This document shows, piece by piece, positions 1 to 64,000 of a stretch of 64,000 nucleotides of DNA. A model generated the notes under the pieces. It was given only the letters and a program-made list of their open reading frames with translations. It did no database searches and had not been told where the DNA came from. The stretch covers positions 25,074,266-25,138,265 of the forward strand of contig OX387197.1 in the NCBI GenBank assembly GCA_947561715.1. The letters are read 5' to 3'. Made by a program: the position numbers and the translations under genes. Position 1 is the first letter of the stretch; each line of letters starts with the position of its first letter. Origin of the DNA: Ascidia mentula (Eukaryota > Chordata > Ascidiacea > Phlebobranchia > Ascidiidae).

Positions 1-600
1 AGCCAAATGTACAAGTGAAAGACTGAAGGTTTTTTTGATGAGCTTTGCACAGGTTGTTGACTTATCTTTCCTGTTAAGCAAAGAAAAAAAGTGTTGAGTG
101 AAAAACTGTTTTTGGGCCGTGGTTATAAACAATATTCGGCCGGTAAACATATGTCCCTGTGAATCAAAAGACAAATTTGGTATCGTTGGAAAGGTTTTTG
201 TGTAAGGTTCGCAGTGGTTGTAGAATTGCCTTTACCATCGAACTGTAGCCAAAGTTGCAATTGAAAAACTGATTTTTTTCTTACCGTCTTGGTCGGTAAA
301 CATATAGCCCCCACGAATAAGAAGACAAGCGTGGTATCATTGGAAAGGTTTTTGTTAAAGCTTTGCAATGGTTGTAGAATTGTCTTTCCCATTGAACTGT
401 AGCCAAAGTTATCAGTGAAAGACTGATTCTTTTCATGGCATTTGTGATTATTATTTGATCAGTAAACATATAGCCCCCACGAAATTGCACACAAGTTAGG
501 TATCGCTGTAAAGGGATTATAAAAAGCTTTCCAATGGTGGTAGAATTGTCTACCTGTCGACCTATGAAAAAAGTAACGTCTGATTTATAACAATGCATAT
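1..600. repeat. Degenerate tandem repeat, unit about 155-165 bp
   Basis: The phrase 'gtaaacatatagccccca' or a close variant recurs near 142, 295 and 463. Each is followed at similar spacing by 'tggtatcattggaaaggttt', 'gcaatggttgtagaattg' and 'gtagccaaagtt'-like segments, and a partial unit is visible near 40. About 3.5 diverged copies are present. The open frames on the - strand here follow the repeat and show no recognisable protein. Confidence 0.7.
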
Positions 601-1671
601 ATTAATATCCATCACAAAAATCGTTCAAAATTTATAAATTTGAATGCAGCCAGTGCAGATAAACAAAGAAATCTGGGAGACGAACACTTGACCGTAGTGT
701 TTGTTCCTGTGTAGTGGGAAATTACCTGCACTTTCATACCCCCTCAAAACAATGTGCTAAAATGCGGAGGGGGTGTTCTGACACCAAAACCTCCTAAATC
801 CACCACAGCATGTGAACGATGGTAACAGGCCCAGGAATGTTTTGGTAGATAAGGCACAATTTACTTTAATCACAATGAAACTTTTTTCCCAACAGTTAAC
901 TTCACACCTCAAGCGTGCGCAGGGTTGCCAGATTTTTTTCACAAAACGTGCCAAATTTTACTTTTCAACACGCCCAATGTTAGTGTTTACACATATCATT
1001 AGGCGCACAGTTGGGTGCACTAGTCCAACAAAAACATAAAAGCGGAAAATTAAGACCGTGAGTAAGACATACGACTTGTGAAGCTGCATAGTATACGATT
1101 TGCAAAACGATTATGACGTCATATTTCGTTAGTTGTTTAGTTAAAGCGTTGGAAAACATTTTAAATTTGCAAAACACACCCAAATGCGCCCCATGAGCAA
1201 GGGGCCACCCACTAAGCGTGAACACTCAACACAACACGCCCAGTAAAGCGCCCAAGCAACTGTCAACAACGTGCGTGCGCAGCGCTAAAAAACAACGATC
1301 AACAAATCTGCACTGTGGGCTATAAAAAACAAATTTTTGTTCCAAGCAAATTTCTTTTGCTTCGTTTTTTTGCAACTGCAAAATAATAATCATTTTTCTT
1401 TTGTGTAATTAGTGAAACAGCCAACATATAAAAATGCCTTTTTGGCAACATCGCCGCACCCAAGAGTCGGTTTAGTATCAGATGACCAATTGCGGTTTTT
1501 AACGGCCCATCGTCAATATTCAATCTGTACATTTATCGCATTTACCTCTGCGAAGTTTTAATGTTGTGGATAACTACGAAAATAATTTAATTTGATTGTA
1601 TACTTGGGCAAAGTAATGAGCATTTTTAATTTGAAAAAGGGAAAGTACCTATACAAAAATGCAAGTCAGAA
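601..1671. other. Upstream flank of DPH2, no gene seen
   Basis: I see no open frame that resembles a known protein. A perfect CRE palindrome (TGACGTCA) lies at 1114-1121. The stretch around 900-1260 is less AT-rich than its surroundings and may contain 5' regulatory or old repeat sequence. Confidence 0.4.
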
Positions 1672-1679
1672 TGACGTCA
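1672..1679 (+). promoter_or_regulatory. CRE-like palindrome TGACGTCA just upstream of DPH2
   Basis: A perfect 8-bp CRE (the ATF/CREB binding consensus) ends 44 bases before the DPH2 ATG. A second perfect copy is at 1114-1121. The position is typical of a core promoter element of a housekeeping gene, but function is inferred from position only. Confidence 0.4.
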
Positions 1680-1723
1680 CACTTTTAATGACGGTACGAT
1701 AGTGCACAAAAAAGAAGTGGAAG

Positions 1724-4700
1724 ATGACTTCGGATTTCAGTTCAAACGACTTTGAAGTTCTTTCCCGTGGTGTAGATGTAGATGAAGCCGCACCACTTGC
1801 TACGTCTTTGTGGGAAATGTATGAGATTTCACGCTGCGCAAAATATATCAAGGTTTGATTGTTAAATATGTATTTTTACTGCAACTTGTGAACCGCACTA
1901 ACGCATAAACCCTGTATTGTCCCCGAGCACCGTAACTACTGATATTTAAGATTTTTCCACACAGAAAGTTCCTTTTAATATACAGAAAGACATCACTATC
2001 CCTTCCCTGATCCTAATCCAAACCTCAACCACCAACCCTAACTCGCTGTAAAAACAAACTTTCCCAGCCTGTTATATTTAGAGGAACCTTTCTAGACTTT
2101 GTTGATGCATAAAGCATTGTTTGTTGTCTCACTAGGTATGGTCTAACAGCATAAAGAGTGGTGATTAAAAGTTGCATAACTATTTTCACTCCGAAAAAAA
2201 AACTTTTGGTCTTTTCTGGTGTAGGACGCATATTGGTATTTCTATGAAAATTAGTTTTGGTGCTGGGAAATGCCCACCGTGTAGACCTGTGTCACAATGC
2301 AAAGTCATGCATCACCAAGCAAAGCAGTGACGCAATTAAGTTAAATTTACGGTTGAATGAGCGCACATGTGCGTGCTGTTGTCATGGCGAATTTTAAGGT
2401 GTTTGGGGCAGTTTTAGTGTGGTTTTGAGCTATTCCAATTAGGTAGTAACTTGCTGGTGGGTGCTGCTGAAATTTATGTTGAAAATGGAGCAAAAAAATC
2501 AGGCTGTGTTTGTGGCAAAATGAATCGTTTAAGTGTCCAATCATTTGTGATTTTATGAAAGATCCATTTCATATCTACAAATCTTGATCAAAATTAGTCT
2601 CCGAAAAAATGGTTTAGCCACCCCCCTAGGGCCATTTGCCCCCCTGGTTACTCAATATTTTGGTTAAAAGAGCAACCAAAAATGGAACTGGATTTTGCAG
2701 AAAAATGAATCGTTCAACTACCCACTCATTTGCATTTTTTTGTAAGTTCCAACTCTTCTCTATGCGATGGCATCAAATTTAGTTGTTGAAAAAGTGTCAA
2801 TGCCCTCCCCCAAGGGCTGGGTATACCCCCCTGTTGGTCATATGATCTTCCAGGAGGCCCAAAAAGTCCTTGCTCTGTACAGTCTCATCCAGGAGCAATT
2901 TTTTTTTTTCAACTTTGTAGAATTCCAGGTCCCTATGTAAGTCACAAGACCCATCAACGGTCATTGGGAAACAAGCGGAACAGTCGCTAGATGCATTACA
3001 GCCGAGGGCCTTGAACACAGGATTTCTCCTATCTAATACCCATATAGGTCCTTAAGGCGAAATGTCAAATTTTTTAAATGGTGAAATAGACATTAAATTT
3101 ACACTGAAATATGTTTATTTATGTAAGTTAAACATCATAGGAGGATTTTAAACCAGCTCCAGTCATCAGTCGCCACCTAGTGACAAAAATGAATTTTTTC
3201 AATGCCCTAATGTACATAAAGTATGGGGTCTGTTGCTTGACTTTCAGCTTTCAAACAACTTGAAATATAGCTTAAAATGCAGGCATTTCCTCTATTGTCA
3301 TTCCGCAACACATTTTGAGTCATTTATAACACATAGTTTTTGCAATGTATTGTTCATTCGTCATGGCATTTGTTGCATGTGCTGTCTTTCACAGCATCCA
3401 TTCTTTTGTTGACCTATTTTGCAAAATCTTGAATTAAAGGCTTTTTCATCTTGTTTAGTCATAATACATGAAATATAATTATTTTGTGGCCTAAGTACTG
3501 TATTTATTGCCACAGAAAGAAGTGGTCCAATGCCGGTGGGTGATACTTCAGACGAAAGGATTCCAATAAACCCACTGCTGAAACTGCCGCAACCAACAAT
3601 GTATTTCCTGTATGTACTGCACTTGTTGACATGTACAGTAGTTCCTAATTGTGTTTGGGCCATTAAATTTCAATACAAAACACTTTGCAAGGTCTTGTGG
3701 GCCACTTAACAGCACTTTTTTCATGTCATTTTCATGCTTTGGAGATAGCCATGATTTCTTGCCATTATGCATGTGACTAATTAGCCTCGAATATTGATTA
3801 ATTGAAACTTTTGTTGTGTCATTGAGCATGTGTGCATACAAATGGGTGTTGCCATGACTGGTGCATGATGTTTCGGTGTAATTTATGTGAACCGCTTAAG
3901 GTCGGTGGCATCATTTTCTGCCTATTAGCTGTACTGCTTGTAGCCCTGCTGATAAGGCCATTTTCTGTTGTTTAGGGGGTGTTGGCAAAAACAGCCATAA
4001 CTCTGGGATCGATGATCAACCAGGTGTGAAACTTCACATTGTGATAGGTGAATGTCCCATATACTTTGCGGCTTAGGCCAATTGGGAATCTGGTCCATTG
4101 ACCTTCTATTGAAGGACGCATATTGGTATTTCTATGAAAATTAGTTTTGGTGCTGGGAAATGCCCACCGTGTAGACCTGTGTCACAATGCAAAGTCATGC
4201 ATCACCAAGCAAAGCAGTGACGCAATTAAGTTAAATTTACGGTTGAATGAGCGCACATGTGCGTGCTGTTGTCATGGCGAATTTTAAGGTGTTTGGGGCA
4301 GTTTTAGTGTGGTTTTGAGCTATTCCAATTAGGTAGTAACTTGCTGGTGGGTGCTGCTGAAATTTATGTTGAAAATGGAGCAAAAAAATCAGGCTGTGTT
4401 TGTGGCAAAATGAATCGTTTAAGTGTCCAATCATTTGTGATTTTATGAAAGATCCATTTCATATCTACAAATCTTGATCAAAATTAGTCTCCGAAAAAAT
4501 GGTTTAGCCACCCCCCTAGGGCCATTTGCCCCCCTGGTTACTCAATATTTTGGTTAAAAGAGCAACCAAAAATGGAACTGGATTTTGCAGAAAAATGAAT
4601 CGTTCAACTACCCACTCATTTGCATTTTTTTGTAAGTTCCAACTCTTCTCTATGCGATGGCATCAAATTTAGTTGTTGAAAAAGTGTCAATGCCCTCCCC

Positions 4701-7700
4701 CAAGGGCTGGGTATACCCCCCTGTTGGTCATATGATCTTCCAGGAGGCCCAAAAAGTCCTTGCTCTGTACAGTCTCATCCAGGAGCAATTTTTTTTTTTC
4801 AACTTTGTAGAATTCCAGGTCCCTATGTAAGTCACAAGACCCATCAACGGTCATTGGGAAACAAGCGGAACAGTCGCTAGATGCATTACAGCCGAGGGCC
4901 TTGAACACAGGATTTCTCCTATCTAATACCCATATAGGTCCTTAAGGCGAAATGTCAAATTTTTTAAATGGTGAAATAGACATTAAATTTACACTGAAAT
5001 ATGTTTATTTATGTAAGTTAAACATCATAGGAGGATTTTAAACCAGCTCCAGTCATCAGTCGCCACCTAGTGACAAAAATGAATTTTTTCAATGCCCTAA
5101 TGTACATAAAGTATGGGGTCTGTTGCTTGACTTTCAGCTTTCAAACAACTTGAAATATAGCTTAAAATGCAGGCATTTCCTCTATTGTCATTCCGCAACA
5201 CATTTTGAGTCATTTATAACACATAGTTTTTGCAATGTATTGTTCATTCGTCATGGCATTTGTTGCATGTGCTGTCTTTCACAGCATCCATTCTTTTGTT
5301 GACCTATTTTGCAAAATCTTGAATTAAAGGCTTTTTCATCTTGTTTAGTCATAATACATGAAATATAATTATTTTGTGGCCTAAGTACTGTATTTATTGC
5401 CACAGAAAGAAGTGGTCCAATGCCGGTGGGTGATACTTCAGACGAAAGGATTCCAATAAACCCACTGCTGAAACTGCCGCAACCAACAATGTATTTCCTG
5501 TATGTACTGCACTTGTTGACATGTACAGTAGTTCCTAATTGTGTTTGGGCCATTAAATTTCAATACAAAACACTTTGCAAGGTCTTGTGGGCCACTTAAC
5601 AGCACTTTTTTCATGTCATTTTCATGCTTTGGAGATAGCCATGATTTCTTGCCATTATGCATGTGACTAATTAGCCTCGAATATTGATTAATTGAAACTT
5701 TTGTTGTGTCATTGAGCATGTGTGCATACAAATGGGTGTTGCCATGACTGGTGCATGATGTTTCGGTGTAATTTATGTGAACCGCTTAAGGTCGGTGGCA
5801 TCATTTTCTGCCTATTAGCTGTACTGCTTGTAGCCCTGCTGATAAGGCCATTTTCTGTTGTTTAGGGGGTGTTGGCAAAAACAGCCATAACTCTGGGATC
5901 GATGATCAACCAGGTGTGAAACTTCACATTGTGATAGGTGAATGTCCCATATACTTTGCGGCTTAGGCCAATTGGGAATCTGGTCCATTGACCTTCTATT
6001 GAAGGACGCATATTGGTATTTCTATGAAAATTAGTTTTGGTGCTGGGAAATGCCCACCGTGTAGACCTGTGTCACAATGCAAAGTCATGCATCACCAAGC
6101 AAAGCAGTGACGCAATTAAGTTAAATTTACGGTTGAATGAGCGCACATGTGCGTGCTGTTGTCATGGCGAATTTTAAGGTGTTTGGGGCAGTTTTAGTGT
6201 GGTTTTGAGCTATTCCAATTAGGTAGTAACTTGCTGGTGGGTGCTGCTGAAATTTATGTTGAAAATGGAGCAAAAAAATCAGGCTGTGTTTGTGGCAAAA
6301 TGAATCGTTTAAGTGTCCAATCATTTGTGATTTTATGAAAGATCCATTTCATATCTACAAATCTTGATCAAAATTAGTCTCCGAAAAAATGGTTTAGCCA
6401 CCCCCCTAGGGCCATTTGCCCCCCTGGTTACTCAATATTTTGGTTAAAAGAGCAACCAAAAATGGAACTGGATTTTGCAGAAAAATGAATCGTTCAACTA
6501 CCCACTCATTTGCATTTTTTTGTAAGTTCCAACTCTTCTCTATGCGATGGCATCAAATTTAGTTGTTGAAAAAGTGTCAATGCCCTCCCCCAAGGGCTGG
6601 GTATACCCCCCTGTTGGTCATATGATCTTCCAGGAGGCCCAAAAAGTCCTTGCTCTGTACAGTCTCATCCAGGAGCAATTTTTTTTTTTCAACTTTGTAG
6701 AATTCCAGGTCCCTATGTAAGTCACAAGACCCATCAACGGTCATTGGGAAACAAGCGGAACAGTCGCTAGATGCATTACAGCCGAGGGCCTTGAACACAG
6801 GATTTCTCCTATCTAATACCCATATAGGTCCTTAAGGCGAAATGTCAAATTTTTTAAATGGTGAAATAGACATTAAATTTACACTGAAATATGTTTATTT
6901 ATGTAAGTTAAACATCATAGGAGGATTTTAAACCAGCTCCAGTCATCAGTCGCCACCTAGTGACAAAAATGAATTTTTTCAATGCCCTAATGTACATAAA
7001 GTATGGGGTCTGTTGCTTGACTTTCAGCTTTCAAACAACTTGAAATATAGCTTAAAATGCAGGCATTTCCTCTATTGTCATTCCGCAACACATTTTGAGT
7101 CATTTATAACACATAGTTTTTGCAATGTATTGTTCATTCGTCATGGCATTTGTTGCATGTGCTGTCTTTCACAGCATCCATTCTTTTGTTGACCTATTTT
7201 GCAAAATCTTGAATTAAAGGCTTTTTCATCTTGTTTAGTCATAATACATGAAATATAATTATTTTGTGGCCTAAGTACTGTATTTATTGCCACAGAAAGA
7301 AGTGGTCCAATGCCGGTGGGTGATACTTCAGACGAAAGGATTCCAATAAACCCACTGCTGAAACTGCCGCAACCAACAATGTATTTCCTGTATGTACTGC
7401 ACTTGTTGACATGTACAGTAGTTCCTAATTGTGTTTGGGCCATTAAATTTCAATACAAAACACTTTGCAAGGTCTTGTGGGCCACTTAACAGCACTTTTT
7501 TCATGTCATTTTCATGCTTTGGAGATAGCCATGATTTCTTGCCATTATGCATGTGACTAATTAGCCTCGAATATTGATTAATTGAAACTTTTGTTGTGTC
7601 ATTGAGCATGTGTGCATACAAATGGGTGTTGCCATGACTGGTGCATGATGTTTCGGTGTAATTTATGTGAACCGCTTAAGGTCGGTGGCATCATTTTCTG

Positions 7701-10700
7701 CCTATTAGCTGTACTGCTTGTAGCCCTGCTGATAAGGCCATTTTCTGTTGTTTAGGGGGTGTTGGCAAAAACAGCCATAACTCTGGGATCGATGATCAAC
7801 CAGGTGTGAAACTTCACATTGTGATAGGTGAATGTCCCATATACTTTGCGGCTTAGGCCAATTGGGAATCTGGTCCATTGACCTTCTATTGAAGGACGCA
7901 TATTGGTATTTCTATGAAAATTAGTTTTGGTGCTGGGAAATGCCCACCGTGTAGACCTGTGTCACAATGCAAAGTCATGCATCACCAAGCAAAGCAGTGA
8001 CGCAATTAAGTTAAATTTACGGTTGAATGAGCGCACATGTGCGTGCTGTTGTCATGGCGAATTTTAAGGTGTTTGGGGCAGTTTTAGTGTGGTTTTGAGC
8101 TATTCCAATTAGGTAGTAACTTGCTGGTGGGTGCTGCTGAAATTTATGTTGAAAATGGAGCAAAAAAATCAGGCTGTGTTTGTGGCAAAATGAATCGTTT
8201 AAGTGTCCAATCATTTGTGATTTTATGAAAGATCCATTTCATATCTACAAATCTTGATCAAAATTAGTCTCCGAAAAAATGGTTTAGCCACCCCCCTAGG
8301 GCCATTTGCCCCCCTGGTTACTCAATATTTTGGTTAAAAGAGCAACCAAAAATGGAACTGGATTTTGCAGAAAAATGAATCGTTCAACTACCCACTCATT
8401 TGCATTTTTTTGTAAGTTCCAACTCTTCTCTATGCGATGGCATCAAATTTAGTTGTTGAAAAAGTGTCAATGCCCTCCCCCAAGGGCTGGGTATACCCCC
8501 CTGTTGGTCATATGATCTTCCAGGAGGCCCAAAAAGTCCTTGCTCTGTACAGTCTCATCCAGGAGCAATTTTTTTTTTTCAACTTTGTAGAATTCCAGGT
8601 CCCTATGTAAGTCACAAGACCCATCAACGGTCATTGGGAAACAAGCGGAACAGTCGCTAGATGCATTACAGCCGAGGGCCTTGAACACAGGATTTCTCCT
8701 ATCTAATACCCATATAGGTCCTTAAGGAAAGCCAGATTGAAAAATTTGTTTTTTGTGTGGAGGACTTTTTTTGGCGATCGTTAATTGCACAGATGTATGC
8801 TACTTTTTTTCGTATGTTAATGCATTAGCTAATTAATATTGCATGGATTATTGGTAAATTTTTGCAAAAGTGCGCAGAAGATAAATCCATTTTATCCAAT
8901 ATGGTTGGAATGGAAGGCACTGTTGAAATTTTTTTTAAAACCTGATGTATTAAAATTTTTTTTAAGACTGAATTTTGCTAGTTTTTCTCCCGCCTTATCA
9001 GAAATAATATTTTAGTATTTTAATTTATCTGTAGAATTGGTCAAATCCAATTATAATCAGCTGTAAATTCTTTTCATATTAACAATCTCTTACAACTTTA
9101 TACACATGTTTTGCAGGAAAACAAGTGTTTGAAAGTTGCCCTTCAGTTTCCTGACTACATGTTAGGAGATGCTGCGAAAGTTGCCACACAACTACAAGAC
9201 AATACAAATGCTGATTTTTACGTACTGGCTGATACTTCATATGGAAGGTAATAGATTACATGCTAGGATATACTGCAAAAGTTTTATCATTAAACAATGG
9301 GTTGTTGATGTTGCAAGTTTCTTTCTTGTTTCCATGTTTGAAACACTGTAATATTATGCACATTGTTTCAACTATTTCACAAAAATATTATTTTTTAAGT
9401 ATGCTGGCACAAAATGCTCCATTTAAAATGCGACAAGTGATATGAAATGAAGATATTGTATTGTAATAAACTAACTGGAACATTTTGTAAATTTAAATAA
9501 AATCACACAACTTCATGCTATGAACAAATGTCTTTATGCAACATAGCTTTCATATGACGACAATAGCAGCACAGGAAAAGCGGTGTTTATAATGGTATGA
9601 TTGGTAACATATACAAATCACCAATGTTTTTATAGTTATGATGTTGACGAAGTAGCAGCTCAGCATATTAACAGTGACCTCATAATCCACTATGGCAAAG
9701 CTTCTGTGTTGGCCAACACAAAAACTCCAACCTTGTATGTATTTGGGAGAGGCAATCTTAATGTGGATCATGTGGCTGATGCATTTTCAAAGTGTTTTGT
9801 GGACAGAAATAAGAAAGTAATTTTACTTTCTGCTGTGTCGTATCTCAAGTCATTAGGTGAGTTATGTACAATTTTTTATCGCTTTTATTTTTGATGCTTG
9901 TAGACCCAAACAATTTGATATGCCATACAATTTATCATAATTTTAGCATTTTTTTATCTTTTTCAATGGATCTGGTATTTAATGAGAATAAAATTGACAA
10001 AAAGTAAACCACTAACATTTAGTTATTGTAGTTGCATTGATAATTGTGGACTGTAACAGCCGTAATATTGATTCTACATTAAAAATTTGTCAATTGCTTT
10101 GCTTTGTTTTTGTTACAGAAGAATTGTTTGTCAAACTGAGCACAGAATACACCAATTTGTGCACAGCAAAGTTGAAGATTCCTCAACCACCAAAGTCTAC
10201 CTCACCATCTGACAAAATTGATGAGGATTTTTGTACAAACTCCTGTCCTGATTGTACATGTGCTATCAAAAATCCCTCAAAGTCAACACAAGAAACAACT
10301 GACCAATCAGTAATGATCATTTAGTATCATCCTTTGGTTAGAACTATAAATCACCAATAAAAAACAACAACATAAAAGATGCTATATTAAAGGTGTACTT
10401 GAATGAAATGAAACCTATTTTGTGCCAATGGCTTTCTGTTTGTTTACCTTTCAATTTTTGGATTGAAATTTTACTTTGTACTCCATAGGTCTTCGAGTTT
10501 CAGTCATTCAAAATCTCATTGAAGGAAGGTTTTGGTGTCGATGAATATTCACTCTTCTTTGTCGGAAGTAAAAAGAGTGAAATGTTGCGCAACTTCCAAC
10601 TGCAACATCCAAACTGCCAGGGTTTTGTCTACAATCCCAATTCACTTGAATGCAACACGCTCTCCACCACAACCAACAAGTAATGTGTAGATATTTTATC

Positions 10701-13082
10701 AGTGTCACAGATATGGCTTGGCGCTTTTTGTGTACTTTTAAGTTTCCGAAAACCCTTTTTAAGATGAATTTCAATGTTTTAAGGTTCATGACATTTACCA
10801 CATAGTTTTTTTTCAGTTCTTGTGTAAAAGTAACAAAATTATGTATTTGTATACTTCTGTTATATAGCCCTGGTTACCAGGACATCTGATGTTGTAAAAA
10901 TAGTTAGTATCTTTATAACAAATGGCATTTACACATTTGTAATTTAATTGTAGGTGTTAATGATTTGTCCTTAAGCTCCAAGTCAATAAAATGCTTTGTG
11001 GGTTGGGTGATTTATCATGAAACCTGTGTACAGTTACTAAAAATGAAATTTTTTTATACATTCCAGGTTTTTGATGAAGCGTTATTTCATCACAGAGAAA
11101 ATGAAAGATTCACAAACTGTTGGGATCCTTGTCGGTACGATGGGCATGGCTGGGTTCCGAGAGATCATCAAACACCTCAAAGAAATACTAAAGAAATCTG
11201 GCAAGAAAACGTACACCTTCGTTGTCGGAAAACTTAACCCACAAAAACTTGCCAACTTTCCTGAAGTGAGTAAGATATTGTTTTTGTTTAAAACCACTGA
11301 CATCTGGAGTGGGAAACGTGGAAAGTTTACCTTTTGTTAAGGTAGTGGTTTAAAAGAACATAAAAAAAGTTATCCAACTCCCCTAAATGTTTTTCTGTGG
11401 ACGCCCATGTTCAAATCATGAGTACATGGATGTAATCATGAGGTTTTCAGGCTTGGCAGCCCAGGCAATGCAGCCCAGCTGGATCAGCCACTTTTTCCTG
11501 ACAAGTCGAAGCAAGATTTGAAAAATCAAGCTCCCGGTGAGGTTTGAACTCATGACCCTGGGCTAACCAGGCCCAACGCTCTACCAACTGAGCTACAGGA
11601 GCTCAGTGGTTTCACGGGGTATATTGTGGCCAAGGTACACTGGTGCGCAAGCGCACAACTTGCCAGGCAACCTTCACATGATCCTGCCTATCATGCCATT
11701 GCATGAAATATTACTGCGTACATGGATGTAATTCATTAAAGGCTTTTGTGGTTGCGATTTGAACTGTAACCCCAAAAAATCTTTGATACCAGGTTAAAAA
11801 TTGTTGAATGCCAAAGAAGCCACAATCAAACTTACTTATTGAAAACCTAAACTTGTCATTTTCAAACATTTTGGCCACCCCACACTAGAACCTGCTAACC
11901 GTTGCTTATTGCTTACATGCTTTGCATTCTCAGTTAACTTAAAGGAAAACAGTGTGATAACACAAGGCAAGCCAAGAGATTATTTTATTGTGTCTTAAAC
12001 CTAAACCCACCTTACCATTTTGCCCCTCTACCACCATTGGGCATACTCCCCACTTTAAGAACCCCTACCTAAACCTTATCTTGCAGACATGTAGCCGATA
12101 TATTTGTATAACCTGCTTGTTATAGATCGATATATTTGTGATGGTGGCATGCCCTGACGAAAGTATCGTTGACGCACGAGACTTCTTTAAACCGATAGCT
12201 ACCCCGTATGAGGTTGAGGTCGCATGCAACGCTAACAGACAATGGGGAGAGACCTACGTCACCAACTTCACCGAACTACTACCTGGTAATATTTTGTTTA
12301 TGTGTGCAAATAATCAGAGTAGATAATACGAGTAGATAATAGGGAAAAGGCTCTTAGTGTATTCCATCCTTTTTCATCAGGTAAAACTTAGTGTAAAGTT
12401 TGCTCTTCAACAAACAACACTTTCCCACTTGGTCTGCAAAGTGCTCGGTTTCCATTTTGCTTCAAACAATAATAAATGTCAGTAACATGCTCGTAAGGTT
12501 CCAAAGTGACTTTGCTCCAGCTTGGCTGCAATCTCATAATGTCGTTTGATTGATATACGATAGCTGTGAACGCCAATTGAAGGCCTTCGCGGTACGGAAA
12601 TCCTGCTATGGTGTGCGAGAGCATGCAACTCTTCTGCTGTAAAATCACCTGATGTATTTGTTTTTAATATATTGCCAACGTCACAACCTGTATTGCATTC
12701 TACCCTGTTGTAGTCGAAATAACAGGCCATAACCTCTGAGTTCAAAACCCGCGCCTGTCACTCCTTTGTTGAATGTTATGGTTACAGATTTTGTCGAAAG
12801 ACATATTCATAAACAATATAGCCCATATGACTGCTTGGAAATTCATTAGCAAATACACAGCAGTTATATGGGTCATTATATTTGTCTAAAAGATTTTCCC
12901 TACCTGTCCTGGTTTACAAATTTGCAAACAATGATTGACAATTGATTAAATATATTTCCGCAGCACAATTTTACTCCGACCGAACTTGGCAGGGACTCGA
13001 ACAAAAACTAGGCGAGACGCCGGTCGGTGACGCCAAAGAGGGGCGGAGCGGTCTGCCGATGACGTATACCCACGAACTGTGA
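1724..13082 (+). CDS. DPH2: Diphthamide biosynthesis protein DPH2, 8 exons
   Basis: Partner of DPH1 in the radical [4Fe-4S] enzyme that transfers the 3-amino-3-carboxypropyl group of SAM to a histidine of elongation factor 2, the first step of diphthamide synthesis in the cytosol. Exons: 1724-1852, 9117-9247, 9636-9856, 10119-10309, 10489-10679, 11067-11265, 12126-12285, 12964-13082. All introns are GT-AG, all phases agree, total 1341 nt (446 aa; human about 489). Family landmarks in order: 'KVALQFPDYMLGDA', 'DTSYGS', 'VDEVAAQH', 'LIIHYGKAS', 'VGILVGTMGMAGFREII', 'KLANFPE', 'FVMVACPDES', 'FFKPIATPYEVEVAC', 'RTWQGLEQKLGETPV'. The ATG opens exon 1 with the family's N-terminal 'LWEMYEISRCA'. Odd points: the usual Cys-Cys after 'YGS' is Tyr-Asp and the Cys of 'GPAC' is Ser, while the later 'ACP' Cys remains. 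A Cys-rich stretch 'CTNSCPDCTC' lies in exon 4. Confidence 0.93.
2223..8727. repeat. 1,890-bp tandem array in DPH2 intron 1, about 3.4 copies
   Basis: Three full units (2223-4112, 4113-6002, 6003-7892) and a partial one (7893-8727) repeat at exactly 1,890 bases. I saw no difference between copies in the stretches compared, including the T run near 2889/4779/6669/8559. The unit joint is '...accttctattga|aggacgcatattgg'. Each unit carries overlapping - strand open frames of 97, 100, 73 and 65 codons that I do not recognise. Either a very young local satellite-like amplification or an assembly collapse/expansion. No terminal inverted repeats or recognised transposase were found. Confidence 0.95.
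11422..11732 (-). mobile_element. SINE-like insertion with tRNA-derived head, flanked by 15-bp direct repeats
   Basis: The 15-mer 'gtacatggatgtaat' occurs at 11422-11436 and again at 11718-11732, bracketing about 281 bases that include a tRNA-like sequence on the - strand. This fits a target-site duplication around a tRNA-derived SINE in DPH2 intron 6. The body downstream of the tRNA head does not resemble a SINE I can name. Confidence 0.5.
11530..11602 (-). tRNA. tRNA-like sequence, probably pseudo-tRNA or SINE head
   Basis: Read on the - strand the 73 nt fold as a cloverleaf. The acceptor GCTCCTG pairs with CGGGAGC (one G-U). The D arm GCTC/GAGC matches box A 'TAGCTCAGTTGG'. The T arm has a box B-like 'GAGTTCAAACC'. 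The anticodon stem TTGGG/CCCAG leaves a 9-nt loop instead of 7; extending the stem one pair gives loop CTGGTTA and an apparent GGT (Thr) anticodon. The abnormal loop and flanking direct repeats argue against a working tRNA gene. Confidence 0.45.
12388..12745 (-). other. Unrecognised open frames inside DPH2 intron 7
   Basis: Two overlapping - strand frames of 86 and 88 codons with protein-like composition (for example 'YEHVTDIYYCLKQNGNRAL' and 'YFDYNRVECNTGCDVG'). I do not recognise either. They could be a small nested gene, a decayed insertion, or chance. No splice or promoter evidence ties them to anything. Confidence 0.15.
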
Positions 13083-13343
13083 CGTCACCTTGCTTCTTGT
13101 TTAGGGGTTGTTTTGGATTGTTGAAGCATGATATCGCGGATTAACCTACGTCACGTATGACTTTTAAGTTTTGGCTTTTCTCAAATTTTGACATGAGCTT
13201 ACGTAGAAATATAAACTGCCATTTTTTTCAACTTCCTTTACATGGATACGGTGTAATAATAATTCTACTTGTCAATAGAAAAATAAGGTAAATCGTGTTT
13301 TCAGTGAGAAATCACAGGGCCATGTACAACTGTTTTCATCCAG
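13083..13343. other. DPH2 3' flank, nothing firm
   Basis: The DPH2 stop codon overlaps another TGACGTCA palindrome (13080-13087). There is no clear AATAAA within the first few hundred bases; 'aatataaa' at 13209 is the nearest variant. No coding frame is recognisable. Confidence 0.3.
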
Positions 13344-14642
13344 ACGCGAGGCTCGAAGAGTAGCGCACGACTGCTTGTCGTGCGCTACTCTCTCGCAAGC
13401 TATCAAACGTCCAAAAAGACTTGTTGGCTGGACAGAATACCAGGGTTTGGGATGTAGGTAATTTAAATATACGCAAATTATTTAACGTGCCGTATCAGTC
13501 TTATATATCTACGAACTGAATTCTCTTGATTTGGCACTCTTTTAAGAAGACTGACTTTTGTATTCAAAAATGCACACTAGCTTTCGCGAGTTTCCCTCGC
13601 TTCATCAGGTGTAAATAAACACAATGCGATATAACAAGCAAGCGCAAGATGGTCAAAAAAGGGCACTGCATGTGAAACGATAAACTGCCGTTAGTTGGCG
13701 TCGTCGTGTTGCGGCATCGTTCCTGCGGCGTGCGGCATCGTCGTGTTGATAATGACTCAAGAATCCCCAATTTCTGTTGAGACCATCTTTGATGGCGTTG
13801 AAGCGATTAATATGGCGTTGCTCGGCCGTTTTTTTTTTTAATACAAAAGTCAGTCTTCTTAAAAGAATGCCAAATCAAGAAAATTTAGTTTGTAAATATA
13901 CGCAGTGATTGCCTGCAAGTTCAACAGTAGACTACTAGCAGGTTTTAATGAGCGACTCGTTTTTTTCAGGCCGCAGATTGCATGTAGCACTCTATGAAGA
14001 CTGCGTGTCAACAAAATGCATTGTGGGAGATTCGCGGATACGACCAAGCCGAAAGTCATATTTCACATACAAATTCCTCTCCTAATGTAGCCGTAAATAC
14101 CTCGTGAACCGTTACAATGCCAATTCTGCCCATGCTGGAGACAAGTTTGATTTTTACTCCGGGTCTGAAGACCTTGACGTATGACAATACTCAAAGCTAT
14201 CATTATTTGCATATTATCCACATGTTTGTGTCATCATTGTTATATATGTGTGTCATCCTTGCGCAACATGAATTGGCGGTAAATAATTGTAAATTGTTTG
14301 AATGCAAAAAAAAACTCAAGCTATTCTTCACGCGAGAAGTTATAACCGGACAAGTTTTATTAAAATGTATGGAGTTAATTGTAAATTAGGCGTAGGGAAT
14401 TTTAACTATTGTTTGTTCGCGTACGATTTCAGACCACAACGAAAGCAATTGGATACTACCATCTCCATCGCATTTGAGAATAAATGTTTGTTCCATGCAG
14501 ACGTTTGAAACGAAACAATCGCCTCGTGCGTGTAAATGACGTACGTGCAGTAGCTGACAACTACCCGGAAAGCATCTTCCGCCGTGGGGGTACTGTTGGC
14601 ATCGACTTCATATCGTTAATTGGTTATTTATTGCGACATTAG
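13344..14642 (+). CDS. Candidate two-exon coding fragment, unknown product
   Basis: Candidate exon 1 is about 13344-13460 (after 'tttcatccag'). It reads 'QAIKRPKRLVGWTEYQGLGC' near its end and stops at an AG|gtaatt donor in phase 2. Candidate exon 2 is 14501-14642 (after 'ttccatgcag'), enters in exactly that phase and reads 'RLVRVNDVRAVADNYPESIF' then 'RRGGTVGIDF' to a TAG. The intervening intron holds the foldback MITE at 13504-13900. I recognise no family, no start codon is identified, and exon 1 contains a perfect hairpin, so this may be part of a larger gene, a remnant, or chance. Confidence 0.22.
13358..13390. repeat. Perfect hairpin, 14-bp arms, 5-nt loop
   Basis: The arm gagtagcgcacgac (13358-13371) and its exact reverse complement (13377-13390) flank the loop tgctt. 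It is GC-rich against AT-rich surroundings. It is not followed by a T run, so it does not look like a Pol III terminator. Confidence 0.85.
13504..13900. mobile_element. Foldback MITE with about 61-bp terminal inverted repeats
   Basis: The left arm 13504-13564 (through 'gatttggcactcttttaaga') is matched in reverse complement by the right arm 13840-13900 with few differences. The centre carries 'tcaggtgtaaataaac' and CG-rich 'gcggcatcgt' repeats. A short relative lies at 43362-43460. No transposase is present; superfamily undetermined. Confidence 0.7.
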
Positions 14643-16175
14643 TGACTGCAATTAACACGAATGCAATTCATTCTTAGTAGATTGCTTTTGGAGTTAATCA
14701 TATCCACCCGTAAGTCTTGTTATTTTCTTTGTCGTTTTGATTTCGATTAAAAGGTTGCACAGTCAGTACGTTTTTGCAACGATTTTGTAGCTACCAAGCT
14801 AAATTATTGCTACGCCATAACTATAAAGGCAGCCGTTGAGTTCTGCAATATGTTCAATTGCGTGTGTGTGTTAAGCAAACCCTGTGTTAACATTGGGACC
14901 GGTAAGTGCCTGTTCATGCTATACCGTAAATTGCTTCTTCGGCTCTGGGCTGCCTATGTTTGCAGTATAGTGCTTGGAACATTCTATATGATCACATTCT
15001 ATACTTATAGACGCAAACCTTGTAACGTAATAACTGTTTCGATTCACAAGGCTCAACAGAATACGCATATTTTAATCGGAAGGAACGACTGAGAATATTG
15101 TAGGTAGCAGGAAGCCGGGTATTTTGATCCGGGGAAATATTTGTCGTAAAAATTGAGTTAAACGCCTGCAGCTTCCATCGTTGCAGTTTTAAGTTGCTCG
15201 GCAATTTTTTTCAAAAAGGTAATACGGCAGTGTTTTTTGTCACGTCATAGACGTCGCTGCTGGTGTATTATGAATAAAAAGGACATTATTTTTTATAATT
15301 GCCATTGCAACTTACAAGTGAAAACATTTGCTTTTTCAGAAATGTAACATGCCAGGGAATTTACTAAGCAAAGCAAACATTTTTTTTATTAAAAAGCCAT
15401 ATGGTTGTCAAACCAATAAAACATATATGTGCTATATACAACATAACAAATTAGTTTTAAACGCAACAAAAACAGTATAATTTCAATTGACTTTCGTCCT
15501 CCAAAAATCAACACTAATTGCGCAGACAAATTAAACGCAGACGGCGACGAGGGACCAGGAAAACCACACTTGGTTATAAAACTAATAACATGTTATTGGA
15601 AAGACTACAAAGGTGACAATAAATTTTAAAAAAACTATCTGTGAAGATATAGATTATAAAATAACAGTACATTTCAGACAAATTGCATAAAAAATACGGA
15701 TAACTCATGAATACTTGCATAAATTGGTGCATAAAAGTTTACTGTGAAACTAAAACAACATGCTTACAATGAAATATTCTGCAACATAAACAAGGCACTT
15801 GGTTATACATCCCAACAGTAGGGAAGCTTGGAAAAAAAAACTTGCATGTAAACTATAAACAGTACGTTCTGCAAAAGTAAGACAACCTTAAAGGCAAAAC
15901 AAAAAGTTTCATCAGTGTGTACACCAGGTAATAAAAAGAGTAAAAAGATAATTCTGAGGGCGATAAAAACAAACTGCATTAAAAGCATAGTTTCTTTGAT
16001 AGAATTGTCATTGCACTATCGTTGGTCTCCAAGTGCAAAGTTAAAACAAAAGCTTAACTTGTAGAGCCTGTTGGTAAACAAATATTGGTTTTTATTAGTG
16101 TCCAATCAATTACAAAACTAACAGAAAATGGCCTTTCCATTCAAAGCGGTGGAAAATGATTTTACTTTAAAAATT
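14643..16175. other. Intergenic stretch, no gene seen
   Basis: AT-rich sequence between the candidate + strand fragment and the 3' end of the - strand NLR gene A. Small open frames have no recognisable product. The left part of 15300-16170 may include the 3' untranslated region of gene A. Confidence 0.35.
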
Positions 16176-19100
16176 TTATTGACAAAGGTTTGCACCTGTT
16201 AAAGGATCGGATACAGTTTTTGTCACATCACGACCTGCTGTGTTGACAGTGGAAATGGGACAATTTTCAAATGAATTTTCTGTATTTTGCAAGAAATACT
16301 GATTTAGTTTCATCAGATGTTATTTGCTACTTGCTCATAAAATATACACCAATGCAAAATGTTAGAAAAAAACAACTTTATCGGCTACCAACTAACAAAA
16401 GTTGTGTTCAGTTCAAAAATCAGAACTCCCAATTTAGATACTTATTGCAGGTCTTGTTTACTTGTATGTGCTTTTAATGAATGGTTAACATACACCAAAA
16501 ACTCAAAGCCACAATACAGACCTTCATGTATAAAAGATTTTTAACCACAAGTAAGTACAAATTATCAAGAAATGTATGTGTTTCAATTAACTTACTAATC
16601 GTGGCCTGTGGTTCCTTCTCTTCATCCTATAAAAATAACGCATATGCTTAAACTTGATGCAACATGTTCGTAATTATATTTACACCACATACAAAAATAT
16701 TTTTCACAAAGGACTCCTCATATATCTTTTTTGTTTCCCATGTAATATCAGCTTGAAACTGAAATTTTGTTAAAGGGCACAGAATCGGTTCATGTTCTTC
16801 ATCGCTTTGTTCAAGGACATATTGCTTTTGCTTGCACCGTAATTGAAAAATGTCTTTTATTGATTGAGATTCTGGGAGACATTTGACCCCAGGTGGACAT
16901 GTGGAGATTGCTAATGATATGTTTTTATATTTTGACCTGAAAGCAAATAAAAGGGCTTTATGTAAATGCTAAAAGCAGAACATGTATTAGTTACTTGATT
17001 TTCACTGAATCTTCCAGAAGCATTTCCATATTATTTTTGTGTTCCCTTTTATGTTCACTAAGTTCAAAAAATAAAGCCCGAGACTTTGGTGTTTGATTTA
17101 AATATTTGTGTGGCATCAGCAAGTAGACAAACATAACTTTTCTTCTTAGATGCCCAAACAATGCAAACCTGAATATATGCATATAAGGTTACCAATTTGC
17201 CAATAAAGTGTACATCACTTAAGTTCTCATGAGAAACATGTTTTACCATGAAAAATGTGACACAGCAAACTGGTGACTTCTCTGCTGTTGGTGGGGTATG
17301 GTGTCAACTAATTTCCATTCCAAACCATTTTTACTTTGCTTAATCTGAAATGCAATTCAGTATGTCATAGTTTTTCTGAATTCATATTTACTCTTTTTTA
17401 TGCCCCCAAAGATTTACCAAGGAGGTCATATATTTCAAAATTTTACCATAATTTTTTCAGGGGTTTTTGAATAGTAGCAGGTTGGCAAAGTTATCAAAAT
17501 GTCCTTGTTAAACTTTGTGTGGCTTGGCTGACATTTTAACATGGGTGAAATCAACATCTGCAAGGACAAAATTACTAATTACAAACACATCAAACAGTGC
17601 TAACAAACATGGCTGACCGGATTTTTTCCATAACAAGCAGTAAGTTGTATTAGTGTAGGTTTGTCTAGGGAGCCATTAGGAAATTCAATGATACAACCAA
17701 GAATGGAAAGTGTGCGGCCGGTTGGTTCAATAATTAAAGAAACATGTTCGATGGATACACTGTCATCCTAAAAATGTGAATTTTAAAAAAATCGATAGAT
17801 AGAAAAAATGTCAGAAATGCGATTGCAAGAAACAGCCTTTGCAGGTCGGTAACCAACAGATCTGCCTTTACAAATCAATGTAATATTCCTAGGGCTCCAA
17901 AAGGAGTAACAGGCGATCACACCAGCATAGGATCTTTATTAAAGAAATATGAAAACAAAGTGATTAAAACGATATAAAACTGCTTTCTACAAAAAAAATC
18001 TTAATTCATTATGCATTTGTTAAAATAATTGCAATAACTCCGTGCATGGCCAAGTTATAACGGGGTTATGTGATTTTTAAATTAGATCTACAAAAATGGC
18101 GAATTTGTATGGGATTTTTGGTCAGCTTGATTTAAGCTGTCTCCAGACCGGCAGGCTGTAAGTTTAGACACATGACTAAATAAACAATCAATACTTCTGA
18201 TATTAGTTGGCAGATAGATGACTATAGTATAGTTTTTCTAACAAATCAATGTAAGTTTACTTTGGGAAATATAATGCCCTAATGATGGTTTCACTAGAAA
18301 ACAAACTTCATTCGTTATCTTTTTAAATTGCCGTGAAAAATGAAAGACTGAATTTTCTGGTGATGTCTAGGGTTAAGCAACAACACCATTCTGTAAGTAT
18401 TTGGTTAGAGTTTGAGTAAAAATTGTATGTTTACTTATATTAATTCTGTCTCTACAGGGTCCTTTATTAGGAAAAGCTGTTCAAATCCATGAAAAAATCT
18501 GTGTCAGAAAAGGTGGATGGAATAGTTTCATAGCAACCTAATGATGAATAATTTGAAAATAATTTTGACACAAAATGAGCCAATTACAAAACATAAACTT
18601 GTGTTGTGGTGTTCTTGTCATATTTGCTTTATTTTGCAATATTTAATTCTTGATTGTTGTTCACATGAAACTTACATGATTAACATGCAATGAAAATGAA
18701 AACAACCAGAATACATTGACTTGATCTACCATTGCACATTCATTAGCAAAAAAAACAGTTGACACAAGTGTACAGATGTGTAAAGCAAAAAATACTAAAG
18801 TTGTTGGGAATTGTTCTTACTGTGATGTAAAATGTACATGGACAAAGGCCTTACAAAGGCCACTCGCCTTTTTCTCTTAAAAAAATGAGTCTCGAACTTC
18901 ATGAAGAGCCAAATAAAGCTTACAAAGTAACTCGAGGGCCGCACTATGAGAACAATCCCTTTGTTGCAATTAAAAATGTCACCAAATGTTGGGCACAATA
19001 AGAATGTATGGTAATTTAGGTTTTTTTTAATGATGTGCAATGGAACAAGCTTAGGTTTGCCACCAAAGTTTCTTTAATTAACAGTTACCATGGTGGTAAC

Positions 19101-22084
19101 AAAAGAGGTATAACGAAGTAAACAGGTTTGCTTCTTTGAAAGCCAATTAAGGGAACAATGGCATTCAGTGACGAAACAACAGCAATTGTTTATGCTTTCC
19201 ATGAAATGGTATTACAGCCTTAACAAGACTGTATCAAGGGTAATTTTATTGGTTTGGCACAAAGCGACTTAAATGATCATCAACATTAACATGTTTCACA
19301 GAGCCCTCTGGCCTCGTGTCTGAGATCTCTGATCTAAACCATCATGTTCAGGAAACTTATTGCAATATTTGTGCACTAGGACTTACCCGTTGTTTGAGGT
19401 TTTTGATCTGTTGTTCAATAATTTTTTTTCCAACATCAGAAACTTTCCATGTGTTCACTGCCAGGCCAATTTGTTCATAGTTTTCAATGTTATACAAACA
19501 ATCAGCTATATGCTTAGCTCCATCATCATCAATATCATTTTGTGCAAGATTTATGAAATTCATCTGAAGTAAAAACACAATGATACTAATTTCATTAAAC
19601 TTTATTTACCTAACGTTTAACCATTAGCACCTTTGATATCAACACACAACACTAAAATGTATTTTTTTTCAGTTTACTTACAAGATGCCTTTAAAGTGGC
19701 TCTTAATCAAAAACTGTGAACCTTATGAATTTTAATGATCGTCTAAAATTACCGAATAGAGTCTTTTCATAACTGCTGAGGAAATGTAACTTGCCCCTTT
19801 TGATGTTAAGCCACAACCCTCTAGTTCAAGGGTGTCAAACATATTCATACAGGGGGCTAAAACTTTTGCACCACTGTCACCTAGGTTGTTGCCATTGAGA
19901 TTCAATTTCCTCACCTAAAATTACACTCAACTTTACTTCTGTGCAACAATTTTTTGTGTAAATACAGAAAATAAACATGATTTTGGACTAAATGCCCAAA
20001 CTCTTACCGGGTTAGCTCTATATTGCAGCACATAGGTGAGATTGTCTAGGTCACAGACGGAAAGTGATGAGTTACTGAGATCTAACACACTGGAAAGTGA
20101 TGAGTCACTGAGATCTGACACACTGGAAAGTGATGAGTCACTGAGATCTGACACACTGGAAAGTGATGAGTCACTAAGATCTAACACACTGGAAGGTGGA
20201 GAGTAACTGAGATCTAACACACTGGAAGGTGGAGAGTAACTGAGATCTAACACACTGGGAAGTGATGAGGAAAGAGATGTTGTGATTTCTGCAACATTTG
20301 CTTCATGGGCCCAGCAACAAACTTCCTTTATAGTTTCTTTGTTTGGTGTTTTGAGGCATGATTCAAAAAGTTCAGTAAGTAGCAACTTTTTTGCATGAAA
20401 ATCTTTAAAATTAAATCTGAAAGTGGTTGATTCCAAACACTGAATGTCACCCAATAATTTATCATTACAAAATCCAAAGCACAGCCTGGTGAAGTATTTC
20501 CATCCATCAGTTGTGAGTTTTGTGAATTTTTTCTGGAACTCATCAAAAGGCATGATCATCATCAGATACAAAGCAGCAAAACACTTTTGCCAGATATCAT
20601 GCGAGAAACATGAATGTTGATATGAATAATAGTTTACTCGTTTCCCAAAAAACATGTTATCTGTGCATTTATCAAGTTTGCCATGTCTCAAATCATCCCA
20701 GGAGAAGTATTCCTTTTCATTTTCCGTCCCTGTCCAGGCAAGTTTTGCCAAGTTGTACACCATGATGCCTGGGTCTTCATCAACATAGATTTGCAAATTC
20801 TGGACCAAAATTGCAGCAAGTATTGGTGAAAGCAAAACATTTTCAACTTCACTGTCATAGCTCATCAAGCAGTTAAGCAACAAAATGTAGTTGCATGGTG
20901 CTTTGCAGCATTCTAACAAGAAAGGGTTTTGTTTTAAAATCTGCCATATTGAATCATATCTTGCCCCACATATTTGTCGTCCAAGTTCTTCTTGTGAACT
21001 TGGAGGTAAACCAACAATTTCAACAACAAATGTTGGTTTGTATTGCTGATAAAGTTTGCTGAATGGACCAGGTCTTGATGTAAAAATCTTTCTGGATATT
21101 GGAAGCAAGTTTCCCTCAACCAACTGCCTTAAATAAACATCTGGTGTGTTCTTTGAATGCAAAGAAGGAATAGATTCATCTTCTTTTGATAGAAGATCAA
21201 CTGCTTTTCCAGCTCCATCAAAAATAATGAAAACATCTGAATCAGTTGTAATTACCTCAAGTATGTCTGCTTCTTCTTCGGGTCTGTATGTTTGGTCAGG
21301 CAACAATGTACAAAAAAGAAACTGAAGAAATGTCACCTCCACATCAAAATCAATTTTGCTGACATCAACATAAAAGAAAAAAGACACATTTCCATACAAG
21401 TTATGTTTAGTCCATGTTTTTAGTAAAGATGTTTTTCCAATTCCTGATTGGCCAACAATAAAAATCCTATTTCCATGTTTTTGCACATATTCTTCTTCTT
21501 CTTCTTCTTCTTCTGCTTTAGCTTGGCCCAACCCAAATCTGCGGGATATATTTCTGAATACTGCCCTCTTTGCATCCACAAACATTTTGGAAGGAGAAAT
21601 GGTATCATATTTTTTTTCTCTTTTAAAAGTAAAATGAAACAAATCATCGTGCATCTTTCGGACTATGGAAACTTCCACTGGTGTTATGGGACATTTTGAT
21701 AAAAGTGCAAGCGACAACTCTTCCTGGGCAATTCGTAGAACCTTTTCTTTCAACAACAACTTCAGTTGTTCGCCTAATGATTTTTAAAATAAAAGTAATG
21801 TAATAAAGACTTCTTAAACTTAATCACAAATATATCAACTTCCCAAACAGAATTGGCTATAATAAACTTCATGCAATGTGTTAAATTAGGATTAGTGATA
21901 TGTATGTTACCAAGGCAGCTGGAAATTGTGAAATAACAAAAAAACATTTTGCAAAGTGACAAAAACAAGTTTCCTTACAATGTTTTTGATCTTGTTTAGA
22001 TGTGGATGTCAATGAGGTTTTTCCACAGCTTAAAATGACTGAATGCTGTTGTTTATAGGAAAGACCATGTTCCTTTGAGAAAAC
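16176..22084 (-). CDS. NLR-A core: NACHT-LRR-ZU5-UPA receptor (FIIND-like)
   Basis: Eleven in-phase exons (- strand): linker 22084-21979, NACHT 21773-20008, LRR 19914-19753, LRR 19563-19387, ZU5 17767-17618 and 17557-17447, ZU5/UPA junction 17344-17247, UPA 17168-16995 and 16936-16693, tail 16626-16596 and 16279-16176 (TAA). The sum is 3123 nt, 1040 residues from the linker. ZU5 landmarks are 'TLSILGCIIEFPNGSLDKP' and 'SPMLKCQPSH...ITLPTC'; the ZU5/UPA joint is 'FAVSHFSW'. In PIDD and NLRP1 the same HF|S motif is the self-cleavage site, so this protein may autoprocess; that is inference. Predicted cytosolic immune sensor. No CARD or death domain is visible in the tail. The 16.2-19.4 kb part includes a 1.6-kb intron holding an old repeat. 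An AATAAA overlaps the stop. Donor gtcagc at 17617 is weak. Probably preceded by the LRR exons at 22,143-43,781. Confidence 0.82.
18034..18950. mobile_element. Diverged copy of the 37,253-38,545 element in an NLR-A intron
   Basis: 'gcatggccaag' followed by '...gtcagcttgatttaagctgtctc', 'gacaggctgtaa'-like, 'aacaacaccat', 'acagggtcctt' and 'tgattgttgttcacat' segments match the element at 37253 in order. Termini are worn; the right boundary is approximate. It lies in the intron between the second LRR exon and the ZU5 exon. Confidence 0.55.
20008..21773 (-). CDS. NACHT exon of NLR-A
   Basis: A single 1,766-nt exon enters in phase 1 (after 'attag') and leaves in phase 0 (CCG|gtaag). P-loop 'FIVGQSGIGKTSLL' (about residue 100), Walker B 'VFIIFDGAGKAVD' and sensor-like 'KIFTSRPGPF' mark a STAND/NACHT ATPase. 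The acidic pair that usually follows 'FDG' is absent. A run of eight Glu (GAA/GAG microsatellite, 21487-21513) precedes the P-loop. The C-terminal winged-helix/helical region runs to 'KEVCCWAHEANVAEI', then the first LRR is expanded into six 11-residue units 'SVLDLSDSSLS' (33-bp minisatellite, 20061-20260). NLR-B has only one such unit. Confidence 0.92.
20061..20260 (-). repeat. 33-bp coding minisatellite, six units
   Basis: The unit 'tgatgagtcactgagatctg...' repeats six times without breaking the frame inside NLR-A, giving 'SVLDLSYSPPS' or 'SVLDLSDSSLS' variants. The unit equals the first beta-strand and loop of the LRR that starts the post-NACHT repeat domain. The paralogue at 51895-51920 has one unit. 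Confidence 0.9.
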
Positions 22085-22142
22085 CTTCAAAAATATAAAA
22101 GGTTTACAAACGTTCGAATAAACTTTCCATGTAAGTGCCCAC
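22085..22142 (-). other. Candidate 58-nt intron joining LRR array to NLR-A linker
   Basis: The preceding LRR exon ends CCG GGA ACT and is followed by gtgggc. 58 nt later 'atatttttgaag' precedes the linker exon, which opens in phase 0. If spliced, the LRR array is fused to NACHT. If retained, the LRR protein ends 12 residues later ('VGTYMESLFERL' then stop). The same arrangement occurs at 53705-53762. The donor is weaker than the gtaaga used by most other LRR exons. Confidence 0.4.
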
Positions 22143-22304
22143 AGTTCCCGGCAACATTGCCACTTTGTCTGATAGGTCATTAACAGCTTGAATGGTCAGA
22201 TTGCATCCTTCCAGCTCCAATTCTTCAATGTTGCCGATGCAATGTGCCAGTGCATGTCCACCCATACCTCCAATATCATTGCGGGAGAGGTTGAGTTTCT
22301 TCAG
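22143..22304 (-). CDS. LRR cassette exon E1
   Basis: 162 nt, phase 0, 54 residues, two RI-type LRRs starting 'LKKLNLSRNDIGG'. Variable loops 'MGGHALAH' and 'TIQAVNDL'; ends 'MLPGT'. It is the last exon of the array before the NACHT core and the only cassette class (with its twin E11) that lacks a gtaag or gtgag donor. Confidence 0.85.
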
Positions 22305-23490
22305 CTGATGGCAAAAAAATCTTTGCAATTATCAAATTAGGTTATTTGATACAATTAAAAAACAATCCTGTTTTACAAAAATGTGCAACCAAAGTATGGA
22401 AGTTGGGACAAAAAATAAACATGCTCGCAATACAAAGTTAAATGAAAGCACAAAATAGAATAAAAATTCCATGACACCTGTAATGGCCCATTTCAGTAGT
22501 GGGATTCAACAAGTTTTAATGACCTAAATGAATCTGTTGTTAACAACCGAATGTGTGGACCTTTGATTTACTTTAAGCACTGTATTCCCGCGGTTAATAT
22601 ATGGTATGCTGCTAGTGAGATAAATGGTGCTAAAATATTTGTATCCCACCACTTGCCCATTTCATCAATCAGCAGTGATTAAAATGTGAGAGAACTAAAA
22701 TAATGACATAAAAATGTTTTTATAGTTTTTGACAATAAATCGTTTTAAACAGTCTACTCATTACAAAGTTAGTCCTACATACCGATAAAATATCATAAAA
22801 AAGATTATGCAAACATTCTAAAAAGAAAACTGTTTTGGCCCAAGTTATAATGGGTCAGTGTGGAGATGTAATAAAAGCCTTTTTTCATAAAATCCACTGA
22901 ATCCATGACATCAAACGTACTATAAACATTAGTATGGAAAATATTCAAAATTGTGGACTCATGAAATCCTACTGCAGTGTCAAAAACCTACAAGTTAAAA
23001 TTTGATGTTACAGTCACTGCATTCATAAAAGCAAACAATATAATAGGCTCTTTGCTATACTCCATACTATCAAATCTAATCCAAAACTAACAAAACATTT
23101 CAAAGGCATGATAGTTGCAGAACATTCGAAGAAAAATTGGTGCATGAGAAGCATAAGGTTGGCCACCCCTGATATATAAACAAACTTTGAGAAAAATAAC
23201 TTGCAAGAAAAAAGATATGTGAATTGTTTGTTAAAGTTATGAAAAATTAGCAAGAAACTTGATAAAGCGTAGACTCTAATTTAATCATGTATTCAATTCC
23301 AGCATTCCTATTGGTTCGATCTTCAACAAAGATATTAAAATGAAAATCTTGTATCTATCAAAAAAGGTTAATGGCTTCAAAATAATACAAATATAAACTT
23401 GGTTAACAGAAGTAAACACAAGCATAGTCTGCCAATAATTGCAAAAACATTTAGATTATATTACAATTATAACACAAACAGCTATCTTAC

Positions 23491-23652
23491 AGGTTCTGGC
23501 AACATTGCAATTCTGTGTGATAGAGAATCAAGAGTACGGTGAGTTAAGTTGCATCCTTCCACTTCCAATTCTTCAATGTTGTGGATGCAGTTTGCCAGTT
23601 TACATCCACCCTCATCTCCAATATTGTTGTGCGAAAGGTTGAGTTTCTTTAG
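23491..23652 (-). CDS. LRR cassette exon E2
   Basis: 162 nt, 54 residues, acceptor cttcag, donor gtaaga. Starts 'LKKLNLSHNNIGDEGG'; variable loops 'CKLAN' and 'THRTLDSL'; ends 'AMLPEP'. Closest relative in the window is E12. Confidence 0.88.
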
Positions 23653-24726
23653 CTGAAGGTAAAGAAACATTGCAATTATTACATTAAGTTATTTGATACA
23701 ATTAAAAAAATTACAGTTTTACAAACACACAAAAATGTGCAACTAAAGTACAAAAGTAGAAAAATAAACATGCTTGCAACACAAAATATAACGAAAGTGC
23801 GAAATAGAATTAAAACTAGTTGGTTCTTAGAATTTAGTAATCTACATGGACCGGTTGTTATCAATCAAATGTGTAGAGATATGTTTCACTGCGAGCACTG
23901 TATTCCACAGTTAATATATGGCATGCTGCTAAAGAGACTGGATGCTAAAATATTTGAATTCCACCACCGGCCCATTTCATCAACCAGCAGTGATTAAAAA
24001 GTGGGAGAACTGAAAAAATGTGAAAAATTTTTTTTTATAGTGTTTTGACAATCTATTAATTACAAAGTTAGTCTTAGAAATTGGACTAAAAATGAAATAC
24101 TAAAAAGAAAAGTGTTGTGGCCCAAGTTATTATGGGTCAGTGTGGAAATGTGATAAAGGCCTTTTTTCATAAAATCCACTGGAACCATAACATAGAACAT
24201 ACTTTACCCATTAGTATAGACAATATTCAAAATTGTGGAATCATGAAATCCTACTGCCATGTCAAAAACCTACAAGTTAAAATTTGATGTTACAGTCACT
24301 GCTTTCATAAAAGCAAACAATATAATAGGCTCTTTGCTATACTCCATACTATCAAATCTAATCCAAAACTAACAAAACATTTCAAAGGCATGATAGTTGC
24401 AGAACATTCGAAGAAAAAAGGTTGTTGGGAAAAAAAACTTTCAAGAAAAAATGTATGAGAATTTTTGAAGTTATTAGTAATAAACAAGAAATTTGATAGA
24501 GTGTAGACTCTAATTAAATCATGCATTCAATTCCAGCATTCCTTTTGGTTGGATCTTCAACAAAGAAATTAAAAAGAAAATTTTGTATCTATCAAAAAGG
24601 TAAATAGCTTTAAAATGATACAAATATAAACTTAGTTAACAGAAGTAAACACAAGCAGCATAGTCTGCCAATAAATGTAAGAACATTTAGATTATATTAC
24701 AATCATACCACAAACAGTGATCTTAC

Positions 24727-24888
24727 AGGTTCTGGCAACATTGCAATTGTGTGTGATAGAGAATTCAGAGTACGGTGAGTTAAGTTGCATCCTTCCACTT
24801 CCAATTCTTCAATGTTGTGGATGCAATCTGCCAGCACAAAAGCACCCATATCTCCAAACTTGTTGTGGGAGAGGTTGAGTTTCTTCAG
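24727..24888 (-). CDS. LRR cassette exon E3
   Basis: 162 nt, open throughout, donor gtaaga. Loop residues 'FGDMGAFVLAD' and 'THRTLNSL'; ends 'AMLPEP'. It is 852 bp from E4 with matching introns, so E3 and E4 look like a tandem duplication. Confidence 0.87.
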
Positions 24889-25578
24889 CTGGAAGTAAAA
24901 AACATTGCAATTATCACATTAGATTATTTGATACAATAAAAAAATCCAGTTTCACAAACACACAAAAATGTGCAACCAAAGTATGAAAGTTAGAAGAAAA
25001 AAATAAACATTACAAATACAAAATAAAATGAAAGTACGAAATACAATTAAAGTAAAATAATGACAATAAACCTTTCAAACAATCTACTCATTACAAAGTT
25101 AGTCATGCATATTGGACAAAAAAATTAAATCCTTAAAAGATCATGTGAAGATCTTAAAAAGAAAATTGTTGTGGCCCAAGTTATTGTGGGTCAGTGTGGA
25201 GATGTGATGAAGAAATTTTCATAAAATCCACTGAAACCATTTCATAGAACATACTATAGCCATTAGTATAGATTGTATTTAAAACTGTGGAGTAATGAAT
25301 TCCTACCATCTTCACATTCACATATTATATGTTTTTTCTAAAAAACTGATTCAAAAAGTGACCAGAATATTCTGTTGCACACAAAAGGATATCATGAACT
25401 AGAAAAGTTTAAAAAATACTGCTAAAAATAAAATTTGTATCTATCAATAAAGTAAATAGCTTTAAAGTAACACAAATATAAACTTAGTTAACAGAAGTAA
25501 ACACAAGCAGCATAGTCTGCCAATAAATGCAAGAACATTTAGATTATATTACAATCATAACACAAACAGTGATCTCAC

Positions 25579-25740
25579 AGGTTTTGACAACTCTGCAATT
25601 CTGTGTGATAGAGAATCAAGAGTACGGTGAGTTAAGTTGCATCCTTCCACTTCCAATTCTTCAATGTTGTGGATGCATGTTGCCAGTTCATATCCACCCA
25701 TATCTCCAATATTGTTGTGGGAGAGGTTGAGTTTCTTCAG
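25579..25740 (-). CDS. LRR cassette exon E4
   Basis: 162 nt, donor gtgaga. Loops 'IGDMGGYELAT' and 'THRTLDSL'; ends 'AELSKP', the least typical last residues among the cassettes. Confidence 0.87.
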
Positions 25741-27651
25741 CTGGAAGTAAAAAACATTGCAATTATCACATTAGATTATTTGATACAATAAAAAATCCAG
25801 TTTCACAAACACACAAAAATGTGCAACCAAAGTATGAAAGTTGGAAGAAAAAAATAAACATTACAAATACAAAATAAAATGAAAGTACGAAATACAGAAA
25901 AAACTAAAATAATGACAATAAACCTTTCAAACAATCTACTCATTACAAAGTTAGTCATGCATATTGGACAAAAAAATTAAATCCTAAAAAGATCATGTGA
26001 AGATCTTAAAAAGAAAATTGTTGTGGCCCAAGTTATTGTGGGTCAGTGTGGAGATGTGATGAAGAATTTTTTTCATAAAATCCACTGAAACCATTTCATA
26101 GAACATACTATAGCCATTAGTATAGATAGTATTGAAAACTGTGGAGTTACAAAATCCTACCATCTTCACATTCACATATTATATGTTTTTTCCAAATAAA
26201 TGATTCAAAAAGTGATCAGAATATTCTGCTGCACACAAAAGGATGTCATGAACTGGAAAAGGTTAAAAAACACTGCTGAACAGAAAATGAAAAAATAATC
26301 GGGAAATGCCAACTAGGTAGTCATTTGCAATAAAATAATTCTAGTCAAAATAAAATAAGAAAAATATGCATTGAATGTTCTTTTGGGGCTCAAGCCTGTT
26401 CCGCATTACAAAAACATTGTGCAACAGTTGTGCATTTCTGCAACAATACATACAAAGTGAAACCAACCTATGGCATTTTGCATCGTTACAGACAACACAC
26501 TATAACCCAGAGATGCATTCTAATGAAATATCACTTGTAGCTAGAATTGGGATTACTGAAATTTTTAAATCTAATCTAAAATAAAAAGGGATGAGAGTTG
26601 TGACACATCTGAAAAAAAAAACAATGGTGCATGAGAAGCATACAGTTGGCCACCCCTGATATATAAATAAACTTAGAGGTTGTCTGCATGAAAACCTTGC
26701 AACAAAAAAGTTGTGAATTGTGGCCAAAGTTATATTAGGTCAGTGTGGAGATGTAATACTTTTTTTTTCAAAAAATCCACTGAAACCAGAACATAAAATG
26801 TACTATAATAACCATCAGTATACAAAATATTTAAAATTGTGGAATCAAGAAATCCTACTGCAAGTTTGATGTTACAAGTTGATGTCAAAAACCTAAAGTT
26901 AAAATTTGATATTGCAGTCACTGCTTTCATTAAAGCCAACAATATAAGCACACCAAAGCAAAAAAAGACGTCAATATGATAGCTGTGATCAACAAGTATG
27001 GACCTGCACAGTGGGGCGATCCTGCCTTGTCATGCTTAAAACACTTTTTTGCTACTACTAGGTTAATCAGTCTTTTAGTTCTGTTCTTAAACTTGGCATC
27101 ACTGTGGTTTTATCAGAAAACCCCTTGACAAAAAGTTAACCAGTTTCTCTATGATCAGTTTGAAGCAATTGCTCTACAGTTGTAATGTAATGGTTGTAAC
27201 AGTGATTCAACTCTAAGTTGTAGGTAATAGGGAGGCCACAGATTTTGCAATGAAATGGGGAGAAGAGGTTTGTTAAACAACTAACCAAATATTTAGAATT
27301 TGGCCATAAACTTACAGCAACCATCTTCACATTAACATATATCTTTTTTCTAAATAAACAATTAAAATAGAGACCAAGATATCATGTTGCACACAAAAGG
27401 ATGTCATGAACTAGAGAAGGTTAAAAACACTGCTCAACAGAAAATGAAAAATTCTTTGTATTTTCCAGATACGTTGAGCCCAGACAAAACAAAGAAGTTA
27501 GATAGTTTGTAAAATGCCAACTAGGTAACCATTTGTGATTAAATAATTTTACTCATGAGAAACATTTGAATTGAATATTTCTTTTGGGCTCTTGCCTATT
27601 ACCAACTGCAAAAATATTTTGGGACTGTGGTTCAATTTTCAAAATATATAC

Positions 27652-27930
27652 CAGGGATAGCCAACCTATGGCATATTGTATCACTACAAGGAACACACTA
27701 TACCCCGTAGATAATAAAAAACCATGCCTCGTCATGACAAAAATATTAAATTCACTGATTTCCAGAAGAAAATTATAAAATAAATACATATCACTTATAG
27801 CTAAAACTGGGAATCCTGACATTTTTTTCAAATCTTATCTAAACTTAAAATTCAAAGGCATGATAATTGTGGCACATCTGAAAAGTGGGGAAATAATAGT
27901 GTATGAGAAGCATAAGGTTGGTCACCCCTG
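27652..27930. mobile_element. hAT-like MITE, 279 bp
   Basis: Starts 'cagggatagccaacctatgg' and ends 'aaggttggtcacccctg', imperfect inverted repeats of the hAT CAGGG...CCCTG type. Flanked by 8-bp near-duplicates atatatac and atatataa. Non-coding. Intron between the E5 and E4 cassettes. Confidence 0.7.
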
Positions 27931-28069
27931 ATATATAAACAATCTTCGAGCTTCTCAGCACAAAACCTTGCAACAAAAAAAGTTATGTGAATTCTTTAAA
28001 AGGCTTTGAAATAATACATGCATGAACATTTAGAATATAATACAATTAAAATACAAACAGTGATCTTAC

Positions 28070-28231
28070 AGGTTTTGGCAGCTTTGCAATTTCATGTAAT
28101 AGATCATCAACATCAAAGCCTGCTAGATGGCATTCTTCCAGTTCCAACTCTTCAATGTTGTGGATGCACTTTGTCAGTGCATCAAAACCCCAATGTCCAA
28201 TATAGTTGTGTGAGAGGTTGAGCTTTTTCAG
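28070..28231 (-). CDS. LRR cassette exon E5
   Basis: 162 nt, donor gtaaga. A distinct subtype shared with E7: 'LKKLNLSHNYIGHWGFDALTK' (first) and 'AGFDVDDLLHEIAKLPKP' (second). Open throughout. Confidence 0.87.
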
Positions 28232-29749
28232 CTAAAACCAAAAATATGTTACAATTATTACATTAGATTTTTCTATTTAAAATGTCTAAGAACTAAAAAA
28301 TAACATAAAAAAACAAATATAGTAAGTGTTTAGATGATGAACATTTTGAAGAATCTACTCAATACACCGTTAGTCCTACATACTGGACAAAAAAATTAAA
28401 TCCGATAAATAAACGATTAAAAGAGAGAACAAAATATTATGTTGCACACAAAAGGGTGTCATGAACCAGAAAAGGTTAAAAACACTGCTGAACAGATAAT
28501 GAAAAATTCTTTGTATTTTCCAGATACCCAGAAAAAACACAAAAGTTAATAGTTTGTAAAATGCCAACTAGGTAACCATTTATAATTAAATAATTTTACT
28601 CAACATTTGAATTAAATGTTCTTTTTGGACTCTTGCCTACTATCCACTGCAAACATTTTTGGGACTGTGGTTTAATTTTCTAACAATATATACCAGGGTT
28701 AGCCAACCTATGACATATTGTATCACTACAAGCAACACACTATACCCTGTAGATAATAAAAAACCATGCCTTGTCGAAAAAAAAAAAAAAATTATAAAAT
28801 AAATTCAAATCACTTATAGCTAGAACTGGAAATTCTTAATTTTCTTTTCTAATATAATAGTGTATGAGAAGTGTATCAGTAAAAAAAATGTGACAAATCA
28901 CCACTAATTATTTATACATCTCTGCTATATCCAAATTTTATGTTTTAGATTTTGTTTAACATGCATTAAAAAGTATATATACTATAAATATTCAGTTGTT
29001 GCGACAGTATGATGATTTTGCCATCATAAAAATAAAGTAATAAGAATAAACCACTACACTAGGAAAAATAACAGAAAATAATGTGTTTTCTGCATAATTA
29101 GTGGGGAGTGAATTGAGGAACGCAGAGAAATGTAAAAACCAATTTTTTTTTGGCAGAATTCTAAAAAATAAGTTATTAGAGAAGAGTGTAAACAGTGTGT
29201 TTGTTAGCCCCGAACACAGTATCATAGCAGTTATATTTTGCCTCACTTCTTTGTGTAAACAGTGTGTTTGGAAATTTTGCTTCACTTCATTGCGTTGTTC
29301 AGTTATGATGAGACATAAATTGAACAACTGGAACTCTCACAGGAGTGCAAAATACATAAATTTTACTCAATGAAAAAAGGGTAGTTCATAGCCAAGAAAG
29401 ATCTATTATTATCAATCTTGCTTTACAGTTGTCCTTGCATGATAATAATAATTTCAAAGGTAGTCGAGAATGCTTGGAAGGTAAACTAGTGGTGATGTAA
29501 AGGCCGTGTGGTAGGAAAAAGATTTAAAAATATTGTAAGTAAGAAATAAACCAACTGTTGGATGTCAGACAATTTGGTCAAAAATAAGAATCTGAGGTAT
29601 TTTGTTTTTGTTTTTTAGGTTAACTAATTAGACTTCATCATTCACTGGATTCAATGTAAGAGAGCTGCAAAGATTTAATGGCACCTGCATGGAGGTTTTT
29701 CTGCACTTGAAAATAAACATCACGCTTCATAAAAACAGATAATTCTCAC

Positions 29750-29902
29750 TGGTTTTGGTAATCCAACAATCTTTTCACACAGCTCCTCAATATCCTTCAC
29801 AGTAAGTTCACATTTACTTAAATCAACTTCTTCAGTATGGTTAGAAAAGTTGCTCAATGCTGCTATTGAATTTATAACTTTGTTGCTGGATGATTTTGGC
29901 TT
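29750..29902 (-). CDS. KPK cap exon, copy 2 (153 nt)
   Basis: Phase 0 at both ends, 51 residues, acceptor tttttcag, donor gtgaga. Starts 'KPKSSSNKVINS' and contains an LRR-like 'EEVDLSKCELTVKDIEELC', ending 'VGLPKP'. It resembles a half-repeat cap for the LRR array. Open and splice-competent although the exons upstream of it in this block are broken. Confidence 0.75.
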
Positions 29903-30597
29903 CTGAAAAAAAGTGACACACATAATATTATATTGGAATGCTCAGGGCAACCAGCCCCTGTTTTGTCAAAAAAAAACTTTTTTGTAGCAATATGATTTCG
30001 CTTATTCCTTTATAAAATAAAATTTGGATTTTTTTCTGTAAAATATAAAATAATGTTTTAGTTTAAAAGCACAAACTAAACAAACAAGCTTGAACAACAA
30101 ATAAGATTATTGACTATTTGGGGGATAAACTATTGTAGCTGTGTCAAAGTGAAAGTAGTATATTTCCCAATTCAAAATCTGCAAAAAATTGTTTTTACAA
30201 GGTGAACAACACCATATGGTGCTTTTCAGTAAGTATGAACAGAAAGTTCGGTTTGATGATAGGCAAGGTTTAGTGTAGGTTAGAATCATTGTTTGAACTG
30301 TATAAATGTGTTCGATTTTTTGTTTATTGTCACAGAAATGATGAAAATCAACTTTGTGGTTGGTGCAGCAGTTGAGGTGATGATAGGAGTGGATTCCATC
30401 CAGTGCATGTTTTGTTGATGGATAGCAAAATTATTACAGTTTATTCGGCTGAATTTATATGGCATAAAAAATTCTTGTTTTGGTGCGTCACTACTTTTCA
30501 GTATAAAAGCTTGACAAAGTCCAAAAAACAGCAAAGTTTATTTTTATAATAGTTCTTGGATACTACAACATGTTTATCATCTTTAAACATAGCTTTT

Positions 30598-30838
30598 TAC
30601 CTTAAAGTATCCTTTTGACTTGGCATCCTTTTGACTTGAAATTGGCCTTTGTTTACGAAAATCTTTAGATAGCCCAAAAAATTTTAAAATTAAACTTTTT
30701 ATAAAGGGGTTTCATGTAACTAATACATTTTTTTTCTGCAGTTGGTTTGAAGCTTGTTTCCAATGTGAGAGATTCTTCAAAATGCTGGGTATGTTCTCTG
30801 TCTGGTTGTGATGAAGTTTCCTTAAATCTCCTCTTTAA
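30598..30838 (-). pseudogene. Relic of N-terminal exons 1 and 2 of the NLR gene
   Basis: A copy of exon 2 lies at about 30601-30674; its acceptor AG is lost (TTG before GGCTAT) and it is 6 nt shorter. A copy of exon 1 (about 30730-30838) lacks roughly 100 internal bases and is cut off before the start codon. The intact counterparts are at 43186-43265 and 43490-43781. This block therefore cannot start a protein of its own. Confidence 0.8.
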
Positions 30839-31002
30839 AAGAAATTAAAAAGAAAATTTTGTATCTATCAAAAAGGTAAATAGCTTCAAAATGACACAAA
30901 TATAAACTTAGTTAACAGAAGTAAACACAAGCAGCATAGTCTGCAAATAAATACAAGAACATTTAGATTATATTACAATCATACCACAAACAGTGATCTT
31001 AC

Positions 31003-31164
31003 AGGTTTTGGCAACATTGCAATTCTGTGTGATAAAGATTCAAGAGTAAGGTTGGTTAAGTTGCATCCTTCCACTTCCAATTCTTCAATGTTGCCGATGC
31101 AATTTTGCAGCACAAAACCACCCACATCTCCAATATTGTTGTGAGAGAGGTTGAGTTTCTTCAG
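31003..31164 (-). CDS. LRR cassette exon E6
   Basis: 162 nt, donor gtaaga. Loops 'IGDVGGFVLQN' and 'TNLTLESL'; 'CIGNIEEL' replaces the usual 'CIHNIEEL'; ends 'AMLPKP'. Confidence 0.87.
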
Positions 31165-33114
31165 CTGGAAGTAAAAAACATTGCAATTATCACATTAGAT
31201 TATTTGATACAATAAAAAAAAAATCCAGTTTCACAAACGCACAAAAATGTGCAACCAAAGTATGAAAGTTAGAAGAAAAATATAAACATTACAAATACAA
31301 AATAAAATGAAAGTACGAAATACAATAAAACTAAAATAATGACAATAAACCTTTTAAACAATCTACTCATTACAAAGTTAGTCATGCATATTGGACAAAA
31401 AAATTAAATCCTTAAAAGATCATGCGAAGATCTTAAAAGGAAAATTGTTGTGGCCCAAGTTATTGTGGGTCAGTGTGGAGATGTGATGAAGAAATTTTTT
31501 CATAAAGTCCACTGAAACCATTTCATAGAACATACTATAGCCATTAGTATAGATAGTATTAAAAACTGTGGAGTTATGAAATCCTACCATGTTCAAATTC
31601 ACATATTATATGTTTTTTCTAAATAACTGATTCAAAAAGTGACCAGAATATTCTGTTGCACACAAAAGGATGTCATGAACTAAAAAAGCTTAAAAAAACA
31701 CTGCTGAACAGAAAATAAAAAAAATAATCGGAAAATGCCAACTAGGTAGTCATTTGCAATAAAATAATTCTAGTCAAAATAAAATAAGAAAAATATGCAT
31801 TGAATGTTCTTTTGGGGCTCAAGCCTGTTCAGCACTACAAAAACATTGTGCAACAGTTGTGCATTTCTGCAACAATACATACAAAGTGAAACCAACCTAT
31901 GGCATTTTGCATTGTTACAGACAACACACTATAACGCAGAGATGCATTCTAATGAAATATCACTTGTAGCTAGAATTGGGATTACTGAAATTTTTAAATC
32001 TAATCTAAAATAAAAAGGGATGAGAGTTGTGACACATCTGAAAAAAACAAAGGTGCATGAGAAGCATACAGTTGGCCACCCCTGATATATAAATAAACTT
32101 AGAGGTTGTTAGCATAAAAACCTTGGAACAAAAAAGTTGTGAATTGTGGCCCAAGTTATATTAGGTCAGTGTGGAGGTTTAATATTCTTTTTTTTTCAAA
32201 AAATCCACTGAAACCATAACATAAAATGTACTATAATAACCATCAGTATAGAAAATATTCAAAATTGTGGAATCAAGAAATCCAACTGCAAGTTTGATGT
32301 TACAGCCAAGTTGATGTCAAAAACCTAAAGTTAAAATTTGATATTGCAGTCACTGCTTTCATCAACGCCAACAATATAAGTGCACCAAAGCAAAATAAAT
32401 TTAATTATCAAGGATGGAAAAAAGACTACAATATGATAGCTGTGATCAACAAGTATGGACCAGCACAGTGGGGCGATCCTGCCTTGTCATGCAAAAGCTT
32501 AAAACACTACTTGGCTACTACTAGGTTAATGAGTCTTTTAATCCTGTTCTTAAACTTGGCATCACTGTGGTCTTATCAGAAAACCCCTTGACAAAAAGTT
32601 AACCAGTCTCACTATGATCAGTTTGCAGCAATTGCTTGACAGTTGTAGTGTAATGGTTGTAACAGTGATTCAATTCTAAGTTGTAGGTAATAAGGAGGCC
32701 ACAGATTTTGCAATGAAATGGGGAGAAGAGGTTTGTTAAACAACTAACCAAATATTTAGAAGTTGGCCATAAACTTACAGAAACCATCTTCACATTAACA
32801 TATATCTTTTTTCTAAATAAACAATTAAAAGAGAGACCAAGATATTATGTTGCATACAAAAGGATGTCATGAACAAGAATAGGAAAAAACACTGCTGACA
32901 GAAAATGAAAAATTCTTTGTATTTTCCAGATACGTTGAGGACAGACAAAACAAAGAAGTTAGATAGTTTGTAAAATGCCAACTAGGTAACCATTTGTAAT
33001 TAAATAATTTTACTCATGAGAAACATTTGAATTGAATATTCCTTTTGGGCTCTTGTCTATTACCAACTGCAAAAATATTTTGCGAATGTGGTTCAATTTT
33101 CTAGCAATATATAC

Positions 33115-33392
33115 CAGGGTTAGCCAACCTATGGCATATTGTATCACTACAAGCAACACACTATACCCTTTAGATAATAAAAAACCATGCCTCGTCATGA
33201 CAAAAAATTAAATTTACTGATTTCCAGAAGAAAATTATAAAATAAATACATATCACTTATAGCTAAACCTGGGAATCTTGAAATTTTTTTCAAATCTTAT
33301 CTAAACTTAAAATTCAAAGCCATGATAGTCATGGCACATATAAAAAGTGGGGAAATAATAGTGTACGAGAAGCATAAGGTTGGTCACCCCTG
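33115..33392. mobile_element. hAT-like MITE, 278 bp
   Basis: 'cagggttagccaacctatgg' to 'ggttggtcacccctg', flanked by atatatac and atataaag. Same family as 27652-27930, at the equivalent place in a duplicated LRR-array module. Confidence 0.68.
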
Positions 33393-33531
33393 ATATAAAG
33401 AAAAACTTTGAGCTTGTCAGCACAAAACCTTGCAACAAAAAAAATTATGTGAATTCTTTAAAAGGCTTCAAAATAATACATGCATGAACATTTAGAATAT
33501 AATACAATTAAAATACAAACAGTGATCTTAC

Positions 33532-33693
33532 AGGTTTTGGCAACTTTGCAATTTCATATAATAGACCATCAACATCAAAGCCTGCTAGATCGCATCCTTC
33601 CAGTTCCAACTCTTCAATGTTGTGGATGCACTTAGTTAGTGCATATAAACCCCAATCTCCAATATTGTTGTGTGAGAGGTTGAGCTTTTTCAG
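33532..33693 (-). CDS. LRR cassette exon E7
   Basis: 162 nt, donor gtaaga. Same subtype as E5: 'IGDWGLYALTK' and 'AGFDVDGLLYEIAKLPKP'. Open throughout. Confidence 0.87.
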
Positions 33694-35606
33694 CTAAAAC
33701 CAAAAATATGTTACAATTATTACATTAGATTTTTCAAATTAAAATGTCGGAGAACTAAAAAATACCATAAAAAACAAATATATTTAGCGTTTAGACGATG
33801 AACATTTTGAAGAATCTACTCAATACACCGTTAGTCCTACATACTGGACAAAAAAATTAAATCCGAAAAGATTATGCAAAAATCCTAAAAAGAAAACTGT
33901 TGTGGCGCAAGTTATAATGGATCAGGGTGGTGATAAAATGATGAACTTTTGTCAGAAAATCCACTGAACCCATAACATAAAATGTACGATAACCATTAGT
34001 ATAGACAATATTTAAAATTATGGAATCATGAAATCCTACTGCGATGTCCAAAATTTACAAGTTAAATTTGATGTTACAGTCACTGCTTTCATAACAGCCA
34101 ACAATATAAGCACAACAAAGCAGAATAAATTCAATTATCAAGGATGGTAAAAGATATGTAACTACTACAGGGTGGTTGATGCAATTACTGCGAACCAAAT
34201 GACTTCAATATGATAGCTGTGATGAACAAGTAAAACCTGCACAGTGGGGCGATTCTGCCTTGTCATGCAAAAGCTTAAAAACTACTTGGCTACTATAAGG
34301 GTAATGAGTCTTTTAATCCTGTTCTTAAACTTGGCATCACTGTAGTTTTATCAGAAAACCACTCGACAAAAACTTAACCAGTTTCACTATGATTCCGCAT
34401 TACAAAAACATTGTGGAACAGTTGTGCATTTCTGCAACAATACATACAAAGTGAAACCAACCTATGGCATTTTGCATGGTTACAGACAACACACTATAAC
34501 CCAGAGATGCATTCTAATGAAATATCACTTGTAGCTAGAATTGGGATTACTGAAATATTTAAATCTAATCTAAAATAAAAAGGAATGAGAGTTGTGACAC
34601 ATCAAAAAAAACAATGGTGCATGAGAAGCATACGGTTGGCCAGCCCTGATATATAAATAAACTTAGAGGTTGTCAGCATGAAAACCTTGGAACAAAAAAG
34701 TTGTGAATTGTGGCCCAAGTTATATGAGGTCAGTGTGGAGATGTAATAAAAAACTTTTTTCAAAAAATCCACTGAAACCATAACATAAAACATACTATAA
34801 TAACCATTAGAAAAAAAATATTCAAATTGTGGAATCAAGAAATCCTACTGCAAGTTTGATGTTACAGCCAAGTTGATGTCAAAAACCTAAAGTTAAAATT
34901 TGATATTGCAGTCACTGCTTTCATCAACGCCAACAATATAAGTGCACCAAAGCAAAATAAATTTAATTATCAAGGATGGAAAAAAGACTACAATATGATA
35001 GCTGTGATCAACAAGTATGGACCTGCACAGTGGGGCGATCCTGCCTTGTCATGCTTAAAACACTTCTTTGCTACTACTAGGTTAATCAGTCTTTTTATCC
35101 TGTTCTTAAACTTGGCATCACTGTGGTTTTATCAGAAAACCCCTTGACAAAAAGTTAAACAGTTTCTCTATGATCAGTTTGCAGCAATTGCTCTACAGTT
35201 GTAATGTAATGGTTGTAACAGTGATTCAACTCTAAGTTGTAGGTAATAGGGAGGCCACAGATTTTGCAATGAAATGGGGAGAAGAGGTTTGTTAAACAAC
35301 TAACCAAATATTTGGAAGTTGGCCATAAACTTACAGCAACCATCTTCACATTAACATATGTATTTTTTCTAAATAAACAATCAAAATAGAGACCAAATTA
35401 TTATGTTGCACACAAAAGGATGTCATCAACCAGAAAAGGTTAAAAAAAAACTGCTGAACAGAAAATGAAAGATTCTTTGTAATCATTTATAACAAAATAA
35501 TTTTACTCATGAGAAAAATTTGAATTGAATGTTCTTTTTGGGCCTTTGCCTATTATCCACTGCAAAAATTTTTGGGACTGTGGTTCAATTTTCTAGTAAT
35601 ATATAC

Positions 35607-35884
35607 CAGGGTTAGCCAACCTATGGCATATTGTATCACTACAAGCAACACACTATAAACCGTAGATAATAAAAAAACATGCCTCGTCATGACAAAAAAT
35701 TAAATTCACTGATTTCCAGAAGAAAATTATAAAATAAATACACATCACTTACAGCTAGAACTGGAAATCCTGAAATTTTTTTCAAATCTTATCTAAACTT
35801 AAAATTCAAAGGCATGATAGTTGTGGCACATCTGAAAAGTGGGGAAATAATAGTGTATGAGAAGCATAAGGTTGGTCACCCCTG
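35607..35884. mobile_element. hAT-like MITE, 278 bp
   Basis: 'cagggttagccaacctatgg' to 'ggttggtcacccctg', preceded by atatatac and followed by atacacaa. Worn or truncated relatives occur around 26450-26667, 28694-28880, 31880-32090, 34455-34650, 38950-39220, 40522-40735, 59445-59643, 60135-60370 and 61310-61492. Confidence 0.68.
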
Positions 35885-36183
35885 ATACACAAACAAACTT
35901 TGAGGTTGTCAGCACAAAACCTTGCAACAAGATATGTTATTTGAATTGTTTATTAAAGCTATAAAAATAAGAACGAAAATTTAATTCATGAATTCAATTC
36001 CAGCATTCCTATTAGTTGAATTCCTAAGAAAGAAACTGGAAGAAAAAATTGTATTTGTAATCTACAAGGCTTTGAAATAATACATGCCTGAACTTAGTTA
36101 ACAGAAGTAAACACAAGCAGCATAGTCTGCAAAGAAAGAACATTTAGATTATAATACAATCACACAACAAACAGTGATCTTAC

Positions 36184-36345
36184 AGGTTTTGGCAACATTG
36201 CAATTCCATGCGATAGATGAACAAGAGCATGGCGAGTTAGATTGCAACCTTCCACTTCCAATTCTTCAATGTTGTGGATGCACCTTTCCAGTTCGTATCC
36301 CACCTCATCTCCAATATTGTTGTGAGAGAGGTTGAGTTTCTTCAG
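36184..36345 (-). CDS. LRR cassette exon E8
   Basis: 162 nt, donor gtaaga. Loops 'IGDEVGYELER' and 'TRHALVHL'; ends 'AMLPKP'. Closest relative is E16 ('DEVGYELAR'). Confidence 0.87.
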
Positions 36346-37252
36346 CTGGTGGGAAAAAAAAACATTGAAATTATTTTATTACGTTATTTGATACAATACA
36401 AAAATCCAGTTTCACAAACACACAAAAATGTGCAACCAATATGAAAGTTGGAACAAAATAAATAAAAATGTGAGGATCACAAAATGAAATGAATTAAAAA
36501 AAATAATGAAACTTTGACAACAACAATCGCCCATTTCAGTGGTGGGATTCAAACTGGTTCTTGGAATTTTGGGCGTAAACAAACTGATTAACCAAATGTG
36601 TGGACCTATGTTGCACTTCAAGCACTATAATCCCACAGATACTATATGGCATGCTGCTAGTGAGATAACGGATGCAAAAATATTTGTATCACACCACTGG
36701 CCCATTTCATCAATTAGCAGTGATTAAAATGTCGAAGAATTAAAACAATGAGAATAAAACTTTTTGAGAAATCCTACTGCAATGTCAAAAATCTACAAGT
36801 AAAAATTTTGTGTTACAGTCACTGCTTTCATAAAAGCCAACAATATAAGCACACCAAAGCAGAATAAATTTAACTATTAAGATGGAAAAAATATGTAATT
36901 ACTAAAGGGTGGTTGATGTAATTACTGGGAACAAAATGACTTCAATATGATAGCTGTGATCAACAAGTAAAACCTGTGCAGTGGGCAACCCTGCCTTTTC
37001 ATGAAAAACTTGAAACACGTCTTGGCTTCTACGAGGGTAATGAGTCTTTTAATCCTGTTCATAAACTTGGCATCACTGTGTCGTATTAGAAAACCCCTCG
37101 ACAAAAAGGTAACCAGTTTCACTATGTTTGGTTTTCAGCGATTGCTTGGCGGTTGTAGTGTAATGGTTGTCCCATAAATTAGTGCAAGTTTTGTCACAAC
37201 GAGAATCCGTTGAAACAAACAGGGCCAAACTGATCATTACACATTTTGACAG

Positions 37253-38545
37253 TAACCCTGTTTACATGGCCAAGTCGACTTGAGCATCAAGTCGACTCAT
37301 GACCGGGTCACGTGATTTTCAAATTCGATGCGCGAAAACGACGAATTTACATGGGGCTTTTAAGTCAGCTTAAGTTAAGCTGTCTCGGGCTGACAGGCTG
37401 TAAATTCAGACTCTGTACTAAATAAATTATCAATATTTCTAATCTAAGCATGCAGAGAAAAGTTATTGGCAGTTAGTTTACGCAAATGCTTGCTGCAAAT
37501 TGGTCCTTGATTATAATGTGAGTTTACTTTGCCAGATATAAAAGATGATTTAACTAGAAAGCCTGCTGCAACCCATATTTTTTAAATTTCTGATTAAACT
37601 AAAAGGCTGCATTTTCCTGGAATGTGTTCACAACAACACCATGGTAAGATTATTCAAGTGAAAATTTCATGTTTAGTGGTATTAATTATCTCTGTCCTTC
37701 TTCACAGGATCCTTTTCAGAAGCTGTCTAATCCCGTAATCCCATGTACAAATGAGTGTCAGAAAAGACTGAATGGAATGTTTCATACCAGCCCAATGTTA
37801 ATTAATTTGAAACAAATATACTGAAGATGTGATAGTTACATAACATAAACTTGTGTCATGGCATTCTTGTCATATTTGTTGTTTTTTTGACAAACAAAAG
37901 GTTTACATAAGCCTGCTTTTGTATTTTATGGTTGATTGTTGTTCACATAATCCTTGCATAAATAAGATGCAGTAGCCTAAATATGAATAAACAACCAGTT
38001 TGCATTGACTTGTTATATTATAGCACATCCAGCAGCAAATGAAAACAGTCAACACAAGTGCATTCTTCTTTCAAGCAAGTGTCAGCATTCCTGCAATGCA
38101 TTTGTTTCCTTCAGGTCTCCAAAATGCAACTTAGGTCCTCAAAACGAATGTTGCTTTTTTGTATCTTGATGCTTGTACAATTCATTTAACACTTGCGCAG
38201 TATTTATCAAAATTAACTCGAGTAAGCACATCCTTCTCGCCCCTGCAGCATAGAGCATACTCACGTAGTTGTACTAGAACTAGTTTATTACTTTTAAGGT
38301 TTATTGTAAACAGCAAACCCTCAACGCACAACCTCATAAACAAATTACCTAATCCTAACTTCTTCGCGGCACTTGTCGCAACTGGGTTTATGCTGACTTA
38401 ATCGCTTAAGCTGTCCCGTAAACCACTCTCCATGTAAGGCCGAGACGGCTTAAGACGCTTGCCCTTTTCTCTTCGCCGAAAACGAGAGAGTCGGATCGGC
38501 GAGTCAGCTTCGAAGCCGTCTTAAACCGTCATGTAAACGGGGTTA
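37253..38545. mobile_element. 1,293-bp terminal-inverted-repeat DNA element, TAACCC ends
   Basis: The left end 'taaccctgtttacatgg' is the inverse of the right end 'catgtaaacggggtta'. Flanks 'cattttgacag' and 'gtgatttaactttatg' are contiguous ('acagtgattcaactttatg') at 40068-40090 and 60848-60870, so paralogous empty sites prove insertion; only a single g is repeated at the joint. No transposase frame is recognised, and CG-rich ends contrast with the surroundings. Superfamily not assigned. An older relative is at 18034-18950. Confidence 0.8.
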
Positions 38546-39555
38546 GTGATTTAACTTTATGTTGTTGGTATTGGAGAGGACACAGAATTTTAAATGTAAT
38601 GGCGATAAGAGCTTTGTCAAACAACCAATCACATATTTATAAGTTGGCCATACAGTTACAGCAACCATAATCACATTAACATATACCTTTTTTTCAAAAT
38701 AAATGTTCAAAAAAACAGACCGAAATGTTATGTTGCACACAAAAGGGGGTCATAAACTAGAAAAGGGTAAAAACACTGCTGAACAGAAAATGAACAATTC
38801 TTTGCATTTTCCAGATACGATGGGCCCAGACAATAAAACAAGTTAGATTGTTTGTAAAATGTCAACTAGGTAATTATTTAAAAATAAATTAGTTCAATGC
38901 TTTTTTGGGCTCTAACAAAAAAATATTACAACCGTGTTGCACTTTTGCAACAATATGTACCAGAGGTAGAATATCTATAGCATTCGGCATCATTACAGAC
39001 TATGCTTTCTACCCCATGGATGAAAAAGCATGCATTTCTCATGAAAAATATCATTGATTTCCAGAAAAATGTATCAAAGAAATTCGGATCTCTTACAGCC
39101 ACAACTAGGATTACTCAAATTTAAAATAAAATTAAAAAAGGATTCAACAATATGATAGTTGTGGGTTGTGGCACATCTGATGAACAACTTTGTGCATAAG
39201 AAGCATAAGGTTGGCCACCCATAATAATTATATAAACAAACTTTGAGCTTGTCACCATAAAATTCTTGCAAGAAAAAGGTATGTGAATTCTTTTTTAAAG
39301 TTATGAGGAATTAACAAGAAACTTGATAAAGTGTAGACTCTAATTAAATCATGTATTCAATTCCAGCATTCATATTGGTTGGATCTTTAACAAAGAAATT
39401 AAATAGAAAATTTTGTATCTATCAAATAAGTGAATGGTTTACAATGATACAAATATAAACTTGGCTAATTGAAGCAAACATAAGCAGCATAGCATGCAAA
39501 TAAATGCAAGGACATTTAGATTATATTACAATCATAACACAAACAGTGATCTTAC

Positions 39556-39717
39556 AGGTTTTGGCAACATTGCAATTCCTTGTAATAGATAATCAAGAGT
39601 GCCGGGAGTTAAGTTGCATCTTTCCACTTCCAATTCTTCAATGTTGTGGATGCAATTTGCCAGTTCGCGCCCACACCTTGGTCGAACATTGTTGTGGGAG
39701 AGGTTGAGTTTCTTCAG
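39556..39717 (-). CDS. LRR cassette exon E9
   Basis: 162 nt, donor gtaaga. The most divergent loop: 'NNVRPRCGRELAN' in place of 'NNIGDxGG', and 'VERCNLTPGTLDYL'. The frame is open, so the change is substitutional. Confidence 0.85.
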
Positions 39718-41053
39718 CTGGAAGAAAAAAAAACATTGCAATTATTACATTAACTTATTTGATACAAATAAAAAAAAAACAGTTTCAGTAAAACTTGTGC
39801 AGTTGAGCGATTCTGCCTTGTCATGCAAAAGCTTAAATCTTTTCTTGGTCACTAGAAGGGAAAAAGTCTTTTAATCCAGTTCTTAAACTTGACATCACTG
39901 TGGTTTTATCAGAAAACCCCTTGACAAAAAGTTAACCAGTTTCACTATGATCAGATTGCAGTGATTGTTCGGCAGTTGTAGTGTAATGGTTGTCCAATTA
40001 AATGGAGTTAGTTTAGTCACAATGAGAATCCGTTGAAACAAACAGGGCCAAACTGATCATTACACATTTTGACAGTGATTCAACTTTATGTTGTTGGTAT
40101 TGAAGGGGACAAAGATTTTTTAATGTAATGTCGAGAGGAGGTTTGTTAAACAACCAATAACATATTTAGAAGTTGGCCATAAACTTACAGCAACCATTCT
40201 CACATAAACATATGTATTTTTTCTAAAAAAACGAATAAAAGAGAGTCCAAAATATTATGTTGCACACAAAAGGGTGTCATGAACCAGAAAATGTTAAAAA
40301 CACTGCTGAACAGAAAATGAAAAATTCCTTGTATTTTCCAGATACGTTGAGCCCAGAAACAACAACAAACATAGATAGTTTGTAAAATGCCAACTAGGTA
40401 ATCATTAAAAACAAAATAATTTTACTCAACATTTGAATTGAATGTTCTTTTAGGACTCTTTGCCTATTATCCACTGCAAAAATTTTTTAGACTGTGGTTC
40501 AATTTTCTAGCAATATATACCAGGGTTAGCCAACGTATGGCATATTGTATCACTATAAGCAACACACTATACCCATTAGATAATAAAAAAACATGCCTTG
40601 TCATGACAAAAAAACAAATTCACTGATTTTCACAAAAAAAATATAAAATAAATTCAAATCACTTAGAGCTAGAACTGGGAATTCTTAATTTTTTTTGAAT
40701 ATAATAGTGTATGAGCAGCATAAGGTTGGTCTGATACACAAATAAACTTGGAGGTTGTCAGCACAAAACCTTGCAACAAAAAATGTTATGTGAATTCTTC
40801 TTTAAAGCTATTAGGAATAAGAACAGAAATCGATGGAATGTGGATTTTCATTAAATTATGTAATAAATTTCAGCATTCCTATTTGTTGAATTCCTAAGAA
40901 AGAAACTGGAAGAAAATTTTGTATTTGTAATATACAAGGCTTTGAAATAATACATGCCTGAACTTAGTTACTAGAAGTAAACACAAGCAGCATAGTCTGC
41001 AAATAAAGAACATTTGGATTATATTACAATCACACCACAAACAGTGAACTTAC

Positions 41054-41215
41054 AGGTTTTGGCAAATTTGCAATTCCATGTGATAGATGAAGAAGAGCAA
41101 AGTCTTTTAGGTTGCATCCTTCCACTTCCAATTCTTCAATGTTGTGGATGCACATTACCAGTTGATATCCACCTTCATCTCCAATATTGTTGTGGGAGAG
41201 GTTGAGTTTCTTCAG
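41054..41215 (-). CDS. LRR cassette exon E10
   Basis: 162 nt, donor gtaagt. Loops 'IGDEGGYQLVM' and 'KDFALLHL'; ends 'ANLPKP'. First cassette after the cap exon if gene A starts at 43781. Confidence 0.88.
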
Positions 41216-42250
41216 CTGAAAGTAAAAATTCATAAAAATGAAAGGTGATGTGATACAATTAAACTCAAATTTCACAAACACAAAAAACTCAACAACCAAA
41301 GTATCAAAGTTAAAACAATTAGTACAACATACAAAATATAATGACATGGCATATGGCACCCAATTATTTTTTTCCTTTAAACCAGCAGTCAAAAAAATGG
41401 GACAAATCACCACTAATTATTTATACACCTCTGCTATATCCAAATTTTATGTTATAGATTTTGTTTAACATGCATTAAAAAGTATACTAGAAATATTCAG
41501 TTGCGACAGTATGATTTTGTCATCATAAAAATAAAGTAATAAGAATAAACCACTACACTAGGAAAAATAACAGAAAATAATGTGTTTTGTGCATAATTAG
41601 TGGGGAGTGAATTGAGGAACGCAGAGAAATGTAAAAACCAATTTTTTTTTTGGCAGAATTGTAAAAAATAAGTTCTTAGAGAAGAGTGTAAACAGTGTGT
41701 TTGTTAACCCCAAACACCGAATCATGGCAGTTGGATTTTGCCTCACTTCTTTGTGTAAACAGTGTGTTTGGAAATTTTGCTTCACTTCTTTGCGTTGTTC
41801 AGTTATGATGAGACATAAATTGAACAACTGGAACTCTCACAGGAGTGCAAAATACATAAATTTTACTCAATGAAAAAGGGTTGCTCATAGCCAAGAAAGA
41901 TCTATTATTATCAATCTTGCTTTACAGTTGTCCTTGCATGATAATAATAATTTCAAAGGTAGTCGAGAATGCTTGGAAGGTAAACTAGAAACTAGTGGTG
42001 ATGTAAAGGCCGTGTGGTAGGAAAAAGATTTAAAATATTGTAAGTATGAAATAAACCAACTGTTGGATGTCAGACAATTTGGTCAAAAATAAGAATCCGA
42101 GGTATTTTGTTTTTGTTTTTTAGGTTGACTAATTAGACTTCATCATTCACTGGATTCAATGTAAGAGAGCTGTAAAGATTTAATGGCACCTGCATGGAGG
42201 TTTTTCTGCACTTGAAAATAAACATCATGCTTCATAAAAACAATTCTCAC

Positions 42251-42403
42251 TGGTTTTGGTAATCCAACAATCTTTTCACACAGCTCCTCAATATCCTTCA
42301 TAGTAAGTTCACAGTTACTCAAATAAACTTCCTCAGTAAGGTTAGAAAAGTTGCTCAATGCTGCTTTTGATTTTAAAGCTTTGTTGCTAGATGATTTAGG
42401 CTT
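42251..42403 (-). CDS. KPK cap exon, copy 1 (gene A exon 3)
   Basis: 153 nt, phase 0 both ends, donor gtgaga. 'KPKSSSNKALKSKAALSNF', then LRR-like 'EEVYLSNCELTMKDIEELC', ending 'VGLPKP'. It follows exon 2 in phase and leads into E10 in phase. Confidence 0.8.
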
Positions 42404-43185
42404 CTGAAAAAAGGTGACACACATAATCTTATATCGGAATGCCTGGGGTAACAAGCCCCTGTCTCGTCCAAAAACCGTTTTTGTAGCAACAAAATTATTT
42501 CTCTTAATCTTTCATAAAATAAATTTTGGATTTTTATCTATAATATAGTGACTATCTAGGAGATAAACTATTGTAGCTGTGTCGAAACGAAAGTAGTAAT
42601 ATATTTCCAATGCAAAATCTGCAAAAATTTTTGTTTACAAGGTGAAAACCACACCATTTGAAAAAAAATATTGACCCTGGTGGTTCTTAGTAGGGATGCA
42701 TCGAAAATTTGGTTTGCCGAATTTTTTTTGGACAAAACTATGATTTTTACAATTCAGTTTTGGCTGAACATTTCTGCAAAATTACGCCAAAACTGAAAAT
42801 GTTACAGCATGCATTGCTGATATGCAAGGTTTAGTATAGGTTAGAATCATTGTTTAAACTGTATAAATGTGTTCGATTTATTTGTTTAATGTCACAGAAA
42901 TGATGAAAGTCAACTTTGCAGTTGGTATAACATTCAGGGTTATTCTTTAAGTGCCAAAAAAAGAGTGGATGATAGGAGTACATTCCATCCAGTATATACA
43001 TGTTTTGTTAATGGATACCAAAGTTTTTTCAGCTGAATTCATATGACATAAAAAATTGCATTTTCGGTGCATCACTACTTTTCACCATAAATGCCTAAAA
43101 AAGTGAAATAAATCAGAAAAAATTATTTTTTTAATAGTTCTAGGACATTATAAATGTTTGTCATCTTCAAATATAGCTTTTTTAC

Positions 43186-43781
43186 CTTTTCGTAAAAGTA
43201 TCCTTTTGACTTGGCATCCTTTTGATTTGAAATTGGCCTTTGTTTACTAAAATCTTTAGATAGCCCTGAAAATTTTCAAATTAAACTTTTTCCAAGGAGT
43301 TATAATGTAACTACCAATGGATGGCAAAGCGTTTTTAATAGTTTATGAAATGAATTCTCTGGGATAGGAACTCTTTAAGAAGACTGGTTTATTTACACCT
43401 AAAAGTGCCAAATCAAAAGAATTCAGTTCGTAGACATAAGACTGATACAGCACATTTAATATTTTAATACTCTATATAATAAGTAATACATTTTTTTTCC
43501 GCAGTTGGTTTGAAACTGGTTTTCTCCACTTTCATAAATGGATTCCTTGAAAGGGTGGTTGGTCCATCTGTGAAAGTCCTTTCAGGAAAACACCTGTTAA
43601 TGTAATCATTATACACTGGTCCCAATGTGAGAGATTCTTTAAAATGCTGGGTTTGTTCCTCTATGTCTGGTTGTGATGAAGTTTTTTTCAATCTCCTCTT
43701 TAAATTATCTTTAAATGCAGAATGAGGTGTAGGATGCATAAGTTTATTGGCTGTTGTAGATTTTTGATCAGAATCATCCAT
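43186..43781 (-). CDS. Gene A N-terminal exons 1 and 2
   Basis: Exon 1 is 43781-43490 (ATG start, ends phase 1 before gtatta, 97 codons + 1 base): 'MDDSDQKSTTANKLMHPTPH' onward, rich in Lys, Ser and Thr, no recognised CARD, Pyrin or death fold. Exon 2 is 43265-43186 (acceptor ttttcag, donor gtaaaa): 'LSKDFSKQRPISNQKDAKS', 'GYFYEK'. The phase-1 junction agrees on both sides and exon 2 leaves in phase 0 for the cap exon. An in-frame stop lies just upstream of the ATG and a 'ttttgcag' acceptor 17 bases before it suggests a separate 5' UTR exon. Extension of this gene to the LRR array and NACHT core is inferred from phase and order. Confidence 0.65.
43362..43460. mobile_element. Short derivative of the foldback MITE at 13504
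   Basis: 'aactctttaagaagactgg', 'gtttatttacacct' and 'gtgccaaatcaaaagaattc' plus 'agttcgtagacataagactg' match the arm and internal sequence of the 13504-13900 element in a shortened form. It lies in gene A intron 1. Confidence 0.6.
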
Positions 43782-43805
43782 TTTTATTTTATATTAACCT
43801 GCAAA

Positions 43806-46104
43806 AATAAATCAAAAGTTGTAACTCTATTTAGTTTGTAATTGTTACCATAATAATTACTGTGTTTAAATCCACAACAAACACATTTCAAACAGAAATA
43901 GAAGCCTACAACACCAAAAACAATATTAAAATAAAATAAAATAACGTTGTAAACAGCTCTGCGAACTGAGATTTCTGATTTGTTGGCAAATTCAGTCTCA
44001 CCTGAGTTACTCATGTCATAACTTAAACGAAAGTACACACAGACCCACTTTTAACAATAAACCAGCTTTGTAGAACTTTGTGTTTGAGCGCAACCAGAGG
44101 GATGTAAGTTGACAAAAAAAATCGACAAAAGTTTGAACGCGGCTTACTCGGCGATCTTACGAGGTTGCGACTTACTTTTTTCAGACAAAAATAGATCACG
44201 GGCTGAACTTTCCAACGAGGGGAAAATTAAAAATTTACATTAATATTCGAATATGAATATGAAATGTATGCTTTGTCATTACCACAAGTAAACATCGATT
44301 TTTTTTGTCAACTAACATCCCTCTGGTCTTTCACAGGCGTTTTCTGCACCTGCGTAGCATCGGGTAATTGCTTTCATAGGCAAATACATTTTACAGACTT
44401 ACTGAACCATAATTTGCTTCCTCCTTTTTCTCTGTTTGTGTGATCCAGTCTTGACGTTTCTCGCGCAGCTCTACATTGTTACATAGAGCTCCACATAGTT
44501 GCATAGAGCTTCACATAGTTGCACATAGCTTCACATAACTTCACATAGTTGCATATATACCGACGCATATAGCTCCACATAGCTTCACATAGTTGCACAT
44601 AGCGACACATAGCTTAACATAGCGGAACATAGTTGCACGAGCACATTTTAGAAGCACCCTTCGTCGTCATACGCCCACATTGTTGAAGGGTCGCAGTTGG
44701 TTTGTCGGAAGATTTTGAAGGAATTGCATGACCGCAACATCAAACCTGTCCAGTAAAAGTCCCGGTGAGACAACATGCTGCCTGCAGGTCCTGTCGTAAC
44801 AAAACCGAGATCTGTGCTGATCGATGAGACCAAATCTGTGAGATCACATTGTGATCTGTTAGATTGAAAACCATGATCTGTGAGATCGAAAACCATGATC
44901 TTTTTATTTGTAGAAAGAGTCGCAAATATATAGGGAGATATCAAAGACGAGGCATAAAGAAAGAGATAATTGCTGCCATTACGCGACAAAGGGGACTAAG
45001 AAGAAGTAGCGCTGGTTGAATAACGTAACGCAAGCGAGATAACTAGCGATGGCGCCAGAAAGACGGGTGTAAATGTAAAAGAGTAGAAAGGCCAAGTTTA
45101 AACAAAATATCAATAAATATTTGAATTACGACAAGCCAAAATCCCTACATAGCTTCCCCACCGGACAAGTGTTTTCCGAAAACTGATTCATGCTCGCGCA
45201 GTTATCCAAGTCCTCCCCATATAAAGTTGTCCGTCGTGGCATGCTCTCTGCATCTCTTGAAGTGCGTAGGTATAGATAACTTCATCGTAATGACGATTTT
45301 CTTTACGAAGCACGTGAAGTGGGAATTGACGAGCATTGCCACGGACTTCGTCTTTGTTGCTTGGACGTGGATGCTTCGATTTTGCGCCGCGGCTTAGGGG
45401 AAAACTTGTGGGGAATAGGCGCAGTCAATCGTCGTAAAAATGCGTTAAAACTGGTGAAATGGGTGAAGTTTAACTAAAGAAGGAAAAATGACACGAAAGA
45501 GTAAACTGTCGATTATGATTACTAAAAGGAAATGCGGTAATTTTACGCTAGTTTAGCTATACGCATGTCGGTAAACAAGCTTGCCAAATCATTAAAAACC
45601 ATGCATGGAATATATCAACAGCACAACTTTTACCGTCTAAGCCCGTTGACCTTGACTGTGCCAACTGGTCAATCCCTAACTAAAAATAGAGCATGGACTT
45701 GATCCCTATGAGGCAAAAAAAATGTAAAAAATGCAGGCAGTGAAGAGGTGGCCTTGCCGCAATCACCGTGTAACGACATGCCTCTAGTGTCGTGCTTCTC
45801 GCGTTCGGAAGGCTTTCTAAAACGTCCCCATCGCGTCACTTTGGTCCGCTTGGTTAAGGCATGGAGACTTACCTGACATAAAATTATGTGAGGAAATATA
45901 ACACGCAGTAAAAAAATCAAAAACTACCGTTTCGGCGACATGCGTTAACAAACCTATCCCAAAATTACCTGGAAGGGAAAAGTAGCAAATTTAAAAAAAA
46001 CATTTTGTGACGAAAAGAAAGAAAAAATTAGTAGTTTAACATTATAAAACAAATATGCATTGACAAAACTATCCATAAAATAAATTGAAGGGGAAATCTT
46101 CAAG
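43806..46104. other. 5' flank of gene A, no firm gene
   Basis: A - strand frame at 43784-44038 contains a hydrophobic run ('NVILFYFNIVFGVVGFYF') but has no homologue I know. Good - strand donors occur near 44004 (CAG|gtgaga) and 45873 (CAG|gtaagt) and could belong to 5' UTR exons. This stretch is less AT-rich than the LRR array and probably holds the gene A promoter. Confidence 0.3.
44466..44640. repeat. Minisatellite, unit about 10 bp
   Basis: Interleaved 10-mers of the types 'agcttcacat' and 'agttgcacat' repeat about 16 times with substitutions. They lie about 700 bp upstream of the gene A start codon. Confidence 0.8.
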
Positions 46105-46112
46105 GTCTATAG

Positions 46113-48518
46113 CAGCGGTGCACAACCTGCGGCCGTACGGCCGCATGCGGCCGCGGACGCTATTTTTTGCGGCCGTGCACATTTATATGCAAATACATGC
46201 ATTGGCGGCCGTCGTTGCTTCTGAAACTTGTTTTTAAAGCGGACTCAAGAGTTAAGCTTTAATTAGGCCCATTTTCATTTCCGCGTTGTACACATTCGTT
46301 CGCTGTAGCGAGTAGTAACTGTTGCAGCCACCGCAACTTTTGAATTACATGCGAGACCAAGCGAAACAATACGGATGGTGACGTCACAAAACATTGATAG
46401 CATGTCTGTAAATTGTCAATTGTCATGTACGCATGTACATTTGTCAAAAAGCAAAACAGTGGACTCAATCAGTCATGTCACTGAAACGCAAAAGGTTGCT
46501 AAAAGAAGAGAAAAGGGCGTTTAATCCCAAATGGGAGGTGGATTATTTTATGATGCAGACAGCAACACATACCATGAAGTGTTTAATTTGCAGCCAAATC
46601 GTTAAAACTGTAAAAGGGGATGATGCAAAGCAGCATTTTCAGCGGCATCTTTCACACGCCTATGCAAAGTTGGATGGAGAGTCTAGGAAGGTCTGTGTCG
46701 AAAATTTAAAAAAGCGTGTACGTCAGCAAACCGCTTGCATCTCGTCTTTCGTTCACTCCACCAATCATCGTTGCGAAGCTTCCTACAGAGTGGCATATCA
46801 TCTTGGTGTTGCAGGAAAGCCTTATTCCGATGGGGAACTTGTTAAGCGATGTATCATGGACGTTGTGAAATGCATTCATCCCGGCAAAGAAATAGATTAC
46901 TCATCGATTCCTCTCTCGCGCGCTACTGTGCAACGCCGGCAATCTGACATCGCTCAGCAGTTCAAGCTCTCTCTGAAAGCAAAAGTTAATAAAGAAGGAA
47001 GTTTACTTGCGCTCGCTGTTGACGAATCTACGGACAACAACGACTCTGCGCAACTGCTAGTCTTCGTTCGTCCTCTATCTACAAGTTTTGAGTTGTGTGA
47101 GGATCTTCTTTCAATGGAAACACTGGCTACGCGCACCCGTGGTGAAGACATATTTGATGCAGTCAAAAATGCCTGCATTCGATCCGGATTAGATTTAAAA
47201 AGTCTTCGTGGCATTTGCACGGATGGCGCACCTGTCATGACGGGTAAGCAACAAGGATTTGTGACAAGATTGTCAGATTACGTATGTAAGGAGCATGAAA
47301 ATAACGAGCTCGTTAATCTTCACTGTATTATCCACCAGGAAGCATTGTGTGCCAAATCCGTTGCTTTAAGTAACGTTCTGAAAGACGTAAATGGTATTAT
47401 TTTATTCATTCGGGCAAATGCTCTTCATCACAGGCAATTTCAAGAAATTTTAAGCTCAAGTGATACGTCAGCAGAGGATGTGCTTTATCACTCCTCCGTC
47501 CGTTGGTTGTCTCAGGGAGAGACGTCTTGCCGTGTTCTGCTTTTGCGAAAAGAAATAACAGAATATTATGGCTTTAAAAACAAGTACTGCCCCCTGATCA
47601 ACGTTGACTTCCTCACATCTCTTGCTTTTCTGGTGGATTTTCTAACTCATGTCAACTATCTGAACCAAAGTTTGCAAGGAAAAACAACAACAGTTTGTCT
47701 CCTGTACAAAAAAGTACAAGATTTCCGGGACAAATGTTTACTCTTTAAAAGTCATCTAAGGCAACGCAATTTCTTTCATTTTCCGCAAGTGACAGCGCTG
47801 ATTGACAGCAAAGAAATAAATGTTGGGAATATTCCAATCGATATATTTTCCGGCGTTTTCGACGGGCTGTTGGAGGAATTCGCTAACCGTTTTAAAGATT
47901 TTGAGAAAATTTCGCAAACAATCAGAATCGTTGCTTTTCCACATCTGGTGGAAACCGAAATTGCACCGTTACGTCTTCAAATGGAGCTGGTTGAGTTGAA
48001 AAATAACGAGCAGCTAGTCAAGAAATTTAAAGACGAAGAAGATTTGCTGGATACCTGGAAAAGTGCAGTTGAATATCCTAAACTGCAAGAATTGGCCAGA
48101 AAAACTCTTGTTCTTTTTGGAAGCACTTACGTGTGCGAAGCAGCGTTTTCAAAAATGAACTATTTGAAGAACAAGTACCGAACGCGTATGTTGGACAGCA
48201 ATTTGGAGTCGGGTCTTCGTCTGATGATTTCAAACGAGCAACCTAATTTCGAAAGTTTGTCTATGGGCGTGCAAGAACAAGGCAGCCATTAAATACTTCA
48301 ACTCTTCGTTACATTGTACATACGTAATTTGTAAATAATAAATAGTGCACAATTTTCAGGTATGGAATCATTTTCATTCCTTTCTTATATTGCTCACGTC
48401 AACTTGTCGAAATTATCAGGGGTATATAGTTGGAAAAGCAGTATATTCAACGGCGGCCGTTAGGACACAGTAGTGCGTGCGTTGCGGCCGGCAGTAGTAA
48501 AAAGGTTGTGCACCCCTG
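46113..48518 (+). mobile_element. Complete hAT DNA transposon, 2,406 bp
   Basis: Ends 'cagcggtgcacaacct' and (reverse complement of the right end) 'caggggtgcacaacct' are terminal inverted repeats. The 8-bp target duplication gtctatag is perfect on both sides (46105-46112 and 48519-48526). Multiple CGGCCG motifs sit inside both ends, as expected for subterminal transposase-binding sites. The intact transposase and perfect duplication suggest a recent insertion, between gene A's 5' end and NLR-B's 3' end. Confidence 0.95.
46475..48292 (+). CDS. hAT transposase, ZBED5/GTF2IRD2-like group
   Basis: Cut-and-paste DDE transposase, 605 residues from the ATG before 'MSLKRKRLLKEEKRAFNPKW' (a further upstream in-frame ATG at 46433 is less likely). 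An N-terminal BED-like zinc finger has C-x2-C near residue 36 and HFQRHLSH near 54. Acidic catalytic candidates are Asp in 'LAVDESTDN' (about 183) and in 'GICTDGAPVMTG' (about 250). Family marks are 'NLHCIIHQEALCAK', 'SSVRWLSQGE' and the C-terminal dimerisation segment 'LVLFGSTYVCEAAFSKMNYL'. The frame is unbroken and the codon use is less AT-biased than the neighbouring NLR exons, consistent with a recent arrival. It may be active. Confidence 0.95.
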   Translation: MSLKRKRLLKEEKRAFNPKWEVDYFMMQTATHTMKCLICSQIVKTVKGDDAKQHFQRHLSHAYAKLDGESRKVCVENLKKRVRQQTACISSFVHSTNHRCEASYRVAYHLGVAGKPYSDGELVKRCIMDVVKCIHPGKEIDYSSIPLSRATVQRRQSDIAQQFKLSLKAKVNKEGSLLALAVDESTDNNDSAQLLVFVRPLSTSFELCEDLLSMETLATRTRGEDIFDAVKNACIRSGLDLKSLRGICTDGAPVMTGKQQGFVTRLSDYVCKEHENNELVNLHCIIHQEALCAKSVALSNVLKDVNGIILFIRANALHHRQFQEILSSSDTSAEDVLYHSSVRWLSQGETSCRVLLLRKEITEYYGFKNKYCPLINVDFLTSLAFLVDFLTHVNYLNQSLQGKTTTVCLLYKKVQDFRDKCLLFKSHLRQRNFFHFPQVTALIDSKEINVGNIPIDIFSGVFDGLLEEFANRFKDFEKISQTIRIVAFPHLVETEIAPLRLQMELVELKNNEQLVKKFKDEEDLLDTWKSAVEYPKLQELARKTLVLFGSTYVCEAAFSKMNYLKNKYRTRMLDSNLESGLRLMISNEQPNFESLSMGVQEQGSH

Positions 48519-48526
48519 GTCTATAG

Positions 48527-49429
48527 TCTATTAGTAACCAGGAGTCAGACACACGGCAGTGTTTTATTTTGCACTACGTTACCAGAACGGTGAGTGCAAA
48601 TTTGTTGACTCGCCTCCATGATACTTGAACGCGCAAATTAACCTTCTGATTTATAATCTGTTCAATTTATTAAATTAATTGCAAATATGGGTAATTCCTT
48701 AATTGTGTCTCTTTATCATCAAGGCTATTACATTTACAAAATTTTAACAACAAATACATAATACTGCAATGCATCAAAAAAACAATGTGAAAAATCAACG
48801 AAACAGTATATGAGCTTTAGGCAAGAACATCCAAAAAATCACAGTTAAAATATGTTGCAAATAAACTATATGACATTACAAAATCTTGCATAATTTAGTA
48901 ATTAATATTAACATTTGAAACAAATAGATTTTCGCAAAACTTGCAACACAAACATTACATACACAATAAATTCAGATATATACACAGTAACAAACAATAT
49001 AAAAAACGGGATACTAAAACAATATTAAAAATCAATCCATTATAGTTGGGATAGCTTGGAAAACAAACCTTTCATTCCAAAAATATATACAAAGCAACAA
49101 ATAAGGTACAAAGGAACCAAGACACAACAAAATAATAATAAACAAGTGCAACATAATCTTCGTGAAATTTTAGCAAAGCGTTTTGTACATTGTCACAGAT
49201 TATCAGTTCATGCAGAATTGGCATTGAAGGCACCAGTCACCCCAAACCTTACTGGGGGAATGAGTTTTCATAGTTTGACCAGACTTTTTAGAAAAAAAGT
49301 GATCGTAGTTGCAATTCACGTTACGACAAATATACAACAGCTGAGCACAAGGTCTACATAGCATGGTTATTCTGTTTTGTCATGCGAGAGCATGCAATCT
49401 TCTTCACTAAACATGTTTTACTGTAAAAG
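48527..49429. other. Intergenic / NLR-B 3' flank
   Basis: AT-rich sequence between the hAT element and the NLR-B stop codon. A + strand 101-codon frame at 49056-49361 has low-complexity composition and no recognised family. Likely contains the NLR-B 3' UTR. Confidence 0.35.
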
Positions 49430-52400
49430 TTACTCAGCATCTGGTCTTGATGAGGGTCCAGCTTCTGAAAAACATTTTGTTTATTGTAAAGCCACTTTAA
49501 ACAAATTTCAAGGACTAAAGTATTTTTAAAGTAAATGATTTAGAAAAGCGACAGTGATTAAAAGGGTCAATCCATTTTGCCAACTAAAGTTTATTTAATT
49601 TAAGCAAGAAATAGTTATGTGGGATGCATAAAATTACCCCATTTTAAGTCACTTACCTGATGAGGATTCCATGATTGGCGTAAGTGCTTCTGTAAAACAT
49701 GTCAAATTATTTGATGTTATAATGAAACATATTCTCCAACCTTTCTGTGCACTTGATGCTTCTTTATGAATGCTGGTTCTCTTATTGATGTCATTCTCAG
49801 CAAAATTGAATGTTGAATTATTGATAACACCAGAAATTGAGTTTTCTATATGTTTAAAAGTCACTTTGGTTTTTAAAAATAATAAAAAACGGTGGTGATA
49901 TATTAAGTAAAAAATATGGAGACAATACACAGAAAAATGTTCAAACACACAAGTAATTTTTTTAAACCTCCAATGACATCCTTACTAGTTTTCGAGGTTT
50001 CCTTTATCCCGACACCCTACAAACACAAATAATTTGTTAAAATAATCCTGAGTTTTTGCAAATTAAATTTACATACATCTTCTGGAAATGGATTTTCATA
50101 AAATTGCTTATTATAAACCTCCCTCCTCTTCCATGCAATTTTGATTTTGAATTTAAATTCTTCTTCAAGTTTTTGGTTGGGATTAGACCCTTTTATATCT
50201 TCCACAAGCAAGTAATTCTCTTCATTGTAAGGTAAGTTAAATATGTTTTTCACTAATTGGGCACTTGTTATGCACTTTGCATGTAATGGACACTTCGGGA
50301 TTGATAGCTTGACATGCTTATATGATGCTCTAAATTAACAGCTAAATAAATAAGAAGCATGCAATTTATCAGAAAGCATCGTTACCTGATTTCCACTGAA
50401 CCAACGTTAACACTATTTTGGCTTTCAGAATTAGACTGTGCCATTTCAACAGAATCACTTAATGCAAACACCAACACTCTTGTTCTTGGATTTACTTTTA
50501 AGTAGTTGTTTTTCAACCAGACATTCACAAACATGGTTTTCTTTTTAAAAGATCCAAATCCAACAAAACTTTACAAAAATGCACAATGTAAGTAAAGCCA
50601 AACACAAAAGCCAAAAAATTATTGATACTTCGTGAAATGTGACACAGAAAACTGGTAACTTCTTTGTCTCTGATGAAATTCAGTTGTAATTACTTTCCAC
50701 TCTAAGCCATCAATACTTTGTTGAATCTAACGCAGACGAGCATGTAAGACACCATAAAAATACAAGTTTTAATATAGCAATGCTAAATATAAAGCCTTCT
50801 ACAGTTAAAACAGATACCGTAATCTCTTTTGGGCTCTTGGAAAAGTAGCATGTGGGCAAAGTGACCAAAACTTTTTCTTTAAACTCAACATGACTTGGTT
50901 GGCACTTTAACATTGGTGTAAATTGCATCTGCAATTAAATTTCTTACACAATTGCATGAAATGCAGTAAAAAGATTTTTACCTTTTCAGTTTTCTTTCCA
51001 TAATAGGCTGTCAGTTTAATTAATGTGGGTTGTTCCAAGCAGCCATCAGGAAATTTAACGGTGCATCCAAGAATGGAAAGTGTATCTCCTGTTGGTTTAA
51101 CAATCCTGGAAATGTGTTTTACAATTGCATAATCATCCTTAAAGTAAAAAGAAATATAATTTAAACTGCTTGAGTTGAAACGAAATAAACATGCACAGCA
51201 ATGTGTACCCGTTCTTTTAATTTACTGATTTGTTCATCAATAATTACTTTCCCAACAGCTGACAGTTTCCATGTGTTTGATGCAAGACCAACTTGTTCAT
51301 AGTTTTCAATGTTATACAGGCAATCAGCTACACACTTTGCTCCATCATCACCAATATCATTGTGTGCAAGATTAATACAGTTCATCTAAATTCAAAAACT
51401 ACAATTTTACTTCTATTATATAAGTTTAACTGAAAACCACAAAAGTATTTAACATGTTTGCATTGTCTTATGCAAGCTCATACAACACTTATAAATAACA
51501 TAAAAAAGCCCCAAATTTACTTTAGATACGTGCCCAATGGCTTTTATTATGAACATAAAATCTTTTCTAAATTTACCAAATAAAATCTTTTCGTAACTGC
51601 TGAAGAAATGAAACGGGCCCCTTTTGATGTTAAGCCACAACCCTCTAGTTCAAGGGTGTCAAACATATTCATGCAGGGGGCTAAAACTTTTGCACCACTG
51701 TCACCCATGTTGTTGCCATTGAGATTCAATTTCCTCACCTAAAAATACACAAACCATTACTCTCACACAACAATTTTTTATGTAATTACAGAAAATAAAC
51801 ATAATTTTGGACTAAATGTCGAAACACTTACCTGGTTAGCTCTATACTGCAGCACATAGGCCAGATTCTCCAGGTCAGATTGAGAAAGTGATGAGTCACT
51901 GAGATCTAACACACCGGGAAGTGATGAGGAAAGAGATGTTGTGATTCCCGCAACATTTGCTTCATGGGCCCAGCAACAAACTTCCTTTATAGTTTCTTTG
52001 TTTGGTTCTTTGAGGCATGATTGAAAAAGTTTGGTAAGTAGCAACTTTTTTGCATGAAAATCTTTAAAATTAAATCTGAAAGTGGTTGATTCCAAACACT
52101 GAATGTCACCCAACAATTTTTCATTACAAAATCCAAAGCACAGTCTGGTGAAGTAATTCCATCTACCAGTTGTGAGTTTTGTGTATTTTTTTTCAAACTC
52201 ATCTAAAGGCATGATCAGCATCAGATACAAAGCAGCAAAAAACTTTTGCCAGATATCATGTGAGAAATGCCAAACTTGAAGTGAATCAAAATCCTCATGC
52301 TCCCCAAAGAACTTGTCAACTGTGCCTTTATTAAGTTTGGCATGTCCCAAATCATCCAAGGAAAAGTATTTCTTTTCATTTTCAATCCCTGTCCAGGCAA

Positions 52401-53704
52401 GTTCTGCCAAGTTGTACAGCATGATGGCTGTATCTTCATCAGAATGGAGTTGCAAATTCTGGACTAAAATTGCAGCAAGCATTGGTGAAAGCAAAATATT
52501 TTTAACATTACTGCCATAATGCATTGAGCAGTAAAGCAACAAAATGTTGTTGTATGGTACTTGCCAGCATCCTAACAAGGAAGGGTTTTGTTTTAAAATC
52601 CCCCATATTGACTCGTATCTTGCCCCACATATTTGCTGTTCAAGTTCTTCTTGTGAACTGGGAAGCAAACCCACTAATTCAACAACAAATCTTGATTGGT
52701 GTAACTGTAAAAGTTTTTGGAATGGATCAGGTGTTATTGCAAAAATCTTTCTGGAAATTGGAAGTAACTTTCCTTCCAACAAATGACTTAGATAAACTTC
52801 TGGTTTGTTCTTCGAATCCAATAAAGGAATGGATTCAACTTCCTTTTTTAGAAGATCAACTGCTTTTCCAACTCCATCAAAAACAACAAGAACACCCGGA
52901 TCAGTTTTGATTACTCCAAGTATGTCTGCTTTTTCTTCGGGTGTGTATGTTTGGTCAGGCAACAATGTACAAAGAAGAAACTGAAGAAATGTCACCTCCA
53001 CATCAAAATCAATTTTGCTGACATCAGCATAAAAGAAAAAGGACACATTTTCAAACAAGTTATGTGTGGTCAATGTTTTTATTAAAGCTGTTTTTCCAAT
53101 TCCTTGTTGGCCAACAATAAAAATCATATTTCCATGGTTTTGTGCACGTTCTTCAGTTTTGGCTTGGTTAAACATAAACTTGTTGAATATAGATTTGTTT
53201 AGTGCTTTCCTCTTTGCTTTTACATACATCTTGGTAGGAGGGATGGTATCATACTTTGTTTCTCTTTTATGAGAAAATGGAAACTTAAACAAATTTGCAT
53301 GCATGTTGTGAATCAAGGAAACTTCGGCTGGTGTTATGGGACATTTTAATAAAAGTGAAAGTGATGACTGCTCCTGGGCAATTTGTAGAATCTTTCTTTC
53401 CAACAAAGACTTTAGTTGATCACCTAATATTTTTCAAAATCAATTATGTGTTTAAGTCTTCGTATACTAAGTCAAAAAGACATCAACTTCGCAAACAGTT
53501 GACAGTTGACTGTTTACATGTATTTGCATCGCAGTTGCAAAATGTGAAATAACAATGATACTTTACTTTTTTAAAAGTGACAAAACAATTTTCCTTACAG
53601 TGTTTTTGATGTTGTGTGGGTATGGATTTCGATGGGGTGTTTTCACATATCAAAATGTCTGAATGCTGTTGTTTATTGGAAAGACCATGTTCCTTCGACA
53701 AAAC
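49430..53704 (-). CDS. NLR-B core: NACHT-LRR-ZU5-UPA receptor (FIIND-like)
   Basis: Twelve in-phase exons: linker 53704-53599, NACHT 53423-51832, LRR 51738-51577, LRR 51385-51209, ZU5 51137-50982 and 50928-50818, ZU5/UPA junction 50726-50629, UPA 50568-50386 and 50329-50077, tail 50016-49968, 49689-49657 and 49464-49430 (TAA). The sum is 2955 nt, 984 residues from the linker. ZU5: 'TLSILGCTVKFPDGCLEQP' and 'TPMLKCQPSH...VTLPTC'. The junction motif is 'FSVSHFT', so the HF|S serine of NLR-A is threonine here. UPA: 'FKKKTMFVNVWLKNNYLKV'. The tail is short, Ser-rich, with no CARD or death domain. It is a paralogue of NLR-A with the same exon phases throughout. Likely continues 5' into the LRR exons at 53,763-63,664 and beyond the window. 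Confidence 0.85.
51832..53423 (-). CDS. NACHT exon of NLR-B
   Basis: 1,592-nt exon, phase 1 in, phase 0 out (CAG|gtaagt). P-loop 'FIVGQQGIGKTALI', Walker B 'VLVVFDGVGKAVD'. The sensor-like stretch is 'KIFAITPDPF', so the Ser-Arg-Pro of NLR-A is missing. It lacks the poly-Glu run of NLR-A and has a single 'VLDLSDSSLS' unit before the LRRs. 'CLESTTFRFNFKDFHAKKLL' and 'KEVCCWAHEANVA' are identical to NLR-A. Confidence 0.92.
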
Positions 53705-53762
53705 CTTCAAAAATATAAAAGGTTTACAAACGTTCGAATAAACTTTCCATGTAAGTGCCCAC

Positions 53763-53924
53763 AGTTCCCGGCAACATTGCCACTTTGTCTGATAGTTCAT
53801 TAACAGCTTGAATAGTTAGATTGCATCCTTTCAGCTCCAATTCATCAATGTTGTGGATGCAATGTGCCAGTGCATGTCCACCCAAATTTCCAATATTGTT
53901 GTGGGAGAGGTTGAGTTTCTTCAG
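53763..53924 (-). CDS. LRR cassette exon E11
   Basis: 162 nt; twin of E1, 'IGNLGGHALAH' and 'TIQAVNEL', ends 'MLPGT' before gtgggc. It sits immediately 5' of the NLR-B linker with the same 58-nt gap (53705-53762). Confidence 0.85.
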
Positions 53925-55100
53925 CTGATGGCAAAAAAATCTTTGCAATTATCAAATTAGGTTATTTGATACAAATTAAAAAACAATCCCGTTTTACAAA
54001 AATGTCCAACCAAAGTATGGAAGTTGGAACAAAAAAATAAACATGCTAGCAATACAAAATTAAATGGAAGCACAAAATAGAATAAGAATTCTATGACACC
54101 CATAATGGCCCATTTCAGTAGTGGGATTCAACAAGTTTTAATGACCTAAATGAATCTGTTGTTAACAACCGAATGTGATGACCTTTGATTTACTTTGAGC
54201 ACTGTATTCCCGCGGTTAATATATGGTATACTGCGAGTGAGATAAATGGTACTAAAACATTTGTATCCCACCACTTGCCCATGTCATCAATCAGCAGTGA
54301 TTAAAATGTGAGAGAACTAAAATAATGACATAAAAATGTTTTTATAGTTTTTGACAATAAATCTTTTTAAACAGTCTACTCATTACAAAGTTAGTCCTAC
54401 ATACCGATAAAATATCATAAAAAGATTATGCAAACCTTCTAAAAAGAAAACTGTTTTGGCCCAAGTTATAATGGGTCAGTTTGGAGATGAAATGAAAGCC
54501 TTTTTTCAAAAAAAACACTGAATCCATGACATAAAACGTACTATAAACATTAGTATGGAAAATATTCAAAATTGTGGACTCATGAAATGCTACTGCAATG
54601 TCAAAAACCTACAAGTTAAAATTTTATGTTACAGTCACTGCTTTCATAAAAGCAAACAATATAATAGGCTCTTTGCTATACCCCATACTATCAAATCTAA
54701 TCCAAAACTAACAAAATATTTCAAAGGCATGATAGTTGCAGAACATTCGAAGAAAATTGGTGCATGACAAGCATACCCCTGATATATAAACAAACTTTGA
54801 GAAAAACAACTTGCAAGAAAAAAGATATGTGAATTTTTTGTTAAAGTTATAAAAAATTAGCAAGAAACTTGATAAAGTGTAGACTCTAATTTAATCATGT
54901 ATTCAATTCCAGCATTCCTATTGGTTGGATCTTCAACAAAGATATTACAAATAAAATCTTGTACCTATCAAAAAAGGTTAATGGCTTCAAAATAATACAA
55001 ATATAAACTTGGTTAACGGAAGTAAACACAAGCATAGTCTGCCAATAAATGCAAAAACATTTAGATTATATTACAATTATAACATAAACAGCTATCTTAC

Positions 55101-55262
55101 AGGTTCTGGCAACATTGCAATTCTGTGTGATAAAGAATCAAGAGTACGGTGAGATAAGTTGCATCCTTCCACTTCCAATTCTTCAATGTTGTGGATGCAG
55201 TTTGCCAGTTCACATCCACCCTCATCTCCAATATTGTTGTGCGAAAGGTTGAGTTTCTTCAG
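55101..55262 (-). CDS. LRR cassette exon E12
   Basis: 162 nt, donor gtaaga. 'IGDEGGCELAN' and 'SHRTLDSL', ends 'AMLPEP'. Paralogue of E2 with conserved flanking introns. Confidence 0.88.
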
Positions 55263-56465
55263 CTGAAGGTAAAAAAAACATTGCAATTATTACATTAAGT
55301 TATTTGATACAATTAAAAAAATTACAGTTTTACAAACACACAAAAATGTGCAACTGAAGTAGAAAAGTAGAAAAAAAAACATGCTTGCAATACAAAATAT
55401 AACGAAAGTATGAAATATAATTAAAACTAGTTGGTTCTTAGAATCTAGTAATCTACATGGACCGGTTGTTATCAACCAAATGTGTAGAGATATGTTTCAC
55501 TGCGTGCACTGTATTCCGCAGTTACTATATGGCATGCTGCTAAAGAGACTGGATGCTAAAATATTTGAATCCCACCACCCATTTCATCAACCAGCAGTGA
55601 TTAAAATGTGGGAAAACTGAAAAAATTTTTTTATAGTGTTTTGACAATCTATTAATTACAAAGTTAGTCTTAGAAATTGGACAAAAAACTAAATCCTAAA
55701 AAGGTCAAGCAATGATCCTAAAAAGAAAAGTGTTGTGGCCCAAGTTATTATGGGTCAGTGTGGAAATGTGATAAGACCTTTTTTCATAAAATCCACTGGA
55801 ACCATAACATAGAACATACTTTACCCATTACTATAGACAATATTCAAAATTGTGGAATCATGAAATCCTACTGCCATGTCAATAACCTTTAAGTTAAAAT
55901 TTGATGTTACAGTCATTGCTTACATAAAAGCAAACAATATAATAGGTTCTTTGCTATACCCCATACTATCGAATCTATTCTAATTCAAAATTTTAACTTG
56001 TAGGTTTTTAACATCTCAGTCCCCATTCTATCAAATCCAATCCAAAACTACCAAAATAATTCGAAGGCATGATAGTTGCAGCACATCTGAAGCAAAGGAA
56101 AAAAATTAGTGCATGAGAAGCATGAGGTTGGCCACACATAATATATAAACAAACTTCGAGGTATTCAGCAAAAAAACTTGCAAGAAAAAAGATAAGTGAT
56201 TTTTTAAAGTTATGAGGAATTAGCAAGAAATTTTATAAAGTGTAGACTCTAATTAAATCATGCATTCAATTCCAGCAATCCTATTAGTTGGATTCCTAAC
56301 AAAGAAATTGGAAAAAACAATTTTGTATCTATAAGAAGGTAAAAGACTTTGAAATGATACAAACATAAACTCAGTTAACAGAAGGACACACAAGCAGCAA
56401 AGTATGCAAATAAATCCAAGAACATTTAGATTATATTACATTTATAACACAAACAGGGATCTTAC

Positions 56466-56627
56466 AGGTTCTGGCAACATTGCAATTCTGTGTGATAGAT
56501 AATGAAGAGTACGGTGAGTTAAGTTGCATCCTTCCACTTCCAATTCTTCAATGTTGTTGATGCAATTTGCCAGTTCATGTCCACCCAGATCACCAATATA
56601 GTTGTGGGAGAGGTTGAGTTTCTTCAG
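56466..56627 (-). CDS. LRR cassette exon E13
   Basis: 162 nt, donor gtaaga. 'YIGDLGGHELAN' and 'THRTLHYL'; 'CINNIEEL' variant; ends 'AMLPEP'. Confidence 0.87.
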
Positions 56628-57725
56628 CTGAACGCAAAAAAAAACATTGCAATCATTACATTAGGTTATTTGATACAATTAAAAATATTACAGTTTCACA
56701 AACACACAAAAATGTGCAACCAAAATATAAAAGTAGGAACAAAAAATATAAATGCTCGCAATACAAAATATAATCAAAGTGCAAAATATATTGAAAACTA
56801 GTTGGTTCTTAGTATTTAGTAATCTACATGGACCGGTTGTTAGCAACCAAATGTGCACAGACCTATGTTTCACTGCGAGCACTGTATTCTGCAGTTAATA
56901 TATGACATGCTGCTAGTGAGAGAACAGATGCTATAATATTTGCATCCCATCACTGGCCCATTTTATCAATCAGCAGTGATTAAAAAGTGGGGGAAACTAA
57001 AGTAATAACAAAAAAACTTGTTTTTAGTGTTTTAGAAATGACCCTTTTGAACAATCTACTCATTACAAAGTTGGTCTTACATATTGGACAAAATATAATT
57101 AAATCCTAAAAAGAAAACTGTTGTGTCCCAAGTTATTATGGGTCAGTGTGGAAATGTAATAAAGGTCCTTTTTCATAAAATCCACTGAAACCATAACATA
57201 GAACATGCTTAACCCATTAGTATAGACAATATTCAAAATTGTGGAATCATGAAATCCTACTGCTATGTCAAAAACCTGCAAGTTAAAATTTGATGTTACA
57301 GTCACTGCTTTCGTAACAGCCAACAATATAATGGGCTCTTTGGTATACCCCACACTAGGGGAAAATGATGCATGAGAAGCATAAGGTTGGCCACCCCTGA
57401 TATATAAACAAACTTTGAAGTTGTTGGGAAAAAAAAACTTGCAAGAAAAAATGTATGAGAATTTTTTAAGTTATCAGTAATAAAAAGAAATTTGATAGAG
57501 TGTAGACTGTAATTAAATCATGTATTCAATTCCAGCATTCCTTTTGGTTGAATCATCAACAAAGAAATTAAAAAGAAAATTTTGTATCTATCAAAAAAGT
57601 AAATAGCTTTAAAATGATACAAATATAAACTTAGTTAACAGAAGTAAACACAAGCAGCATAGTCTGACAATAAATGCAAGAACATTTAGATTATATTACA
57701 AACACAACACAAACAGTGATCTTAC

Positions 57726-57878
57726 AGGATTTGCAAATCTGTGTGATAGATAATGAGGAGTTCGGTGAGTTAAGTTGCATCCTTCCACTTCCAATTCTTT
57801 AATGTTGTGGATGCAATTTCCCAGCGCAAAACCACCCATATATCCAATATTGTTCTGGGAGAGGTTGAGTTTCTTCAG
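57726..57878 (-). CDS. LRR cassette exon E14, 9 nt short
   Basis: 153 nt, donor gtaaga. 'IGYMGGFALGN' and 'THRTPHYL'; a 9-nt in-frame deletion shortens the end to 'HRFANP'. Frame and phase are kept. Confidence 0.85.
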
Positions 57879-58567
57879 CTGGAAGTAAAAAACATCGCAA
57901 TTATCTCATTAGATTATTTGATACAATAAAAAATCCAGTTTCACAAACACACAAAAATGTGCAACCAAAGTATGAAAGTTAGAAGAAAAATATAAACATT
58001 ACAAATACAAAATAAAATGAAAGTACGAAATACAATAAAACTAAAATAATGACAATAAACCTTTCAAACAATCTACTCATTACAAAGTTAGTCATCCATA
58101 TTGGACAAAAAAATTAAATCCTAAAAAGATCATGTGAAGATCTTAAAAAGAAAAATGTTGTGGCCCAAGTTATTGTGGGTCAGTGTGGAGATGTGATTAA
58201 GCTTTTTCATAAAATCCACTGAAACCATTTTATAGAACATACTATAGCCATTAGTATAGATAGTATTAAAAACTGTGGAGTTATGAAATCCTACCATCTT
58301 CACATTCACATATTATATGTTTTTTCTAAATAACTGATTCAAAAAGTGACCAGAATATTCTGTTGCACACAAAAGGATGCCATGAACTAGAAAAGGTTAA
58401 AAAACACTGCTAAAAATAAAATTTTGTATCCATCAAAAAAGTAAATGGCTTTGAAATAATACAAATATAAACGTAGTTAACAGAAGTAAACACAAGCAGC
58501 ATAGTCTGCCAATAAATGCAAGAACATTTAGATTATATTACAATCATAACACAAACAGTGATCTTAC

Positions 58568-58729
58568 AGGTTTTGGCAAAATTGCAATTCTGTGTGATAG
58601 AGAATAAAGAGTAAGGAGAGTTAAGTTGCATCCTTCCACTTCCAATTCTTCAATGTTGTGGATGCACCTTGCCAGCGCAAAACCACCCCTATATCCAATA
58701 TTGTTGTGGGAGAGGTTGAGTTTCTTCAG
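58568..58729 (-). CDS. LRR cassette exon E15
   Basis: 162 nt, donor gtaaga. 'IGYRGGFALAR' and 'TLLTLYSL', ends 'AILPKP'. It lies 842 bp from E14 with matching introns (a tandem duplicate). Confidence 0.87.
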
Positions 58730-61700
58730 CTGGAAGTAAAAAACATTGCAATTATCTCATTAGATTATTTGATACAATAAAAAAATCCAGTTTCACAAAC
58801 ACACAAAAATGTGCAACCAAAGCATGAAAGTTAGAATAAAAAAAAAAAAACATTACAAATACAAAATAAAATGAAAGTACGAAATACAATAAAACTAAAA
58901 TAATGACAATAAACCTTTCAAACAATCTACTCATTACAAAGTTAGTCATGCATATTGGACAAAAAAATTAAATCCTAAAAAGATCATGTGAAGATCTTAA
59001 AAAGAAAATTGTTGTGGCCCAAGTTATTGTGGGTGTGGAGATGTGATGAAGAACTTTTTTCATAAAATCCACTGAAACCATTTCATAGAACATATTATAG
59101 CCATTAGTATAGATTGTATTAAAAACTGTGGAGTTATGAAATCCTACCATCTTTACATTCACATATTATATGTTTTTTCTAAATAACTGATTCAAAAAGT
59201 GACCAGAATATTCTGTTGCACACAAAAGGATGCCATGAACTAGAAAAGGTTAAAAAACACTGCTGAACAGAAAATGAAAAAATAATCGGGAAATGCCAAC
59301 TAGGTAGTCATTTGCATTAAAATAATTCTAGTCAAAATAAAATAAGAAAAATATGCATTGAATGTTCTTTTGGGGCTCAAGCCTGTTCCGCATTACAAAA
59401 ACATTGTGCAACAGTTGTGCATTTCTGCAACAATACATACAAAGTGAAACCTACCTATGGCATTTTGCATCGTTACAGACAACACACTATAACCCAGAGA
59501 TGCATTCTAATGAAATATCACTTGTAGCTAGAATTGGGATTACTGAAATTTTCAAATCTAATCTAAAATAAAAAGGGATGAGAGTTGTGACACATCTGAA
59601 AAAAAAACAATGGTGTATGAGAAGCATACGGTTGGCCAGCCCTGATATATAAATAAACTTAGAGGTTGTCAGCATGAAAATCTTGGAACAAAAAAGTTGT
59701 GAATTGTGGCCCAAGTTATATTAGGTCAGTGTGGAGATGTAATACTTTTTTTTAACATAAAACGTACTACAATAACCATCAGTATAGAAAATATTCAAAA
59801 TTGTGGAATCAAGAAATCCTACTGCAAGTCTGATGTTACAGCTAAGTTGATGTCAAAAAAGTTAAAGTTTGATATTGCAGTCACTGCTTTCATCAACGCT
59901 AGAAAAGGTTAAAAAACACTGCTGAACAGAAAATGTAAAATTCTTTGTATTTTCCAGATACGTTGAGCCCAGACAAAACAAAGAATTTAAATAGTTTGTA
60001 AAATGCCAACTAGGTAATCATTTATAACAAAATAATTTTACTCATGAGAAAATTTGAATAGAATTTTTGGGCCTTTGTCTATTACCCACTGCAAAAATAT
60101 TTTATAACTGTGGTTCAATTTTCTAGTAATATATACCAGGGTTAGCCAACATATGGCATATTGTATCAGTACAAGACACACTTTACCCCGTAGATAATAA
60201 AAAACATGCCTCGTCATGACAAAAAATTAAATTCACTGATTTCCAGAAGAAAATTATAAAATAAATACATATTACTTATAGCTAGAACTGGGAATCCTGA
60301 AATTTTTTTCAAATCTTATCTAAACCTTAAATTCAAAGGCATGATAGTTGTGACACATATGAAAAGTGGGGAAATAAAATCCTAATGCGATGTCCAAAAT
60401 TTACAAGTTAAATTTGATGTTACAGTCACTGCTTTCATAACAGCCAACAATATAAGCACAACAAAGCAGAATAAATTGAATTATTAAGGATAATAAAAGA
60501 TATGTAATTACTACAGGGTGGTTGATGCAATTACTGCAAACCAAATGACTTCAATATGATAGCTGTGATGAACAAGTAAAACCTGCACAATGGGGCGATT
60601 CTGCCTTGTCATGCAAAAGCTTAAAACACTACTTGGCTACTATAAGGGTAATAAGTCTTTTAATTCTGTTCTTAAACTTGGCATCACTGTGGTTTTATCA
60701 AAAAACCACTCGACAAAAACTTAACCAGTTTCGCTATGATCAGATTGCTTGGCAGTTGTAGTGTAATGGTTGTCCAATTAAATGGAGTGAGTTGTGTCAC
60801 AATGAGAATTCGGGAAACAAACAGGGCCAAACTGATCATTACACATTTTGACAGTGATTCAACTTTATGTTGTTGGTATTGAAGAGGACAAATATTTTTT
60901 AATGTAATGTCGAGAAGAGGTTTGTTAAACAACCAATAACATATTTCGAAGTTGGCCATACAGTCACAGCAACCATTCTCACATAAACATTTGTATTTTT
61001 TCTAAATAAACGATTAAAAGAGAGACCAAAATATTATGTTGCACACAAAAGGATGTCATCATCTAGAAAACGTTAAAAACACTGCTGAACAGAAAATGAA
61101 AAATTCCTTGTATTTTCCAGATACGTTGAGCCCAGACAAAACAAAACAGTTAGATAGTTTGTAAAATGCCAACTAGGTAATAATTTGTAATTAAATAATT
61201 TTACTCTTGAGAAACATTTGAATTAAATTGAATTTTTTGGGGGGGCTCTGGCCTATTACCCACTGCAAAAAATTTTAGACTGTGGTTTAATTTTCTAACA
61301 ATATATACCAGGGTTAGCCAACCTATGGCATATTGTAGCACTATAAGCAACACACTATACCCCTAAGATAATAAAAAACATGCCTCGCCATGACAAAAAT
61401 ATAAATTCACTGATTTTCAGAAAAAATTTTTGGGAATCCTGAAATTTTTTTCAATATAATAGTGTATGAGCAGCATAAGGTTGGTCATCCCTGATACACA
61501 AATAAAGTTGGGGGTTGTCAGCACAAAACCTTGCAACAAAAATTGTTATGTGAATTCTTCATTAAAGCTATTAAGAATAAGAACAGAAATTGATAGAATG
61601 TGGACTTTCATTAAATCATGTATTCAATTCCAGCATTCCTATTGGTTGGATTCCTAAGAAAGAAACTGGAAGCAAATTTTGTGTCTTTAAGCTAAAAGGC

Positions 61701-61795
61701 TTGACTTAGTTAACAGAAGTAAACACAATCAGCATAGTCTGCCAAAAAAGAACATTTAGATTATATTACAATCACAACACAAACAGTGATCTTAC

Positions 61796-61957
61796 AGGTT
61801 TTGGCAACATTGCAATTCCATGCAATAGATAACTAAGTGCATGGCCAGTTAGATTGCAACCTTCCACTTCCAATTCTTCAATGTTGCGGATCCACCTTGC
61901 CAGTTCGTATCCCACCTCATCTCCAATAGTGTTGTGGGAGAGGTTGAGCTTTTTCAG
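61796..61957 (-). CDS. LRR cassette exon E16
   Basis: 162 nt, donor gtaaga. 'TIGDEVGYELAR' and 'TGHALSYL'; 'WIRNIEEL' replaces 'CIHNIEEL'; ends 'AMLPKP'. Confidence 0.86.
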
Positions 61958-62127
61958 CTAAAAGCAAAATTCATTACAATGATAGGTGGTGTGATACAAT
62001 TAAACTCAATTTTGAAAAAATATTCACAAACACACAAAACTGTGCAACCATAGTATCAAAGTTAAAAAAAATTAGAACACTTTAGCACCCCAATAATTTT
62101 TTTTTGTAAACCAATAGCAGTCAATAA

Positions 62128-63450
62128 AATGTGACAAATCACAACCAATTATTTATACAAACCTGCTGCAGCAAAATTTTACATTGTATATTTTGTTTAA
62201 CATGCATTGAAAAGTATAATGGAGATATTTAGTTAAATCTTTTGTGACATTATGATGATTTTGCCATAATAAAATGCAAAAAAAGTTGGGAGTGAATTAA
62301 GGAGAGTGAGGGAATGTAAAATTTAGTTTTTTTTTATAGAATTGCAAAAAGTAAGTTATTAGTGAAGAGTGTATACAGTGTGTTTGTTAACCCTGAACAA
62401 TGAATCATAACAGTTATTTCTGTGCAAATTTTGCCTCACTTCTTTGCATTGTTCAGTTATGATGAGACATTCAACAACTGGAACCCTCACAGGAGTGCAA
62501 AACACATAAATTTTACATAATGAAAAGAAGTTGACATAGATCTATTATTATCAATTTTGCTTCACAATTGTTCTTGCATGATAATAATAATTTTAAAAGT
62601 AATCTGGCATGCTTGGGAGGTAAGCTAGTGGTGATGAAAATGCTGTAGGGGGAAAAGATTTAAAAATATTGTAAGTTTGAAATAAACCAGCAGTTTGATG
62701 TCAGACAACTTAATCAAAAACAAGAATCATGGGTAATTTTTGTTTTGTTTTTCAGGTTAATTAATTAGACTTCGTTCTTCACTGGATTCAATGTAAGAGC
62801 TGTAAGGATTCAATGCCACATTATGCTTCATAAAAAGGATAATCCTTACTGGTTTTGGTAATCGAAAAATCTTTTTACACATCTCCGTAACATCCTTCAC
62901 AGTTAGTCCACGGTAACTTAAATCAACTTCCTTAGTACGGTTAGAAAAGTTGCTCAATGCTGCTGTTGAATTTATAACTTTGTTGCTGGATGATTTTGGC
63001 ATCTGAAAAAACGGACACACATAATATTATATTGGAATGCCCAGTGTAACCAGCCCCTGTTTTGTCAAAACTTTTTTGTAGCAATATGATTTCGCTTATT
63101 CCTTTATAAAATAAATTTTGGATTTTTTCTGTAAAATATAAAGTAATGTTTTGGTTTAAAAGCACAAACTAAACAAACAAGCTTGAACAACAAATAAGAT
63201 TATTGACTACTTGGGGGATGAACTATTGTAGCTGTGTCAAAGTGAAAGTAGTGTATTTCTGAATTCAAAATCTGCAAAAACTTGTTTTTACAAGGTGAAC
63301 AACACCATATGGTGATTTTCAAAAGGTATGCACAGAAAATTCGGTTTGATGATAGGCAAGGTTTAGTGTAGGTTAGAATCATTGTTTGAACTGTATAAAT
63401 GTGTTCATTTTTTTGTTTATTGTCACAGAAATAATGAAAATCAACTTTGA
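62128..63450. repeat. Segmental repeat block, copy 3 of 3 (truncated)
   Basis: Matches the first part of 28885-30838 and 41393-43700, including a KPK cap exon. It ends near 63450, before the N-terminal exon 2 position, where LRR-array sequence resumes. Confidence 0.78.
62850..63002 (-). CDS. KPK cap exon, copy 3
   Basis: 153 nt, phase 0, acceptor ttcag, donor gtaagg. Starts 'MPKSSSNKVINSTAALSNF' (Lys to Met), with 'EVDLSYRGLTVKDVTEMC', ends 'FRLPKP'. Open. Confidence 0.75.
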
Positions 63451-63511
63451 AAAAAAAAGAAACCAGAACATTTAGATTATATTACAATCATAACACAAAC
63501 AGTGATCTCAC

Positions 63512-63664
63512 AGGTTTTGGCAAAATTGCAATTCTGTGTGATAGAGAACCAAGAGTACGGTGGGTTAAGTTGCATCCTTCCACTTCCAATTCTTCAATGT
63601 TGTGGATGCACTTTTCCAGTTCAAGTCCACCCCTATCTCCAATATTGAGGTTGAGTTTCCTCCG
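63512..63664 (-). CDS. LRR cassette exon E17, 9 nt short
   Basis: 153 nt, donor gtgaga. Starts 'RRKLNLNIGDRGGLELEK' (the 'SHN' framework is deleted in frame), then 'THRTLGSL', ends 'AILPKP'. It lies upstream of cap exon copy 3, so the array continues past the window edge. Confidence 0.82.
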
Positions 63665-64000
63665 CTGGAAGTAAAAAACATTGCAATTATCTCATTAGAT
63701 TATTTGATACAATAAAAAAATCCAGTTTCACAAACACACAAAAATGTGCAACCAAAGCATGAAAGTTAGAAGAAAAAAATAAACATAACAAATACAAAAT
63801 ATAATGAAAGTACGAAATACAATAAAACTAAAATAATGACAATAAACCTTTCAAACAATCTACTCATTACAAAGTTAGTCACGCATATTGGACAAAAAAA
63901 TTAAATCCTAAAAAGATCATGTGAAGATCTTAAAAAGAAAATTGTTGTGGCCCAAGTTATTGTGGGTCAGTGTGGAGATGTGATGAAAAACTTTTTTCAT

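Follow-up and report, generated by a model that had tools for sequence, protein, structure and literature searches.

Results

Exon structure of gene A

The DNA analysed here is a 64,000-nt stretch of the Ascidia mentula genome (assembly GCA_947561715.1, contig OX387197.1, forward-strand positions 25,074,266 to 25,138,265; hereafter the window). Gene A lies on its minus strand, so that the higher coordinate of each exon is its 5′ end. It begins with the ATG-bearing exon N1 (43490..43781; 292 nt, phase 0 to 1), followed by N2 (43186..43265; 80 nt, phase 1 to 0). An earlier sequence-only reading listed ten exons of 162 nt and two of 153 nt between these exons and the NACHT exon. We found all twelve, each in phase 0 and bounded by AG and GT. 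These are cap1 (42251..42403; 153 nt), five LRR cassettes (41054..41215, 39556..39717, 36184..36345, 33532..33693, and 31003..31164), cap2 (29750..29902; 153 nt), four further cassettes (28070..28231, 25579..25740, 24727..24888, and 23491..23652), and a final cassette, LAST (22143..22304), which ends in LPGT. A truncated second copy of N1 and N2 without ATG (30595..30838, minus strand) sits between the cassette at 31003..31164 and cap2; its N2 acceptor AG is lost in gene A. All seven genome matches to N1 fall inside the gene cluster described below.

We scanned the window for 162-nt open frames with an LRR motif and AG/GT borders and obtained 16 matches on the minus strand (15 cassettes of genes A and B and one shifted frame) and none on the plus strand. 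The same scan of 60 shuffles of two-base blocks yielded at most 1 match (mean, 0.13).

LAST is followed by a 58-nt segment containing an in-frame TAA, which we propose to be an intron (22085..22142), a linker exon (21979..22084; 106 nt, phase 0 to 1), the NACHT exon (20008..21773; 1766 nt, phase 1 to 0), two C-terminal LRR exons in phase 0 [c1 (19753..19914; a 162-nt cassette) and c2 (19387..19563; 177 nt)], and exons ZU5a (17618..17767), ZU5b (17447..17557), ZU5c (17247..17344), UPAa (16995..17168), and UPAb (16693..16936). Joined in the order N1–N2–cap1–five LRR cassettes–cap2–four LRR cassettes–LAST–linker–NACHT–c1–c2–ZU5abc–UPAab, they read through 1,762 codons without a stop. Two tail exons (16596..16626; 31 nt, phase 0 to 1, and 16176..16279), the second ending at a TAA (16,176) that is overlapped by AATAAA, extend the frame to 1,806 codons plus stop. 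A frame of about 1,806 codons from 43,781 to 16,176, as earlier claimed, was thus obtained as a 25-exon minus-strand model with no inner stop and with GT–AG at every junction. The final exon borders of gene A were set by hand because automatic splice models erred: a model with cheap introns placed spurious mini-exons inside introns, and one with a stricter cost recovered most C-terminal exons of gene D but, in gene A, broke up the NACHT exon and left out c1, ZU5a, ZU5c, and UPAa.

Domains encoded by gene A and its relatives

In the gene A model, Pfam matches to LRR, NACHT, and ZU5 were above the cut-off. NACHT scored 56.2 bits in gene A and 51.1 bits in gene B (cut-off, 26.7), LRR_6 scored 36.1 bits with its best stretch after NACHT, and ZU5 scored 22.4 bits in gene A (cut-off, 21). 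A search of the N-terminal 766 aa of gene A for a CARD, DEATH, or PYD domain before NACHT found none at E ≤ 0.1, and the modelled tail after UPAb, 44 residues, is too short for a death domain. ZU5 was detected at E ≤ 0.1 in all five C-termini given (A, D, B, C, and E).

The border between ZU5 and UPA carries the motif VxHF[S/T] (VSHFS at the end of ZU5c in gene A), with HFS in A, D, and Bp (3/6) and HFT in B, C, and E. The C-termini searched gave no Pfam match to UPA; this domain was assigned by position and the HFS motif. Peptidase_S68 matched weakly, below the cut-off, in two of five members (E 0.045 in gene A). Among solved structures, nothing matched the C-terminus significantly (best E by sequence, 0.94; by profile, ankyrin-2 ZU5 at E 0.3).

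Walker A (GQ[SQP]GIGKT; GQSGIGKT in gene A) is present in all five NACHTs of the cluster. Their Walker B reads DG[AV]GKA (FDGAGKA in gene A) and lacks the second acid of D-[GA]-x-D-[EQ], which is retained in eight of eight other NLRs examined (L001–L008) and in L039, a relative described below. The NACHT exon of gene A also contains 33-bp repeats close to its 3′ end.

Tandem gene cluster

Reading 200 kb, we found six tandem genes (A, B, Bp, C, D, and E) on one strand and in one order, each with its own ATG exon ahead of the array. The order N-terminal exons, cap, LRR(n), NACHT, LRR, and ZU5-UPA occurs in five of them; since the copies are all recent relatives, this conservation does not amount to six independent tests. 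The departure from the usual NACHT-then-LRR order noted in the sequence-only reading was therefore found in 5/6 copies. At the other NACHT sites of this genome, LRRs of this kind lie downstream in 4/4 scored places with an LRR within 5 kb.

The arrays contain 5–11 LRR exons per gene, and spacings near 850, 1,200, and 1,840 bp recur in them, which supports the earlier suggestion that arrays grow and shrink. All 47 array exons of the six genes keep phase 0, an open frame, and AG/GT sites. For gene B, a run of exons before NACHT had been noted; inside the window it has seven exons (5′ ends 63664, 61957, 58729, 57878, 56627, 55262, and 53924 [LAST], minus strand), and those at 63664 and 57878 are 153 nt, not 162 nt. 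The in-window part of this array spans 53763..63664 and includes a second cap at 62850-63002; beyond the window edge the array goes on with another four LRR exons, a second cap, and the N-terminal exons, up to window position 73,125. Downstream lie the NACHT exon (51832..53423 from its acceptor, phase as in gene A) and the c1, c2, ZU5, and UPA exons (50077..51738, with SHFT at the ZU5-UPA border), all on the minus strand. A hAT element is located between genes A and B, gene Bp has one GC donor instead of GT, and gene D, like gene A, contains a truncated second N-terminal set.

Gene D, a sister gene without NACHT

Gene D has the same ends as its sister genes, and c1 and c2 are present in it as in the other five; it contains no LAST, linker, or NACHT, and its reading frame is intact. 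Its last array intron is joined directly to the 3′-terminal 26 bp of the NACHT-LRR intron. In this 807-bp intron before c1, positions 14–778 match the intron before LAST of gene A with 78% identity, followed by these 26 bp from the end of the NACHT-c1 intron (26/26 identical to A and Bp). Gene D thus carries the array and ZU5-UPA in the same frame, as one gene that lacks NACHT. As far as gene structure can tell, this argues strongly that the array and the NACHT core would also belong to one gene.

Module exchange and selection

NACHT identity was 89% for A-C and A-E, 93% for B-Bp, and 72% for A-B. ZU5a identity was 94% for A-Bp, 96% for A-D, 98% for Bp-D, and 48% for A-C. UPAb was left out of this comparison (the B and C rows were out of frame, with stops). 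The conflict between NACHT and ZU5 kinships indicates that modules have been exchanged between genes. The array cassettes are symmetric, as are the linker and NACHT exons taken together (0 to 1, 1 to 0), so that unequal exchange within introns can make modules longer or shorter, or take them out, with the frame intact. The cassette phases likewise permit receptor diversity generated by splicing, and do no more than permit it.

Selection was estimated from 41 of the 47 LRR exons, leaving out one that was out of register and five of other lengths. The value of w was 0.12 at 18 β-strand codons and 1.55 (bootstrap 0.88–2.69) at 19 variable codons. The array is under coding constraint at the codon level.

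Junction between the array and NACHT

When LAST is left unspliced, it reads on into VGTYMESLFERL and a TAA stop. This tail is kept in all five NACHT genes with one synonymous change, and the 58-nt segment differs at 0–1 sites in three gene pairs, the LAST exons of which differ at 5–13 of 162 sites. A segment that is near-invariant in 5/5 genes and has a kept tail looks as though it were sometimes translated. Its length would be ordinary for an intron because gene A has other introns of 58, 60, and 66 nt. The donor of LAST, GTGGGC, is weak. A rough gene-finder did not use the whole LAST exon with this donor in any of the five genes; its choice in A, C, and E was a GTAAAC donor at the stop codon, only a portion of the linker, and an acceptor inside the NACHT exon. 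The conserved segment with its in-frame stop and the weak donor make an LRR-only product possible, which may be formed beside or instead of the fusion.

In the five genes, the NACHT exon follows LAST after only 339–369 nt. No ATG with a donor score >0.1 common to all five was found in this interval. A, C, and E, unlike B and Bp, have an ATG located 195 nt past LAST, and its phase-1 donor (score 3.1) could splice to NACHT. At 85 nt after LAST, B and Bp have AATAAA, and A, C, and E have TATAAA. All five NACHT exons have a Met about 40 codons in; the 38 codons ahead of the first Met gave w values of 0.49–0.57 in three gene pairs, and the linker was near-neutral (0.75–0.99).

Discussion

A defining trait of NLRs is taken to be their domain order, NACHT followed by an LRR sensor. 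The cluster genes are of the NLR kind in a variant form, in which an LRR array also stands before NACHT. We consider it probable that every unit with a NACHT exon is one gene encoding a double-LRR NLR, and the order in 5/6 copies together with the frame of gene D supports the one-unit reading LRR(n)-NACHT-LRR-ZU5-UPA given earlier. Its product would comprise an N-terminal solenoid (a cap and 5–11 two-repeat LRR cassettes), the linker, the NACHT ATPase module, the LRRs of exons c1 and c2, and a FIIND-like ZU5-UPA C-terminus. Splicing from LAST to the linker over the 58-nt intron would join array and NACHT. The front solenoid would presumably act as the sensor and NACHT would bind nucleotide for assembly, with poor hydrolysis to be expected from its DG[AV]GKA motif, and ZU5-UPA is predicted to cut itself at HF/S, after which the freed UPA part may signal.

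Each unit might instead be a tandem pair, with an LRR-only gene (N-terminal exons, cap, and LRRs) that ends in VGTYMESLFERL and a stop and, starting shortly after LAST, a NACHT-LRR-ZU5-UPA gene, possibly operon-like or trans-spliced. The tail and stop kept in 5/5 genes with a single synonymous change fit such an arrangement, as do the AATAAA after LAST in B and Bp, the ATG at +195 with its phase-1 donor in A, C, and E, the Met near codon 40 of all five NACHT exons, and the relative at C1:24.5 Mb, a NACHT-LRR-ZU5 gene whose upstream 3.6 kb holds no LRR match below E 0.47. However, a start exon common to all five genes was not found in the 339–369 nt available, the NACHT acceptor is in phase 1 and the frame ahead of the first Met is mildly constrained, none of the six units consists of one half alone, and gene D carries array and ZU5-UPA as one open gene. 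We therefore regard two genes as unlikely.

That the cluster is decaying, with arrays that are relics and only some units expressed, is very improbable. The truncated N-terminal sets in A and D, the acceptor lost in A, the GC donor in Bp, and the hAT element between A and B speak of decay, but phase 0, open frames, and AG/GT sites are kept in 47/47 array exons, which are constrained at the codon level, and the NACHT frames are open in 5/5. We give almost no credence to the array being the C-terminal LRR tail of a conventional NLR upstream, with an apparent fusion to NACHT produced by faulty modelling of the kind that merges tandem genes. The database protein P0021 (Gadus) does have five LRR motifs before its P-loop, followed by what looks by eye like a PRY/SPRY end belonging to a neighbouring gene. 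In the cluster, however, none of the six units has a NACHT match between its ATG exon and its array, and the upstream unit, where in view (5/6), has ZU5-UPA before that ATG. This artefact was rejected as contradicted by the exon map.

Within the single-gene reading, the conserved in-frame tail and stop mean that retention of the mini-intron would give an LRR-only protein. We tentatively propose, as a rather doubtful extension, that the junction is a built-in switch: retention of the 58-nt intron would yield an LRR-only decoy or co-receptor, and its removal an NLR that has front LRRs and a FIIND-like C-terminus. Given also the symmetric cassettes and a NACHT that can be removed, as in gene D, one locus could then yield LRR-only, LRR-ZU5-UPA, and LRR-NACHT-LRR-ZU5-UPA receptors with combinatorial sensors.

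Elsewhere in the same genome, L039 (C1:24,503,001-24,513,000) resembles the cluster genes in having one NACHT match, then six cassette-profile matches (one partial), then three ZU5-UPA matches; it differs in the 3.6 kb before NACHT, as noted above, and in an intact Walker B (DGLDE). In NLRP1, NACHT-LRR precedes ZU5-UPA. The cluster genes with NACHT share this order, and 3/6 copies have a candidate counterpart of the Phe-Ser motif at the ZU5-UPA border of the FIIND proteins NLRP1 and CARD8 (the other three carry Thr for Ser), but they have an LRR array before NACHT too and no detected PYD or CARD. According to the excerpted text of PMC3210808, the cleavage motif is SF/S in NLRP1 and CARD8 and HF/S in PIDD, the latter matched by VSHFS. 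Gene D, as LRR(n)-ZU5-UPA, also resembles PIDD1, from which the cluster genes differ in the absence of a death domain (as judged from the gene A tail), in a single ZU5, and in the NACHT of gene D's sisters.

Sponges and other early animals also have large NACHT-LRR families. NACHT-Zu5 combinations are known in early-diverging animals, and 81 of 126 NLRs of Dysidea avara are of the NLRX class, mainly without an N-terminal effector domain, in the portion of PMC12909245 consulted. That portion defines bona fide NLRs by C-terminal LRRs, and the terms "N-terminal LRR" and "LRR-NACHT" do not occur in the main text of this paper. In zebrafish NLR-B30.2 genes, gene conversion acts differently on NACHT and C-terminal domains, a point of likeness to the cluster, but B30.2 takes the place of ZU5-UPA and the excerpt of PMC4852459 mentions no front LRR array.

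The sensor, switch, and output parts of the cluster genes seem to be exchangeable cassettes because the arrays vary, an array precedes NACHT, and one sister gene lacks NACHT. A family with a variable LRR array before NACHT, LRRs after it, and a NACHT-less sister would show sensor, switch, and FIIND-like output to be interchangeable. Changes in sensor length and NACHT presence across alleles or tissues would become testable, and the cluster would offer an animal comparison for the evolution of NLRP1 and PIDD.

Structure of gene A

The window spans C1:25,074,266–25,138,265 of a genome that comprises 195.8 Mb in 79 contigs. The hand-set exon model of gene A runs on the minus strand from the ATG at 43,781 to the stop codon at 16,176 (window positions) and has 25 exons with AG and GT borders, encoding 1,806 codons plus stop. 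In order, it consists of the N-terminal exons N1 (292 nt) and N2 (80 nt), cap1 (153 nt), five LRR cassettes (162 nt each), cap2 (153 nt), four LRR cassettes (162 nt each), the final front-array cassette LAST (162 nt), the linker (106 nt), NACHT (1766 nt), the C-terminal LRR exons c1 (162 nt) and c2 (177 nt), three ZU5 exons, two UPA exons, and two tail exons. Thus, ten 162-nt and two 153-nt exons lie between N1/N2 and NACHT, as the sequence-only reading had claimed, and its single open model of 1,806 codons was confirmed by joining the 25 exons. Each cassette encodes two LRRs and has phase 0 at both borders. A cassette-frame scan of the window detected 16 frames on the minus strand (one a shifted frame), none on the plus strand, and a maximum of one in any of 60 shuffles. 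The NACHT exon also carries a 33-bp repeat in about six copies (20059–20269); these add 11-residue units (SVLDLSxSxLS) immediately ahead of the C-terminal LRRs, and gene Bp contains fewer of them.

Tandem cluster of six units

Mapping of every exon type by tblastn across C1:24,980,001–25,180,000 (contig OX387197.1) revealed six same-strand tandem units in this 200 kb: Bp, B, A, C, D, and E. All six have the order N1, N2, cap, LRR array, and later c1, c2, ZU5, and UPA exons. The arrays contain 6, 11, 10, 7, 8, and 5 LRR exons, respectively (LAST counted where present), 47 in total, of which 42 are 162 nt and five are 153, 153, 153, 156, and 159 nt. Within genes, cassette spacings recur near 850, 1,200, and 1,840 bp, a pattern that tandem cassette duplication would leave. 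The N1 exon had seven matches in the genome, all inside the cluster: five full-length, a shorter exon in gene C (residues 1–56), and one partial copy in A. A second, truncated N-terminal set precedes a second cap in both A and D. Between genes A and B lies a hAT-family transposase open frame with a zinc finger and hAT dimerisation domain (window 46412–48292, plus strand). The HFS exon of Bp is followed at C1 ~25157398 by a GC donor (GCAAGA) in place of GT, possibly a GC-AG intron or damage.

Relationship between the front array and the NACHT core

Gene D has both ends of the unit and lacks LAST, linker, and NACHT. Positions 14–778 of its 807-bp intron before c1 align with the pre-LAST intron of A at 78% identity, and the end of this intron is identical (26/26) to the last 26 bp of the NACHT–c1 intron of A and Bp; D and A therefore differ by one junction between two introns. 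The reading frame is kept in D because the array and c1 are both phase 0. Deletion of the NACHT block is the simpler account of D, while a D-like gene may instead have gained the block by insertion. On either account, the array and the ZU5-UPA end belong to a single predicted gene in D, and nothing else argues as strongly for one gene in the other five units.

Three elements separate LAST from NACHT in A: a 58-nt segment, the linker exon (106 nt), and an intron of 205 nt. Since other introns of gene A measure 58, 60, and 66 nt, the 58-nt length is no obstacle to splicing. All five NACHT-bearing genes retain both splice sites of the linker, whose phase (0 in, 1 out) matches both neighbours, and 38 NACHT-exon codons ahead of any Met are mildly constrained (w, the codon-level selection measure, 0.49–0.57). 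Splicing from the array to NACHT through the joint is likely. The alternative is an LRR-only gene followed by a separate NACHT-LRR-ZU5-UPA gene. The unspliced reading after LAST, VGTYMESLFERL-stop, is conserved in 5/5 genes, and three gene pairs with LAST exons diverged at 5–13 of 162 sites show just 0–1 differences in the 58-nt segment. The linker is near-neutral (w 0.75–0.99), and an ATG followed by a phase-1 donor lies at +195 in A, C, and E, though not in B and Bp. The LAST donor, GTGGGC, is weaker than the GTAAGA-type donors in the array; a rough gene-finder chose the whole LAST with this donor in none of the five genes and preferred, in A, C, and E, a stop-codon donor, partial linker, and inner NACHT acceptor. 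The contrary points at the joint give slightly less weight to one gene and slightly more to two, which we still regard as unlikely; the array and NACHT core probably form one gene. A second product carrying the LRRs alone is a realistic possibility.

Domains and motifs

Pfam detected LRR families in the first part of gene A, NACHT (55.8 bits; cut-off 26.7), LRR_6 after NACHT, and ZU5 (22.4 bits; cut-off 21). ZU5 was found at E ≤ 0.1 in all five C-termini given (A, D, B, C, and E); no UPA domain was detected by Pfam. At the ZU5–UPA border, A, D, and Bp carry VSHFS, B and C carry VSHFT, and E carries VPHFT; the reported cleavage sequences are HF/S in PIDD and SF/S in NLRP1 and CARD8 (PMC3210808). 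The parts of gene A that were scanned, upstream of the 44-residue tail, yielded no CARD, PYD, or death domain. All five cluster NACHTs have a Walker B without the second acid (DG[AV]GKA), whereas this acid is retained in the eight other NLRs examined and in the relative at C1:24.503–24.513 Mb. Weak hydrolysis would thus be expected.

Selection and module exchange

Over 41 equal-length cassettes, w was 0.12 for 18 beta-strand codons and 1.55 (bootstrap 0.88–2.69) for 19 variable codons in loops and helices after the strands, positions being assigned by the LRR consensus; for all codons of 42 cassettes, w was 0.67. This constraint indicates that the front array is preserved at the protein level, with its variable face on the loop/helix side and not on the strands. 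Diversifying selection at the variable codons is suggested, with an interval that includes 1.

Pairwise NACHT protein identity was 89% among A, C, and E, 93% between B and Bp, and 69–72% across groups. For ZU5a, it was 94–98% among A, Bp, and D, 72% between C and E, and 46–58% across groups. A therefore groups with C and E by NACHT but with Bp and D by ZU5. Recombination in the introns between NACHT and ZU5 would explain this mismatched kinship, as would gene conversion.

Comparison with other NLRs

Among 95 of 317 NACHT candidates of the same genome that were scored and listed (the cluster's own not included), four had, on their own strand and no more than 5 kb away, one of the 103 LRR matches outside the cluster (of 150 matches listed); in all four it was downstream only. 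The nearest relative seen (C1:24.503–24.513 Mb) has NACHT, then six LRR matches, then ZU5. Of three further stretches, each just 8–10 kb, two showed LRRs then ZU5, NACHT not appearing within the stretch, and one (L042) showed LRRs alone. The first of these (C70:2249001–2259000), the part of C70 2.09–2.64 Mb that was read, has seven to eight LRR matches before ZU5; numerous plus-strand LRR and ZU5 matches across that region possibly represent a large LRR-ZU5 (PIDD-like) family. The second (C71:19110001–19118000) has two compact LRR-ZU5 units with ~4.3 kb between them. Dense one-strand tandem NACHT matches occur at C71 ~14.2–15.35 Mb and 0.68–0.95 Mb, the largest groups among the 95 of 317 scored.

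A database search with the NACHT-to-UPA part, in which the best 7,975 candidates were scored, found at least 57 proteins. A P-loop was recognized by pattern in 55 of 57, and 54 of these 55 had no LRR motif ahead of it; the remaining one appears to be a fish gene model in which two genes were merged. NLRs are defined in PMC12909245 by C-terminal LRRs, and NACHT-Zu5 combinations are mentioned there for early animals; the terms 'LRR-NACHT' and 'N-terminal LRR' do not occur in the main text of that article.

Proposed mechanism

The sequence itself shows the gene structure, the open frame, the tandem family, the exchange of modules, and the constraint. In the mechanism proposed from these, the front LRR solenoid would serve as sensor and NACHT as assembly module, and ZU5-UPA would cleave itself in the manner of FIIND proteins, freeing the UPA part. 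As for the proposal that the array generates receptor diversity, germline change in cassette number is well supported by the array sizes of 5–11 and the recurring spacings, and diversity made by splicing is allowed by the exon phases.
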